NCBI GenBank assembly: GCA_022496185.1
Contig: WTXG01000101.1
Span: forward strand, 62,001 to 126,000
Source of the DNA: Multifurca ochricompacta
Lineage: Eukaryota; Basidiomycota; Agaricomycetes; Russulales; Russulaceae
DNA length: 64,000 nt
Direction: 5' to 3'
The notes under the pieces are model-generated. The model worked only from the letters and a program-made list of their open reading frames with translations, was not told the DNA's origin and did no database searches. Positions 1 to 64,000 of the stretch are shown in pieces. Position 1 is the stretch's first letter; every line of letters starts with the position of its first letter. A program made the translations under genes and the position numbers.

Positions 1-158
1 CTACCAAACGGTAGAAAAGGTGTTTAACTATCTATTTGCACGTTTTTGACAGCTTATCCCACTCTCTCATCAAAAGCTTGCTTGCACGCTAATTCAAAAC
101 TGTCTGTGAAAATTTTTAATATCAAGAACAGGTTCTTTTCGAAGTTAGATGGCAAACT

Positions 159-242
159 TGTGAAACAGGCATGTGCGCAGCATACTGACTGTAAAGTTAG
201 TGTGAAACAGGCATGTGCGCAGCATACTGACTGTAAAGTTAG
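159..242. repeat. 42-bp tandem duplication at the outer edge of the copia-1 LTR
   Basis: Positions 159-200 and 201-242 are two adjacent copies of the same 42 bp, beginning TGTGAAACAGG, which is the outer end of the copia-1 LTR. The matching LTR at 21419 has one copy. No 5-bp target duplication pairs either left boundary with the right flank (TGTTT at 21920). Bases 1-158 hold no gene that I can recognise. Confidence 0.85.
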
Positions 243-701
243 CGGGTTAGGCTAGACAAAGAAAGTTACTTCAGAGGTTGGAAGAACTCTGTATTAACTA
301 TACTACTGACCTAGACAAAGAAAGTTCTATATAAGAACGTTAGTCTAATAGTAAAGTAGATAGTAAGGAAAGGAACTTACACTTCAGAGGTTGGAAGAAC
401 TCTGAAGTGGAAGAGACAAAACAGACACCCTTATATACAATCCAAGGGGTGGTCTGTGCACTGGGAATAAGTCCACAAGTGCCGGACAATGTCCAAACAA
501 CAAACAAGAGGGATAAAGGCCATTGGCCAATACAGAAATCACATGTTACATGGTGTATCAGTCAGCTACTGCGGAATGTGAGAAAGAAAGTAATAAAGAT
601 AATGTAAAAGTCCGAAACTCCGGTATCTAATCTAATCTACAAAGTAGCTAATCTAATCACCTGATGCCTGAAGCATCACCGAACATCTCCTGTGTTCAAC
701 A
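201..701 (-). repeat. Copia-1 3' LTR
   Basis: This 501-bp LTR matches 21419-21919 with two substitutions (one at a CpG). On the minus strand it starts TGTTGAACACAGG and ends GCCTGTTTCACA, the usual TG...CA ends. 702-986 is the element's 3' untranslated region between the RNase H stop and the LTR. I see nothing else there except the purine tract at 702-708. Confidence 0.92.
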
Positions 702-986
702 TCCCTCCATGCTGAAGGCATCTGGTCATGGATGGAAAATGAGTTGGATGAGCATACTGCCATCACAATTGAATGAGCATATCGCCAGCCAGAGATCCAA
801 CTTCTCTAACTCTCGAGCGCGGCTTGTGAGTTTTGCATACGAGTTGTAGATTCGCTTATGCAAGCTGAACGCTTGACATATCTACTTTGTACACACCACT
901 TGCGTCACTCTCGAGGTCGAGAACGTGCTCATATGGCATGGTGGGAAAGTGAAACTGGTATACACAGTCTCCAAATTCCAGCTCTC

Positions 987-2471
987 TCATTTCAGCATAA
1001 GTCCAAGTCCATTGACCATGGTTTCAAACAATGCTCTTGGTAGAGACTTAGTAAAGCCATCCGCCAGCATTTCACCTGTGGGGGTTCGCACTAACTCAAT
1101 TGTGTGCAATTCAATGTACCCCCTAATGGCATGGTACTTGATGGGTATATGCTTTGACTGCCTTCCTGTGACTGGGTTTAATGCCAAATCTACGGCACCC
1201 TTGTTGTCACAATGGAGTAGTATAGGGGAGGATACCTCATACCCTAATTCCTCCATAAAAGTCCTGTACCACGCTGCCTGATTTGCAGCCTCAGAGAGGC
1301 TCATATATTCGGCCTCAGTGGTGGACTGTGCTACTGTTTTCTGTTTTCTGGAACACCATGAAATGGCACCATTTGCCAAGAAAAACACGTAGCCTGAGGT
1401 AGAGTGGCAGTCCTCTTGATCTCCCCATGAGGAATCTGCAAAGCCATGAAGGCCACTCTCCCCATTCCCTCCAGAATACCACAACTTGCAGTCTTTTGTA
1501 CTATTAAGATACTTTAAGACATACTTTGCAAGTCGCATATGATTTTGAGAGGGATTGGAAGCGTATTGACTAAGGCGCGCCACAGCAAAACTGATGTCAG
1601 GTCTGCTTCCAATCTGCACCCATAGCAGAGACCCCATCAACTGTTGGTACTTCTTTATTTCAGAAGTAGATGCCTGGCCATCAAACTTGACCAGATGTAC
1701 ATCAGCGCCAGAGGGAAGAGGAGTATATACTCGGTTGGAATCCCTCATCCCAAACTTCTCAATAATAGATAAAACGTAGGCTGCTTGGTCAATCTCCAGT
1801 GTCTTGTTAGGACAATCCCTGGTGATGTTAACTCCAAGGTATGACTGGATCTCTCCCAAGTCAGTCATCTCATATCGATTAGATAGTGATGACTTCAGCC
1901 ACGTTATCTTATCATTAGAAGATCCAAGTATAGTAATGTCATCTACATAGAGAATGACATAAAGTGAATCATCCCCCTCCTTTTGATGAAACACATATAC
2001 TCCTGCATCAGAGTACATCCGAGTAAAGCCTAGTTCATTAAGAACTCCATGGAATTGAAGGTTCCATGCTTGGGAGGCTTGTTTGAGGCCATATAATGCT
2101 TTTTGTAGCCTACAAACTTTGGACTCTTGACCAGCAACGACGAAACCAACTGGTTGCTCCATATAAATCTCTTCATCCAGATCGCCATGAAGGAATGCTG
2201 ATTTGACATCCATCTGGTGGATTTCCCAATCCTCTAGCGTAGCTAGCGCTAGTAATAATCTAAGTGATTCAAATCTGGCGACTGGAGAGAATGTTTTGTC
2301 GAAGTCCACTCCTTCTACTTGGGTGAACCCTTTTGCCACGAGCCTAGCACGAAACCGTCCATCTGGTTTCAGCTTAAAAACCCATTTTGATTTGACAGCC
2401 TTTCTTCCTTTTGGAAGATCCTCAAGGCGCCACACATCAAGATTGTTTAAGGCATCAATTTCATATTTACA
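987..2471 (-). pseudogene. Copia-1 pol, reverse transcriptase and RNase H part
   Basis: This is the C-terminal part of the copia-1 polyprotein, separated from its N-terminal part by gypsy-1. It holds the copia RT domain (KSKWVFKLKPDGRFRARLVA, then MDVKSAFLHG), an intact catalytic YVDD in ILYVDDITILG, the LYGLKQASQAWN motif, and RNase H motifs (ADSSWGDQ, HSTSGYVF, STTEAEYMSL). The frame is open from the gypsy-1 junction to the TGA at 987. An ATG reads into it from the gypsy LTR near 2645, but that start is an artefact of the insertion. It would reverse-transcribe element RNA, but as separated here it cannot form a complete polyprotein. Confidence 0.93.
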
Positions 2472-2476
2472 TGCCT

Positions 2477-3050
2477 TGTCACGACCCCTGCCAAGCGACC
2501 CCATTTTCTTTACTCTCCCCAATGCGAACCCTCTGTTACCACCTGTGTTACATTTCTTGATCACATCCCCGTCCTGGGATCCATCACGTGCCCTCCTTCC
2601 ATCCCCGTGACCCAATTTACATCTGTTGACATGCTGCTTGTTCATATTTGTCTTCTTATCTTCTTATCTTAAGATCGGACACTTACTTAGTACCCTATCA
2701 GAAGCTAGGCTTTATGCCATCCGCTTTCGTATATTTGGGCCCACCTGACTCGGTTATCTTATCTATAGACGCCCACTAGATTACGTATATAAGTCCGCTG
2801 TAACTACATTGTAGACTTCAGACTCGACTTATTGAATACATCGGTGCTTGTCTTCTGGACATCCCTTTGGACGCTTGACTCGATTATCTCAGTACTTCTG
2901 GTACTTTCCGCTTAACATTGTCTTCAAGTACAGCCTTGTCGACTTTGACTCCTCCCATCTAAACTCCAAGGGATCTCATTGGTCCCTTATCTGATCACGA
3001 GCAAACGCTGTCACACAAGTCGTGTGGAACGTCCCGCACTGGACGTAACA
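2477..3050 (+). repeat. Gypsy-1 5' LTR
   Basis: This 574-bp repeat matches 9369-9942. I count 12 differences, all transitions, and all can be explained by loss of a CpG on one copy or the other. I did not recognise a tRNA-complementary primer site in the bases just after it. Confidence 0.95.
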
Positions 3051-3069
3051 TCAAGTCGAGTCTCTCATC

Positions 3070-4473
3070 GTGGCTTCCAGCCACAGTCAGACCCTGTTTA
3101 AAGAAGAACTCATCGAACGCAGAGATGAGAATAATCTTTCACAACAAGTACTTGGCTCTGCCGCCTGGAAAGATTTTGAATCCGAGTTTGGATACTACGT
3201 CTATCACGACGGAAGATACCAACCGGTAGAATATGACGATGAGAAGAGAGTCTGGTATCGTATCCGATATTCGGAAAGCCGACACTCTTGGGTCACTACA
3301 GGACCTGCACCACCAGAATTTGGACTAGGACCGTGGAGAGAAAATCCCCCAGCTATCATTACGGACTCTGAACCAGAAGAGTACGTAGAAGAAAACAGTG
3401 AAGAAGCACTGGTATTAGCATCGACTACCACCCCAGTTGCACCCACAGTTGTCACGATCAGAGCCCCTGCTTTGACAACTCCTCAGATATCCATACAGTC
3501 TACCGACACAGTCACCCCGTTCTACCAACACATGTCCACCATTGCCGCTCAACTCCCTGACCCAGCCCCTCCACCCCCACCACCAGTCATGGCGCCACCG
3601 AACATTCCTCTGCTGTCGGGACGCCTGTCAGGCGTATTGCCCCAGACATTCACTGGGGATCGTTCACAAAGCAAGAAGTTTATGTTGGAGTTCACTACCT
3701 TCAAAAACTTTAATCACAACGTCGCTCAGATCATTAACCCGTTCCAGCGGGCTAACCTCTTTCTCTCTCTCATCCAAGGAGAGGCCGTAGATGACTGGAT
3801 GATGGAGCAGCTGGAGTGGCTGAATGAACAAATAGAGAGTGGACGACGAACCACGAGTGAAGGCCTTTGGGAAACGATTGCCCAGAGGTTTAAAGATGCA
3901 TTTACTGATGGGCAAGCCAAACAGAAGGTGGCCCGAGAACTAAAGTCTCTAAAAATGGACAAAGGAGACCTTGATGCCTATGTCGCCAAGTTCAGAAGCC
4001 TGGCCAATAGAGCTGGGTATGACACCGACGAAGAGGCCACACTGGACCTCTTCTCCCAAGGGTTACCGAACCCTTTGGTGAAGAACATAATACAGTTTCA
4101 TCACCCCAATGATTGGGATTCCTGGGTTGACGCTGCCTGATGACAGCAGCAGGACTACCTCGACTTCCAAACACACTTCGGAGTTGACACCAAAAAGGGG
4201 AAGACTCGAGACCAGTGGAAAGCAGCCTTCGGTGTCAAACCTGTACATCACCAGAGAGATCCAAATGCCATGGATACCTTGGCAGACAGGACCTGAGCAA
4301 GGGCAACGCTTACAGAGGATGAGCGTCAAACGTTGATGAAGGAAGGTCGGTGCTTCCGCTGTAAAGCACAAGGACACATGTCTCGAGACTGTCCAAAGAA
4401 GGGAGCACGCGTTGCTGAAGCTACCACCACCCCAATTCACCCTATCAGCAACCCATCTATGACAGACAAATGA
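3070..4473 (+). pseudogene. Gypsy-1 gag (capsid and nucleocapsid) with in-frame TGA codons
   Basis: Gag packages element RNA in the virus-like particle. The open part (3070-4140) has an acidic, proline-rich N-terminal half and then a retrotransposon gag domain at about residues 190-340 (FTGDRSQSKKFMLEF; DAYVAKFRSLANRAGYDTDE). The same frame continues through TGA TGA at 4138-4143 and TGA at 4294 to a zinc knuckle CFRCKAQGHMSRDC (CX2CX4HX4C) near 4357-4398. A last TGA at 4471 may be the natural stop. The listed start is GTG, so the true ATG is uncertain. Pol begins in the -1 frame at 4470, which suggests a frameshift-type gag-pol arrangement. Confidence 0.88.
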
Positions 4474-7400
4474 ACCAAAGAGGAAAAGGCTCAGGACATA
4501 TGGGCAAATATGATGAAAGAGAGCGAGGAAGTGCGTGCCATCTTAGTCGAGAAGGTGTTCGCCAAAAAGGATTTTTAATTGGCTCTACCCCATCGGCCTG
4601 GGCACGAGCACTCCATGTAACCTCTGTGTATACTAGTCGCTTCAAATCTTTGAAAATACCAGTACATTTTGAAACTACACAGAGGACGGCCAATCGAGAT
4701 ATCCTGGTTGATTCAGGAGCTACCGATAATTTCATCAGCCCACGATTAGCAAGGACTATGGGGCTAGGGATGCTGGCACTCCCCCAAGAAAAGAACATTT
4801 GGAACATTGATGGGACGGCCAACCGAGCAGGAAAGATTATGCATTACACTGATCTCAACGTCCAAGTGGGGGAGAGAATGAAGGTCATTCGTTTCCTAGT
4901 TACCAATCTAGGGGACGAGGATCTCATTTTGGGATATCCCTGGCTGGCGGCATTCGAACCAAAGATCAACTGGACGGATGCCACCATGGATAAAGATTCT
5001 TACCCAGTCTTAATCACATCTCTGGGGTACGATTACTTGGCCCGACATGCAGTAATCAATGGCACCACTGAATTGGAAAAAAAGGATCCCGGACGCTGCT
5101 ACGTCACAAAAGCATCAGAACTGGCTCAAAAAGCAGTACAAGGACAAACCGAGAAAACCTTCGAAGAAGTAGTACCTGTCACTTATCACCGACATTGGAA
5201 GGTGTTCTCGGAGGAGGAGTCGCAGCGCTTCCCACCAGCGTGCCCCTGGGACCATGCCATTGATTTCATGCCAGAGACACCACAAGCAATAGATTGTAAA
5301 ATCTACCCCTTATCCCAACAAGAACAGGAAGCGTTGACGATGTTTCTCGAGGAGCAACTGGCAAAAGGGTACATCCGTCCATCCAAGTCGCAGTATGCCT
5401 CGCCCTTCTTCTTCATCAAGAAGAAGGATGGCAAGCTCCGACCAGTACAAGATTACCGGTGCATAAATGCCTACACAGTAAAGAATGCCTATCTGCTGCC
5501 TCTTATTTCAGAACTCATTGACACCATGAGGGACAAGTCACTCTTCTCAAAAATGGATGTCCGATGGGGGTATAACAACGTCCGAATCAGGGAGGGAGAT
5601 CAATGCAAGGCAGCCTTTAAGACTAATCAAGGCCTGTTCGAGCCGAACGTCATGTTCTTCGGTCTCACCAACTCACCAGCCACCTTCCAGTCAATGATGA
5701 ATCACATTTTCCGCGACCTTATTCTCACTGGCGAGGTAGTGGTGTACATGGATGACATACTAGTGGCGACTGCTGACGATCTCTCACATCATCAGGAGCG
5801 AGTCCACCAAGTATTGGATATCCTACGAGAGCACGACTTATATCTCAAACCGTCAAAATGCTCATTTGAACAACGGAGTGTCGAGTACTTGGGGGTCATC
5901 TTGGAAGGCGGACACGTACAAATGGACCCGGTAAAGGTGCAGGGGATCCAGGAATGGCCCATGCCCACATGTATCAAGGAAGTAAGATCCTTTATAGGAT
6001 TCTGCAACTTCTATCGGCGTTTTGTGTGAGGATTCTCTGGAATTGCACAACCACTTAATGGACTGTTAAAGAAAGACATACCCTGGCACTGGGGGAAAGA
6101 GCAACAACAGGCATTTGAACATATCTGAGACATTGTTGGCTCAGAACCCGTCCTCCTGCAACCGGATCTAGCCAAGCCGTTTGAACTTGAGGTTGACGCC
6201 TCCCGCTTTGCCATCGGGGCAGTATTGAATCAGAGGGATACCACGGGGATGCTCCACCCAGTGGCCTTCTTCTCCGAGACGTTCTCATCGGCCGAACGAA
6301 ACTATGACATTTGGGATCGCGAGCTCCTCGCCATTGTCAAGGCCCTACGACATTGGAGACCATATCTAGCCGGTACCCCTCACAAGACCATCATCCACAC
6401 CGACCATTCCAACCTGTTATACTGGAAGGAACCCCATAAGATTAGTTGACGAGTCGCCCGCAAAGTCTTGGAACTGGAAGAGTACAACTTCACGCTGAAG
6501 CATATTGCTGGAAGTCATAACGCCCGGGCAGATGCTCTATCACGAAGGGCAGATAAACAAGGAGGTGAAGAAGACAATGAAAATATCACCGTACTCCCCG
6601 AAGAGGTCTTCATGCGTACAGCAGTCGTCAGTCTCCATGATATGGATCCATGGGCACAAGTGTCACAGAATATGGACCGACAACTCTGCCAGTCTTGGGC
6701 AGAAGCGCATAATCTGAAAGAGATAAATGGCCTTTGGTGGAAGGACGGGGATCGTCTCATTGTCACCGGTGGTGACAACATTAAGAGGGGGGTGATCCAT
6801 TTTCATCATGACCTCCCTTCTGCTGGTCACCCGGGCATTGCCAATACATATGCCCTGACCAAACGAGACTACTGGTGGCCGAATATGAAAAAGGATGTAG
6901 AAGACTATGTTAAAGGATGCGCGGAATGTCAGGCCAATAAAGTAAACACGCACCCACACCCACCAGCATTGTTCCCGATCACACCAACGGCCTCACTACC
7001 ATTCCAGACCATTGCAATGGACTTTATCGTTAAACTCCCCGTCTCTAGAGGTTTTGACTCCATCTTGACTATCACCGACCACGACTGCTCCAAAGCGGCA
7101 CTGTTTATACCATGCAACGAGTCCATCACAGCAGAAGGAGTAGCCAAACTTTACCTGGACCATGTCTACAGACACTACGGCCTTCCAGAAAAGATCATTT
7201 CCAACCGCGACCCACGTTTCACCTCCGCATTTGCCAAAGCACTCTGTAAGGTCTTGGACATTACCCAAAACATTTCAACCGCCTACCATCCACAGACCGA
7301 TGGACAGTCAGAAAGAACGAACCAATGGCTAGAACAGTACCTTCGATTCTGGTGCAACGGATGACAAGATGATTGGGCTGATTGGCTGGCCATGGCAGAA

Positions 7401-8060
7401 TTTGCGCACAACTCATGGCCCAATGGAACCACCAAAACCCCTCCATTCTCACTTATCATGGGATGGACGCCGCAAACGACCTGGACCAATAAACCAACAA
7501 ATGTTCCGTCAGCTGCGCAGCGTATCGACCAATGGAATGAGGTCAGGAAATCGGCCAATGAGAATCTGCTCAAGGCGCAAAGGATTCTATTGGACAGGCC
7601 TTCGAAGTTCACACCTTATCGGACCAATGACCTCGTTTGGCTGGAAGGGAAGAACATTCACACGTCACATCCGATGGCCAAGTTAGCGCCCCGACGTCAC
7701 GGACCATTCAAGATAACAAGGAAGCTGTCAGATGTATCATATGAACTTGAGCTTCCATCCACATGGAGAATTCACCCAGTCTTCCATGCCAAACTCCTGA
7801 CACCCTATAGAGAGACGTCCCTACATGGGGAAAACTTCCCGAAACCTCCCCCTGAATTAATCGATGGGGAAGTGGAATGGGAAGTGGAGCGGATTCTAGA
7901 CTCCCAGCGAAAAGGCCGAGGGCGCAAACTACATTACCTAGTCAAGTGGAAAGGATTCCCAGACTCTGACAACTCGTGGGAGCCGACCGGGAATATCTTT
8001 GCCCCGGTCCTTATCTTGGAGTTTCATGACCGACATCCAGAAGCGCCCAGAGACAGTTAA
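4470..8060 (+). pseudogene. Gypsy-1 pol: protease, RT, RNase H, integrase, chromodomain
   Basis: The domains in order are: aspartic protease (DILVDSGATDNF near 4700), RT with intact YMDD (VVVYMDDILVA near 5740), RNase H (FELEVDASRFAIGAVL near 6180), HHCC zinc-binding and integrase core (IAMDFIVKLP near 7013; SNRDPRF; PQTDGQSERTNQWLEQY), and a C-terminal chromodomain (EWEVERILDSQ, YLVKWKGFPDSDNSWEP, near 7875-7985). The frame is interrupted by four TGA codons at 6027, 6126, 6447 and 7362, at least the first where arginine is expected, and ends at TAA 8058-8060. The chromodomain in this group usually targets integration to heterochromatin. This copy cannot make full-length pol without readthrough. 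Confidence 0.93.
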
Positions 8061-8101
8061 AAAGGAACCAGCCTACAGACCCCGAAGAGATTCCCCAGTA
8101 C

Positions 8102-9337
8102 ATGCTCCCTCAGCAATGTCCTACTACCACTCAAACAATCATGTCTTTCATCGCCACCAATGCCGCCATCGACGCCTTCACCTCCACCGTAACTGTCGAA
8201 AACTTCCCCTCTGCCCATCCCTCTACACATCCCTCCTCCCCCATTGATTACAAAGCTGCAGAAGCACGAGTCAAAAACCAATCCCCCAACCCCAATAACA
8301 ATTTCGAGCATTGCGAGGAACCGCACCCAAATGATCTATTGGGTATGGAACTAGACGATGAGGTCCCTGAATTCCCCTTCTTCGCAAACAACCCGAACTC
8401 ATCGATGTACTTCCCGCTTGAGATCACTATGGCAGATGGAACTACGGCCATAGCTAAGTACATCTTTTATACCAACGGAGGCATGGATGTAGCGGGCTGT
8501 ATGAAGAAGAATGGCCCTGTTTATGGGGCCCCTGTGTATTTGGAGGAGAGGTATACTGGACGCCTTCACCATACGATGAGCGATGAGCAGCTTGGTCACT
8601 TGGCTGCCGAAGATTCCCGAGCATTTGCCATCAACGAAGTGATGAACGACATGCGACTCCCGCGTCTCAAAGCCGAGGTGATGAGACTGCGGAAGAACTT
8701 GACGCTGCGCACGACACTTAACAAACAGTATAAAGAACACGCGAGGATGATGACGAGGTTGACCAGTGGAATGTTCCAGGTTGAGCAAGAGTTGACAGAG
8801 ATCAGAAAGAGATTGGAGACTGGGGATGCATACCAGACCATTGCAGAAAGGTACGCGGACACTTATGTGCGGCCCCTCCCCCCACAATCATTGGGAGCTG
8901 CCCCGACACTTTTGCCAAACCGGTTCGAGATGCCACGCATGCATGAGAACCCCCGCGGGGAAACATGTTGGCGGTGCGACAGTAAGTACCACATCAGCTG
9001 GAACTGTCCCCTCAATCGCAAGTGGTGCCGCCACTGTCGCAGCAATTTGCATTGGAGTCGATTCTGCATCTTCCGCCGCGTAGGCGTTGCCCCGACGATC
9101 ATCAATCCATCAGGTTGGTGTGGTAAATGTCTCCGTCACAATGCGGGGCATAGGGAGTTGGACTGTCCTATCTACGATCTCTGTCACTCCTGTGGTCAGC
9201 GCGGACCTTACGGATTTCTCCGCGCCCACAGATGTCCACAAGACTCGGACAAAGAGAACAACACTTTGGATGATCGTAATGTAGCCGATGATTATCTGGA
9301 GTTGATACAAGATGATGACGGTACAAGTCGCTTCTAG
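8102..9337 (+). CDS. Accessory ORF of gypsy-1 with four zinc-knuckle-like motifs
   Basis: This is an uninterrupted 411-codon ORF lying sense to the element between pol and the 3' LTR, 41 nt after the pol stop and in another frame. It starts at ATG 8102. The N-terminal half is acidic and low-complexity, the middle (about residues 185-260) is helical and charged, and the C-terminal third has four Cys/His clusters: CWRCDSKYHISWNC, CRHCRSNLHWSRFC (both CX2CX4HX4C), CGKCLRHNAGHRELDC, and CHSCGQRGPYGFLRAHRC. The two regular motifs look like retroviral nucleocapsid zinc knuckles, which bind nucleic acid. Gag of the same element has its own knuckle. I do not recognise the protein. It could be an RNA-binding accessory protein or a captured host gene. 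It has kept its frame although gag and pol carry several TGA stops. Confidence 0.75.
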   Translation: MLPQQCPTTTQTIMSFIATNAAIDAFTSTVTVENFPSAHPSTHPSSPIDYKAAEARVKNQSPNPNNNFEHCEEPHPNDLLGMELDDEVPEFPFFANNPNSSMYFPLEITMADGTTAIAKYIFYTNGGMDVAGCMKKNGPVYGAPVYLEERYTGRLHHTMSDEQLGHLAAEDSRAFAINEVMNDMRLPRLKAEVMRLRKNLTLRTTLNKQYKEHARMMTRLTSGMFQVEQELTEIRKRLETGDAYQTIAERYADTYVRPLPPQSLGAAPTLLPNRFEMPRMHENPRGETCWRCDSKYHISWNCPLNRKWCRHCRSNLHWSRFCIFRRVGVAPTIINPSGWCGKCLRHNAGHRELDCPIYDLCHSCGQRGPYGFLRAHRCPQDSDKENNTLDDRNVADDYLELIQDDDGTSRF

Positions 9338-9368
9338 CTGGGTCTGCTAGAACCAGAAGAGGGGGTGA

Positions 9369-9942
9369 TGTCACGACCCCTGCCGAGCGACCCCATTTTC
9401 TTTACTCTCCCCAATGCGAACCCTCTGTTACCACCTGTGTTACATTTCTTGATCACATCCCCGTCCTGGGATCCATCACGTGCCCTCCTTCCATCCCCGT
9501 GACCCAATTTACATCTGTTGACATGCTGCTTGTTCATATTTGTCTTCTTATCTTCTTATCTTAAGATCGGACACTTACTTAGTACCCTATCAGAAGCTAG
9601 GCTTTACGCCATCTGCTTTCGTATATTTGGGCCCACCTGACTCGGTTATCTTATCTATAGACGCCCACTAGATTACGTATATAAGTCCACTGTAACTACA
9701 TTGTAGACTTCAGACTCGACTTATTGAATACATCAGTGCTTGTCTTCTGGACATCCCTTTGGACGCTTGACTCGATTATCTCAGTACTTCTGGTACTTTC
9801 CGCTTAACATTGTCTTCAAGTACAGCCTTGTTGACTTTGACTCCTCCCATCTAAACTCCAAGGGATCTCATTGGTCCCTTATCTGATCACAAGCGAACGC
9901 TGTCACACAAGTTGTGTGGAATGTCCCGCACCAGACGTAACA
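9369..9942 (+). repeat. Gypsy-1 3' LTR
   Basis: This 574-bp partner of 2477-3050 directly follows the purine-rich tract and precedes the TGCCT target duplication. Confidence 0.95.
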
Positions 9943-9947
9943 TGCCT

Positions 9948-11598
9948 CAAGCCATTCACTGGCATTATCAGACTGCATTGCCTCCTGAAAAGTCAGGGGA
10001 TCTCTATATGAGATACCTGTGGCATTTAGCAATTCCATATGTCCCAATCTGGACAAACCCTCCACGAACTCAGCATTATCCTCATTATAAAATCGAGGAT
10101 TCATGCGGCATGAACGTTTAGGACAGGCAGTATCAAGATCTAAATCTTCCTGCACAGCCTTGTCACGTTGTTGAGAGCGTGGACTTTCCCTAGTAAATAC
10201 TGGTTGGGAAATTTTGCCGACATTCTTCTTAGATTGTCTCTTGGCACAGGTTCTTTGGGGGAGTTCTGATGGTTCCATGATCTGGGATGGGGGTGTCTGA
10301 TAAATTGTTATATCGTGTGGCTCATTTTCGGGTGTGGTAGGCTCAGGATTTACTTGAGGAGGTTCCACTACCTCCTGTTCCTCAACCTCGGCGTCCTTGT
10401 CTTCAGGAGCCTGAGGAACTGTGGCTATTGCTGGTTGAGGCTGGACAGGCCTCTCTACTTCTAATACAAAAGGCGTAACTTTTTCCTTTTGTTTTCCCTT
10501 GCTGTCCTTGACAAGGTTGGATGGGAAGGATCCTTCATCAAATGTCACATCTCTTGACAATATGAAGGATCGAGTATGCATATCCCAAAGAAGATATCCT
10601 TTAGAGTGGGGTGCATACCCAACAAAGACTGTCTCCCTGGCCTTATGATCCAGTTTACGTCTTTTATCCTCTGGGACAGTGTAATAGGCTAAGCAGCCAA
10701 AAATCTTAAAGTATGAAACATCTGGAATGTCCCCATCCAGAAGTTCAAGCGGTGTCCTCCACTTATTAGAGCGGATAGGCGTTCTATTGTATATGTGACA
10801 GGCTGTTCGCACTGCACATTCCCAGAAACCAAGGGAAAGACCAGCATGATGCAGCATACTGGTGGCCTTTTCCATGATGGTTCTGTTGAACCTTTCAGCC
10901 CTTCCATTCTGTTGTGGGGAATATGGCATTGTCAATTTATGCTCTATGCCAGCCTGCTCAAGTATAGACTTCAGCTCCCTATTAACAAATTCGCCACCTC
11001 GGTCTGTATGTAAGGTCTTTATTTTCCTGTCTGTTTTATTTTCCAGGAATGCCTTAATGTTACAGAAGACCAATGTAAAATCACTTTTTGCTTTCATAGT
11101 AACAACCAAGGCTGTTCTGCTAAAGTCGTCTATGAAAGTGGCGAAGTATAGGTTCCCTTGAATTGAACTACATTGTAAAGGACCAACTAGGTCACTATGA
11201 ATGAGTTCCAAGGGTGCTGAAGCTCTCTTTTGAGAGGGAGGGAATGGAAGACGGTGTGATTTTCCCATTTCACAGCCATAACACAGCTTGTCTTCCACCT
11301 GGCTATTATCTATGCTAAGGCCTTTTACAGCCTTAGGAGCATATCTTTTGAGGGCCTCTTTAGACATATGACCCATACGCAAATGCCAGGTTTCAAGGCT
11401 AGTTGATGCAGATTTGTGGGAAGCAGTATTTAGATTCTGCATAGTTTTCCCAAAGACCCAATAGAGTCCCATAGCCTTGACACCTTCCACTATAATTGCA
11501 TTATTGTACTTTATTTTGACCTCAGATGGAGAGAACTCCACTGAACCACCTTTGTCTGTGATGCAGCTCGTCGACAGTATTCTCTCACTGCCAGGCAT
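9948..11598 (-). pseudogene. Copia-1 pol, integrase part, ending at the gypsy-1 insertion
   Basis: This stretch reads in the same frame as the gag-protease ORF (11635-12813) and is separated from it by one TGA. It contains the GAG-pre-integrase zinc-binding region (HLRMGHMSKEALKRY ... CYGCEMGKSHRLPF), the integrase core (LIHSDLVGPL, TLHTDRGGEF, SPQQNGRAERFNRTIMEK), and a proline/glutamate-rich linker towards RT. Coding sequence is interrupted at 9947 by gypsy-1 and resumes at 2471. The integrase inserts element DNA. The D, D and E residues of its active site are all present. Confidence 0.92.
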
Positions 11599-11634
11599 GT
11601 AAAAGACATTATTTAACTCTAACTCATAATTATT

Positions 11635-12813
11635 TCAAGTTTTGAGTATGACTTTGCCTGTTCCTTTGACTTGGACTACGGATCCATCACCTATTGTCAC
11701 CGAGTGCCCCTTGCGAGGGTAGTACTCAGAGAAATCATCTAGGTATGGTGTAAAATGACTTGTGGCTCTGCTGTCCATCATCCAAGGGTTGCTGCCATCA
11801 TCAACTTCTTGTGTATGTTCGGTCATCATATAAAGTGAAATGCGAGGTGTCTCATGCACCTCCTGTATTCTGCCACTACCATTAATTATGGTAGCTACTT
11901 GTGTGGAGTTATTATGTACACTGGGGCCTTGCCCCTTCCTCTTGTTGCCCTTTTTGCCTGCATCAGCATTGGCTCTGTCCTGTTTCCTCTGCTGACATTC
12001 ATTAGCCTTGTGGCCCAGCTTCTGGCAGTAGAAGCAGGTGACATCATTGGACGATGATGCACCTGCAGGAGGTGGCGTGAAAGATACTTGTTTTTTATTT
12101 TTATTTTTGTTGACATGGGCTGCCTTGTTAAGGGCAGCCCCAACACCACTTCCTGCGGGGCCGGCTAGTCGGCTTTCCTCATTTAGGAACCTTTGTACAA
12201 GGTCCTGAGGGGAAAGGCGGTCAGGAGGACCTGACGCCAGGATTGAGCCAGCAATGGCTGAGTAGGATGGAGGTAGGGATTGGAGCAATATGAAGCTCAT
12301 CTGGAGATCAGAGATCTCCATCCCATTTTCCTTGAGGGTACTCCTCACATCCAACACATGCTGCAACTGGGGTCTGAATTGTTTGCCCTCCTCCAAGTGG
12401 AAGGAGGACACAGAACACCACAAGTTGTAGGTGGCCATGCTACCTACTGAGCCATAGAGCAATTCCAAACGCTCATACTTGGCATTGACAGAAGGATAAG
12501 TTCTGTCAGAGGCAATTTGGGAGTATGTTTCTGGCGATGTGACCATCACCAGAACTCCCATGAGGACTTCCTCCACCCTATTCCATTCCAGGTACATAGG
12601 CTCAGACCAAAGCGCAAAACGCTTGGCATATTCGTCATCCTTTTCTCCATCCTCTGGCTTCGGAGGATTGAGGAACTCAGGGGCATCATGCATGATGTGC
12701 CTCTTCATTCCATTTATCCTCAGCAGGGCGGTGAAAGACACCGACCACTGCTGCCAGTTGGAGCCATCGAGTTTGTCAAACTTGAAGGTGGGGGGGAAGA
12801 CAATGGAAGACAT
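11635..12813 (-). pseudogene. Copia-1 gag and protease
   Basis: This is the N-terminal part of the polyprotein, from ATG at 12813. It has a UBN2/copia gag domain (KFDKLDGSNWQQWSVSFTAL at the start, SFILLQSLPPSYSAIAGSIL near residue 165), a zinc knuckle CFYCQKLGHKANEC near residue 260, and a protease active site WMMDSRATSHFTPY. The usual catalytic triplet in the related copia-2 is DSGA. Here it is DSRA, so the protease may be damaged. A single TGA at 11632-11634 separates it from the integrase part in the same frame. The leader (12814-13020) continues beyond gypsy-2 at 20687. Confidence 0.9.
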
Positions 12814-13020
12814 TGAGATGATTTAAAAAAGAGTTGATCCTGGTTCCAAGGAGCAGTTAGAACCAGTTGTCCAGGTCTCAGTTAAGAGGGCCCGTCCAAT
12901 CTGTGGCGCTATGCTTCAGAACTTAAAAAAGTCCTGCCTCTGATGTGCGACTTCTAAGTAGTATAGTAGGCTGTCTAACCCCATTCTACAACAGATCCCA
13001 GAGCCACATCAGGCGGATAC

Positions 13021-13771
13021 TGTCACAGCCAGGTCTCTGCTGTGTCAAAGGTCATTCTGGCCTGAGGTCCTCAAGATGTAGGACATGCAAGCTTCAAAGT
13101 CAAGGTGTCAAGGTCAAGCTAATTCAAGGTTTCAGGGCAGACTACAGCAAGCCACGGTCAAGATTCAAAGGCCCACAAAGTACAAGGGGGTGCGCGCCAG
13201 TTTCAAGGTATCAAGGCAAACCACAAGGGCCGCATTCAAGGTTCAAGGCCCACACAAAATAGGAGGGGCGCGTGCAAGAAGCGAGTCGAGGCAGTGGCAA
13301 TAGGCCCTGCTGAAGATCTGGGGTGAAGGCTTCCTAAGTTGCAGCTTAGGAAGTTCAAGAGGGATTCTGAGGAAGAACAGTAAACCTGTATTAGATACAA
13401 GAGAACAGACTTAAAGTCTGTCTCTCCAGTATGTACTGCTTAAATACAAGTACTCTAGTGTCTTTGTAAGTAAAGTAGAAGATTCAATATAGTAAAGTAA
13501 ATGTCCATGTGAATCTCCAGTGGAGATTGAGTCAGGGAATGCAAGTGGTGTTGCACCCACTCCAAAAGCAAATGAGTGTCAGTCCAAGTCAGTCTAAGTC
13601 CGAAAATCAGATCAGATAAGAAAGATCATCAACTCCAGTCACATGACTCGGAGTAAGAAGTCGAAACGTTGAAACAAAAGTCGAACGCGCGTGGGTTGAA
13701 AAACCGTCACAAAACGTCACACGCGCATAACAAGCGCGTCACAAACCGTTACATCGACAAAAAGTGTCACA
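13021..13771 (-). repeat. Gypsy-2 3' LTR
   Basis: This 751-bp repeat pairs with 19936-20686. I count 16 differences, all transitions, 15 of them at CpG sites. The LTR is rich in AAGGTCAAG-like short repeats near 13080-13250. Confidence 0.94.
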
Positions 13772-14190
13772 TCACCCCCATTGTACGGTCGAGCTTGCCC
13801 CTAAGCTCTGTTGATTAGAGTCGCGTCAGTGATACATAGGGGAAAGTGGAGATCTTCGTGTCGTTGATAGCATCGAGAGCGTCCGATCTCGTCTGATTGG
13901 AGTGCTGCGCGAAGTTCTGGATGGTGGGCGTAATGTATCGTCCTCTAGATAAGATGTGAGTATCGCGGTTGGTCCGGTCCGCTTGCCGCCGTCAACGCGC
14001 GTGTAGATTTGGTCCGAGTTGTCTAGTAGCATAATGATAACGTGAGATCTCTGCCTAGCTTGCATGATCGCGAAGGTCGCCTAAGGCTAAGCCTATTAGG
14101 GATGTGAATCTTGATCCGTTTCAAGGAAGCGTTTGTTGGAGGCAGAAGCGTTAAGGAAAGTAGCATTAATCGACAGAATTTACCCCCCTC
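13772..14190 (-). other. Gypsy-2 3' untranslated region
   Basis: This lies between the end of the chromodomain ORF and the 3' LTR. It has a purine-rich tract on the minus strand next to the LTR (AATGGGGGTGA, 13772-13782), the expected plus-strand primer. I see no further gene. Confidence 0.6.
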
Positions 14191-17100
14191 TCAAGACTGG
14201 TGCCGACCCTGGCGCCTAGATAGTGAACTAGCATACGATTTGATAAGATCTGGTGCATGGCAATCTTCCTCATCGACCCAAGAGTTATCACTAGCAGGGT
14301 AACCTTTCCAGCTGACTAGGTATTGGAGTTTCCTTGTGCATCCATAAGTGTGATGATTTAAGATCGCATCCACTTCATATTCTTCTTCCTGGTTGATAAG
14401 ATCGGGAGGGGGCCTCGCGTAATTTGGGCCATGAGCATCAGTTTCCAGATAAGGCGATAAAAGGTCAATGTGGAATACGTTGTGGATCTTCATGTGGTCC
14501 GGCAGAGCTAAGTGATAGGCAACGGGGGAAATACAAGCCAGGATAGTAAACGGTCCATATCGTCGAGGGGCCAGCTTAGACGAGGGGAAATGCGTCTTCA
14601 GATTCTTTCCTTCAAGCCAGACCTGCGCGCCGATCTCGAGTTGCGGTCGGGCCGATAGATCCGTGGTCGCTCAGAATGCATGTTCTGCGCGAGATCGAGC
14701 GTTGCGTAGATTGCGCATGTGTTCGTCAACCTGTGGAACATCAGTGTCACTAACTTCGGCCTTCCAATCGAACTGCATCCCATGTATGAGTGCATGTGGT
14801 GAGAGTTTTGTCTTATCATGTGGCCAAGAATTGTGGACATATTCTGCCAGTGGTAGATATTCGGGCCATCGGTGTTGATCATCGCTTATCCAGAGTCGCA
14901 AGTACTGTTTGAGCCAAAGGTTCATACGTTCGCTAGATCCATCTGTTTGAGGGTGAAATGCCGTAGATAAATTCTGTTGGATCTGAAGAGTCCTGGTAAG
15001 AGCGCGCGAGAAATGCAATGTGAAGTGCGGATCTCGATCGGAGATTATGCGTCGCGGAACACCAAAGATCGGAAGGAGATGGCGATAGTAGAGCGCAGCA
15101 ACACCTTCACCGGTGATATCCTTAGAGCATGGAATGAATTTGGCTGCCTTAGAACATCCTTGATCTACGATCGTGAGTACCGCATCATACTTCCCAGCTG
15201 GCGGGAGATCCGTGATGAGATCCATAGCAATATACTGAAACGGGCCGCTAGTCGCCGGTACATCTAACGGAAAGATTGGCACCTTCCTTGTAAGTTTCGG
15301 CTTATTTTCCTGACATTTGGCGCATCCTCGGACATATTCTCATACAAAATCCTTCAGGTCTTTTCCTTCATACTCGCGCTGTACTCCGCGTGTGGTTTTG
15401 TCAATGCCGGGGTGTCCTGCTAAGATATGGTCATGATAATGCTGAAGGATCTCGCGTTGTTCGGGAAGGGTCTGAGGGAACGGAAGTTTCATCAGTTGCG
15501 ACGTTTTGACAAATAATTCTGCAGGTAGAACAGTGACCTCGTTGTTATCTTCTAATCCACGATCTGCATCTGGTCGTCGCGAGAGCATATCAGCGACTGT
15601 ATGCAGCTTTCCTGGGACGTGCTCAAGAGTGAAGTCAAAATCTGCGAGCTCCTGGAGCCATCTAGCCTGTCGTCTATTGAGTTTCTGGGGTTCCTTAAAG
15701 TACTGAAGATTGTTATGATCGGTGCACACTTGGACCTTGTGCTTGGCGCCTAGGAGATATTGATGCCACGATCTAAACGCAACGATGATCGTGAATAGCT
15801 CTCGATCGTAGATGTCCCAATTACGTTGTGTTGCATCTAAGGTTTTTGACAGGTAAGCGATCGGATGTAGTCATCCCTCGGGATCCTTTTGGCTGAGAGT
15901 TGCCCCGAGAGCATAGCCTGAAGCATCCGCGTCTACGATGAAGGGCTCTTCGAAGTCCGGTTGCATTAACACGGGTTGGGAGGTTACGTGCTGTTTGAGG
16001 ATGTCAAACGCTTTCTGTTCTGTTTCCGTCCATCTCCAGGGGTTCTTAACGCTAGTAAGCGCGTTCAACGGAGCTGCGATCTTGCTGAATCCTTGGATGA
16101 ACCGTCGATAGAATTGGCAGAATCCAAGGAACGAGCGCACTTCTTTTACGGTTGTGGGTGTTTTCCAGGCTGCGACGCCTTCTACCTTAACCAGATCCAT
16201 GTGTACCTGATTCCCTTCTAAAATGAGCCCTAGGTACTCGATGCGCGTTTGCTCAAAGGCGCATTTCCCCGGCTTAAGATAAAGATCCAATTTACTGAGT
16301 TTATCTAGGACGCGATGGACTTTGGACTGATGATCTCGGAGGTTATGATCGGTGTGGATTAAAATGTCATCCATGTAGACAGTGAACCAGGCTTTCCCGG
16401 TTTCGTCTCGTTCGTTAAGTTCCTCTCTGAATTCCGCATTCATCATGGTCTGGAATGTTGCCAGAGAGTTTGTGAGTCCAAAGAACATAACATTTGGTTC
16501 ATACAAGCCGCGATTTGTCTTAAAGGCTGCCTTCCATCTGTCCTCCGGGACTATTCGGATATTGTTATACCCCCAGTGGACATCCATCTTAGTAAATAAC
16601 GTGCTTCCGTGAACGCGATCTATAAGTTCAGGGATAAGCGGAAGGGGATATGTGTTCCGGATGGTCCAACTATTGAGTTTGCGATAATCCTGGACTGGTC
16701 TAAGCTTTCCATCCTTCTTCTTAATAAAGAAAAAGGGCGATGCGTAAGGTGACTTGGACTCTTTGATGTATCCTTTCTGCAAGTGCTCTTCTAGGAACTT
16801 GTTTAACGTGTCCTGTTCTCCCGGTCCTAACGGGTAGATCTTACAATCTAGTGTTGAAGGTGCATCTGGCTTTAATTCAATCTGGTGATCCCAAGGTCGG
16901 GCCTCAGGGAATCGTTGTGCTTCCTGATCGCTGAACACTTTCTGATGTCAATGGTACTCCTTCGGCACGATCTGATCCCAAGAGTGCTCAAGATTATCTT
17001 TTGCTTTGATCGCCAATTCCTGAGCAATGTTCAATCTTCTAATGTGTGCTCCTGGTACGCTGAGTTGGATTGATTGCATCAGACGCCCTTGTGTCCAGTT

Positions 17101-17289
17101 TATGAGCAGGTTACTAGCAGCGAACCAGGGATAGCCTAAGATCATTTGGTCTGTTCCGATCGACGCAACGTAGAATCGGTGTCGCTTAGATTGGTTGTCA
17201 GTAGTTATATCGAGATCTACATATTGATCAATGTTCGGAGTGGCATTAGGGGTTCCATCAGCGTTTCGTAATTTCTTGGGGATTGTGAG
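14191..17289 (-). pseudogene. Gypsy-2 pol: protease end, RT, RNase H, integrase, chromodomain
   Basis: Read downwards on the minus strand: the end of the protease region (DQMILGYPWFAASNLLINW near 17130), RT (KLRPVQDYRKLNSWTIRN near 16700; intact YMDD in WFTVYMDDILIHTD near 16385), RNase H (FIVDADASGYALGATLSQ near 15920; VQVCTDHNNLQYFKEPQK near 15715), integrase zinc region and core (AMDLITDLP, SDRDPHF, PQTDGSSERMNLWLKQYL, 15230-14880), and a chromodomain (YEVDAILNHH, LQYLVSWKGYPASDNSW, 14390-14270). Frame breaks at about 16945, 15871, 15340 and 14671 are all TGA codons in otherwise continuous homology. The gene is dead as written. Confidence 0.92.
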
Positions 17290-19086
17290 TCATTTGGTCG
17301 GGAGTCGGTATTTGATGACTGCTCTGTGATTGATAAAATTCTCTGTTGCACCGCTATCAACAAGTGCCTCTATGCTGGCCTTCTCTTTCACACCATGGAG
17401 AGGGATAACCAGTTTCATTGCCCGGATAGGTGAGATGAATACATGATGTGAAACTATCGCTTGAATGAATGCCGCGCCATTCAAGCGATACAAAAAATCC
17501 TCGTCATTTTTAAATTGACCCTGCAGTTCGAGGCATTGGTTGTTGGTCATGGATTTCAGGGAAGCGGCGATTGCTGCAATATCCATTGTCGGCTTCGAGA
17601 TGTTTGATCCGGTGGGTACCGTTGCAGTCGTCGGAGTGACGTTCATGATAGTGGCGGTCCGGGTCGGATCGGTCGTAGTCTGCCGTGGGGCTTTATTTGG
17701 GCAATCTCTGATGAGATGTCCTCGGCGTCCGCATTCAAAACAGCGACCCTCCTTTCTACAGCATTCTTTATCTTCTGTGGTGATTGCTTTTCTGATTTTG
17801 TCGTCGTTCATGGCATTTGGGGCGCGTCGTCGAGGGAGCGTGAACTTTACTCCTTGATCATTATTTTGACTAGTGATTGTTGTTTTGTTCCCAAGAAGGC
17901 TCTGGATGAAGATCCAGTTTGCATGGTATCTTCGAGCTGAATCTGTGTTGACACAGGACGTGTCTGGAGATGCTTCAGGCATCTAAGGTTCGCTTCAGCT
18001 GTAGATTAGATTAGATTAGATTTCGGAGTATCGGACTTTTTATGTTATCTTTATTACATTTCTTTCTCACCTTACTCAGCTGATTAGTGATGGACTTAGT
18101 AATGCACAGTAAGCATGTGATATCTCTTTGGCCAATAGCCTTTATCCCTCGTTGTTTATTGTCTGGCACTTGTGGACTTATTCCCAGTGTGCACAGACCA
18201 TTTCCCCTGTCCCATGTGGGTATATAAGGGTGTCTGTTTCGTCTCTTACACTTCAGAGTTCCTTCTATCTCTGAAGTGTAAGTCCAATTTACTTTACTCT
18301 CTACTTCCTTTAGACTAACGCTTTATGTAGTACTTGTCTTTTCTAGGTCAGTAGTGTAGTAATATAGAGTTCCTTCTATCTCTGAAGTTACTTGTCTTTT
18401 CTAGCCTTACCGCTACTAACCACAGTCAGTATAACCAGCAGCATGATTGTTTGACAATCTGCTGTTTCGTCGAATGTCTGGGGGCTGCCCTGGGTAATCA
18501 TAGTCTGCACGAGTCTCCATGGTAATCCTTTCTGAAAACTCTGCCATGTTGCCAGGTCATCCAGGTGCAGTCCGGCCCGAGCTGCAAGATCTCGGAAATC
18601 GGTGATATAATCGTCGATGTTTCTATTTGTCATCCGGAGTTTCTCCAACTCCTCTAGTGCTTTTTGCTCGGCGGTTTCATCGGCGAACGCCGCCTGAAAC
18701 GTTTGTCAGAATTTCTCCCACGGGTGCGGCTCCTGAATTCTGGCGTGGGCTACATTGGCTAGCCACTTCGTCTGCTCCGTCACCCATCTGCCAATCTTGG
18801 GTCCTCTCATTAGGGCCAACACATACGATATTCTGGAGATTTCATCTTTTATGACTGTCGCTTGGCTATTTAGGAAGATGTGGAGCTCTACTTGAGTCCA
18901 CCAATGTTCTGCTTCAACTTGGTTTCCATCAAAGATTGGGGGTGGTACCCCTTCGATTCAGCCTCCTGTCATGCCGTCCTTAAGTGTCGTGGTGGTGGGT
19001 AGTTCAGTAAGTCCTTCTTCAGGGTTCTCTAGGTCCACTGATTGTTGTTGTTGTCTAGGCTGGGGTTCCGGGAGTGTAGTCGACAT
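17290..19086 (-). pseudogene. Gypsy-2 gag and protease start, split by a solo LTR
   Basis: Gag begins at ATG 19084-19086 (MSTTLPEPQPRQ...). It continues through in-frame TGAs near 18959 and 18707 to a gag domain (FDGNQVEAEHWWTQVELHIF; NIDDYITDFRDLAARAGLHL). The frame is cut at 18456 by a solo LTR and resumes at 17945. It then has a zinc knuckle CFECGRRGHLIRDC near 17740 and the protease active site ALVDSGATENFINH near 17350. The ORF opening at 17982 (MPEASPDTSC) starts inside the inserted LTR, so its first residues are not gag. A TGA at about 17290 ends it. Confidence 0.9.
17946..18456 (+). mobile_element. Solo LTR of the copia-1 family inside gypsy-2
   Basis: This 511-bp sequence runs from TGTTGACACAGG to TGTTTGACA and is flanked by the 5-bp duplication ATCTG (17941-17945 and 18457-18461). 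It aligns end to end with the reverse complement of the copia-1 LTR but is clearly diverged. It contains a TATA-like TATATAAGG near 18221. No internal element sequence remains, so it is a recombined solo LTR. Confidence 0.9.
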
Positions 19087-19935
19087 CGGGCCCGGGTTCG
19101 ACTCTGCCGGGAGTGTTTCAAATAACGATTGAAGGATTCGTTTGGTTAGTGGGGTTCTGGAGGGATTAGGTGCATTTAATCCAATTTCGTTGGGGGCTAT
19201 TCTGACTGCTTTAATCTGCCCTAGGTTGTGGGGATGAACGTGGTAGAAATCGACTGCGAGTCGCGTATGACAGTAGGGGATCCAATATCCTATAAAAGGT
19301 ACATTTTCTTCTCCTACTTCTAACCAGCGTGTGTTTCTTTTTCAGCTTCGGGTCGATGTCATCGGTTTAATCGGACAGGAGGGGTGAGTGGGAAGGAGGT
19401 CGCTACAGGTGCAAGATTTGTTTTCAATAGAAGTCAATGGAAATCCCTGGAGCAGTCATGCTTTCCAGTCGAGGTTCAAGTAAGGATTCGGGGTTCGTCG
19501 GTTCAGCGTCATGTGGGACGCTGTCAGTCTGGGAATCGCTTGCGAGAAGGGCAAAGCGGTTTCGGTTCTCAGGTAAGATGCATTCAATTTCTGGGGTTAC
19601 TGATCTATCTTCTAGGTTTCGATCCGGAGATTGGTATTCAAGGGATGCGTCGTCTGTCGAAGGGTGCTGAGGAGTGGGACGTTGTCATTCAGGGATTCAG
19701 AAACAGGGAGGAGTCGTCCGAAGGCGTCCGAGGTTCCCTTGCGGAATAAGACGTCTTCACGGGTCTGGGTGAGTCTCTTTCTTCTTAAGTTCTGGGGCCG
19801 GCGATTAGGATCGCTGGCGTCTGGGTGTCGGGGATCATGTTTGGGGGTGTCTGGTGTCGGGGCGAGGGACGCGTCGTCGTCGCCTCGCACGTTCAGTAAG
19901 TTCTTTTCTTTCTAAGTTCTGTAAGTCTGTTCTAA
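19087..19935 (-). other. Gypsy-2 leader between 5' LTR and gag
   Basis: This is about 850 bp of non-coding leader. It has G-rich, GTCG-rich sequence and no convincing ORF. A primer site should lie at 19935 and below on the minus strand, but I did not recognise a tRNA match. Confidence 0.5.
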
Positions 19936-20686
19936 TGTCACAGCCAGGTCTCTGCTGTGTCAAAGGTCGTTCTGGCCTGAGGTCCTCAAGATGCAGGACA
20001 TGCAAGCTTCAAAGTCAAGGTGTCAAGGTCAAGCTAATTCAAGGTTTCAGGGCAGACTACAGCAAGCCATGGTCAAGATTCAAAGGCCCACAAAGTACAA
20101 GGGGGCGCGCGCCAGTTTCAAGGTATCAAGGCAAACCACAAGGGCCGCGTTCAAGGTTCAAGGCCCACACAAAATAGGAGGGGTGCATGCAAGAAGCGAG
20201 TCGAGGCAGTGGCAATAGGCCCTGCTGAAGATCTGGGGTGAAGGCTTCCTAAGTTGCAGCTTAGGAAGTTCAAGAGGGATTCTGAGGAAGAACAGTAAAC
20301 CTGTATTAGATACAAGAGAACAGACTTAAAGTCTGTCTCTCCAGTATGTACTGCTTAAATACAAGTACTCTAGTGTCTTTGTAAGTAAAGTAGAAGATTC
20401 AATATAGTAAAGTAAATGTCCATGTGAATCTCCAGTGGAGATTGAGTCAGGGAATGCAAGTGGTGTTGCACCCACTCCAAAAGCAAATGAGTGTCAGTCC
20501 AAGTCAGTCTAAGTCCGAAAATCAGATCAGATAAGAAAGATCATCAACTCCAGTCACATGACTCAGAGTAAGAAGTCGAAACGTTGAAACAAAAGTCGAA
20601 CGTGCGCGGGTCGAAAAACCGTCACAAAACATCACACGCGCGTAACAAGCGCGTCACAAACTGTTACATCAACAAAAAGCGTCACA
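19936..20686 (-). repeat. Gypsy-2 5' LTR
   Basis: This is the 751-bp partner of 13021-13771. The GATAC duplication follows at 20687-20691. Confidence 0.94.
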
Positions 20687-20691
20687 GATAC

Positions 20692-21404
20692 TGTGTAAAT
20701 AGAAGGGGAGTCATGTCATGGAGGAGCCAACCACAAGTTCCACTAGAGACAAAGGGTATAGAGCCCTTCCTCTAGTGCTGGTGGTGGAGTCCATGATTAA
20801 GCCCTAGATGATTGGGGCCATGACTATAGTAGACTATTAGGTTTCCTCTAGTTGGGGCGGACCCCCAAATGAAAGCAGCGGGTACTTCTGCCTAGAGACA
20901 AAACCTTCTAGCTACTGTGTAAATACTATAGTAGTTCAAGCCTACTTGTATCGAGCCCAAGCATCATGGGAGTGACTACCCATGCCTTGTTCTAGACCCT
21001 AAACTCTACCAGCAGGTTGCTAAACCTGGCTTATGGATCGAGCCAAGCATTGACTGAACCTATAGCCCCAAGCCTTCTGGGCAAGTGGCCTACTAAGTCT
21101 ATGGATGGGACGAAAACCCAGCTACAACTATGAATACTATTTACTTAGAGCGCACATGAGGAACTCAAGGTGTTTCACCTGCTTAGGGTCCCTCATCACC
21201 TCTTGCAAGAATCCCCTGAGGGACTAGCCAAACAGATCAAGGTGGGCACATAAAGTGCACCACCTTGTGGACAGTTAAGGGCAAGAGAAAAAAAGGTTTG
21301 AAGCTCACAAGGAAGACTGATTGGGGAGTGGTCTTGAAGCTTGGTGAGCTTGTAGAGAACAACGGTTGGACTGATCAAAAAGAAACAGATCAGTTAAGCA
21401 TGCC
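20692..21404 (-). other. Copia-1 leader, promoter-proximal part
   Basis: This is copia-1 leader sequence displaced from the gag start by gypsy-2. With 12814-13020 it makes a leader of about 0.9 kb, which is long for a copia element. ACTGTGTAAAT occurs twice (near 20691 and 20914). I see no gene. Confidence 0.5.
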
Positions 21405-21418
21405 CAGGGCCCATAACC
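21405..21418 (-). promoter_or_regulatory. Copia-1 primer-binding site (initiator Met tRNA half type)
   Basis: The plus strand reads CAGGGCCCATAACC directly next to the LTR at 21419. This equals the anticodon stem-loop of eukaryotic initiator Met tRNA, so the element strand is complementary to it. Drosophila copia and yeast Ty5 are known to use such an internal tRNA half as primer. The same 14 bases abut the copia-2 LTR. Confidence 0.8.
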
Positions 21419-21919
21419 TGTGAAACAGGCATGTGCGCAGCATACTGACTGTAAAGTTAGCGGGTTAGGCTAGACAAAGAAAGTTACTTCAGAGGTTGGA
21501 AGAACTCTATATTAACTATACTACTGACCTAGACAAAGAAAGTTCTATATAAGAACGTTAGTCTAATAGTAAAGTAGATAGTAAGGAAAGGAACTTACAC
21601 TTCAGAGGTTGGAAGAACTCTGAAGTGGAAGAGACAAAACAGACACCCTTATATACAATCCAAGGGGTGGTCTGTGCACTGGGAATAAGTCCACAAGTGC
21701 CGGACAATGTCCAAACAACAAACAAGAGGGATAAAGGCCATTGGCCAATACAGAAATCACATGTTACATGGTGTATCAGTCAGCTACTGCAGAATGTGAG
21801 AAAGAAAGTAATAAAGATAATGTAAAAGTCCGAAACTCCGGTATCTAATCTAATCTACAAAGTAGCTAATCTAATCACCTGATGCCTGAAGCATCACCGA
21901 ACATCTCCTGTGTTCAACA
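21419..21919 (-). repeat. Copia-1 5' LTR
   Basis: This 501-bp partner of 201-701 has two differences from it. It ends nine bases from the stop codon of the Mutator-like transposase gene. Confidence 0.92.
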
Positions 21920-21927
21920 TGTTTGAG

Positions 21928-24810
21928 TCATTGACGTACTTCTTCTTCAAGATCACTCTCATCTCCATCATTGAGCAGTTCTTGTACCTCTTCCATGTCA
22001 AGTTTGGCCAATGATGACATTTCTTCAGTACTCGTCGACATCACGCTCCGCGGCCACTTGCCTAGCATCCCCTCAAGATCAAACTCTCTCCATTGGCCTT
22101 CCACCAGCATATCTGGATTTCCTATCCAAATATGGTCATCTCCATCAGTGATACTGCCTTCATCTGGATCCAGGTGCTCAACCTCCATCCCTTCAATATC
22201 GCGTACAAGAGCAGGGTGGCGATAAAGTGGCAAAACGCGGCGACGGACAACTTGATGCCAGAAGTGCATGGGGGGAGGCTGTACCAATTGGACAAGGTGC
22301 TTACAGAGGTGCTGGCTGTGATACTTTTGCTGTCCACAATTGCATGTCCATGTAGTAACATCTGTGACATAGATAACATTGCTGATGGACGCTTCTGCAA
22401 GCTGTTTCCAAGACATCTTGAAGTACCTTTGATAAGTTGAAAGCGGCTTCGAGCGACCCAAACGATGTGTGTCTTCAAGGACTTCTGCACGCACAATGTA
22501 CTCGGGTGTGATTTTAGTTATGATAATCCAAACAAGGAGGTCAAGGCAAGGTCGAAGCATGTGGTGCAGGTGATTGTGTTTTAACTGCCTCCAGAGGTTT
22601 TCAGTTCCCATTGTTGTTCGCCACCAAGATACATATGGAGATGTTGAGCGTGCCCAGAGTTTCCACTTTGGTAGCACATACCACAATGTCCAGAGGTATC
22701 CCCACACTTCCCGAAGTCCCCGTTGGTGACAGAAATGATACATCTCTATGATAGCGCGCTTGCGGATTTCTGTTGCACTGCATGGTCCCTTGTTCTGTTC
22801 AGAAAAAGCCGGATGCTGACAGAAGTGCTTTGTGAAGAGATGGAGGATCTGTTTTCTGTGGGGCACTGGGCAAAATACATATGCAATGTCCTTCACTTGT
22901 GTCTCACCCTCTTCAAAATCCCATTCTGGATCATCTTCATCTGCCTCACCCAACTCGGAGCCTGGATCTGAATCAGAACCAAGCCATTCATCGAGCTTGT
23001 CTATTAGATCACCGCCCTCATCTGACAACTTGTCAAGATCCACCTCAACCCCCTCATTACTTGATGGAGATGGATCGGAGTCAGTGGTGGGTAGCCGGGA
23101 TACATCGGATATTGGGATCGGGGGAATTCGGATGGTTAGCCGCTCCTTCGGAGGCATATTGAGCGTTTGTAGGACTCCGTTTAGGCATACCAAAAGTCGA
23201 GGAATTGCTTTCATAGCAACATAATGTGTTCCAGGCTGTCGATTTTTGTCATAATGAATTTTAAATGCGACGCGTGCGGACACAAACCTTATCACTAGAT
23301 TGATGAACCGGGATGAATGATTCGTCAATCCAGCTGAACTCAGCTTTTGCAACTTTGACATTATAGGGTGCTGGGGCACGTCGTAGGGTTGACAAGCGCA
23401 TCTTGACCACTCGGATGGCATGCCAATAGCAAATTTGATGCTTTGCATCTGGTATGACAGCAAGAAATGCATTTATTTCTGACCAATCCTTGTCTGTAAG
23501 TGTAAAAATAATCTGCAAATTCCAATGATTGTTGATGTATGAAATGAAATGGCTGATAAATAGTTCTTTGGCTCCCGGTTCACCAATGTTTGACTGAATC
23601 AGGAGATATCCAAGGGGTAACCCTGACCCGTAGATTTCACCGAGAAGTGCGAAAACTTCGAAACGCACTCCATTTGTGTTCCCTGGCCATTGTCAGGTCA
23701 GCTTCAAGTTGTTATTTGTAAATGGAAGACTCACATGCAGAATCTAACTGTAGTTCACGGAGACGCCCTCCCCATTGGCGAAGAATTTCGGGTAGTGCAA
23801 ACGCAATAACTGTGATGCCCTCATCCTCTTCAACGGGTATTGATTCCACGGTGTACAGGCGATCTGGTGATGGCATTTTAAACTCTTCAAGAAGCAGCCG
23901 TGCTGACTGGACTTCATCCTCATCCCTTTTCCAGGTACGACTGGACATTCGTGACCATAATTGATAGATGGATTTGCACGTGAAGGACGGCTTTGGATGC
24001 TTCTTCAGAATCTCAGTCCAGAGCTTATTATAAGGTGTGAATATTTTGTAGACAAGACCCAATGATGTTTACTTACCTGCGTTGGGGTTAATTTGAGGTT
24101 AATTTGGACGTATCGCTCAACTTCTTCTGGGATATCAATAGGCCAATATGGGACATGATCCTCACAGTGTGTTAATTTAATGAAGATGACATTAGAATGG
24201 TCAGATAAGGTTATATGTATCCAACCAGAGCAGTCAAAGGTTTCCATTGATTCTTTATCACGATTTTTGACACCTTCTTGGTGGCTCTTTGATGAGGCAT
24301 GCTGCCGATTGGTATTTTGGGCACAATTGTATATGTAACATGTTGATGTGCCCGCAGATCGTTTGTGGTCATATTTACTATGGTAACTGATATGAAGAGA
24401 TTCATAATTTTGTAATGAAAAGAAAGAAGTGTTACGCACAGGAACCGATAACTCATCACTTCCCACATCAGATTGACAATGGCATCTGCGTGCTCCCTCC
24501 TAACAGTGTAACCCACTAAATCCTTGATATTCACATTTGCTTCGACCTTGATCACATCTTTCTGCCTTCCCAGGAAAGTCAAATATTCATTTAGTGGCAA
24601 GACAGATAAGCTTTCATCTGACACATCCTGAACCCCATTAGTTTCAAAGTTCTGAACCTTCTCCAAGTTCTTCTTGGCCTGTCTATTGCCTTTTGCCTTT
24701 ATCGTGCAGAGAGAACATGTTGCGCTGCGTGTTAAAACATTTGCCTTCAGTGGAAATTTTTCGAGGCCTAGGGACTTCTTGCATTTTGCACACTTCTTTG
24801 ACTCTGCCAT
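21928..24810 (-). CDS. Mutator-like (MULE) transposase with introns
   Basis: This is a DDE transposase gene read from ATG 24810 to TGA 21928 with several short introns. The start has a Cys-rich zinc-ribbon-like region (CAKCKKSLGLEKFP ... CSLC). Next comes a conserved N-terminal domain (WIHITLSDHSNVIFIKLTH, near 24230-24160). The MULE catalytic domain follows: ELQLDSA with the first Asp (near 23755), then after an intron GT...AG at about 23695-23746 FEVFALLGEIYGSGLPLGYLL, and TLTDKDWSEINAF with the second Asp (near 23500). The probable catalytic Glu is in GTENLWRQLKH (near 22600). A SWIM zinc finger CNCGQQKYHSQHLCKH lies near 22330, and the C-terminus is acidic. I see no frame lesion that introns cannot explain. 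I could not identify terminal inverted repeats. Copia-1 abuts the 3' end. Confidence 0.82.
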
Positions 24811-24953
24811 CTCTAGATAGCTATGAGGTGGGCTCGGGAGAAGTGAGGCGTGTTAGGATGGGTGTTGATAGCTGGGATCAATTGATCTAACCGAGTATCG
24901 GAACGTCTGCCAAAACAATCAACAATGTATTGTTTGTCTCTATGTACATCACA

Positions 24954-25252
24954 TGTGGAACAGGTATAGCACAGCTTGCTACATCACTGCTAGCTATCTC
25001 ACCTTGATTAGACTTAGAGGCTTAGCTGTAGTCAATAATGCGATAGCAACTGCTTTATCTATAGCAGATCTATGTACTATATTGGCTACTGGTTTAAATG
25101 AACACGTTATTGAGTTATCTCATCTAATGATACGATTTGATCACATGTCAGATCTTAGATGAACGCGTTTTTGAGTTGTGTTATCTACGCGTGATCGTAA
25201 TCATGTCGAACCGCTATCCCGGAACCTCTTGTACCGCTATCTTGGTTCAACA
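24954..25252 (-). repeat. Solo-LTR-like repeat, family S, copy 1
   Basis: This 299-bp sequence starts TGTGGAACAGG and ends GGTTCAACA (plus reading). It is homologous in reverse orientation to 35574-35908, 55606-55902 and 63556-63836. The TG...CA ends suggest an LTR. No target duplication remains and no internal element is seen. 24811-24953 holds nothing recognisable except possible promoter sequence of the transposase. Confidence 0.55.
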
Positions 25253-25329
25253 GAGTTTGCTGTTGTTTACTTTACATCACGTGATTCGTCAAACTGCGGG
25301 GTGAATTGCATTCACTAATTGCATTCACT

Positions 25330-25690
25330 CTAATTCACCCTCTTTCTGCTTCATAACTAGGTCTCTCTGCAAGTATTTAAAGGTACATACAATGCTTGTA
25401 GTAGACCAGCCAGTGGGCCAACAGAAGCAGAAATCAATCAGCATTTCTACCCCCTTTCTCTATCTTTCTTTGTGTGTTAAAGAACTTCTTGATGACATCG
25501 AGCGCAAAGGTCAAACGGAACCAACAAGCAGCGATTTCCTCAAATTCAAGCACAATACATTTACATTCGATCTAGTTATCTCAAAAGGGCGCGCTCTCTT
25601 CTCTCCTCTCTCTCTCTCTCACCAACCAGAGAATACTTTGCCTCGCACTCACTGCGGATTGGATCTGTACAGTACATATATATGACATTC
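25330..25690 (+). repeat. TATA-bearing repeat cassette, copy 1
   Basis: This contains the block TTTAAAGGTACATACAATGC TTGTAGTAGACCAGCCAG (split here), a CT-rich stretch, AGGTCAAACGGAACCA, a second CT-rich stretch, and TTGCCTCGCACTCACTGCGG. The same order recurs at 33420, 47130, 54540 and 61855, and inverted at 62085-62600. It lies just upstream of the decayed copia-3 gag. It may be an LTR or a duplicated promoter with leader. Confidence 0.55.
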
Positions 25691-25695
25691 CCTCA

Positions 25696-27711
25696 TTGGA
25701 TGAGGATGGCATGAATTTTGCATTCTGGAAGTTCAGAGCCAAAGTCATATTGGAACTTTCGAATTTATGGCCAGTCGTAGACGGATCAGAGCCTAGGCCA
25801 GACACCAAGGCAACAGCTGAGGAGCACAGAGGATGGGCCCTCAAAGATCGCGAGGCATGCACTCAAATAATATTGTCACTAAAGGACAAGCCACTGAGCT
25901 CAGTCCTGTATGCCAAAACAGCCAAGGAATGCTGGGATAGCCTGTCAGTTCATTATGAAGGGAAAGGCGAGCAGAAGATAGTCTACCTCATTAACGACGT
26001 CTTCTGCACCACCCTCGTGGACACAGAACACCTATAACCTCAAATAAATGCTTTCATCAGGGCCGCCCACACCATCAACCTCGGCTTACCTTTGGACGAC
26101 AAGCTCATCGCAATCGCCATCATTGTCTCCCTACCAGCCTCTCTATCCTTCCCCAAAACCATCCTTTCCTTGTCATCCCCAACTACTCTCACCACTGAGC
26201 ACGTCAAGTCACAAGTCATCCTTGACGAACAGTGACGCGTACAAGAATCGGGCCTTGGCACAACTGCTAATTTCACGTGCTCAGGCAACGCAGCTAAAAA
26301 GGGGAAAGGAAAATCTGATGAGGAAAAGCCCAAGTAGCGCTGCACTCACTGTAAAAAGCGCGGGCATTTGGTGGAAGAATGCTGGAAACTAAAGAAGGAG
26401 AACGAGGCGAAAACAAATAATGTTGGGGGCAACGCACCTAGGCACTCTCATACCAACGCCGCAGCTAAAGTCGCAGCAACGGACGGCAAGGCAACACAGG
26501 TGGATAACCCCATACTCCTACTTAAAGTGCTACAAGCATTGTCAGCATGCATCAATCTTTAGCAGCGATAGATCATCAATTCAGGGGCATGATGTACTAT
26601 GTGCTCCCACTAAAACTGGTCCTTCCAGTTCCAGCCTCTCACAAACCCAGTAAAAATTGTCCTTGGCGACAGTAGTTCGATCCTTGGCACAGGCATTGGG
26701 TGCATCCATGTCCAGATGAGGGCCAATGGGAAGTGGAATGATGCAATTCTCAGAGATTTCCTGTACGTCCCAGAGTTTCGCGGAAACCTCCTATCCATTG
26801 CCCAAATTACCAGCTGCGGAGCTGACGTTTGCTTTGCCAAGGATACCTGTCAACTATACAGTCAGTCTTGGGTACTTAGCTGTGAGGGACACCTTGAGGG
26901 CAACCTCTACATCATGGACGTGCATACAGTAGCACCGGAGACAGTCCACATCGCGCGCAAGTGGAAGCTTTCCAAGCAGAAGGCAATGAAGCTAGGCCTG
27001 AGCACAACATTGCATTAGTTGCACGAAGCTCAGCGGCCAAAGCCAATTTACACACCTAGCACCGCCAACTTGGACACCTCAACGTCAATGCTATCCTCCA
27101 TATGGTACGACAGGGCATGTTAAAAGGCATGGACATTGTCCCAAAGATGAGTCCCTCTGACCTTTGTGAGCCGTGTCTCAGGGGGAAGCAGTCACGCGCC
27201 AAAATACAAAAGGAGACAGAGACCAGATCCACCCAAGTCCTAGGGCAGGTCTTCTCAGATGTATGTGGGAAGATGCCGCATCAATCACACCGAGGCTTCG
27301 AGTACTTTGTAACCTGGGTGGACGACAAGTCTCAAAAATGTCTTCATCAATGGCCTGCACGAGAAGTCTAAAGTCGCGCTGTACCTAAAGAACTTTGTCA
27401 CACATGCTGAAGTCGAAGCAGGGCAGCAGGTTAAAGCGCTGCGCACTGACGGAGGGGGCGAGTACATCGCTAGTGTTTCCCAGAGGTTCCTGCAGGATCA
27501 AGGCACCAAACACGAGATGACAACACCTGACAGACTTCAGCACAATAGCGTCGCAGAATGCATGAATCAGACTCTGCTGGACAAGGCCCGAACAATGCTT
27601 GATGCTATCCTGCCTGAAACATACTGGTACAATGCACTGGAGCATGCAGCTTACCTCCACAATGTTGCTCCCACTGTTATTTACTCATTGAGAGACCAGC
27701 TGAAGGGATGA
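25696..27711 (+). pseudogene. Copia-3: decayed gag-protease-integrase fragment
   Basis: Broken plus-strand copia homology. Gag comes first (AFWKFRAKVILELSNLWPVV, AKECWDSLSVHYEGKG, 25696-26037), then a zinc knuckle CTHCKKRGHLVEEC near 26340. A protease/GAG-pre-integrase region follows (ILRDFLYVPEFRGNLLSIAQ near 26750; LCEPCLRGKQSRAK near 27160), and integrase core pieces (FSDVCGKMP, LRTDGGGEYI, HNSVAECMNQTLLDKARTML, to 27711). Stops of all three types (for example near 26035, 26233, 26335 and 27016) and frameshifts break it. RT and RNase H are missing and no LTR pair is visible. 27712-27938 downstream holds nothing that I recognise. It is older than the other copia copies. Confidence 0.85.
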
Positions 27712-28305
27712 ACATTATCGTGTGAATGAGGGCAGGAGTTTGTGTAAAGCCGGTAACGGATCAGAGTAGGCCGGACCGGTGTTGGCAGTGCAGGATGATA
27801 CTTACACTCGTTTAGTATGATTAGCTATGATTAAGTACAATCCTTATGATCACAGCACAGCACAGTCCTTACAATATTTGAAGACGATATTTCTGTATCT
27901 TACAAAATATTTGTTTTGACCAGATTTATCAGGCTGCGTTTCCACAGTTTGGATTAAAGAGGACAAAACTAAGTGAGAAAGGATATACAGAAAGAACAGG
28001 TAAATGGCCCGAATAATGAAGTAAATGCTAACCAAATGCTCTCATCATGCGTTTTGTTAATTAAAGATTGCATTCCGTACCTGTATCAGAGTCTGTCTGA
28101 AAGTGTCAAATATTTTTATTAAACAAAGCTGTGGGGAAAAAAGAGCATATGATTTGGTCTGGAGGATTCATGGCTAGCACCCAAGCTATCATTACAACAA
28201 CCGAGCTAAATACTGTGCTGCATACACACATACAAAGTAGTCCCCTTGGATTTTAGAATACCCGTGAAAAGATGTCACTCCGAATGCAGTTCCATACTTG
28301 TAGCT

Positions 28306-28842
28306 CTACACATTGATCCTCGCACCATACTCAATCAACAATTTCTCGATCTCCAAATGCACATTGCATGCCGCTGCCTGCAGAGCATATCCATATTTGC
28401 CGCCCTTCGCATTGACATCAGCGCTATGGTCTAGCAGCCATTTCACGATCTCCAAATGTCCACAGCGTACCACTGCCTGCAGAGGATATCCAAAATGGTT
28501 GCCATTCGCATTGACATCAGCGCCATGGGAAGTGTAAATCTTGAGGCGGACGAGAAAGTGTGGCATGGATTCAAAGAGGTTGAGTAAAGAATCGTAATTA
28601 TCACTGATCTTCTTTGATGCCTTTAGAATGAAGGTGAGATAACTGGTTGGAAGCAAGGGAGAGGAGATACGGACAGAGAGAAGGACATCAATGGCAGAAA
28701 ATACGGCCTGTGCGGGTGGAAACACCTGAAAGAGAACATGTTGTAAGCCGGTCATAGAGAATGGGCCACACCAATTAGAACTCACCGAACCAATGCCAAT
28801 TACGAGTGGTACGCAGTTCGTGAGGGCGAGGAGTATATTCAT
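28306..28842 (-). pseudogene. NLR remnant A: Goodbye-like domain joined directly to ankyrin repeats, NACHT lost
   Basis: The protein reads the middle of the NLR N-terminal domain (from ATG 28842, MNILLALTNC) to RLKIYTS. It then jumps to HGADVNANGNHFGYPLQ and two further partial ankyrin units, ending GARINV. In the long NLRs the residues after KIYTS are PETPVTES and the whole NACHT domain. The first 13 bases of the original coding start survive near 28876, but a second internal deletion puts that ATG out of frame. The two short introns of the long genes keep GT and AG here. It could still encode a protein of about 130 residues after splicing. Remnant B in unit 2 has the same junctions, so the deletions predate the duplication. 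Confidence 0.8.
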
Positions 28843-28849
28843 GGTTGGT

Positions 28850-29644
28850 TTCAGTTTCCTGAGGAGCTGAAGACATGAAGCTAGACTGGGTTATGGGGAA
28901 GAGTAAGAGGATCCCTGGGAAAAGCGACAAATGGTTATCGATGGTTTATGTATAGATAGCCGCCTAAAAGCGATGATAGACGCTGAGATGTAGAGGTGAC
29001 AAGAGTCAACATAGACACTGCATCTTGGAGGACCAGTGAACTGAACGTTGCAGATTCGGCACTAGAACGGGCCATGACTGACCATCTGGTCATTTTTTAT
29101 TTTTTTACTTTTAAATCGATTTTTATACAACTTGAAGAGTGTGAGAGAAATAGAACTACGCTGTGCGTGGATAGCTGACGCTTTTGAGATTATCTTATCA
29201 CTATCACGATCATTAGATCGAGTCTGATCAAGGGGTGATCGTCACCTCCTCTGAGATTGTTTCTCACGCCCCGGGATGCCACATACAGCGTCGAGCTATG
29301 AAGTCACCGGTGGAGATCCAAATCCTTGCGACGGCCAAACAGAAACCCGTTTCAATTTCGCATCGCTTTTTGCGAACTGTGAACTATGATCTCAATTCAT
29401 CGGTGCACTCAATCATTCTTTCGCTTCCCTTCGCCTTTGACTGAAGTTTTTCTTCTTTAGTCGTTTCGTACCCTCAGCCTTTACCTAGCCGTCATTTCAG
29501 CTCCCTTTTACTTGCCCATAGATCTCAACCTCATGGATCGTAAACAGCAACAGTCCCCGCTCTCAACATTCATATCGACTCACAGCCAAGGTCTGATGGT
29601 TTTTTCCATTTTCCAATGTCGTCATCACCTCAAGCGATGGGAGC
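28850..29644. other. Divergent intergenic region with NLR-type promoter
   Basis: 28850-29120 is the reverse complement of the sequence just upstream of NLR-1 (36270-36537) and NLR-2 (56280-56530), so it is a copied NLR upstream region. 29130-29250 resembles the end of LTR family C (see 41208). The rest to 29644 precedes the membrane-protein gene and shows no other feature. Confidence 0.6.
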
Positions 29645-31023
29645 ATGTCCATGACCCTTGACCCTGTACCCAGCGGCCAAGTGAGTCCCTATTGATTGGT
29701 AGAGTTTTGAAATAATATTGAATCGCATCCTCATAGGTTGACCCAGTCGCGCCGCGAGGAGTTGTCACTTATAGGATCTCAATTCTGGTTTGTGAGTAGC
29801 CGCGTGCTTTTGCTTCTTCTTTTCCTATTCATTATTAACGTCTTTTAGTTGCTTTTCGAATCTATCCCCCATAACTATGTGCTCTCTTTGGGGACTATCT
29901 CCTAGCTCATGTGGACACAGCCTCGCCCTTCTCATCGCGCGCATGCTCGCTACTGGGTAGTCGACGTACGCATTGTGGCACACGATGAACTTCAACGACC
30001 GCCTGTTTTCACCTTATTGAAAGGCCAGATACGCCATGTCACATAAGCTTGTACTCGTAGTACTTTACGAGACGGCTTGTGCTTCAGGTGCGGTTAGTAG
30101 CCGTTCTATCTTACCCCACTATTTCTCATGCATATATCCTCCCTAGATTGTGGACCTCGCGTTGCATTGGGATGTGCTCTTGATTTCCATTTACCTCTCC
30201 TGGCACCTTTACGAGGTATTAGTTCGGCCCCCACCTCGTTCGCAGCTACCGTTTTACCCATTTTACGCTAGGCTTATCGCACCCACATCTTCAGGCGCGT
30301 TGGTCTGCCGAAGGATATTCTGCGAATGTACGGCCCCTCCCTCGTTCTATACTCGAGCCACAGGTCTTGACAGTTTCATGCAGTACTTTCTTGCAGTCTT
30401 GGTCAGCATCTAGCTATCTCTTTTCATCCTTGTCAATCCAATGGCGCTCTGGGTCGTTCAACTTCTCAATCTTACACCCCGGTCTATAATGAAACATTCA
30501 TTCTCACCATTCACATCTGATTCCATCACTTCGCTGCGCGGTGGCTGATGTGGATTTCAATCTCAGTTGCTGATCCTCTGGCTGATGATCGTACCTTTCG
30601 ACTTTCGACAGCCTGTGCTGGCGCGCTGACGAGCACATCGGCACATCGTAGGGTTGGTACTCCGTGCGCCGCGAGTGGCGCAAGTTGACCTGGGCATTCC
30701 TTGCCATCACCTTCTTCATGTTCGCGTGGTCAATGATGTTCTACTCGCGCGTATATCGTTTTACCTTCGTAGACTGGCCATTCTTCGGTTGCATGACTGT
30801 CTCTTCGTTTATGGCACTGCTCTTCTCTACTGGCTTTCGCCTTCGTGTGTCTGCGCAACTATGACAAGGGTCTCGCACAGTGGGGTAAGCAATCTTTTCT
30901 GTTCTTCCTCGCGAGTAACTACTAACGTTACGACATGGTAGAACCAGTATACGTGGAACAGGTATTTGGGAATGAGGACTTTGAGCCTGATCTATTCCCT
31001 GCTGAGGTGATAGAAAAGGAATG
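29645..31023 (+). pseudogene. Small multi-pass membrane protein gene, copy A (intron-rich, probably decayed)
   Basis: A hypothetical integral membrane protein. Exon 1 reads MSMTLDPVPSGQ (29645-29680) before GTGAGT. Exon 2 starts at 29738 (VDPVAPRGVVTYRISIL). Later coding pieces are DLALHWDVLLISIYLSWHLYE (split by context, near 30152) and a strongly hydrophobic part WRKLTWAFLAITFFMFAW with GCMTVSSFMALLF (30670-30830). The end reads FAFVCLRNYDKGLAQW, an intron, then EPVYVEQVFGNEDFEPDLF to TGA 31021-31023. The shift between MALLF and FAFVC needs a frame change of one base, seen in both copies, so the gene was probably broken before duplication. Membrane proteins with this WAFL/FFMFAW pattern are common in agaricomycetes, and I know no function for them. 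Confidence 0.6.
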
Positions 31024-31039
31024 AAAACCTGATGGGGAC

Positions 31040-32297
31040 CGCGCATCGATAGAATAGAGAGCGCACATTAAGATCTGCTTCAATCTTGTGTCTGAACTCT
31101 TTATAGTATTTCTCGTTCCTAAACGCCTCGCAGTCTTTCTCTGAGTATAAATCTTTGGAGGTTAGAGAAGTCACTGTGACTGTGAATCTCTATCTATATG
31201 CGTGAAAGATTGTGATGGATACAGTCGTCTCTCCCTGGATCACGACAGGCGAGTTCGAGCATGGTGCGAAGGGAGAATGGCTCTCCGATCCACGTCTTTG
31301 AGAGGATGTAGTTTACGATCGACTTGACTTTGGGCTAAAGCTCAGTGACAAGTTGGATTCCGGAAGGACCCTTAAAAGGACAAGACCCCAGTCAGACGAT
31401 ACGAAAGAAAGTGCGTTGTGGGGGGGGACTTAGCACGCTACCAGTCACGCACTTTCCAATAACACCGACGGCCTTATCCCGCCCAAATCCTTCACAACTT
31501 CTTCCCACCAACCCTCCTCGGTGACGCCCCACTGCGCACTGTGCAGTACGTGTCCACGGAAATCACCAAGACCTGGAATGGAGGATACGAACACCCATGA
31601 AAAGCAGGTACCTCGTGTCCTCGATCTCCGCGTCACGGTCTCTATCACGTCGGATCCTGAGGTGTCATTTGCCCGTCCCCTCATCCCACGAGGCCTGCGT
31701 GAGCTCGTTTTCGACCACTCGTTGAGGTAAACGAGATCCTCGGGTCCAGAGGCGTAGAATATGGACCAGTCTGCGCGTCAGTTTGGTAATTCTAAAGGTG
31801 GATGGGTGTTTTCTTGGCCCGCTTCTTCTGAAGAAGCGACGCACATTGGTCTCGAAGGTTATATTGGAACTGGATAGACACGCGAACGGAGATATCCAGC
31901 TTGAGAGGGAGCGACGACTAGGGAAGTGTCTTACACTGTGGGAGGGTATATCACAATGGGAGTCCCTGTTCATTGAGGACTGAACTGAAGGCTGAAGATG
32001 GATGTATTTGTTAACGAACCAAGTACCGCCGATCCCCTTCTCCTTTTTATAAACTGTCAACTCGATGTTTGGCACCTTCCCGCGCAAAGCTATAGAATAA
32101 TGGAACTTGGTGAGAAACTATAGAGAACAAAAGAAGATTGTTTCGGACCGAATGGCTGCGAGGATGCCACAGAATCCAGCACCGACGCATACAACTTTGA
32201 TGGGTCGATACTCTTCAATGGCAAACTGGCCGAATTGAAAGTTCTCAGAGTGATTGCTTGTGTTCACACGCGTTTGGGAAGAAGAAAAGGTGGCCAT
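31040..32297 (-). pseudogene. Flavin-dependent monooxygenase, N-terminal half, copy A
   Basis: A class B flavin (Baeyer-Villiger-like) monooxygenase fragment. From ATG 32297 it reads to the FAD-binding Rossmann motif VCVGAGFCGILAA. Then, after introns, it has VPNIELTVYKKEKGIGGTWF and HCDIPSHS (31980-32090), SSIPGLGDFRGHVLHSAQW (near 31560), and the NADPH motif region VGVIGK, intron, GPSGIQL (31460 and 31370). It stops around 31040 just after YYKEFRHKIEADLN. The C-terminal half is absent, and the convergent membrane-protein gene begins there. Lesions in this copy are a 2-nt insertion near 31480 and a TAG near 31340. Such enzymes oxygenate ketones or aromatic compounds with FAD and NADPH. This one is inactive. 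Confidence 0.82.
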
Positions 32298-32926
32298 GTT
32301 GATAGAAAAAACGGGTCAGGACCAGGTAGTTAAATTACGATTATTCACTTGAGCCTTTATATTAAAGAGTATGTGGGTATAAGAACCTTGGCGATAAGGA
32401 TAAAGGATTCCACCCTAAACATCCGCGGTTGTGGTGGAAGCATGTGGCCCTCATCCTCGCGATTGTAATAAGCGGACCTCTACTCAATGCCTTCAAAGCA
32501 TGAATATCAGGAGCTTCTTCGGCAGCTTGAGCGAGGAGTTTCCAAGCGTGTCGTCCTGAAAGTTGCAAAGACTTAGCGTACAGAAACATTATTTATATTT
32601 CTTGCACAGAAAGTCGGCTATGTTTCGAAGAGATAACGTGGATCGTGTGTGCAGCACACCAACCGAATGGGAGAGATTGAATGGTGGGGTGACTTGTGAG
32701 TGTGGGAACTACATTTCCACGCCACCGCCACCCAACCAAAAGCTGTCGTCTCCCTCTCTCTCCCTCTCTCTCTTTTGTAGCCAAGTTACTCATGCTCGCC
32801 ATTTCCTTGACATTATCCATAACAAGATCTTTTTCTCCTTAGTGAGGGCTAGATGCAGAAAGGTGAATGTAAGCTCTTTTTCTCCCTTCTATCACTGACA
32901 ACTTTTTAACTTGGAACTTAGTCCAG
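32298..32926. other. Spacer between monooxygenase and ankyrin fragment
   Basis: A minus-strand open stretch (32362-32589) is not kept open in the second unit, so I do not call it a gene. A CT-rich tract is at 32750-32775. The sequence just before the ankyrin fragment ends in an AG acceptor-like site (ACTTAG near 32920). The same spacer restarts at 63837 at the window end. Confidence 0.5.
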
Positions 32927-33268
32927 TTGACCATGTGGGTGCTAGATCATGGCGCTGATATCAATGCAGAGGGCAACTTTTTTGGATACGTTCTGCAGGC
33001 AGTGGCACCCAAGGGAGATTTGGAGATGGTGAAATGGCTGCTAGGCCATGGCGCTGATGTCAATGTGGAGGGCGGCTATTATGGATATCCTCTGCAGGTG
33101 GTGGCAGACAAGGGACATGTCGAGATCGTGAAATGGCTGCTAGACCATGGTGCTGATGTCAATGCGGAGGGCGGCCGTTATGGATATCCTCTGCAGGCAG
33201 TGGCAGATAACAGAGATGTGGAGATCAAGAAATGGCTGATTGAGCATGGTGCGAGGATCAACGTGTAG
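32927..33268 (+). pseudogene. Ankyrin-repeat fragment A (C-terminal end of an NLR)
   Basis: Three to four 33-residue ankyrin units (DHGADINAEGNFFGYVLQ, GHGADVNVEGGYYGYPLQ, DHGADVNAEGGRYGYPLQ) and the typical C-terminal end IEHGARINV followed by a stop. The units share the same framework as the long NLRs. It has no N-terminal or NACHT part. The open frame starts at a probable 3' splice site, so it may be a last exon left after deletion of the rest. Confidence 0.8.
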
Positions 33269-33419
33269 ACATGTATGGAACTTCTTTCAGAGTGGCAAAT
33301 TTGCAGAGTATTTTTGTATGTATGTACGCAGGATTTCATCTTAGTTGTTGTAAGGATAGCTTGGCCACTAGACCAAAGCATATGTTCAGTTTTGTCCTCT
33401 TTCATTCACACAGTACTAA

Positions 33420-33720
33420 TCTTCCCTTTCAACTGGTCCGTCAACCATGTATATAAAGGTACATACAATACTTGTAGCAGGACTAGCAGAAGCAAAGAGA
33501 ATCAAAAGGTCAAATAGGAACTAGTGAGCAGCGTTATTCGCAAAGGTCGAGCACGACAAATCGTAAAGTCCAAAATCTTAGATTACCTCAGAGCTCCTTC
33601 TCATACCTCTGATCACCACTGTCTCTCTCTTTGTTCGGGGACACGCTTTGCCTCAAACTCAACACAGATCATATCTGTACAGCGGTCAGTATGCAACGAG
33701 CCCAGTCCATGTAGGGAAAG
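33420..33720 (+). repeat. TATA-bearing repeat cassette, copy 2
   Basis: Contains TATATAAAGGTACATACAAT at 33451, CT-rich tracts and TTTGCCTCAAACTCAACACAG. It is homologous to 25330-25690. 33721-34217 downstream holds nothing recognisable apart from the empty site at 33906. Confidence 0.55.
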
Positions 33721-33905
33721 TAAAGTGTTATAAGGAGAGACCAGTCTCATGAGCATTGAGATGAGGATGAAAGGGAAATAATAGAACAAGAAAGCAGTTC
33801 ACTATGCACGACAATACCTCTTCTTCAATACACCCGAGTGGCATTACATCCTTTGACAATTGACTATAGCGATGGATGACAACCTTAAAGGGGGTTGTAG
33901 TAGTG

Positions 33906-33910
33906 CGCCT
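33906..33910. other. Empty target site corresponding to the copia-2 insertion
   Basis: GTGCGCCTCGGCGAATAG is continuous here. In unit 2 the same sequence is split after CGCCT by copia-2 and CGCCT is duplicated. This site is the pre-insertion state. Confidence 0.9.
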
Positions 33911-34217
33911 CGGCGAATAGTCCTTCAGTTGAAGCTTGAAGGTGTGGTGTGATTTTGTGTGAATAGACTATTATTAGGGGGTACCAGTGTTAGTCCGGTA
34001 CAGCGAGCTGAATTTGCCGGTTCGGTTGGCGATAGCACGAAAATCAACCTAAGAGCAGAGTGAGCGCAAGTAAGAGTAAAAGCGATTGTTAAATTCGCTT
34101 TTATGAGAACCAAGTTGAAGCAGACAGTTGGATAGGAAGGGATCAAACTGGATAATAGATTTCAGACAAACTACTAGGGTTTTTATACAATTTAACTATA
34201 GAAGTCAATATAAGAGA

Positions 34218-34225
34218 GATAACAC
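34218..34225. other. Empty target site corresponding to the hAT-like MITE
   Basis: A single GATAACAC is present here, inside GAGAGATAACACAATAAA. Unit 2 has two copies flanking a 357-bp element (53196-53203 and 53561-53568). Confidence 0.9.
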
Positions 34226-34599
34226 AATAAAGTCGAAACTATGGGCCAAAGATAAAGGGGCACGCAAAAGGGGCGGAACTGTAATGTACAACTGTAATGG
34301 TATTAGTCGCGCTTGCATAAAATCGATAAGATAATAATTGAGATATGAAATGTGTTTACTCTTTCTATGTTCTCTTCCACCTTTCTACCTCTCTCCTCTC
34401 GGGAACACTTTGCCTCGCACTCACCGCAGATTGGATCCGAACAAAGCAAACGAGTTACTCCCTGACATCCGTAAGAGCAAGACAGTGCGGTTGCACCTAG
34501 AGTCACCGCGTCAATGCGTTCATTTTCCGACCTTGTGTTTTATTCCATACCCACGTTGCCAACCGGATCGTGGTCGTCCCCTGCACATGTTTGAACAGA

Positions 34600-34881
34600 A
34601 TTGAATCTGTTTTCAGGACAGCTCTACTTTGATAGTAAGGATAATATGAAAGAATATGCGCGCTCCTCGCGTTACACATGGTACATCCGGGTGCGGAGCA
34701 GATAGAAGTAGATGGATTCATACCACTGAAGTACCACACTGGGGAGACTTCCCCATTCACCACTAGCAAGATAGCATTGTTCAAGAAGTTGATTGGATTG
34801 CAGAGGAAGGGGATGGCGTATGGAGGAATGGATCTCGGGCAAGTTTTAGATGCCTGCCCCTTGAGCAGCGATTTTGCGTAG
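34600..34881 (+). pseudogene. Hypothetical protein fragment, copy A
   Basis: A plus-strand coding-like end (GQLYFDS near 34618; VDGFIPLKYHTGETSPFT; KLIGLQRKGMAYGGMDLGQV; stop 34881). It follows a TTTTCAG 3' splice-like site. Relative to the copy at 53862-54230 it has lost one base near 34635, breaking the frame. I do not recognise the family. Confidence 0.5.
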
Positions 34882-35119
34882 AGACATAGGAAGTCCTCCC
34901 TAGAGAAGGTGTTCAGGCCATAGTGAGCCGTATAACATACAATGTCCAGAATACAATAAATTTATAAAATTTACGGATTCTTCAGTGATTTTCGAGATGG
35001 TCTGCTGGAGTTGAGTTGATTGAATTTGGTTTGTGCAAAGGTGGGCCCGCCACTTGCTTGTAATGGCTACTATGTACCTGGTAGTAGCCACGCGATTTAG
35101 GCGTTGTCCATTCGAATTC

Positions 35120-35151
35120 AAAATAAATAAATAAATAAATAAATAAATAAA
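35120..35151. repeat. (AAAT)n microsatellite
   Basis: A run of about seven AAAT units. The equivalent site in unit 2 (about 55125-55140) has about four. The surrounding spacer (34882-35573) has no gene that I can support. Confidence 0.85.
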
Positions 35152-35573
35152 GTGCGCTAAACCTTTTTTTTTTGGAATCAAGTTTCATTGACGCGATTGC
35201 AAGGCCGTGCCTAAGTTGCGCGGCTATCTATTACAAAGGGTCCCCTAGTAGCTACTGTAATTGTATTAGAGCAGAGCCCCATTGAAAAACTCCCAGGGGG
35301 AAAGATAAGAGTAGTGGGATTGACTAAGTGAGACGAGCGCAGACTGCGATGCCGTGTAGGTTCAGACCGACCGAGTCAATAGGAAAGGGGGGTCCATTAG
35401 GCCTCTGCTAGGCCTAGTCTGGACCAAGAGGCCATTTTGCAGCAGAGCTTCAACGAGGTTCTTCGTATTGAAGATGGTCATCAGGGGAATGACCAAGTGT
35501 GCATGTTTGACACAATGCGGCTCTCGTGGTGGAGGGGGCAGTCATAAATGTTAAACAGGCATGCTGCTGGTTA

Positions 35574-35908
35574 CTGACTCAGAATACCGGTACAGAGTTG
35601 CCGGGATAGCGGTCTGACATAATTGCGATTGCTTAGATAGCACAAGTGATGAGATCCTTAGCATATATATCTCAGATCGGGCAGGTGATCAAATCACATC
35701 ATTAACAAGAAACGAGATACCGCACTTGTTTAAATTAGTAGCTGATATAGTACATGAAAATGAATGTATATAAACCACTGTATAGCTGCAATAGATAAAG
35801 CAGTTGCTATGCATTATCGCATGCATCTAAGTCTCTAAACTAACAAGGTGAGATAGTTAGTAGTACTATAGTATCTAAAGTACAATCTTGCACCATGCCT
35901 GCTCTACA
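35574..35908 (+). repeat. Solo-LTR-like repeat, family S, copy 2
   Basis: Homologous to 24954-25252 (inverted), 55606-55902 and 63556-63836. It contains ACCGGTACAGAG and ends TGCTCTACA. It is preceded at 35549 by a short piece resembling the copia-1 LTR end (TGTTAAACAGGCATG). Confidence 0.5.
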
Positions 35909-35974
35909 ATGCGTGTGCACAACGGCCTAACCCACAGCTCACACTAAAATGGGTTCCACCTATTGAGACGGACC

Positions 35975-36285
35975 AGTAACCACCGGAAGCGACCGGATAG
36001 TTCAGGACCGGATAGCCGGACACCCGGGTGGACTCGATCTCTTATTGATCGTGATAAGATACTCTAATCTCAAGTGCGTCCATTAACTGATTCAACAATT
36101 CCACATTGAACGCACAACACGTTCCTTTGACAATTAAGTAGTTATATTCCTCTCACTCTTCAAGTATTATATAGGCACTCTACTTTGTACGTGTTCACTA
36201 ACTGAACTTATCCGCTACCTAAATAGGCAGCTAAAACCCTATTTACAGCTGCTTACATTAACTGCACTGGCCTCGCGGCTCATGT
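35975..36285 (-). repeat. LTR-like fragment of family C, unit 1
   Basis: Reverse-complement similarity to the solo LTR at 41208-41537: CACCCGGGTGGACTCGATCT, GTGCGTCCATTAA and ACATTGAACGCACAACAC. It lies directly upstream of the NLR-1 promoter region. The ends are uncertain. Confidence 0.45.
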
Positions 36286-36821
36286 AGTATAAAAATCGAT
36301 TTAAAAAATGAAAAGAAAAAATGGCCAGATGGTCAGCCATTGCCCGTTCTGGTGCCGAATCTGCAACGTTCAGTTCACTGGTTCTTCAAGATGCAGTACC
36401 TATGTTACCTCTTGCTACCTCTACATACCAGCGTCTATCTTAGTTCTTAGGCGGCTATCTATACGTAAACCATCGATAACCATCCGCCGCCTTTCCCAGG
36501 GATCCTCTTACTCTCCCCCATAACCTAGTCTAGCTTCATGTCTTCAGCTCCGCGTACACACATTCGCACAACTGCCTCCTCTTCTCATTTCAAGCTCATC
36601 CTAGATGCCGCCCTGGATCAGTATCTTGCCAACACAGGCATAAATCTGTCCGAACACCAGCTTGTCGACAAGCTGAAAGGATGTGACAACGCGGACGCCG
36701 TGATCGACGTACTTCAAGGAAGATCTTCTCGGTTTAGCATATTTCGGAACGGCAATCGCAAGACGCAGCTTCTAAGGGGACTTAAACCAACAGTGAATAT
36801 ACTCCTCGCCCTCACGAACTG

Positions 36822-37256
36822 TGATGGATTACGATCCATCGACGACCTGGAGGAGCGCAAAAGCGCACCACAGTCGTCAAAAGTTCTAGCCTTAGGCTAG
36901 AACAATTAATTTTTGGCGCGCCCCTCAGGGGCGATGAACTTCGATCTTGTTTGCGTCTCACATTTGATTCTACAGACCCTATGGTTAAAAGTTTACAGTT
37001 ACAAGATTAACGTTTATTTTATTTTGATTATTTTATCTAACTGATACAAGCGCGACAAATTGAAAAAGTCACAAGATAAAATGTCTCATTTACTTAACCC
37101 CTATTTACAAAACTCTTATACTTGTATTGAAATTAACTGTAGTGTAAATTGTATAAAAAAGGCTTGAAAAAGCGAATCAAGAGAGCATTGTATTCTTTTT
37201 CCTTGCAAAAAAGATTTACACGCGTGTACCCCTATCTGGCCCCCATAATCTTATCA
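36822..37256. mobile_element. Solo LTR in exon 1 of NLR-1
   Basis: This 435-bp insertion starts TGATGGATTACG and ends CTTATCA. It is flanked by the 5-bp duplication AACTG (36817-36821 and 37257-37261). NLR-2 is uninterrupted at this codon. It contains two short palindromes (TTCTAGCCTTAGGCTAGAA and CGCCCCTCAGGGGCG) and puts stops into the reading frame. TG...CA ends and the duplication fit an LTR. A small non-autonomous element is the alternative. Confidence 0.82.
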
Positions 37257-39599
37257 AACTGCGCACCACTCGTAAATGGCATTGGTTCCGTGAGTCCTAA
37301 TTGGTCTGGCCCATTCGCATTGACCGGCTTACAACATGTTCTCTTTCAGGTGTTTCCACCCGCACAGGCCATATTTTCTGCTGTTGATGTCCTTCTCTCT
37401 GTCCGTGTCTCCCTCCATTGCTTCCAACTGGTTATCTCACCTTCATTCCAAGGCATCAAAGAAGATCAGTGATGATTACGATTCTCTACTCAACCTCTTT
37501 GAATCCATGCAACGCTTTCTCATCCGCCTCAAGATTTACACTTCCCCTGAGACTCCCGTTACCGAGTCCATGGTCGAGATCCTCGTCAAGACGATGGCGG
37601 AACTGCTCACCATCCTCGCTCTGGCGACGAAACAGATCCAACAAGGACGAATCAGTGAGTGAACTACCATTTTAATGTTCCCGCGATTAAATATTTGGCA
37701 GGGGCGTATGGACGGATGCTGATAGGGGATAATGAGGTCCAGGACTCCCTTCAGAGGTTGGACAAATTGACCCGGGAAGAGTCTCTTGCCGTAGCGGCGC
37801 ACACATTTGGTACCGTGAACAAGATAATGTGTTCGTCATCCATTTCGCAGTAACATTATAGACAAGGCAGCTAAGACATTCTTTGCAGATGATCAGATGG
37901 ACAAGAATATTCAGACGTGGCTGTCACCTCCTGACCCATCCACAAATCACAACATTGCGCGGAAACTTTACCATGAGGGAACCGCCAAGTGGTTCGTTGA
38001 AGGCGAAACATTCAAGGAATGGAAATCGAAGGGTTCGCTTCTGTGGTTAAACGGGAATGGTAGGTTGACTGCGTTATCTGGGTGCTTCTTCTTGCTGACG
38101 GTCTTTTCTTGAAAGCGGGATCTGGCAAGAGCATCCTTTGGTACGTTTGCCTAGCATTATAGGGTATCGCTAGCACTCATCTGAATGGTTAGTTCCACTA
38201 TCGTCGAGGATGTCGAGCGTCTGCGTTCTGCTGGATCTGCCTACTTGGCGTACTTTTATTGCGACTTTCGAGACAAGGAAAAGCAAAACATCCGTGGTCT
38301 ACTGTCCTCTCTCTTGATACAGTTCTATTCCCAGTCGGATGCCTACCGTGCCATCGTCTCTGAATTGTACTCGAAACATGATAATGGCAAGAAGCAGCCC
38401 AACGAGAAGGATCTTGCAGAAGCTTTGAAGGCCATGCTCGTAACACCCGTTCAGGACCCAATGTACATCATCATTGATGCCCTCGACGAATGTCCCCTCT
38501 CTGGAATGCCGTCTAAACGTGAAGAAGTATTGAAACTTATTAAAGACCTCGTCGACCCCCGCCTCCAAAATTTAAGGATCTGCGTCACTAGCCGCCCCGA
38601 ACCAGATATTCAGAAAGCCTTTACAAAGCTGGCGCATTGTCCTGTATCCCTTCATGCGGAAGGTGGGCAAACGCAGGACATCTCCGACTACATCTACTCA
38701 ACGGTCAACACGGACCCAATGATGAGTGAGTGGGAGGCGAAGAGAAAGGAACTGGTGATCAAAACGCTCTCGGAAAAGGCAAACGGAATGTAAGCTTCTA
38801 ACCAAAACGAACATTTATTTCGCGATCATTACTTATGTCGTGGTGTAGGTTCAGATGGGTTTTCTGCCAACTAGAGACACTGCGCCACTGTCAACCGAGG
38901 AACTTCTATTCAACGCTCGATTCACTCCCAAAAACACTAGATGAAACATATGAGGCCACGCTACGGAGGATCAACGATAATGACTGGAAATTTGCTCATC
39001 GTTTGTTCCAATGCCTTGCGTTCTCTGCTCGTCCACTCCGAGTCGAGGAGGTTGCGACGATGCTTGAATTCGATTTCGACGCTGGCAATATGCCAAGGCA
39101 TGACGTAACCTGGCGAAACCCAGACTCTAACGGAGCTGTACTGTCCACATGCTCCAGCTTGGTTGTCATTGTCAATCAAGTCCATGGCGGAGGAAAGGAG
39201 ACTCGTTTTGTACAGTTTGCGCACTTTTCTGTGCGGGAATTCTTGACCTCAGACCGGCTGGCGAGATCGACGGAAAGGCGCTACCATGTTCTCCCCAAAG
39301 AGTCGCATAGAGTGCTTGCGCAGACATGCCTGAGCACGCTGCTCGGATTCGACAAGACCACGGACACCAATACTATCAAGAATTTCCCGTTGTCTCGATA
39401 CGCGGCAGAACACTGGGTCGGTCACGCACGATTCGAGGATGTCTCTTTGGATGTACGAGACGGAATGGAAACGTTGTTTGACCCAGAAAAGACCCACTTC
39501 CTAGCTTGGATTGGAATATATGACCTGGACGAGCCCTGGACGGAGGGAACAAAAGACACTTCGGTACACCCAATATACTACGCGGCTCTCTGCGGCTTC

Positions 39600-40937
39600 C
39601 CGCAACTGGTGAAATGGCTGGTAGACCATGGCGCTAATGTCAATGCAAAGGGTGGCTATTATGGATATCCTCTGCAGGTGGCAGCAGCCCATGGACATGT
39701 CAAGATCGTGAAATGGCTGGTAGACCATGGCGCTGATGTCAATGCAAAGAGCAGCTATTATGGATATCCTCTGCAGGCGGCAGCAGCCAATGGACATGTC
39801 GAGATGGTGAAATGGCTGCTAGACCATGGCGCTAATGTCAATGCGGAGGGCGGCTATTATGGATATCCTCTGCAGGCGGCGGCAGCCAACGGACGTGTCA
39901 AGATCGTGAAATGGCTGCTAGACCATGGCGCTGATGTCAATGCAAAGGGCGGCGAGTATGGATATCCTCTGCAGGCGGCGATAGACAACGGACATGTCGA
40001 GATCGCGAAATGGCTGCTAGACCATGGCGCTGATGTCAATGCAAATGGGGGCAGGTATGGATATCCTCTGCAGGTGGCGATAGACAACGGACAAGTCGAG
40101 ATCGTGAAATGGCTGGTAGACCATGGCGCTGATGTCAATGCGGAGGGCGGCTTTTATAGATATCCTCTGCAGGCGGCGATAGCCAACGGATATGTTGAGA
40201 TCGTGAAATGGCTGCTAGACCATGGCGCTGATGTCAATGCAAAGGGCGGCCTTTATGGATATCCTCTGCAGGCGGCGGCAGCCAACGGACATGTCAAGAT
40301 CGTGAAATGGCTGCTAGACCATGGCGCTGATGTCAATGCGGAGGGCGGCTTTTATAGATATCCTCTGCAGGCGGCGATAGCCAACGGATATGTTGAGATC
40401 GTGAAATGGCTGGTAGACCGTGGCGATGATGTCAATGCGAAGGGCGGCACTTATGGATATCCTCTGCAGGCGGCGATAGCCAAGGGACATGTTGAGATCG
40501 TGAAATGGCTGGTAGACCGTGGCGCTGATGTCAATGCGAAGGGCGGCACTTATGGATATCCTCTGCGGGCGGCGATAGACAAGGGACATGTCGAGATCGT
40601 GAAATGGCTGCTAGACCATGGCGCTGATGTCAATGCAGAGGGCGGCTATTATGGATATCCTCTGCAGGCAGCGATAGACAAGGGACATGTCGAGATGGTG
40701 AAGTCGCTGCTAGACCACGGCGCTAATGTCAATGCAAAGGGCGGCTATTATGGATATCCTCTGCAGGCGGCAGTAGCCAAGGGACATGTCGAGATGGTAA
40801 AATGGCTGGTAGACCGTGGCGCTGATGTCAATGCGGAGGGCGGCACTTATGGATATCCTCTGCGGGCGGCGATAGTCAACGGACTTATCGAGATCAAGAA
40901 ATTGTTGATTGTGCATGGTGCGATGATCAATGTGTAG
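39600..40937 (+). repeat. Ankyrin-coding 99-bp tandem array, NLR-1
   Basis: About 13.5 units of 99 bp with near-identical framework (GTGAAATGGCTGCTAGACCA, then TGGATATCCTCTGCAGGCGG). A two-unit block is duplicated: the rare unit encoding GGFYRYPLQAAIANGYVE occurs at 40149 and again 198 bp later. Confidence 0.92.
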
Positions 40938-41207
40938 AGCTACAAGTATGGAACTGCTTTCGGAGTGGCATCTTTTCAAACGTATTCTAACATTTATAGG
41001 GGACTATGTATTTGTCCAGGTTCAGCTCGGTTATTATCATCTTAGTTGTTGTAAAGATACTTCCGGTGAAGACTCCAGACCAAACCATATGCTCTTGTTT
41101 CACAGCTTTGTTTAATAAAAATATTTGACACGTTAGTTTCAATTTCAGACAGACTCTGATTCAAGTAGGAAATCCGATCACGAGTTGTCCTCTTTCATCC
41201 AAAATCC
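40938..41207 (+). other. NLR-1 3' flank
   Basis: Shared with the NLR-2 3' flank (61579-61850) and, inverted, with the flanks of both NLR remnants. It contains AATAAAAATATTTG near 41115 and TTTCAGACAGACTCTGAT near 41143, the latter part of a dispersed repeat. No gene. Confidence 0.7.
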
Positions 41208-41537
41208 TGACGAAACGCAGCTGTGAAAGGGGTTTAGCTATCTATGTAGATAGCGGATAGGTTCAGTTGTTCTGGTCAAAACTTATATATTAATTAGTAT
41301 CTTTACCTATGTAGATAGAGGATAGACTATTACTAAGTGTTAGCTAACTACAGTAAAGATAAGATACTGATACTCACTTCAGTTGTTGTGGTCAAAACTG
41401 AAGTGAACACATACAATAAGAAGGAATGTGTTGTGCGTGCAATGTGGAATTGTATCTCAATCAATTAATGGACGCACTTTAGCTTATCTTATCACGATCG
41501 TTAGATCGAGTCCACCCGGGAGTCCGGCTCGTGTCAA
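41208..41537. repeat. Solo-LTR-like insertion, family C (related to copia-2 LTR)
   Basis: It begins TGACGAAACGCAGC and ends GTGTCAACA, and contains TTCAGTTGTTGTGGTCAAAACTGAA-like inverted motifs (near 41380-41402), matching the layout of the copia-2 LTR (47628-48030). It separates units 1 and 2. No target duplication was confirmed. 41538-41726 has no recognisable content. Confidence 0.55.
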
Positions 41538-42085
41538 CACATGTGGGGTATGAATATTATAGATAGGGCGTCCATAATTATTTGTGGAGTGCATGTAATA
41601 ATGAATGCGCAGATGAATACCTTCACAGCTGTGGAGGTAGGTGGCCCATTAAATACATAGGGTCAATTCGCGATCATTTCCGGACCAAGGGATGAATTCT
41701 CAGTGTTTCTTTGACCCCAAGCAACATTTCCACAGTTTGGATTAAAGAGGACAAAACTAAGAGAGACAGGACATACAGAAAGAACAGGTAAATGGCCGGA
41801 ATAATGAAGTAAATGCTAAGCAAATGCTCGCATCATGCGTTTTGTTAATTAAAGATTTCATTCCGTACCTGTATCAGAATCTGTCTGAAATTGTCAAATA
41901 TTTTTATTAAACAAAGCTGTGGGGAAAAAAGAGCATATGATTTGGTCTGGAGGATTCACCGGAACTATCTTGACAACAACTAAGATGATAATAACCGAGC
42001 TGAACCTGGACAAATACATAGTCCCCTTAAATTTTAGAATACGTTTGAAAAGATGCCACTCCGAAACAGTTTCATACTTGTAGCT

Positions 42086-42523
42086 CTACACATTGATCCT
42101 CGCACTATACTCAATCAACCATTTCTCGATCTCCAAATGCACATTGCATGCCGCTGCCTGCAGAGGATATCCAAAATGGTCGCCATTCGCATTGACATCA
42201 GCGCCATGGGAAGTGTAAATCTTGAGGCGGACGAGAAAGCGTGGCATGGATTCAAAGAGGTTGAGTAGAGAATCGTAATTATCACTGATCTTCTGTGATG
42301 CCTTTAGAATGAAGGTGAGATAACTGGTTGGAAGCAAGGGAGAGGAGATACGGACAGAGAGAAGTACATCAATAGCAGAAAATATGGCCTGAGCGGGTGG
42401 AAACACCTGAAAGAGAACATGTTGTAAGCTGGTCATAGCGAATGGGCCACACCAATTAGAACTCACCGAACCAATGCCAATTACGAGTGGTACGCAGTTC
42501 GTGAGGACGAAGAGTATATTCAT
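42086..42523 (-). pseudogene. NLR remnant B: Goodbye-like domain joined to ankyrin repeats
   Basis: Same structure and same KIYTS-HGADVNANG junction as remnant A, from ATG 42523. It has one ankyrin unit fewer: DHFGYPLQAAACNVHLEIEK runs straight to the C-terminal IEYSARINV. Remnant A has an additional 99-bp unit. The 5' deletion is also shared. The upstream region (42550-42800) is again a copied NLR promoter, inverted. Confidence 0.8.
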
Positions 42524-43325
42524 GGTTGGTTTCAGTTTCCTGAGGAGCTGAAGACATGAAGCTAGACTGGGTTATGGGGAAGAGTAAGAGGATCCCTGGG
42601 AAAAGCGGCGGATGGTTATCGATGGTTTATGTATAGATAGCCGCCTAAAAGCAATGATAGACGCTGAGATGTAGAGGTGACAAGAGTCAACATAGACACT
42701 GCATCTTGGAGGACCAGTGAACTGAACGTTGCAGATTCGGCACCAGAACGGGCCATGACTGACCATCTGGCCTTTTTTTATTTTTTTATTTTTAAATCGA
42801 TTTTTATACAACTTGAAGAGTGTGAAAGAAATATAACTACGCTGTGCGTGGATTGCTGATGCTCTTTAGAGTATCTTATCATTATCACGAGCATTAGATC
42901 GAGTCTGATCAAGGGGTGATCGTCACTTCCGTCGAGATTGTTTCTCACGCCCCGGGATGCCACATACAGCGTCGAGCTGTGTAGTCACCGGTGAAGATCC
43001 AAATCCTTGCGACGGCCAAACAGAAACCCGATTCAATTCCGCATCGCTTTTTGCGAACTGTGAACTATGATCTCAATTCATCGGTGCACTCAATCATTCT
43101 TTCGCTTCCCTTCGCCTTTGACTGAAGTTTTTCTTCTTTAGTCGTTTCGTACCCTCAGCCTTTACCTAGCCGTCATTTCAGCTCCCTTTTACTTGCCCAT
43201 AGATCTCAACCTCATGGATCGTAAACAGCAACAGTCCCCGCTCTCAACATTCATATCGACTCACAGCCAAGGTCTGATGGTTTTTTCCATTTTCCAATGT
43301 CGTCATCACCTCAAACGATGGGAGC
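42524..43325. other. Divergent intergenic region, unit 2
   Basis: Counterpart of 28850-29644: inverted NLR upstream sequence, then an LTR-family-C-like piece (42850-42930), then sequence upstream of the membrane-protein gene. No other feature. Confidence 0.6.
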
Positions 43326-44710
43326 ATGTCCATGACCCTTGACCCTGTACCCAGCGGCCAAGTGAGTCCCTATTGATTGGTAGAGTTTTGAAATAATATT
43401 GAATCGCATCTTCATAGGTTGACCCAGTCGCGCCGCGAGGAGTTGTCACTTATAGGATCTCAATTCTGGTTTGTGAGTAGCCGCGTGCTTTTGCTTCTTC
43501 TTTCGCTATTCATTATTAACGTCTTTTAGTTGCTTTTCGAATCTATCCCCCATAATTATGTGCTCTCTTTGGAGACTATCTCCTAGCTCCTGTGGACACA
43601 GCCTCGCCCTTCTCATCGCGCGCATGCTCGCTACTGGGTGGTCGACGTACGCATTGTGGCACACGATGAACTTCAACGACCGCCTGTTTTCACCTTATTG
43701 AAAGGCCAGATACGCCGTGTCACATAAGCTTGTGCTCGTAGTACTTTACGAGACGCTTGTGCTTCAGATGCGGTTAGTAGCCGTTCTATCTTACCCCACT
43801 ATTTCTCATGCATATATCCTCCCTAGATTGTGGACCTCGCGTTGCATTGGGATGCGCTCTTGATTTCCATTTACCTCTCCTGGCACCTTTACGAGGTATT
43901 AGTTCGGCCCCCACCTCGTTCGCAGCTACCGTTTTACCCATTTTACGCTAGGCTTATCGCACCCACACCTTCAGGCGCATTGGTCCCCGAAGGATATTCT
44001 GCGAATATATGGGGTACGGCCTTTCCTCCGTTCTATACTCGAGCCACAGGTCTTGACAGTTTCATGCAGTACTTTCTTGCAGTCTTGGTCAGCATCTAGC
44101 TATCTCTTTTCATCCTTGTCAATCCAATGGCGCTCTGGGTCGTTCAACTTCTCAATCTTACACCCCGGTCTATAATGAAACATTCATTCTCACCATTCAC
44201 ATCTGATTCCTTCACTTCGCTGCGCGGTGGCTGAGGTGGATTTCAATCTCAGTTGCTGATCCCCTGGCTGATGATCGTACGTTTAAACTTTCGACAGCCT
44301 GTGCCGGCGCGCTGACGAGCACATCGGCACATCGTAGGGTTGGTACTCCGTGCGCCGCGAGTGGCGCAAGTTGACCTGGGCATTCCTTGCCATCACCTTC
44401 TTCATGTTCGCGTGGTCAATGATGTTCTACTCGCGCGTATATCGTTTTACCTTCGTAGACTGGCCATTCTTCGGTTGCATGACTGTCTCTTCGTTCGTGG
44501 CACTGCTCTTCTTCACTGGCTTTCCCCTTCGTGTGTCTGCGCAACTATGACAAGGGTCTCGCACAGTGGGGTAAGCAATCTTTTCTGTTCTTCCTCGCGA
44601 GTAACTACTAACGTTACGACATGGTGGAACCAGTATACGTGGAACGAGTATTTGGGAATGAGGACTTTGAGCCTGATCTATTCCCTGCTGAGGTGATAGA
44701 AAAGGAATGA
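43326..44710 (+). pseudogene. Small multi-pass membrane protein gene, copy B
   Basis: Near-identical to 29645-31023: exon 1 MSMTLDPVPSGQ, later DLALHWDALLISIYLSWH, hydrophobic WRKLTWAFLAITFFMFAW and GCMTVSSFVALLFF, and the end EPVYVERVFGNEDFEPD to TGA 44708-44710. The same one-base frame change near the last membrane segment is present, so both copies share an older lesion or an unrecognised splice. Function unknown. It converges on the monooxygenase fragment. Confidence 0.6.
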
Positions 44711-44731
44711 AATCCTGATGGGGACCGCGCA

Positions 44732-46019
44732 TCAATAGAATAGAGAGCGCACATTAAGATCTGCTTCAATCTTGTGTCTGAACTCTTTATAGTATTTCTC
44801 GTCCCTAAACGCCTCGCAGTCTTTCTCTGAGTATAAATCTTTGGAGGTTAGAGAAGTCACTGTGACTGTGAATCTCTGTCTATATGCGTGAAAGATTGTG
44901 TGATGGATACAGTCGTCGCTCCCTGGATCACGACAGGCGAGTTCGAGCATGGTGCGAAGGGAGAATGGCTCTCCGATCCACGTCTTGAGCGGGCATAGTT
45001 TACGATCGACTTGACTTTGGGTTGAAGCGCGCTGCCAAGTTGGATTCCGGAAGGACCCTTAAAAGGACAAGACCCCAGTCAGACGATACGAAAGAGTGTG
45101 CGTTGGGGAGGGGGAGGACTTAGCACGCTACCAGTCACGCACTTTCCAATAACACACCGACGGCCTTATCCCCCCCAATCCTTCACAACTTCTTCCCACC
45201 AACCCTCCTCGGTGACGTCCCACTGCGCACTGTGCAGTACGCGTCCACGGAAATCACGAAGACCTGGAATGGAGGATACCAACACCCATGAAAAGCAGGT
45301 ACCTCGTGTCCTCGATCTCCGCGTCACGGTCTCTATCACGTCGGATCCTGAGGTGTCATTTACCGTCGCCTCATCCCACGAGGCCTGCGTGAGCTCGTGT
45401 TGCAGTTTTATCTGGCGCATGAACTTGTACTTTTCGACCATTCGCTTGAGGTAAGCGAGGATCTCGGGCCCAGAGGCGTAAAATCCGGATCCGTCTACCT
45501 ACTACCGTCAAGATCGCGTCAGTTTGGTCAATTCTAAGGTGGATGAGTGTTTTCTTGGCCCGCTTCTTCTGAGAAAGCGACGCACATTGGTCCCGACGAC
45601 ACACGAACGGAGATATCCGGCTTGAGAGCGAGTGACGACCAGGGAAGTGTCCTACACTGTGGGAGGGTATATCACAATGGGAGTCCCTGTTCATTGAGGA
45701 CTGAACTGAAGGCTGAAGATGGATGTATTTGTTAACGAACCAAGTACCGCCGATCCCATTCTCCTTTTCATAAACTGTCAACTCGATGTTTGGCACCTTC
45801 CGCGCAAAGCTATAGAATAATGGAACTTGGTGAGAAACTATAGAGAACAAAAGAAGATTGTTTCGGACCGAATGGCTGCGAGGATGCCACAAATCCGGCA
45901 CCGACGCATACAACTTTGATAGGGCGATACTCATCAATGGCAAACTGGCCAAATTGAAAGTTCTCAGAATGATTGCTTGTGTTCACACGCGTTTGGGAAG
46001 AAGAAGAAAAGGTGGCCAT
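44732..46019 (-). pseudogene. Flavin-dependent monooxygenase, N-terminal half, copy B
   Basis: Same fragment as 31040-32297, from ATG 46019. Its FAD motif GAGF is followed by a 1-nt deletion that breaks GxGxxG (near 45890). VPNIELTVYEKENGIGGTWF (45790) and SIPGLRDFRGRVLHSAQWDV (45260) are intact. The frame VVKDWGDKAVGV is correct here where copy A is shifted, but a 2-nt insertion follows in VGVIG (45155). After the intron the text GPSGIQLGSALQPKVKSIV is open where copy A has a TAG. It ends at 44732. Different lesions in the two copies show independent decay after duplication. Confidence 0.82.
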
Positions 46020-46640
46020 GTTGATAGAAAAAACGGGTCAGGACCAAGTAGTTAAATTACGATTACTCACTTGAGCTTTATATTAAAGAGTATGTGGGTA
46101 TAAGAACCTTGGCGATAAGGATAAAGGATTCCACCCTAAACATCCGCGGTTGTGGTGGAAGCATGTGGCCCTCATCCTCGCGGTTGTAATAAGCGGACCT
46201 CTACTCAATGCCTTCAAAGCATGAATATCAGGAGCTTCTTCGGCAGCTTGAGCGAGGAGTTGCTAAGCGTGTCGTCCTGAAAGTTGCAAAGACGTAGCGT
46301 ACAGAAACATTATTTATATTTCTTGCACAGAAAGTCGGCTATGTTTCGAAGAGATAACGTGGATCGTGTGTGCAGTACACCAACCGAATGGGAGAGATTG
46401 AATGGTGGGGTGACTTGTGAGTGTGGGAACTACATTTTCCACGCGCCACCCAACCAAAAGCTGTCGTCTCCCTCTCCCTCTCTCTCTTTTGTAGCCAAGT
46501 TACTCATGCTCGCCACTTCCTTGACATTATCCATAACAAGATCTTTTTCTCTTTAGTGAGGGCTGGATGCAGAAAGGCAAATATAAGCTCTTTTTTTCCC
46601 TTCTATCACTGACAACTTTTTAACTTGGAACTTAGTCCAG
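46020..46640. other. Spacer between monooxygenase and ankyrin fragment, unit 2
   Basis: Counterpart of 32298-32926, with CT-rich sequence near 46470. No gene is supported. Confidence 0.5.
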
Positions 46641-46979
46641 TTGACCATGTGGGTGCTAGATCATGGCGCCGATATCAATGCAAAGGGCAACTTTTTTGGA
46701 TACGTTCTGCAGGCAGCGGCACCCAAGGGAGATTTGGAGATGGTGAAATGGCTGCTAGGCCATGGTGCTGATGTCAATGTTGAGGGCGCTATTATGGATA
46801 TCCCTTGCAGGTGGTGGCAGACAAGGGACATGTCGAGATCGTGAAATCGCTGCTAGACCGTGGTGCTGATGTCAATGCGGAGGGCGGCCGTTATGGATAT
46901 CCTCTGCAGGCAGTGGCAGATAACAGAGATGTGGAGATCGAGAAATGGCTGATTGAGCATGGTGCGAGGATCAACGTGT
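46641..46979 (+). pseudogene. Ankyrin-repeat fragment B, frameshifted
   Basis: Counterpart of 32927-33268. It lacks one G in the GGCGGC of the second unit (near 46787), which shifts the frame. The correct frame returns only in the alternative reading (GGRYGYPLQAVADNRDVEIE, IEHGARINV, stop at 46979). Copy A is intact at this point. Confidence 0.8.
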
Positions 46980-47129
46980 AGACATGTATGGAACTTCTTT
47001 CAGAGTGGCAAATTTGCAGAGTATTTTGTATGTATGTACGCAGCACTTCATCTTAATTGTTGTAAGGATAGCTTGGCCACTAGACCAAAGCATATCGTTC
47101 AGTTTTGTCCTCTTTCATTCACATAGTAC

Positions 47130-47420
47130 TAATCTTCCCTTTCAACTGGTCCGTCAACCATGTATATAAAGGTACATACAATACTTGTAGCAGGACTAGC
47201 AGAAGCAAAGAGAATCAAAAGGTCAAATAGGAACTAGTGAGCAGCGTTATTCCCAAAGGTCGAGCACGACAAATCGTAAAGTCCAAAATCTTAGATTACC
47301 TCAGAGCTCCTTCTTCTCATACCTTCGATCACCACTGTCTCTCTCTTTGTTCGGGAACACGCTTTGCCTCAAACTCAACACAGATCATATCTGTACAGTG
47401 GCCAGTATGCAACAAGCCTG
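47130..47420 (+). repeat. TATA-bearing repeat cassette, copy 3
   Basis: Counterpart of 33420-33720 in unit 2, with TATATAAAGGTACATACAAT at 47162. 47421-47627 is ordinary spacer. Confidence 0.55.
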
Positions 47421-47627
47421 GTCCATGTAGGGAAAGTAAAGTGTTATAAGGAGAGACCAGTCTCATGAGCATTGAGATGAGGATGAAAGGGAAATAATAG
47501 AACAAGAAAGCAGTTCACTACGCACTCCAACACCTCTTCTTCAATACACCCTGAGTGGCATTACATCCTTTGACAATTGACTATAGCAATAGATGACAAC
47601 CTTAAAAGGGGTTGTAGTAGTGCGCCT

Positions 47628-48030
47628 TAAAGAACGCAGCCTGAGGTTAGATAATCCAAACTACCTAGAATGGTAGTTATAATTCAGTTATGTTGGTCAG
47701 AACTGATAATATTAGTCTTTACCTAGAATGGTAGTTATAACTAGTACGCGTTAGCTACATAGGTAAAGATAAGATAACAAAATACTCACTTCAGTTATGT
47801 TGGTCAGAACTGAAGTGAACTGTACAGTAAAAGCGTCCTTTAAATACTGTAAACGAGTGTGCTTATAGTAACCAAGATAAAGAAGGATTGTGTCTAATCA
47901 AGTAAGGTATCAAACTATTCACAGGAAGGTGAAACGCAGTCCGCGTGCTACTGCACAACACACAACTCGCTTGTTAGTACCACACACTTAGCGATTGATC
48001 TGACCTGGCCATATTGATCCATTTCCGACA
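47628..48030 (-). repeat. Copia-2 3' LTR
   Basis: 403 bp, identical to 52481-52883 by my reading. Minus-strand ends are TGTCGGAAATGG and GCGTTCTTTA. Confidence 0.95.
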
Positions 48031-48057
48031 TCCCCCCGTGATTGAGACAATCCTGGA

Positions 48058-51000
48058 TTAGATAAGCCCTAGTCCAGTGACGAAGTCTTGGAGTTGCGTA
48101 TGCGCGTGTGGTTTTGTGAATCCATCAGCTAGCATTTCTCCAGTGGGTGTCCTGATTAGATCGATGTGTCCCTGTTCGACGTATTCGCGAATGGCGTGGA
48201 ATTTGATAGCAATATGTTTGGATCTTCGCCCGGTCACGGGGTTAAGAGCCAAGTCCACTGCCCCTTTGTTATCGCCATGTAAGGGAATCGGATCTGTGAC
48301 ATCATAGCCAAGTTCCGAGAGGAAGCTCCGGTACCAAGTGGCTTGATTTGCCGCTTCGGCAAGTGCCATGTACTCTGCGTGAGTGGTGCTTTGGGCGACA
48401 GTCTTCTGCTTACGCGAGGTCCAAGAGATGGATGAGTCAGCGAGTAAGAAAACGTAGCCCGAGGTGGAATGATGATCGTCGGCGTGGTCCCCAAGACTGG
48501 AGTCCGAGTAGCTGACAAGTCCCTCTCCGCGCGCTCCATCGTAGCGAAGCCTAAGGTTGGCTGTACTCCTTAGATAAGCCAGCACATATTTGGCAAGTCG
48601 TAGGTGTTGCGGCGAAGGATTTGCTGCATACTGCGCAAGACGCGCTACAGCGAAAGAAATGTCAGGGCGAGTCCCAATTTGCATGTACAGAAGGCTCCCA
48701 ATAATTTGTTGATAATAAGTGATTTCTGTTTGAGTAGCCTGTTCAGTGTGCTTTACCAGATGGACATCTGCCCCAGCAGGGAGTGGTGTGCGCGCGGGGT
48801 TCGCATCCACCATCCCAAAGCGTGCAACGATCTCTCCAATGTACTGTGATTGATCAATTTCCAGACGCTTGATAGATCTGTCGCGTGTGATCTGGACTCC
48901 AAGATATGAGTTGATCTCACCTAGATCTGTCATTTCATAGCGCTTAGATAAGATCCCCTTGATCCGGTTAACCTCCTTGAGAGTATCACCTAAGATAGTG
49001 ATGTCGTTGACATAGAGGATTATAATTGCTGTACCCTCCCCGTCTTGGTGACGACGCACGTATACCCCGGCATCAGAAAATGTGCGCGTGAAGCCGAGCT
49101 CCAATAGAACTCCATGGAATTGCAAGTTCCATGCACGTGAGGCTTGTTTGAGTCCGTAAATTGCCTTTTTCAGTAGGCATACCTTATTCGTCTGGCCCGA
49201 TGTGATGAAACCCTCTGGTTGCTCCATATAAATTTCCTCATCCAGTAGTCCGTTCAGGAACGCTGACTTGACGTCCATTTGATGGATCTCCCAATCCTCT
49301 AGCGCGGCCAACGCCAGTAACAGTCTCAATGACTCGAACCGGGCTACTGGAGAAAATGTTTCATCATAATCAATACCTTGAATTTGCGTGAATCCCTTAG
49401 CAACTAAGCGTGCGCGAAAGCGTCCATCGGCCTTGCGCTTGAAAACCCACTTGGACTTCACAGCCTTCCGATCAGCCGGTAAGTCCACTAGCGTCCAAGT
49501 TCCATTCTTGGCTAGTGCGTCCATTTCATATTGGCACGCGTCCTGCCAGTCGCTAGCATAGTCTGACTTCATCGCCTCCCGATATGTGAGCGGATCACTA
49601 TATGCAGCCGCCGCGAGCAAAGCACGATGCCCGAGTCGCCCATCCTCACCTAACTTGGCATTATCATTGCCAAAGTAACGTGGATTCCTGCGAGGATTCT
49701 CTCGCAGTCTCCGAGGGGGCACGTCCTCCAAAGTGGGGACAACGGTCCGCTGAGTCCGGAGAAACCGGTTGCGCAGCGCGCGGGGCGGAGGCTCTTGCAT
49801 TGCGGGGCGTGAAGGCGGGGTAGCCCAGACTGTATTACCAGAACTTGGGGTTTGTGTGGCAACAGGGGATGGCGTCCTTGGCGGATCGACCTCCCCTTGA
49901 GTTTGCATAGGGACAGCCATAGGGAATGTAACGGCCAGTGGCCCCTCCAGGGCCTTAGGTTGATCAGAATGAATGGACGGCTCACCATTGTCCTGAAAAG
50001 GAAAGGAGCGTTCGTCGAATGTCATGTCGCGCGACAGGACGACTGCTCGGGTACTCTTGTTCCATAGCCGGTAACCCTTAGAACCCGGCTCATACCCAAC
50101 AAGCGTCATCTCGATTGATCTCAGATCGAGCTTTCTACGCTTGTTCTCAGGCACATGAACATATGCCTTGCATCCGAAGACGCGGAAATAAGAGACGTCT
50201 GGAGTGTGACCAGCACTCCAGAGCTCGTGAGGCGTGTGCCAACCTATAGTTCGGGTGGGAGTTCTGTTGTAAGTATGAACGGCAGTGTCCACTGCCAACT
50301 CCCAGAAGCCAAGGGACAGGCCAGCGCTGTGTAACATAGAGCGCGCCTTGTCCATGATGGTCCTGTTCCATCTCTCGGCTATGCCGTTTTGTTGCGGCGA
50401 TCCCGGCATCGTCAACTTATGCTCGATCCCCCGTTCATCCAGTACAGACCTAAGCGCGCCTGACATGTACTCCCCCCCGCGATCTGAGTGCAAGGCCAGC
50501 ATTTTTTCCGAAGATTGAGTCTCAGCCCAAGCTAGGAATTTCCGAAATGCTGTTGCACACTGATCTTTGGATCTGAGGAAGTAGACCACACCATGTCTAG
50601 AGTAGTCGTCGATAAATGTTGCAATGTAGAGCGCGCCTTGAATAGACTGAACCTGCATTGGGCCGGCCAGATCGCTGTGAACGACCTGTAGCCGCCGGTC
50701 CGATCGCTTGTGAGAGGACTTAAAGGGGAGTCGCGTGTGTTTCCCGAGCTCGCACCCGGGGCATGGCGACTGATTGTGATCGATCGATGCATCAAATGAT
50801 ATCCCCTTGATGGATTCATGATACCGCTTGAGGGTGTTGTATGACATATGCCCCATGCGGCGATGCCAGATGTCGATAGGTTGCGACGTTTGAGCGTGCG
50901 CATTGAGTCCAGCCATGGAGGCATCCAGCCAGTATAGGTTGTCCTCCAAGTAACCCTGTGCTACCATCCGGTCTCGGACTGAGATCGTAAAAATTTTATC

Positions 51001-52116
51001 TGTAAAAGAGATCTGAGCCCCCTTCTGAGCAAGTGCACACGTAGAAATGAAACGCGTTGTAACGTCTGGTATGTGCAGCACGTTGCTTAGGGTGATCTCA
51101 GAACCTCTACTACCTGCAGTGGTCTTGAATACCACAGTCCCAACCCCAATTTGTCGCACATTCGAGTTGTCTCCCAGGCGTACAATGCCAGCCGCCGGAG
51201 TATACTGAATGAAGTCAGACCGATTTGGGGTGATATGATGCGTTGCGCCGGAGTCCATCATCCAACGTGATCGCACAGCCAAGTACAAGGAAACGCGGAG
51301 ATCGTCATTGTCATCGCCTATCTCTACGATAGACGCTGTCTGAACTGCTAAGTGCGCGTTAACGGCCTTGTTACTGGCCTGCGCGGTCTCCGATCCCTTC
51401 TTCTCCTCCAGATCCTTTTTCTTCTTCCAGCACTCTACAGCCTTGTGCCCTTTCTTCTGACAGTAGAAACATTTGGTATTCTTCTTGTCATGTTTTTGTT
51501 TGATGGGCGCGGCTTTGTTGAGTGAGGCGGAACCACCGGATCGACGACCTTCCTCATTCAGAATCCGCTCTTGGATAGTCTGAGGGGTAAGATCCTTTGG
51601 CGATCCGGATGCTAATATGGTGGACGCGACGGCAGAGTACGATTCGGGTAGTGCTTTGATCAGGATGAAACTAAACTGGAGATCTGAAATCTCCATCTCG
51701 TTGTTTTTCAGTGTGACGCAGGCATCATTGAGTTTCTGCAATTGCGGGAGCATGGGGGAGGACTCGTCCAGCGCGGTGCCGGTGAGGGCAGACCAAGTAT
51801 TGAATGCGGACATAGATCCGACTCCCCCATAGACGCGTTTGAGCTCGTCCCATTTTGCTTTACATGTGACAAACTTAGTGTCGTCTGCCACGGCTGTCCA
51901 GACATCCTTCTGAGCATAGAGCTCGAGGATTGCTAAGAGAACACCTTCAGTAGCCTCCCAGTCAGCAGGAGGGCTAGCAGGCTTGTCTTCAAGCAGGTGG
52001 TTCCGGACGCCATTCAAACGGAACAGGGCCATCATTCGCGCTGACCAGACTGGCCAGTTCGATCCATCTAGGATCTCGATTGCAGCAGAGGGTGGGAAAG
52101 TAAATGCAGGTGCCAT
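48058..52116 (-). CDS. Copia-2 gag-pol polyprotein, intact frame, RT motif YVND
   Basis: 1352 codons from ATG 52116. In order: gag (IEILDGSNWPVWSARMMALF at the start), zinc knuckle CFYCQKKGHKAVEC (about residue 220), protease WMMDSGATHHITP (about 295), GAG-pre-integrase and zinc region (HRRMGHMSYNTLKRY, CPGCELGKHTRLPF), integrase core (VVHSDLAGP, ALHSDRGGEYM, SPQQNGIAERWNRTIMDK), RT (KSKWVFKRKADGRFRARLVA, MDVKSAFLNG), and RNase H (HSTSGYVFLL, STTHAEYMALAEAA). The RT catalytic motif, YVDD in copia-1, is YVND here. The AAC codon is at 49006-49008 and GAC would restore a CpG. RNase H also has His where copia-1 has Glu (STTEAEY), which may be a family variant. Gag, protease and integrase look functional. 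RT probably is not. Confidence 0.95.
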   Translation of the reverse strand: MAPAFTFPPSAAIEILDGSNWPVWSARMMALFRLNGVRNHLLEDKPASPPADWEATEGVLLAILELYAQKDVWTAVADDTKFVTCKAKWDELKRVYGGVGSMSAFNTWSALTGTALDESSPMLPQLQKLNDACVTLKNNEMEISDLQFSFILIKALPESYSAVASTILASGSPKDLTPQTIQERILNEEGRRSGGSASLNKAAPIKQKHDKKNTKCFYCQKKGHKAVECWKKKKDLEEKKGSETAQASNKAVNAHLAVQTASIVEIGDDNDDLRVSLYLAVRSRWMMDSGATHHITPNRSDFIQYTPAAGIVRLGDNSNVRQIGVGTVVFKTTAGSRGSEITLSNVLHIPDVTTRFISTCALAQKGAQISFTDKIFTISVRDRMVAQGYLEDNLYWLDASMAGLNAHAQTSQPIDIWHRRMGHMSYNTLKRYHESIKGISFDASIDHNQSPCPGCELGKHTRLPFKSSHKRSDRRLQVVHSDLAGPMQVQSIQGALYIATFIDDYSRHGVVYFLRSKDQCATAFRKFLAWAETQSSEKMLALHSDRGGEYMSGALRSVLDERGIEHKLTMPGSPQQNGIAERWNRTIMDKARSMLHSAGLSLGFWELAVDTAVHTYNRTPTRTIGWHTPHELWSAGHTPDVSYFRVFGCKAYVHVPENKRRKLDLRSIEMTLVGYEPGSKGYRLWNKSTRAVVLSRDMTFDERSFPFQDNGEPSIHSDQPKALEGPLAVTFPMAVPMQTQGEVDPPRTPSPVATQTPSSGNTVWATPPSRPAMQEPPPRALRNRFLRTQRTVVPTLEDVPPRRLRENPRRNPRYFGNDNAKLGEDGRLGHRALLAAAAYSDPLTYREAMKSDYASDWQDACQYEMDALAKNGTWTLVDLPADRKAVKSKWVFKRKADGRFRARLVAKGFTQIQGIDYDETFSPVARFESLRLLLALAALEDWEIHQMDVKSAFLNGLLDEEIYMEQPEGFITSGQTNKVCLLKKAIYGLKQASRAWNLQFHGVLLELGFTRTFSDAGVYVRRHQDGEGTAIIILYVNDITILGDTLKEVNRIKGILSKRYEMTDLGEINSYLGVQITRDRSIKRLEIDQSQYIGEIVARFGMVDANPARTPLPAGADVHLVKHTEQATQTEITYYQQIIGSLLYMQIGTRPDISFAVARLAQYAANPSPQHLRLAKYVLAYLRSTANLRLRYDGARGEGLVSYSDSSLGDHADDHHSTSGYVFLLADSSISWTSRKQKTVAQSTTHAEYMALAEAANQATWYRSFLSELGYDVTDPIPLHGDNKGAVDLALNPVTGRRSKHIAIKFHAIREYVEQGHIDLIRTPTGEMLADGFTKPHAHTQLQDFVTGLGLI

Positions 52117-52466
52117 GGTGCATGTAAGCGACGATTTCCAATCTGGGTAGAGGAGCTGTCAGACCCAGATCGTGAAGACCGATCAAGTCCCGATGTATCC
52201 AACTGTATGCTCTGAACCACAAATGGTCCAGTCCCGATTAGGGATTGCTCACACGTGCTTCAGCGTCGCCACGCTCCATCGCACGGCTCGCGCGAAGCCC
52301 GGTGAGGGGCCCAGTCTACACCGATCCACTGGTTCCAGGGACCAGGGAATAGGACTACAAAAGAACAGAGGCTTGCCTTATCGGGAGATGCAAAAATGCG
52401 TGAATTACTGAGTAAGGAAGCTTGTGTATTAAATTCGATCTTCTTCTGGATTGATTCAGTTACGGC

Positions 52467-52480
52467 CAGGGCCCATAACC
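52467..52480 (-). promoter_or_regulatory. Copia-2 primer-binding site (initiator Met tRNA half type)
   Basis: CAGGGCCCATAACC directly abuts the LTR at 52481. It is identical to the copia-1 site and matches the initiator Met tRNA anticodon stem-loop. The leader 52117-52466 between it and the gag ATG has no other feature. Confidence 0.8.
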
Positions 52481-52883
52481 TAAAGAACGCAGCCTGAGGT
52501 TAGATAATCCAAACTACCTAGAATGGTAGTTATAATTCAGTTATGTTGGTCAGAACTGATAATATTAGTCTTTACCTAGAATGGTAGTTATAACTAGTAC
52601 GCGTTAGCTACATAGGTAAAGATAAGATAACAAAATACTCACTTCAGTTATGTTGGTCAGAACTGAAGTGAACTGTACAGTAAAAGCGTCCTTTAAATAC
52701 TGTAAACGAGTGTGCTTATAGTAACCAAGATAAAGAAGGATTGTGTCTAATCAAGTAAGGTATCAAACTATTCACAGGAAGGTGAAACGCAGTCCGCGTG
52801 CTACTGCACAACACACAACTCGCTTGTTAGTACCACACACTTAGCGATTGATCTGACCTGGCCATATTGATCCATTTCCGACA
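52481..52883 (-). repeat. Copia-2 5' LTR
   Basis: Partner of 47628-48030. The CGCCT target duplication follows at 52884-52888. Confidence 0.95.
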
Positions 52884-53203
52884 CGCCTTGGTGAATAGTC
52901 CTTGAGTTGAAGCTTGAAGGTGTGGTGTGATGTTGTGTGAATAGACTATTATTAGGGGGTACCAGTGTTAGTCCAGTACGGCGAGCTGAATTTGCCGATA
53001 CGGTTGGCAATAGCACGAAAATCAACCTAAGAGCAGAGTGAGTGCAAGTAAGAGTAAAAGCGATTGTTAAATTCACTTTTATGAGAATCAAGTTGAAGCA
53101 GACAGTTGGATAGGAAGGGATCAAACTGGATTATAGATTTCAGACAAACTACTAGGGTTTTTATACAATTTAACTATAGAGGTCAATATAAGAGAGATAA
53201 CAC

Positions 53204-53560
53204 TAGTGATGTTCTGGCCTGGCTTGGCCCAAAAGCCGTGGCTTTGGCTCGGCCTGAGGCGGCTCCGGCTTGGCCCAAGCCACGGCTTTTGGCAGAGAAA
53301 ATTTTATGACATATAACCAGTAGTTATAGTTCAGCTAATCCAAATCTGACTTAGTGTGTTACGTATTGCAAAGCTATATCGAAGAAAAAGTTTGAAATGC
53401 TGCGATAAACATGATCACGTGACCCAAATCAACCACTTTGTGATCAGATTTCTACTGATTTTGACGATTGCTATTGCACTTGTATGTGCTGTTGAAAGCC
53501 GCGGCCTGAGCCGGCGGCTTTGGCTTTTAGTTTCTCTGAGCTGGGCCAGGCACATCACTA
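53204..53560. mobile_element. hAT-like MITE
   Basis: This 357-bp element is absent from unit 1. Its ends are imperfect inverted repeats (TAGTGATGTTCTGGCC and, reversed, TAGTGATGTGCCTGGCC). They are flanked by the 8-bp duplication GATAACAC (53196-53203 and 53561-53568). Eight-base duplications and short AGTG-type ends fit hAT. The interior is non-coding and rich in GGCTTTGGC-like inverted motifs, with a hairpin AAAAGCCGTGGCTT near 53230 pairing with AAGCCACGGCTTTT near 53277. Confidence 0.85.
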
Positions 53561-53861
53561 GATAACACAATAAATGAAACTACGGGCCAAAGATAAAGGG
53601 GCATGCAAAAGGGGCGGAACTGTAATGTACAACTGTAATGGTATTAGTCGCGCTTGCATAAAATCAAAATGAGATAAGATAATAATTGAGATATGAAATG
53701 CGTTTACTCTTTCTATGCTCTCTTCCACCTTTCTACCTCTCTCCTCTCGGGAACACTTTGCCTTGCACTCACCGCAGATTGGATCTGAACAAAGCAAACG
53801 AGTTATTCCCTGACATCCATAAGAGCAAGACAGTGCGGTTGCACCTAGAGTCACCGCGTCA

Positions 53862-54230
53862 ATGCGTTCATTTTCCGACCTTGCATTTTATTCCATACCC
53901 GCGTTGCCAACCGGATCGTGGTCATCCCCTGCACATGTTCGAACAGAATTGAATCTGTTTTCAGGACAGCTCTACTTTGATAGTAGAGGAGAATATGAAA
54001 GAATATGCGCACTCCTCGCGTTACACATGGTACATCTGGGTGCGGAGCAGATAGAAGTAGATGGATTTGTACCACCGAAGTACCACACTGGGGAGACTTC
54101 CCCATTCACCACTAGCAAGATAGCATTGTTCAAGAAGTTGATTGGATTGCAGAGGAAGGGGATGGCATATGGAGGAATGGATCTTGGGCAAGTTTTAGAT
54201 GCCTGTCCCTTGAGCAGCGATTTTGCATAG
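53862..54230 (+). CDS. Hypothetical protein fragment, copy B
   Basis: The open frame of up to 122 residues is probably real only from the 3' splice-like site TTTTCAG at about 53964. It reads GQLYFDSRGEYERICALLAL, VDGFVPPKYHTGETSPFT, KLIGLQRKGMAYGGMDLGQV and ends SDFA with TAG 54228-54230. Copy A (34600-34881) has lost one base. It looks like the C-terminal end of a larger protein. I do not recognise the family, and no upstream exons are clear. Confidence 0.5.
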   Translation: MRSFSDLAFYSIPALPTGSWSSPAHVRTELNLFSGQLYFDSRGEYERICALLALHMVHLGAEQIEVDGFVPPKYHTGETSPFTTSKIALFKKLIGLQRKGMAYGGMDLGQVLDACPLSSDFA

Positions 54231-54539
54231 AGACTGTAAGGATGGCTCGGGCGTTGAACGCGAAACCTCCGGTCATCACCACTTCTGGCAGGACCCATTC
54301 GCTCTCATTCTTCCATACTATACTGTCAATAAATTTTCTAACATTTGCCTGACTTTAGTTTCAGACAGACTCTGACACTGGTGCAAAGCGTGATTGATCT
54401 ATGGTACAAGTAATTTTACTTAGCATATTACAGGGATTGTGCGCGTTCCGGGCCGCCTGCCTATTCTTTTCCATACACCCGGCTACCCGGTTTCTCCCTT
54501 ACTCCCTTTTACTTATTCCACTTTTGTTCACCCCACATG

Positions 54540-54895
54540 GCTTCACCTCTGTTATTTTCTAAAACATTCCTTCAGCTAGGTCTCTCCACAAGTATATAAA
54601 GGTACATACAATGCTTGTAGTAGACCAGCCAGTGAACAAGCAACCTAGGAATCTCTCTCTCTCTCTTTTTCTCTTCTTGTGTGCTAAAGAACCTCAACAT
54701 CGTCCAGCGCAAGGTCAAACGGAACCAGCAAGCACGTATTTGCAAGTTCAAAAAGTACAACGACATCTCTCCTTCGACATCAAAGTTATCCTGGGTTTCT
54801 TCCTTCCTCCTCTCTCCTCTGTCTCTCTCTCTCCTCTCAGGAAACGCGCTTTGCCTCTTACTCACCGCGGACCACGTCCGTACAAGACATAGGAA
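54540..54895 (+). repeat. TATA-bearing repeat cassette, copy 4
   Basis: Contains TATATAAAGGTACATACAAT at 54594, AGCGCAAGGTCAAACGGAAC and CTTTGCCTCTTACTCACCGC. It is close to 25330-25690. This cassette, with about 300 bp before it including AGTTTCAGACAGACTCTGA at 54358, is extra relative to unit 1: in unit 1 the sequence passes straight from the hypothetical fragment (34881) to GACATAGGAAGTCC. Confidence 0.6.
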
Positions 54896-55605
54896 GTCCT
54901 CCCTAGAGAAGGTGTTCAGGCCATAGTGAGCCGTATAACATACAATTTCCAGAATACAATAAATTTATAAAATTTACAGATTCTTCAGTGATTTTCGAGA
55001 TGGTCTCCTGGAGTTGAGTTGATTGAATTGGGTTTGTGCAAAGGTGGGCCCGCCACTTGCTTGTAATGGCTACTATGTACCTGGTAGTAGCCACGCGATT
55101 TAGGCATTGTCGTCAAATTCAAAACAAATAAATAAATAAAGTGTGCTAAACCTTTTTTTTTTTGGAATCGAGTTTCCTTGGCGTGCTTGCAAGGCCGTGC
55201 TTAAGTCGCACGGCTATCTAGTACAAAGGGTCCCCGAGTAGCTACTGTAATTGTATTAGGGCAGAGCCCCATTGAAAAACCCCGGGGGGAAAAATAAGAG
55301 TAGTGAGAATGGCCAAGTGAGGTGAACGCAGACTGCAATGTCGTGTAGGTTCAGACCGACCGAGTCGATAGGAGAGGGGGGTCCATTAGGCCTCTGCTAG
55401 GCCTAGTCTGGATCAAGAGGCTGTTTTGCAGCGTAAGGTTTGAAGGCCCCATGCGGGTTTTGGAGGAAGTGCAGCAGAGCTTCAACGAGGTTCTTGGTAT
55501 TGAAGATGGTCATCAGGGGGATGACCAAGTGTGCATGTTTGACGCAATGCGGCTCTCGTGGTGGAGTGGGCAGTCATAAATGTTAAACAGGCATGCTGCT
55601 GGTTA
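54896..55605. other. Spacer, unit 2
   Basis: Counterpart of 34882-35573. No gene. It contains the shorter AAAT run (about 55125-55140) and a poly-T tract near 55152. Confidence 0.6.
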
Positions 55606-55902
55606 CTGACTCAGAATACTGGTACAGAGATGCCGGGATAGCGGTCTGACATAATTGTGAGATAAGCATATACATCTAAGAGGGCATGTGATCAAATCAC
55701 ATCATTAGCGAGATGACACGCTCGTTTAAATTAGTAGCTGATATAATATATTGAAAATGTATATAAGCCACTGTATAGCTGCTATAGATAAAGCAGTTGC
55801 TATCACATTATCGCATGCATCTAAGTCTCTAAACTAACAAGGTGAGATAGTTAGTAGTACTGTAGTATCTAAAGTACAATCCTGCGCCATGCCTGTTCCA
55901 CA
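55606..55902 (+). repeat. Solo-LTR-like repeat, family S, copy 3
   Basis: Counterpart of 35574-35908, ending CCTGTTCCACA. It is preceded by the copia-1 LTR-end-like TGTTAAACAGGCATG at 55581. Confidence 0.5.
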
Positions 55903-55974
55903 ATGCATGTGCACAACGGCCCCGTCCACAGCTCACACTAAAATGGGTTCCACCTGTTGAGACGGACCAGTAAG

Positions 55975-56275
55975 CACCGGAAGCGACCGGATAGTTCAGG
56001 ACCGGATAGCCGGACACCCGGGTGGACCCGATCTCTTATTGATCGTGATAAGATAATCTAATCTAAAGTGCGTCCATTAATTGATTCAACAATTCCACAT
56101 TGAACGCACAACACGTTCCTTCGAAAATTAAGTAGTTATATTCCTCTCACTCTTCAAGTATTATATAGGCACTCTACTTTGTACGCGTTCACTAACTGAA
56201 CTTATCCCCTACCTAAATAGGCAGCTAAAACCCTTTTTACAGCTGTTTACATTAACTGCACTGGCCTCGCGGCTT
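55975..56275 (-). repeat. LTR-like fragment of family C, unit 2
   Basis: Counterpart of 35975-36285, directly upstream of the NLR-2 promoter region. Confidence 0.45.
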
Positions 56276-56530
56276 ACGTAGTATAAAAATCGATTTGAAA
56301 AATGAAAAAAAAAAAAGCCAGATGGTCAGCCATGGCCCGTTCTTGTGCCGCATCTCCAACGTTCAGTTCACTGGTCCTCCAAGATGCAGTACCTATGTTG
56401 CCTCTTGCTACCTCTACATACCAGCGTCTATTTTAGTTCTTAGGCGGCTATCTATACATAATCCATCGATAACCATCCGCCGCCTTTCCCAGGGATCCTC
56501 TTACTCCTTCCCATAACCCAGTCTAGCTTC

Positions 56531-59500
56531 ATGTCTTCAGCCCCTCGTACACACATTCCCACAACTGCCTCCCCTTCTCATTTCAAGCTCATCCTAGATG
56601 CCGCCCTGGATCAGTATCTTGCAAACACAGGCATAAATCTGTCTGAACACCAGCTTGTCGACAAGCTGAAAGGATGCGACACTGCGGACGCCGTGATCGA
56701 CGTACTTCAAGGAGGATCGTCTCGGTTTAGCATGTTTCGAGATGGCAATCGCAAGATGAAGCTTCTAAGGAAACTGAAACCAACCGTGGACATACTCCTC
56801 GCCCTCACGAACTGCGCACCACTCGTAAATGGCATTGGTTCGGTGAGTTCTAATTGGTGTTGCCCATTCGCTATGACCGGTTTACAACATGTTCTTTTTC
56901 AGGTGTTTCCACCCGCACGTGTCATATTTCCTGCCATTGGCGTCCTTCTCTCTGTTCGTATCCCCCTCCCTTGCTTCCAACTGGTTAACTAACCTTCATA
57001 CCAAGGCGTCAAAGAAACTCAGTAAAGATTTTGATTCTATAAACGACCTCTTTCAATCCATGCAAGGTTCTCTCATCCGCCTCAAGATATACACTTCCCC
57101 TGAGACTCCTGTTACCGAGTCCATGCTCGAGATTTTGGTCAAGACGATGGCGGAACTGCTCACGATCCTGGCTCTGGCGACAAAAAAAATTAAGAAAGGT
57201 CGACTCTGTGAGTGAACTACCGTTTCTATGCTCCCATGATTAAGCGTTTGGCAGGGGCGTACGGACGGATGCTGATAGGGGATAATGAGGTCCAGGACGC
57301 ACTTCAGAGGTTGGACAAATTGACCCGGGAAGAGTCTCTCGCCGTAGCGGCGCACACATTTGGTACCGTGAACAAGATAATGTGTTCGTCATCCATTTCG
57401 TAGTAACATTATAGACAGGGCAGCTAAGACATTATTTGCAGATGATCAGATGAACAAGGACATTCGGACATGGCTGTCACCTCCTGACCCATCTAAAAAT
57501 CACAACATTGCGCGGAAACTTTACCATGAGGGAACCGCCAAGTGGTTCGTTGAAGGCGAAACATTCAAGGAATGGAAATCGAAGGGTTCGCTTCTGTGGT
57601 TAAATGGGAATGGTAGGTTGACTGCACTACTTGGGTGCTTTTTGTTGCTGACGGTCTTTTCTTGAAAGCGGGATCTGGCAAGAGCATCCTTTGGTACGTT
57701 TGCCTAGCATTATGGGGTATCGCTAGTACTCATCTGAATGATCAGTTCCACCATCGTTGAGGATGTCGAGCGTCTATGCTATGGTGGATCTGCCTGCTTT
57801 GCGTACTTTTATTGCGACTTTCGAGACACGGAAAAGCAAAATATCCGTGGGCTACTATCTTCTCTCTTAGTGCAGCTCTGTTCCCAGTCAGATGCCTACC
57901 GTGCCATCGTCTCAGAATTGTACTCGAAACATGGTAATGGCCAGAAGCAGCCCGACGAGAAGGATCTTGCAGAAGCTTTGAAGGCCATGCTCGTAACAGC
58001 CGTTCAGGACCCAATGTACATCATCATTGATGCCCTCGACGAATGTCCTCTCTCTGGAATGCCGTCTAAACGTGAAGAAGTATTGAAACTTATTAAAGAC
58101 CTCGTCGACCCCCGCCTCCGAAATTTAAGGATCTGCGTCACTAGCCGCCCCGAACCAGATATTCAGAAAGCCTTTACAAAGCTGGCGCATTGTCCTGTAT
58201 CCCTTCATGCGGAAGGTGGTCAAACGCGGGACATCTCCGAATATATCTACTCAACGGTCAACACGGACCCCATGATGAGTGAGTGGGAGGCGGAGAGAAA
58301 GGAACTCGTGATCAAAACGCTCTCGGAAAAGGCAAACGGAATGTAAGTTTCAAACCAAAATGAATATTTATTTTGCAATCATTATTCATGTCATGGTGTA
58401 GGTTTAGATGGGTTTTCTGCCAACTGGAGACACTGCGTCGTTGTCTACCAAGGAACTTCTCTTCGACGCTCGAATCACTCCCAAAAACACTAGATGAAAC
58501 ATACGAGGCCACGCTACGAAGGATCGAAGATAATGACTGGAAATTTGCTCATCGCCTGTTCCAATGCCTTGCGTTCTCTGCTCGTCCACTCCGAGTCGAG
58601 GAGGTTGCGACGATGCTTGAATTCGATTTCGACGCTGGCAATATGCCAAAGCATGACGTAACCTGGCGAAACCCGGACTCTGACGGAACTGTACTGTCCA
58701 CATGCTCCAGCTTGGTTGTCATCATCAATAACGTCGACGACAGGGGAAAAGAGAGTCGTGTTGTACAATTTGCGCACTTTTCTGTGCGGGAATTCTTGAC
58801 GTCAGACCGGCTGGCGGGATCGACGGAAAAACGCTACCATGTTCTCCCCAAAGAATCGCATAGAGTGCTTGCGCAGACATGCCTGAGCACGCTGCTCGGA
58901 TTCGACAAGACCACGGACACAGATACTGTCGAGAACTTTCCGTTGTCTCAGTACGCGGCAAGATACTGGGTAGATCACGCGCGATTCGAAGATATCTCCT
59001 TGGATGTAGGAGGTGGAATGGAAACGTTGTTTGACCCAGACAAGACCCACTTCCTAGTTTGGATTGGAATATATGACTTGGACTCATACAGGGAGGAGGG
59101 GACTGAAGACACTTCGGTACACCCAATATACTACGCGGCTTTCTGCGGCTTCCCGCAATTGGTGAAATGGCTGGTAGACCATGGCGCTGATGTCAATGCG
59201 GAGGGCGGCGAGTATGGATATCCTCTGCAGGCGGCGGCAGCCAGGGGACATGTCGAGATCGTGAAATGGCTGCTAGACCATGGCGCTAATGTCAATGCAA
59301 AGGGCGGCCCTTATGGATATCCTCTGCAGGCGGCGGCAGCCAGGGAACATGTCGAGATCATGAAATGGCTGGTAGACCGTGGCGCTGATGTCAATGCAAA
59401 GGGCGGCTATTATAGATATCCTCTGCATGTGGCGGCAGACAACGGACATGTCGAGATCACGAAATGCCTGGTAGACCATGGCGCTAATGTCAATGCAATG

Positions 59501-61578
59501 AGCAGGCCTTATGGATATCCTCTGCAGGCGGCAGTAGCCAAGGGACATGTCGAGATCGTGAAATGGCTGGTAGACCATGGCGCTGATGTCAATGCAAAGG
59601 GCGGCTTTTATGTATATCCTCTGCAGGCGGCGATAAACAAGGGACATGTCGAGATCGTGAAATCGCTGCTAGACCATGGCGCTGATGTCAATGCGGAGGA
59701 CGGGGAGTATGGATATCCTCTGCAGGCGGCGATAGACAACGGACATGTCGAGATCGTGAAGTCGCTGCTAGACCATGGCGCTGATGTCAATGCAAAGGGC
59801 GGCTATTATGGATATCCTCTGCAGGCGGCGATAGCCAAGAGACATGTCGAGATGGTGAAGTCGCTGCTAGACCATGGCGCTGATGTCAATGCAGAGGGCG
59901 GCAGGTATGGATATCCTCTGCAGGCGGCGATAGACAACGGACATGTCGAGATCGTGAAGTCGCTGCTAGACCGTGGCGCTGATGTCAATGCGGAGGGCGG
60001 CGATTATGGATATCCTCTGCAGGCAGCAATAGTCAACGGACATGTCGAGATCGTGAAATGGCTGCTAGACCATGGAGCTGATGTCAATGCGGAGGGCGGC
60101 TTTTATGGATATCCTCTGCAGGCGGCGATAGACAACGGACATGTCGAGATCGTGAAGTCGCTGCTAGACCATGGCGCTGATGTCAATGCAAAGGGCGGCT
60201 ATTATGGATATCCTCTGCAGGCGGCGATAGCCAAGAGACATGTCGAGATCGTGAAATGGCTGCTAGACCATGGCGCTGATGTCAATGCGGAGGGCGGCAA
60301 TCATGGATATGCTCTGCAGGCGGCGGCAGCCTTCGGACATGTCGAGATCGTGAAATGGCTGGTAGACCATGGCGCTGATGTCAATGCGGGGGGCGGCCAT
60401 TATGGATATCCTCTGCAGGCGGCGGCAGCCTTCGGACATGTCAAGATCGTGAAATGGCTGCTAGACCATGGTGCTGATGTCAATGTGGAGGGCGGCTTTT
60501 ATGGATATCCTCTGCAGGCGGCGGCAGCCAACGGACATGTCGAGATCGTGAAATGGCTGCTAGACCATGGCGCTGATGTCAATGCGGAGGGCGGCAATCA
60601 TGGATATGCTCTGCAGGCGGCGGCAGCCTTCGGACATGTCGAGATCGTGAAATGGCTGTAGACCATGGCGCTGATGTCAATGCAAAGGGTGGCTATTATG
60701 GATATCCTCTGCAGGCGGCGGCAGCCAAGGGACATGTCGAGATCATGAAATGGCTGGTAGACTATGGCGCTGATGTCAATGCAAAGGGCGGCAGTTTTGG
60801 ATATCCTCTGCAGGCGGCGGCAGACAAGGGACATGTCGAGATCGTGAAATTGCTGCTAGATCATGGCGCTGATGTCAATGCGGAGGGCAGCACTTATAAA
60901 TATCCTCTGCAGGCGGCGGCAGCCAATGGACATGTCGAGATCGTGAAATGGCTGCTAGACCATGGCGCTGATGTCAATGTAAAGGGCGGCTATTATGGAT
61001 ATCCTCTGCAGGCGGCGGCAGCCAATGGACATGTCGAGATCGTGAAATGGCTGCTAGACCATGGTGCTGATGTCAGTGCAAAGGGCGGCACTTATGGATA
61101 TCCTCTGCAGGCGGCGGCAGCCAACGGACATGTCGAGATCGTGAAATGGCTGCTAGACCATGGCGCTGATGTCAATGCGGAGGGCGGCAATCATGGATAT
61201 GCTCTGCAGGCGGCGGCAGTCTTCGGACATGTCGAGATCGTGAAATGGCTGGTAGACCATGGCGCTGATGTCAATGCGGAGGGCGGCAATTATGGATATG
61301 CTCTGCAGGCGGCGGCAGCCTTCGGACATGTCGAGATCGTGAAATCGCTGGTAGATCATGGCGCTGATGTCAATGCGGAGGGCGGCGAGTATGGATATCC
61401 TCTGCAGGCGGCGGCAGCCATTGGACATGTCGAGATCGTGAAATGGCTGCTAGACCATGGTGCTGATGTCAATGCGGAGGGTGGCGGTTATAGATATCCT
61501 CTGCGGGCGGCGGCAGCCAAGGGACATGTCGAGATCGAGAAATTGTTGATTGAGCATGGTGCGAGGATCAATGTGTAG
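56531..61578 (+). pseudogene. NLR-2: Goodbye-like / NACHT / ankyrin STAND protein, one-base frameshift in the ankyrin array
   Basis: Exons I infer: 56531-56842, 56903-56953, 57006-57207, 57255-57381, 57419-57612, 57669-57693, 57746-58342 and 58402-61578. Each junction keeps frame with GT...AG introns of 37-60 bp. The N-terminal part (SHFKLILDAALDQYLANTG, KTMAELLTILALATKKIKKG) resembles the fungal STAND N-terminal Goodbye domain. NACHT has Walker A GNAGSGKS (across two introns) and Walker B MYIIIDALDEC (58015). A winged-helix-like segment (LPKTLDETYEATLRRIEDND) precedes 24 ankyrin units. After unit 15 one base is missing at about 60658, giving TAG at 60659-60661. The remaining nine units continue in the next frame to GARINV and TAG 61578. 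The upstream 250 bp is shared with NLR-1. It may still give a 15-repeat protein, and the missing base may be a sequence error. Confidence 0.88.
59150..61578 (+). repeat. Ankyrin-coding 99-bp tandem array, NLR-2
   Basis: About 24.5 units of 99 bp. Rare unit types recur at whole-unit spacings: AIAKRHVE at 59831 and 60227 (396 bp apart), and GGNHGYALQ at 60302, 60599 (297 bp) and 61192 (593 bp, one short of six units). The one-base shortfall matches the frameshift. Confidence 0.93.
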
Positions 61579-61854
61579 AGCTACAAGCATGGAACTGCTT
61601 TCGGAGTGGCATATTTTCAAACGTATTCTAAAATTTAAGGCGACTACTTTGTATTTATCCAGGTTCAGCTCGGTTATCATTATTTTAGTTGTTGTTAAGA
61701 TACTTCCGGTGAAGACTCCAGACCAAAGCATATGCTCTTGTTTCACAGCTTTATTTAATAAAAATATTTGACACGTTAGTTTCAATTTCAGACAGACTCT
61801 GATACAAGTAGGAAATCCGATCATGCACGAGTTGTCCTCTTTCATCCAAACTCC
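61579..61854 (+). other. NLR-2 3' flank
   Basis: Matches the NLR-1 3' flank (40938-41207), including AATAAAAATATTTG and TTTCAGACAGACTCTGAT. No gene. Confidence 0.7.
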
Positions 61855-62600
61855 TGCCCTCATGCACACTAGTCTTCCCTTCAACTGGTCCCTTTACAAG
61901 CATATAAAGGTACATATAATGGTTGTGTTCTAGTGGTAGGGCCAGACATGATAACCAAACCAATGAGGGTTCTGTCTTATTTTATCTTTCTCTTTCGCTT
62001 CTCTGCACGCGAAAAGGCTATCAACAAACATCCTTTTCTGACATTCCCTCAGCAACATAGACACACTCTCTCAGGGTTCTCAAACATCTCTCTTTTTTCT
62101 CTTAGGAACGACCTTTGCCTCGAACTCACCACTGAACGGATTCAATCTGCGGTGAGAAGAGTGCTTCCGAATGGAGAGAGACAGGGGAGATGTGAGAGTA
62201 AAGGAGGGAGCCCCGAGATAACTAAGACTTTGAAGTTGAGGGTATGTTGTGCTTGTACTTGCAAATACACTGCTTGCTGGTTCCATTTGACCTTGTGCTT
62301 GAGATCATCAAGAAGTTGCTTAGCACTCAAAGAGACGGAGAATGTGAGACAGAGAAAAGAATGACAGTTTGATTCCCTTTGCTTCTGCTGGCCTGCCCTA
62401 CTTTATAGAGACCTAGTTGAAGGAGTTTTGTGAAGCAGAAGGGGATGAATTTAGAAGAAAGAGGGTGAAGCCACACGAGGCGAGATGAAAGAGGATGAAA
62501 CCAAGGGAATGCAGGCAAGCAGCCCAGGACGCGCCCAATCCGAATACACATCGTCATGCATCAATCTCACTTGTACTGTATCAGAGTCTGTCCGAAACTA
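61855..62600. repeat. Two TATA-bearing repeat cassettes in inverted arrangement
   Basis: 61855-62110 is a plus-strand copy (CATATAAAGGTACATATAAT at 61903). 62085-62600 reads as a minus-strand copy: its reverse complement gives CACAAGGTCAAATGGAACCA and, further on, TTTAGTTTCGGACAGACTCT. Together they form a degenerate head-to-head or tail-to-tail pair. Confidence 0.5.
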
Positions 62601-63555
62601 AAATTTAAATTACTGTCATGAATTTTATTGTCAAGAACTTGCAATGAAAGAGAGAGCAAATGGTGTCCAACCAGAAGTGGTGACAGCTGGAGGTTTCACA
62701 TCCAAAGCCCAGGCGGCTGTAACGGGTGCTTCTATCCCGCGCTTGCTATGTAAGATTAGATAAGATGTAGAGATCGTGGTAACTCAGAGGTGAAAATATC
62801 CTAGTCGGAAAGCTGCCCGGAACGCGGAGATTAATGCACGCATAAGGCTTGAAGCAGTCAGAGGACTCTGCCTTGCTTATGCAGCAAGAATAGACCTATA
62901 TTGAACTTTGCTAAGAGCCTACAGCCCCAAGAGGACAAGATCAGCTGGGCCTGAGTAAATACAGATATAAACCGCACCTATAGCCCCAAGAGGACAAGAT
63001 GGGATCTGCAGCGTGCTACAGGGTGTCGTTAAATACGTTCTAGTACTATCTTACGAAATACCAAAGCCGATCGAGGGTGCGATGTAAATCTGAGTAGTTA
63101 TCAGTGGCTTACTCTTCTAAGTACCCTGACACATCTTGTGTACTAACGCGCGATCGTTTCTGCTGGTCTGGCATTATCTAAAATACATACTAGACTACTT
63201 TAGATCACTCTATAATCAAATCGTCAATTTGTATTACTCAAACAATGGCCGCGTGTATCTATCAGTGTCCATTGCTGCGTAGGGCAGCGACTACTTTGCA
63301 TCGCTTGGACCGGGTCAGATCGGTCCGAACTCCTTCTTATCTTATCTATATCTAAGAAGGTCGACTATGCACGCACCCTCAGGATGGCTTTCAAGCGGTC
63401 CGGGATGCCAAAAATGCGCATCCAGGACACAGGCCATTCATACACGACAACTGTAAAGGAAACTGCGCTTATGTCCCGAGATCAGGAGGGTCGGAGATTA
63501 ATGATGGTCCTCTCAGAATAATAAATCTGAGACCCTCTTTCAATTTCGTGACTAG
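62601..63555. other. Spacer without recognised genes
   Basis: Contains two copies of AGCCCCAAGAGGACAAGAT (near 62930 and 62981). A short stretch (62640-62700) is similar, inverted, to 54240-54310. 63230-63370 has LTR-like sequence. No coding region is supported. Confidence 0.45.
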
Positions 63556-63836
63556 TGTTGAACCAAGATACCGGTACAGAGGTGCCGGGATGGCAGTCTG
63601 TTCACAATTAATTAGAAACTTAGGATATTCATCTGAGATCTGACATATGATCAAATCACATCATTAAATGAGATAACGAGATAACGCGTTCGTAGCTGAT
63701 ATAGTATGTAGATTGTATGTAAAAGCCACTGTATAAGTACTGTAATAAGGTAATTGCTATCGCTCTAGTGAAAGCATCTAAGCCTCTAAGATTAAAGGTG
63801 AGATAGCTTACAAGCTGCACGATGCCTGTTTCTACA
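63556..63836 (+). repeat. Solo-LTR-like repeat, family S, copy 4
   Basis: 281 bp, TGTTGAACCAAG to TTTCTACA, homologous to 24954-25252 (inverted), 35574-35908 and 55606-55902. It sits inside the start of a monooxygenase copy. No clear target duplication. Confidence 0.6.
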
Positions 63837-64000
63837 GATTCCCGATGTTCTCACGCGTTTGGGAAGAGGCCATGTTGATAGAAATGGGTTTGCTCACTTT
63901 TTATATATTAAAGAGAATGTGAGGGTTCGGTTTCGTGGTTATAAGTGATAAGGGTAAATCTTGAGCAAATCCTAAACATCTGTGGTTGTGGTGGAGGTGC
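63837..64000 (-). pseudogene. Third copy of the monooxygenase start and its upstream region (unit 3 begins)
   Basis: From ATG 63873 the minus strand reads MASSQTREN, matching the start of the other two monooxygenase copies (MATFSSSQTRVN). After 12 codons it runs into the family S repeat. 63874-64000 matches the upstream spacer (32298-32440). A third, more diverged duplication unit therefore starts here and continues past the window. Confidence 0.75.

Follow-up and report, generated by a model that had tools for sequence, protein, structure and literature searches.

The window, a stretch of 64,000 nucleotides of the Multifurca ochricompacta genome, carries two genes, NLR-1 and NLR-2, whose translations match Pfam profiles as Goodbye-NACHT-ankyrin receptors. 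Both lie on the forward strand. By splice-site inspection, the Goodbye region of NLR-2 (56531-57362) consists of four predicted exons (56531-56824, 56903-56953, 57006-57207 and 57255-57362), which, joined and translated, matched PF17109 with an E value of 4.7e-15 (56.5 bits vs. a cut-off of 24.8). The open reading frame of the NACHT exon (57738-58346) scored above the cut-off for PF24883 (E 4.1e-26) and PF05729 (E 9.5e-07). The last exon is split into two open parts. The first (58373-60661) covers ankyrin units 1-15, preceded by the last portion of the nucleotide-binding module, and its frame ends in unit 15; the second (60652-61578), in another frame, encodes units 16-24 with the cap and matched Ank. 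In NLR-1, alignment with NLR-2 placed exon 1 from the start of the Goodbye domain as far as the target site of an inserted LTR (36538-36816). It is followed by an open frame for the NACHT (NPHP3_N-like) exon at 38185-38793, which corresponds to a PF24883 match at G000:C4:100185-100595 in the genome scan, and by an open last exon at 38835-40937, which encodes the end of the nucleotide-binding module and the ankyrin array (Ank families, best E 3.8e-101). The P-loop GSGKS is readable in the upstream DNA. The domain features by which fungal STAND/NLR proteins are recognized are present: a NACHT domain, a Goodbye N-terminus (in NLR-2) and C-terminal ankyrin superstructure repeats. An earlier sequence-only reading had set the interval at 39600-61578, which takes in both arrays; this start falls inside the last exon of NLR-1, and the genes begin further upstream, at about 36538 and 56531.

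The NLR-1 array (39651-40937) has 13 units of 33 residues, of which unit 13 is the C-terminal cap, and the NLR-2 array (59204-61578) has 24 units with a frame shift in unit 15, the same counts as in the sequence-only reading. Translation of the units also returned every position-3 residue given there: Y,Y,Y,E,R,F,L,F,T,T,Y,Y,T in NLR-1 and E,P,Y,P,F,E,Y,R,D,F,Y,N,H,F,N,Y,S,T,Y,T,N,N,E,G in NLR-2. An AF2 single-sequence model of the NLR-1 array was an ankyrin solenoid with a pLDDT of 82 and helices at unit positions 7-13 and 17-25. In a Foldseek search with this model the top PDB match was 6mol_A, a DARPin (designed ankyrin binder).

The units are clearly repeated and alike, but describing them as nearly identical with an almost invariant framework is too strong, because units compared in pairs have a mean amino-acid identity of 0.78 in NLR-1 and 0.79 in NLR-2. 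We counted differences among 34 of the 37 units; both C-terminal caps and the unit with the frame shift were left out because each runs into a stop. Position 3 holds 17.5% of the nonsynonymous differences, followed by positions 14 (12.0%), 12 (11.2%), 33 (7.6%) and 13 (6.2%). Positions 3, 12-14 and 33, to which most variation had been ascribed, are therefore the top contributors, but 45% of the nonsynonymous differences fall elsewhere; positions 24 and 22 come next. Variation was neither spread evenly over the unit nor mostly synonymous, with an overall pN/pS of 1.29 and change focused on few positions. The set 2, 3, 5, 13, 14 and 33, which we take to be the positions randomised in DARPins, holds 49% of the nonsynonymous differences, a share matched by 161 of 200,000 random six-position sets. 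Designed ankyrin proteins have also been randomised at positions 2, 3, 5, 10, 13 and 14 (PMC3308923). Position 12 lies outside both sets.

NLR-1 and NLR-2 belong to a family found in at least 40 places of the Multifurca ochricompacta genome at 88-100% DNA identity. All 30 family loci retrieved carry arrays with differing position-3 residues, and mean unit identity is 0.66-0.85 over the 28 arrays with at least three scored units.

The framework of these units is under purifying selection, and a few positions on one face of the ankyrin unit, above all 3 and 12-14, exceed neutral amino-acid change. Framework pN is 0.68 of framework pS in the window, within a range of 0.53-0.72. In contrast, pN at position 3 is 6.6 times framework pS (34 window units). 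The diversity of codon-3 bases 1 and 2 relative to fourfold framework sites is 6.4 (4.6-8.7) for the 34 clean window units, 4.5 (3.5-5.4) for subfamily A and 3.2 (2.8-3.8) for B. No fourfold site is as diverse as the first base of codon 3 (0/15 in the window, 0/15 in A and 0/13 in B). Diversifying selection on the concave-face positions is thus indicated by pairwise counts and diversity ratios rather than by a codon model. One may ask whether surface positions vary simply since the fold does not need them. Among the 19 organism-named proteins examined from the 120 matches listed, positions 3, 13 and 14 were within the eight most variable positions in 8 of 8 fungal relatives with mean unit identity above 0.6, and also in 10 of 11 with identity below 0.6. 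Because relatives with unlike units vary most at these places too, position alone is no proof of selection. Relaxed constraint lifts change to the neutral rate at most, however, and codon 3 is 3.2 to 6.4 times as diverse as fourfold sites, with bootstrap intervals above 2.7; we therefore regard it as unlikely. The concentration of variation on the binding face, as the sequence-only reading had proposed, goes beyond what relaxed constraint is expected to give.

Targeted hypermutation of codon 3 and its neighbours, like that of diversity-generating elements or somatic hypermutation, could also raise variation at these positions. Of five pairs of A units that match everywhere except in codon 3, four differ by two bases in that codon, as such a process might produce, but short-tract conversion accounts for these pairs as well. 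Synonymous diversity at codon 3 is near or moderately above that of the framework (0.11 vs. 0.10 in the window, 0.20 vs. 0.14 in A and 0.33 vs. 0.20 in B). As a point against our main reading, selection, synonymous diversity is higher as well at window position 14 (0.42 vs. 0.10) and at B position 13 (0.56 vs. 0.20), values that path counting may inflate. In the window, codon 3 encodes 11 residues by 11 codons, and TAC, ACC, AAC and GAC are absent among the 34 units; because a local mutator is expected to make such codons, their absence speaks against it. A mutator of this kind appears highly improbable to us.

Both window copies are damaged in this assembly, NLR-1 by an LTR and NLR-2 by a frame shift. 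Exon 1 of NLR-1 contains a solo LTR with ends TG...CA (36822-37256, strand unassigned), flanked by a 5-bp target duplication, AACTG, at 36817-36821 and 37257-37261; the insertion is absent from NLR-2. A search with this LTR listed 43 matches, 28 of them (the LTR itself counted) over nearly the whole query, and three contigs carry two copies at a spacing of 4.6-4.9 kb, the arrangement expected of complete LTR elements. We reject the reading of NLR-2 as a single 24-unit protein because of the shift in unit 15, where its two open frames (58373-60661 and 60652-61578) join at a one-base length difference near 60658. The window also contains four array remnants: three units with a cap (32972-33268, + strand), three units with a cap and one frame change (46686-46981, + strand), two antisense units with a cap (28306-28503, - strand) and one antisense cap unit (42086-42184, - strand). 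These lesions, together with frame changes inside the part of the array read at 8 of 30 loci, would fit a decaying cluster in which the arrays are mostly pseudogenes and their variety reflects drift and unequal crossing-over. Against this, framework pN/pS is 0.53-0.72, and 22 of the 30 loci keep their frame throughout the stretch that was read, roughly 15 units from the start (the NLR-2 shift lies past that stretch). Moreover, a focus of change on one face is not expected from decay, and some single-base differences look like consensus errors because overlapping contigs disagree. General decay seems to us improbable, and NLR-1 and NLR-2 may be degraded, partly dead copies within a family that is itself live.

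The same overlapping contigs bear on the quality of the arrays as assembled. Contigs C353 and C567 are without the length difference near 60658 but carry other single-base differences there, and both end within the NLR-2 array. As alleles with different arrays the C353, C567 and C4 copies of NLR-2 are ruled out; over the parts covered they agree except for a few single-base differences. These contig ends and differences, and the reported unreliability of short-read assemblies of such arrays (PMC12222747), would be compatible with unit order and diversity arising from misassembled repeats. C353, however, repeats the first 14 NLR-2 units and the preceding degenerate unit in the same order with zero differences, all 30 loci read show varied residues at position 3, and such residues cannot arise by misjoining whole units. 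An assembly artefact is consequently very unlikely.

Comparison of unit order inside the assembly gave a mixed picture: NLR-2 and C353 have the same order, whereas C379/C393 (L019/L020) and C4:34694 (L021) have different arrays. In the latter comparison the upstream 2.9 kb is 0.9-1.2% divergent vs. 14% for the arrays. Two collinear blocks, C379:169242 and C4:41904, have 8 and 4 units, respectively (degenerate first unit and cap counted), at 2% divergence. Flank searches of the C379 and C4 blocks returned mostly repeated, probably mobile, sequence; C4:50928-52000 is the only flank piece that matches C379 and C114 alone, beside family loci on both. From this sequence arrangement, the C379 and C4 blocks are likely allelic.

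The arrays of many paralogues draw from a weakly subdivided pool of units. For 83 of 111 units in A and 129 of 194 in B, the nearest unit occurs exclusively in a different array. Fst between arrays is 0.09 (A) and 0.07 (B) for the framework and -0.02 and 0.04, respectively, for codon 3. The pool is not fully mixed, because units cluster by gene beyond chance (23.1 observed vs. 11.5 expected in A; 44.6 vs. 9.1 in B). All four gametes occur in 26 of 45 framework site pairs in A, in 107 of 226 in B and in 11 of 120 for the 34 window units alone. These data support recombination within and between genes. In A (106 units), r2 is 0.135 for sites less than 10 nt apart and drops to 0.007-0.009, the shuffled level, at greater distances, so that sites more than about 10 bases apart within the 99-bp unit are no longer linked. 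In B (158 units), r2 is 0.02-0.03 up to 50 nt vs. a shuffled 0.006-0.008, and 0.007 beyond; this set excludes a divergent first-unit class, with which r2 is inflated to 0.40 under 16 nt. Segments shorter than one unit therefore assort almost independently. The fall of r2 with distance is shallow in B, and low r2 may partly reflect recurrent mutation. Exact shared stretches are weak proof of recent conversion, since the nucleotide-binding regions share longer ones than the arrays (medians of 90 vs. 59 bp in A and 70 vs. 48 bp in B). The view of a sensor reshuffled by repeat recombination is partly borne out by the marks of recombination and by the binding-face variation. Whole-unit reshuffling, however, is too coarse a picture, and as the sole exchange it is ruled out, because linkage breaks down inside the unit. 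Searches of open-licence papers listed no account of how linkage falls off within the ankyrin units of fungal NLRs.

It has already been published that the concave ankyrin face of fungal NLRs is subject to selection and to recombination of repeats (PMC4986451), and the present family is a new, large example. In that work, PNP_UDP/NACHT/ANK and NB-ARC/TPR NLRs of Podospora anserina have highly conserved repeats with repeat-number polymorphism between strains, and the positively selected positions are few, all but one on the concave face (inner helices and beta-hairpin) (Dyrka et al. 2014), in agreement with the earlier remark that such NLRs diversify at few sites. Like PNP_UDP/NACHT/ANK, the window genes join NACHT to an array of alike units. 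Unlike those Podospora NLRs, they have a Goodbye N-terminus, stated there to occur very seldom with highly conserved repeats, and the family occupies dozens of sites in a single genome. The cut for highly conserved repeats in that work is above 85% over at least 100 residues; the 78-79% mean pairwise identity found here lies below it, although by a different measure. Exchange within and between genes, concerted evolution and hypervariable binding positions are shared with HET-D/HET-E/HNWD of Podospora (PMC1805685, PMC2873952 and PMC12222747), and a short gene-conversion-like tract within one WD40 repeat is among the cases given (PMC2873952). Those repeats form a WD40 beta-propeller rather than an ankyrin array and are reported to cluster essentially by gene, whereas in the present family most units have their closest match in a different gene and Fst stays below 0.1, although the measures differ. 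In Lactarius tabidus, P0180 and P0071 also combine Goodbye, NACHT/NPHP3_N and ankyrin (precomputed Pfam); P0180 has 49% identity over the end of the nucleotide-binding region, and the units of P0071 are 40% identical, without a near-uniform array. The window arrays share 33-residue units in one register, a uniform framework and concave-face variation with DARPins and their kin (6mol, 4gpm), which are human-made libraries.

Taken together, the sequence evidence suggests that the arrays are probably sensor domains of fungal STAND/NLR-type receptors, with one face under diversifying selection and units recombining among paralogues. Tandem and dispersed paralogues would undergo unequal crossing-over and short-tract gene conversion, which would keep the framework alike while recombining face residues. 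New face combinations would be selected because the solenoid presumably binds a changing ligand, such as non-self, parasite or partner molecules. A putative ligand, once bound, would allow the NACHT module to oligomerise and set free the Goodbye domain; given the relation of that domain to HeLo/MLKL-like bundles, it may act as a trigger of cell death. More tentatively, dozens of Goodbye-NACHT-ankyrin genes might form a genome-wide receptor library that shares one pool of sensor residues and exchanges them in tracts of less than one 99-bp repeat, so that face positions assort almost independently and each gene is a fresh combinatorial draw. If this possible reading were true, exchange between genes rather than inside them would be the main source of new recognition, unlike in the Podospora WD40 receptors.

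Repeat-based diversification of sensors, known chiefly from work on Podospora, is here extended to a basidiomycete with a very large Goodbye-NACHT-ankyrin family, and repeat mixing between genes is now given in numbers (Fst, linkage decay, and array vs. flank divergence). The arrays would be natural counterparts of engineered ankyrin binders. If these results are confirmed in phased strains, the way in which fungi without adaptive immunity track changing partners or parasites would become directly measurable.

NLR-1 and NLR-2 lie in the same direction and each ends in a tandem ankyrin array (39651-40937 and 59204-61578, respectively) in the window (G000:C4:62001-126000; assembly searched, 53.8 Mb in 605 contigs). 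Both arrays matched Ank families, the nucleotide-binding exon of NLR-2 matched NPHP3_N (PF24883) and NACHT (PF05729), and the NLR-2 N-terminus, translated from four exons joined by splice-site inspection, matched the fungal STAND domain Goodbye. These matches indicate that both genes encode predicted Goodbye-NACHT-ankyrin receptors. Gene structure and relatives point to a fungus, probably an agaricomycete: named relatives among the protein matches include Amanita, Lactarius, Lactifluus, Mycena, Russula and Athelia, plus some ascomycetes.

Both copies carry lesions on which the sequence-only reading was silent. The first (Goodbye) exon of NLR-1 holds a 435-bp insert with TG...CA ends, flanked by a 5-bp target duplication (36817-37261 with both duplicates), and the NLR-1 frame continued into it reaches a stop. 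Because the insert recurs in the genome (43 matches listed, 28 near-full query, self included) and copies of its family are paired at 4.6-4.9 kb spacing on three other contigs, it is read as a solo LTR. The NLR-2 array changes frame in unit 15 by a one-base length difference at 60658. Contigs C353 and C567 overlap this position without the difference, yet carry other single-base differences close to contig ends; thus, the frame change could be a consensus error. Elsewhere in the window, the segments at 28392-32886 and 42073-46600 form a block duplication of 94% identity, and ankyrin array remnants in both orientations, antisense and sense, lie nearby. An open frame of 1352 residues on the minus strand (48058-52116), read by eye, resembles a Ty1/copia-type retrotransposon polyprotein. 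The repeat at 3000-9500, with several open frames and about 18 long copies elsewhere (79-94% identity), is probably a mobile element, and a repeat of about 710 bp (62718-63430) occurs at dozens of genomic places, mostly at 90-98% identity.

The residues previously listed at position 3 of the ankyrin unit (X in GGXYGYPLQ) were correct in 37 of 37 units. Three units running into stops were left out of the variation set. In the other 34, position 3 shows 11 residues and 11 codons, every one NNT or NNG, and its pN is 0.63 versus a framework pS of 0.096 (framework pN, 0.065). Diversity at bases 1-2 of codon 3 was 6.4-fold that of fourfold framework sites in the window (4.6-8.7; 15 fourfold sites), and 4.5- and 3.2-fold in two wider unit sets. 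One ankyrin face carries excess amino-acid change, and the framework is under purifying selection. To call the framework almost invariant was an overstatement, because residue identity among the window units is just 78-79% and positions 24, 22, 5 and 26 vary as well.

An AlphaFold2 single-sequence model of the NLR-1 array (pLDDT 82.1) places helices at residues 7-13 and 17-25 of the unit, and its top Foldseek match in the PDB was the DARPin 6mol_A (TM 0.83, 44% identity). In the model's register, position 3 lies in the beta-hairpin region and positions 12-14 at the inner-helix end. Position 33 is varied in some DARPin libraries. In the library of PMC3308923, positions 2, 3, 5, 10, 13 and 14 were randomised and position 33 was left unvaried, being no direct part of the binding surface. 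The face was assigned from the known ankyrin fold and from PMC4986451 and PMC8229355.

A genome search with the NLR-2 nucleotide-binding region located at least 40 places sharing 88-100% identity with it, among them the two window copies and some probable assembly duplicates. A second list gave 19 more by our own count and another region one more, while an NPHP3_N genome scan gave at least 150 matches, spanning all kinds of genes with this domain. An ankyrin array was present in 30 of 30 loci fetched from the 40-place search. The array of locus L010 repeats that of NLR-2, and that of L020 is almost a repeat of that of L019; with duplicates dropped and L058 and L059 added, the unit set comprised 305 units from 30 arrays, assigned by eye to subfamilies A and B. 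The most variable positions were 3, 14, 12, 33 and 13 in A (108 of 111 units) and 13, 3 and 14 in B (random 120 of 194 units). The main hypervariable site differs by paralogue group, being 13 in B (L019, L021-L038) and 3 in A. At L060 (C183:43500-45760; noted with L012), the 3' flank is 98.5% identical to that of NLR-2 over 547 bp and the array is different.

Exchange occurs inside arrays and between arrays. Framework r2 in A was 0.135 within 10 nt and at the shuffled level farther apart (106 of 111 units); in B, with low-scoring units and a divergent first-unit class taken out, it was 0.02-0.03 to 50 nt and at the shuffled level beyond (158 of 194 units). For 83 of 111 units in A and 129 of 194 in B, the closest unit occurred in other arrays only (ties, 8 and 27); own-array nearest neighbours were nonetheless two to five times the chance frequency. 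Between-array Fst for the framework exceeded that of shuffles, at 0.09 (A) and 0.07 (B); for codon 3 it was -0.02 (A) and 0.04 (B). The C379 and C393 loci have an array in common. The array at C4:34694 is different, with upstream sequence 0.9-1.2% divergent over 2.9 kb, 14% unit-by-unit divergence from C379/C393 and likeness limited to the first unit; two receptors and one flank are collinear between C379 and C4. The r2, Fst and C4:34694 comparisons agree with the suggested repeat recombination, but the NLR-2 arrays of C4 and C353 are identical across the 15 units compared, degenerate first unit included.

The phenomenon of selection is itself already known, because PMC4986451 describes this pattern for ankyrin and TPR receptors of P. 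anserina, together with variation at like positions in an ankyrin receptor of Chaetomium globosum. The same paper has Goodbye very seldom joined to highly conserved repeats. Podospora WD40 repeats group essentially by gene in PMC12222747, whereas the present family shows weak structure, with measures and sample sizes that are not identical. Positions 3, 13 and 14 are among the eight most variable in 8 of 8 named relatives with alike units and also in 10 of 11 with unlike units; their variation reads as a shared strategy, at sites on which ankyrin folds place no demand anyway. The arrays may be diversified by unequal crossing-over and short-tract conversion, a changing ligand would exert selection on the array face, and the signal would pass via NACHT to Goodbye. 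In PMC9815663, Goodbye is linked to HeLo/MLKL bundles, with its function left open. The observation in the window is real and its kind is ordinary; its scale and the extent of unit mixing are unusual.
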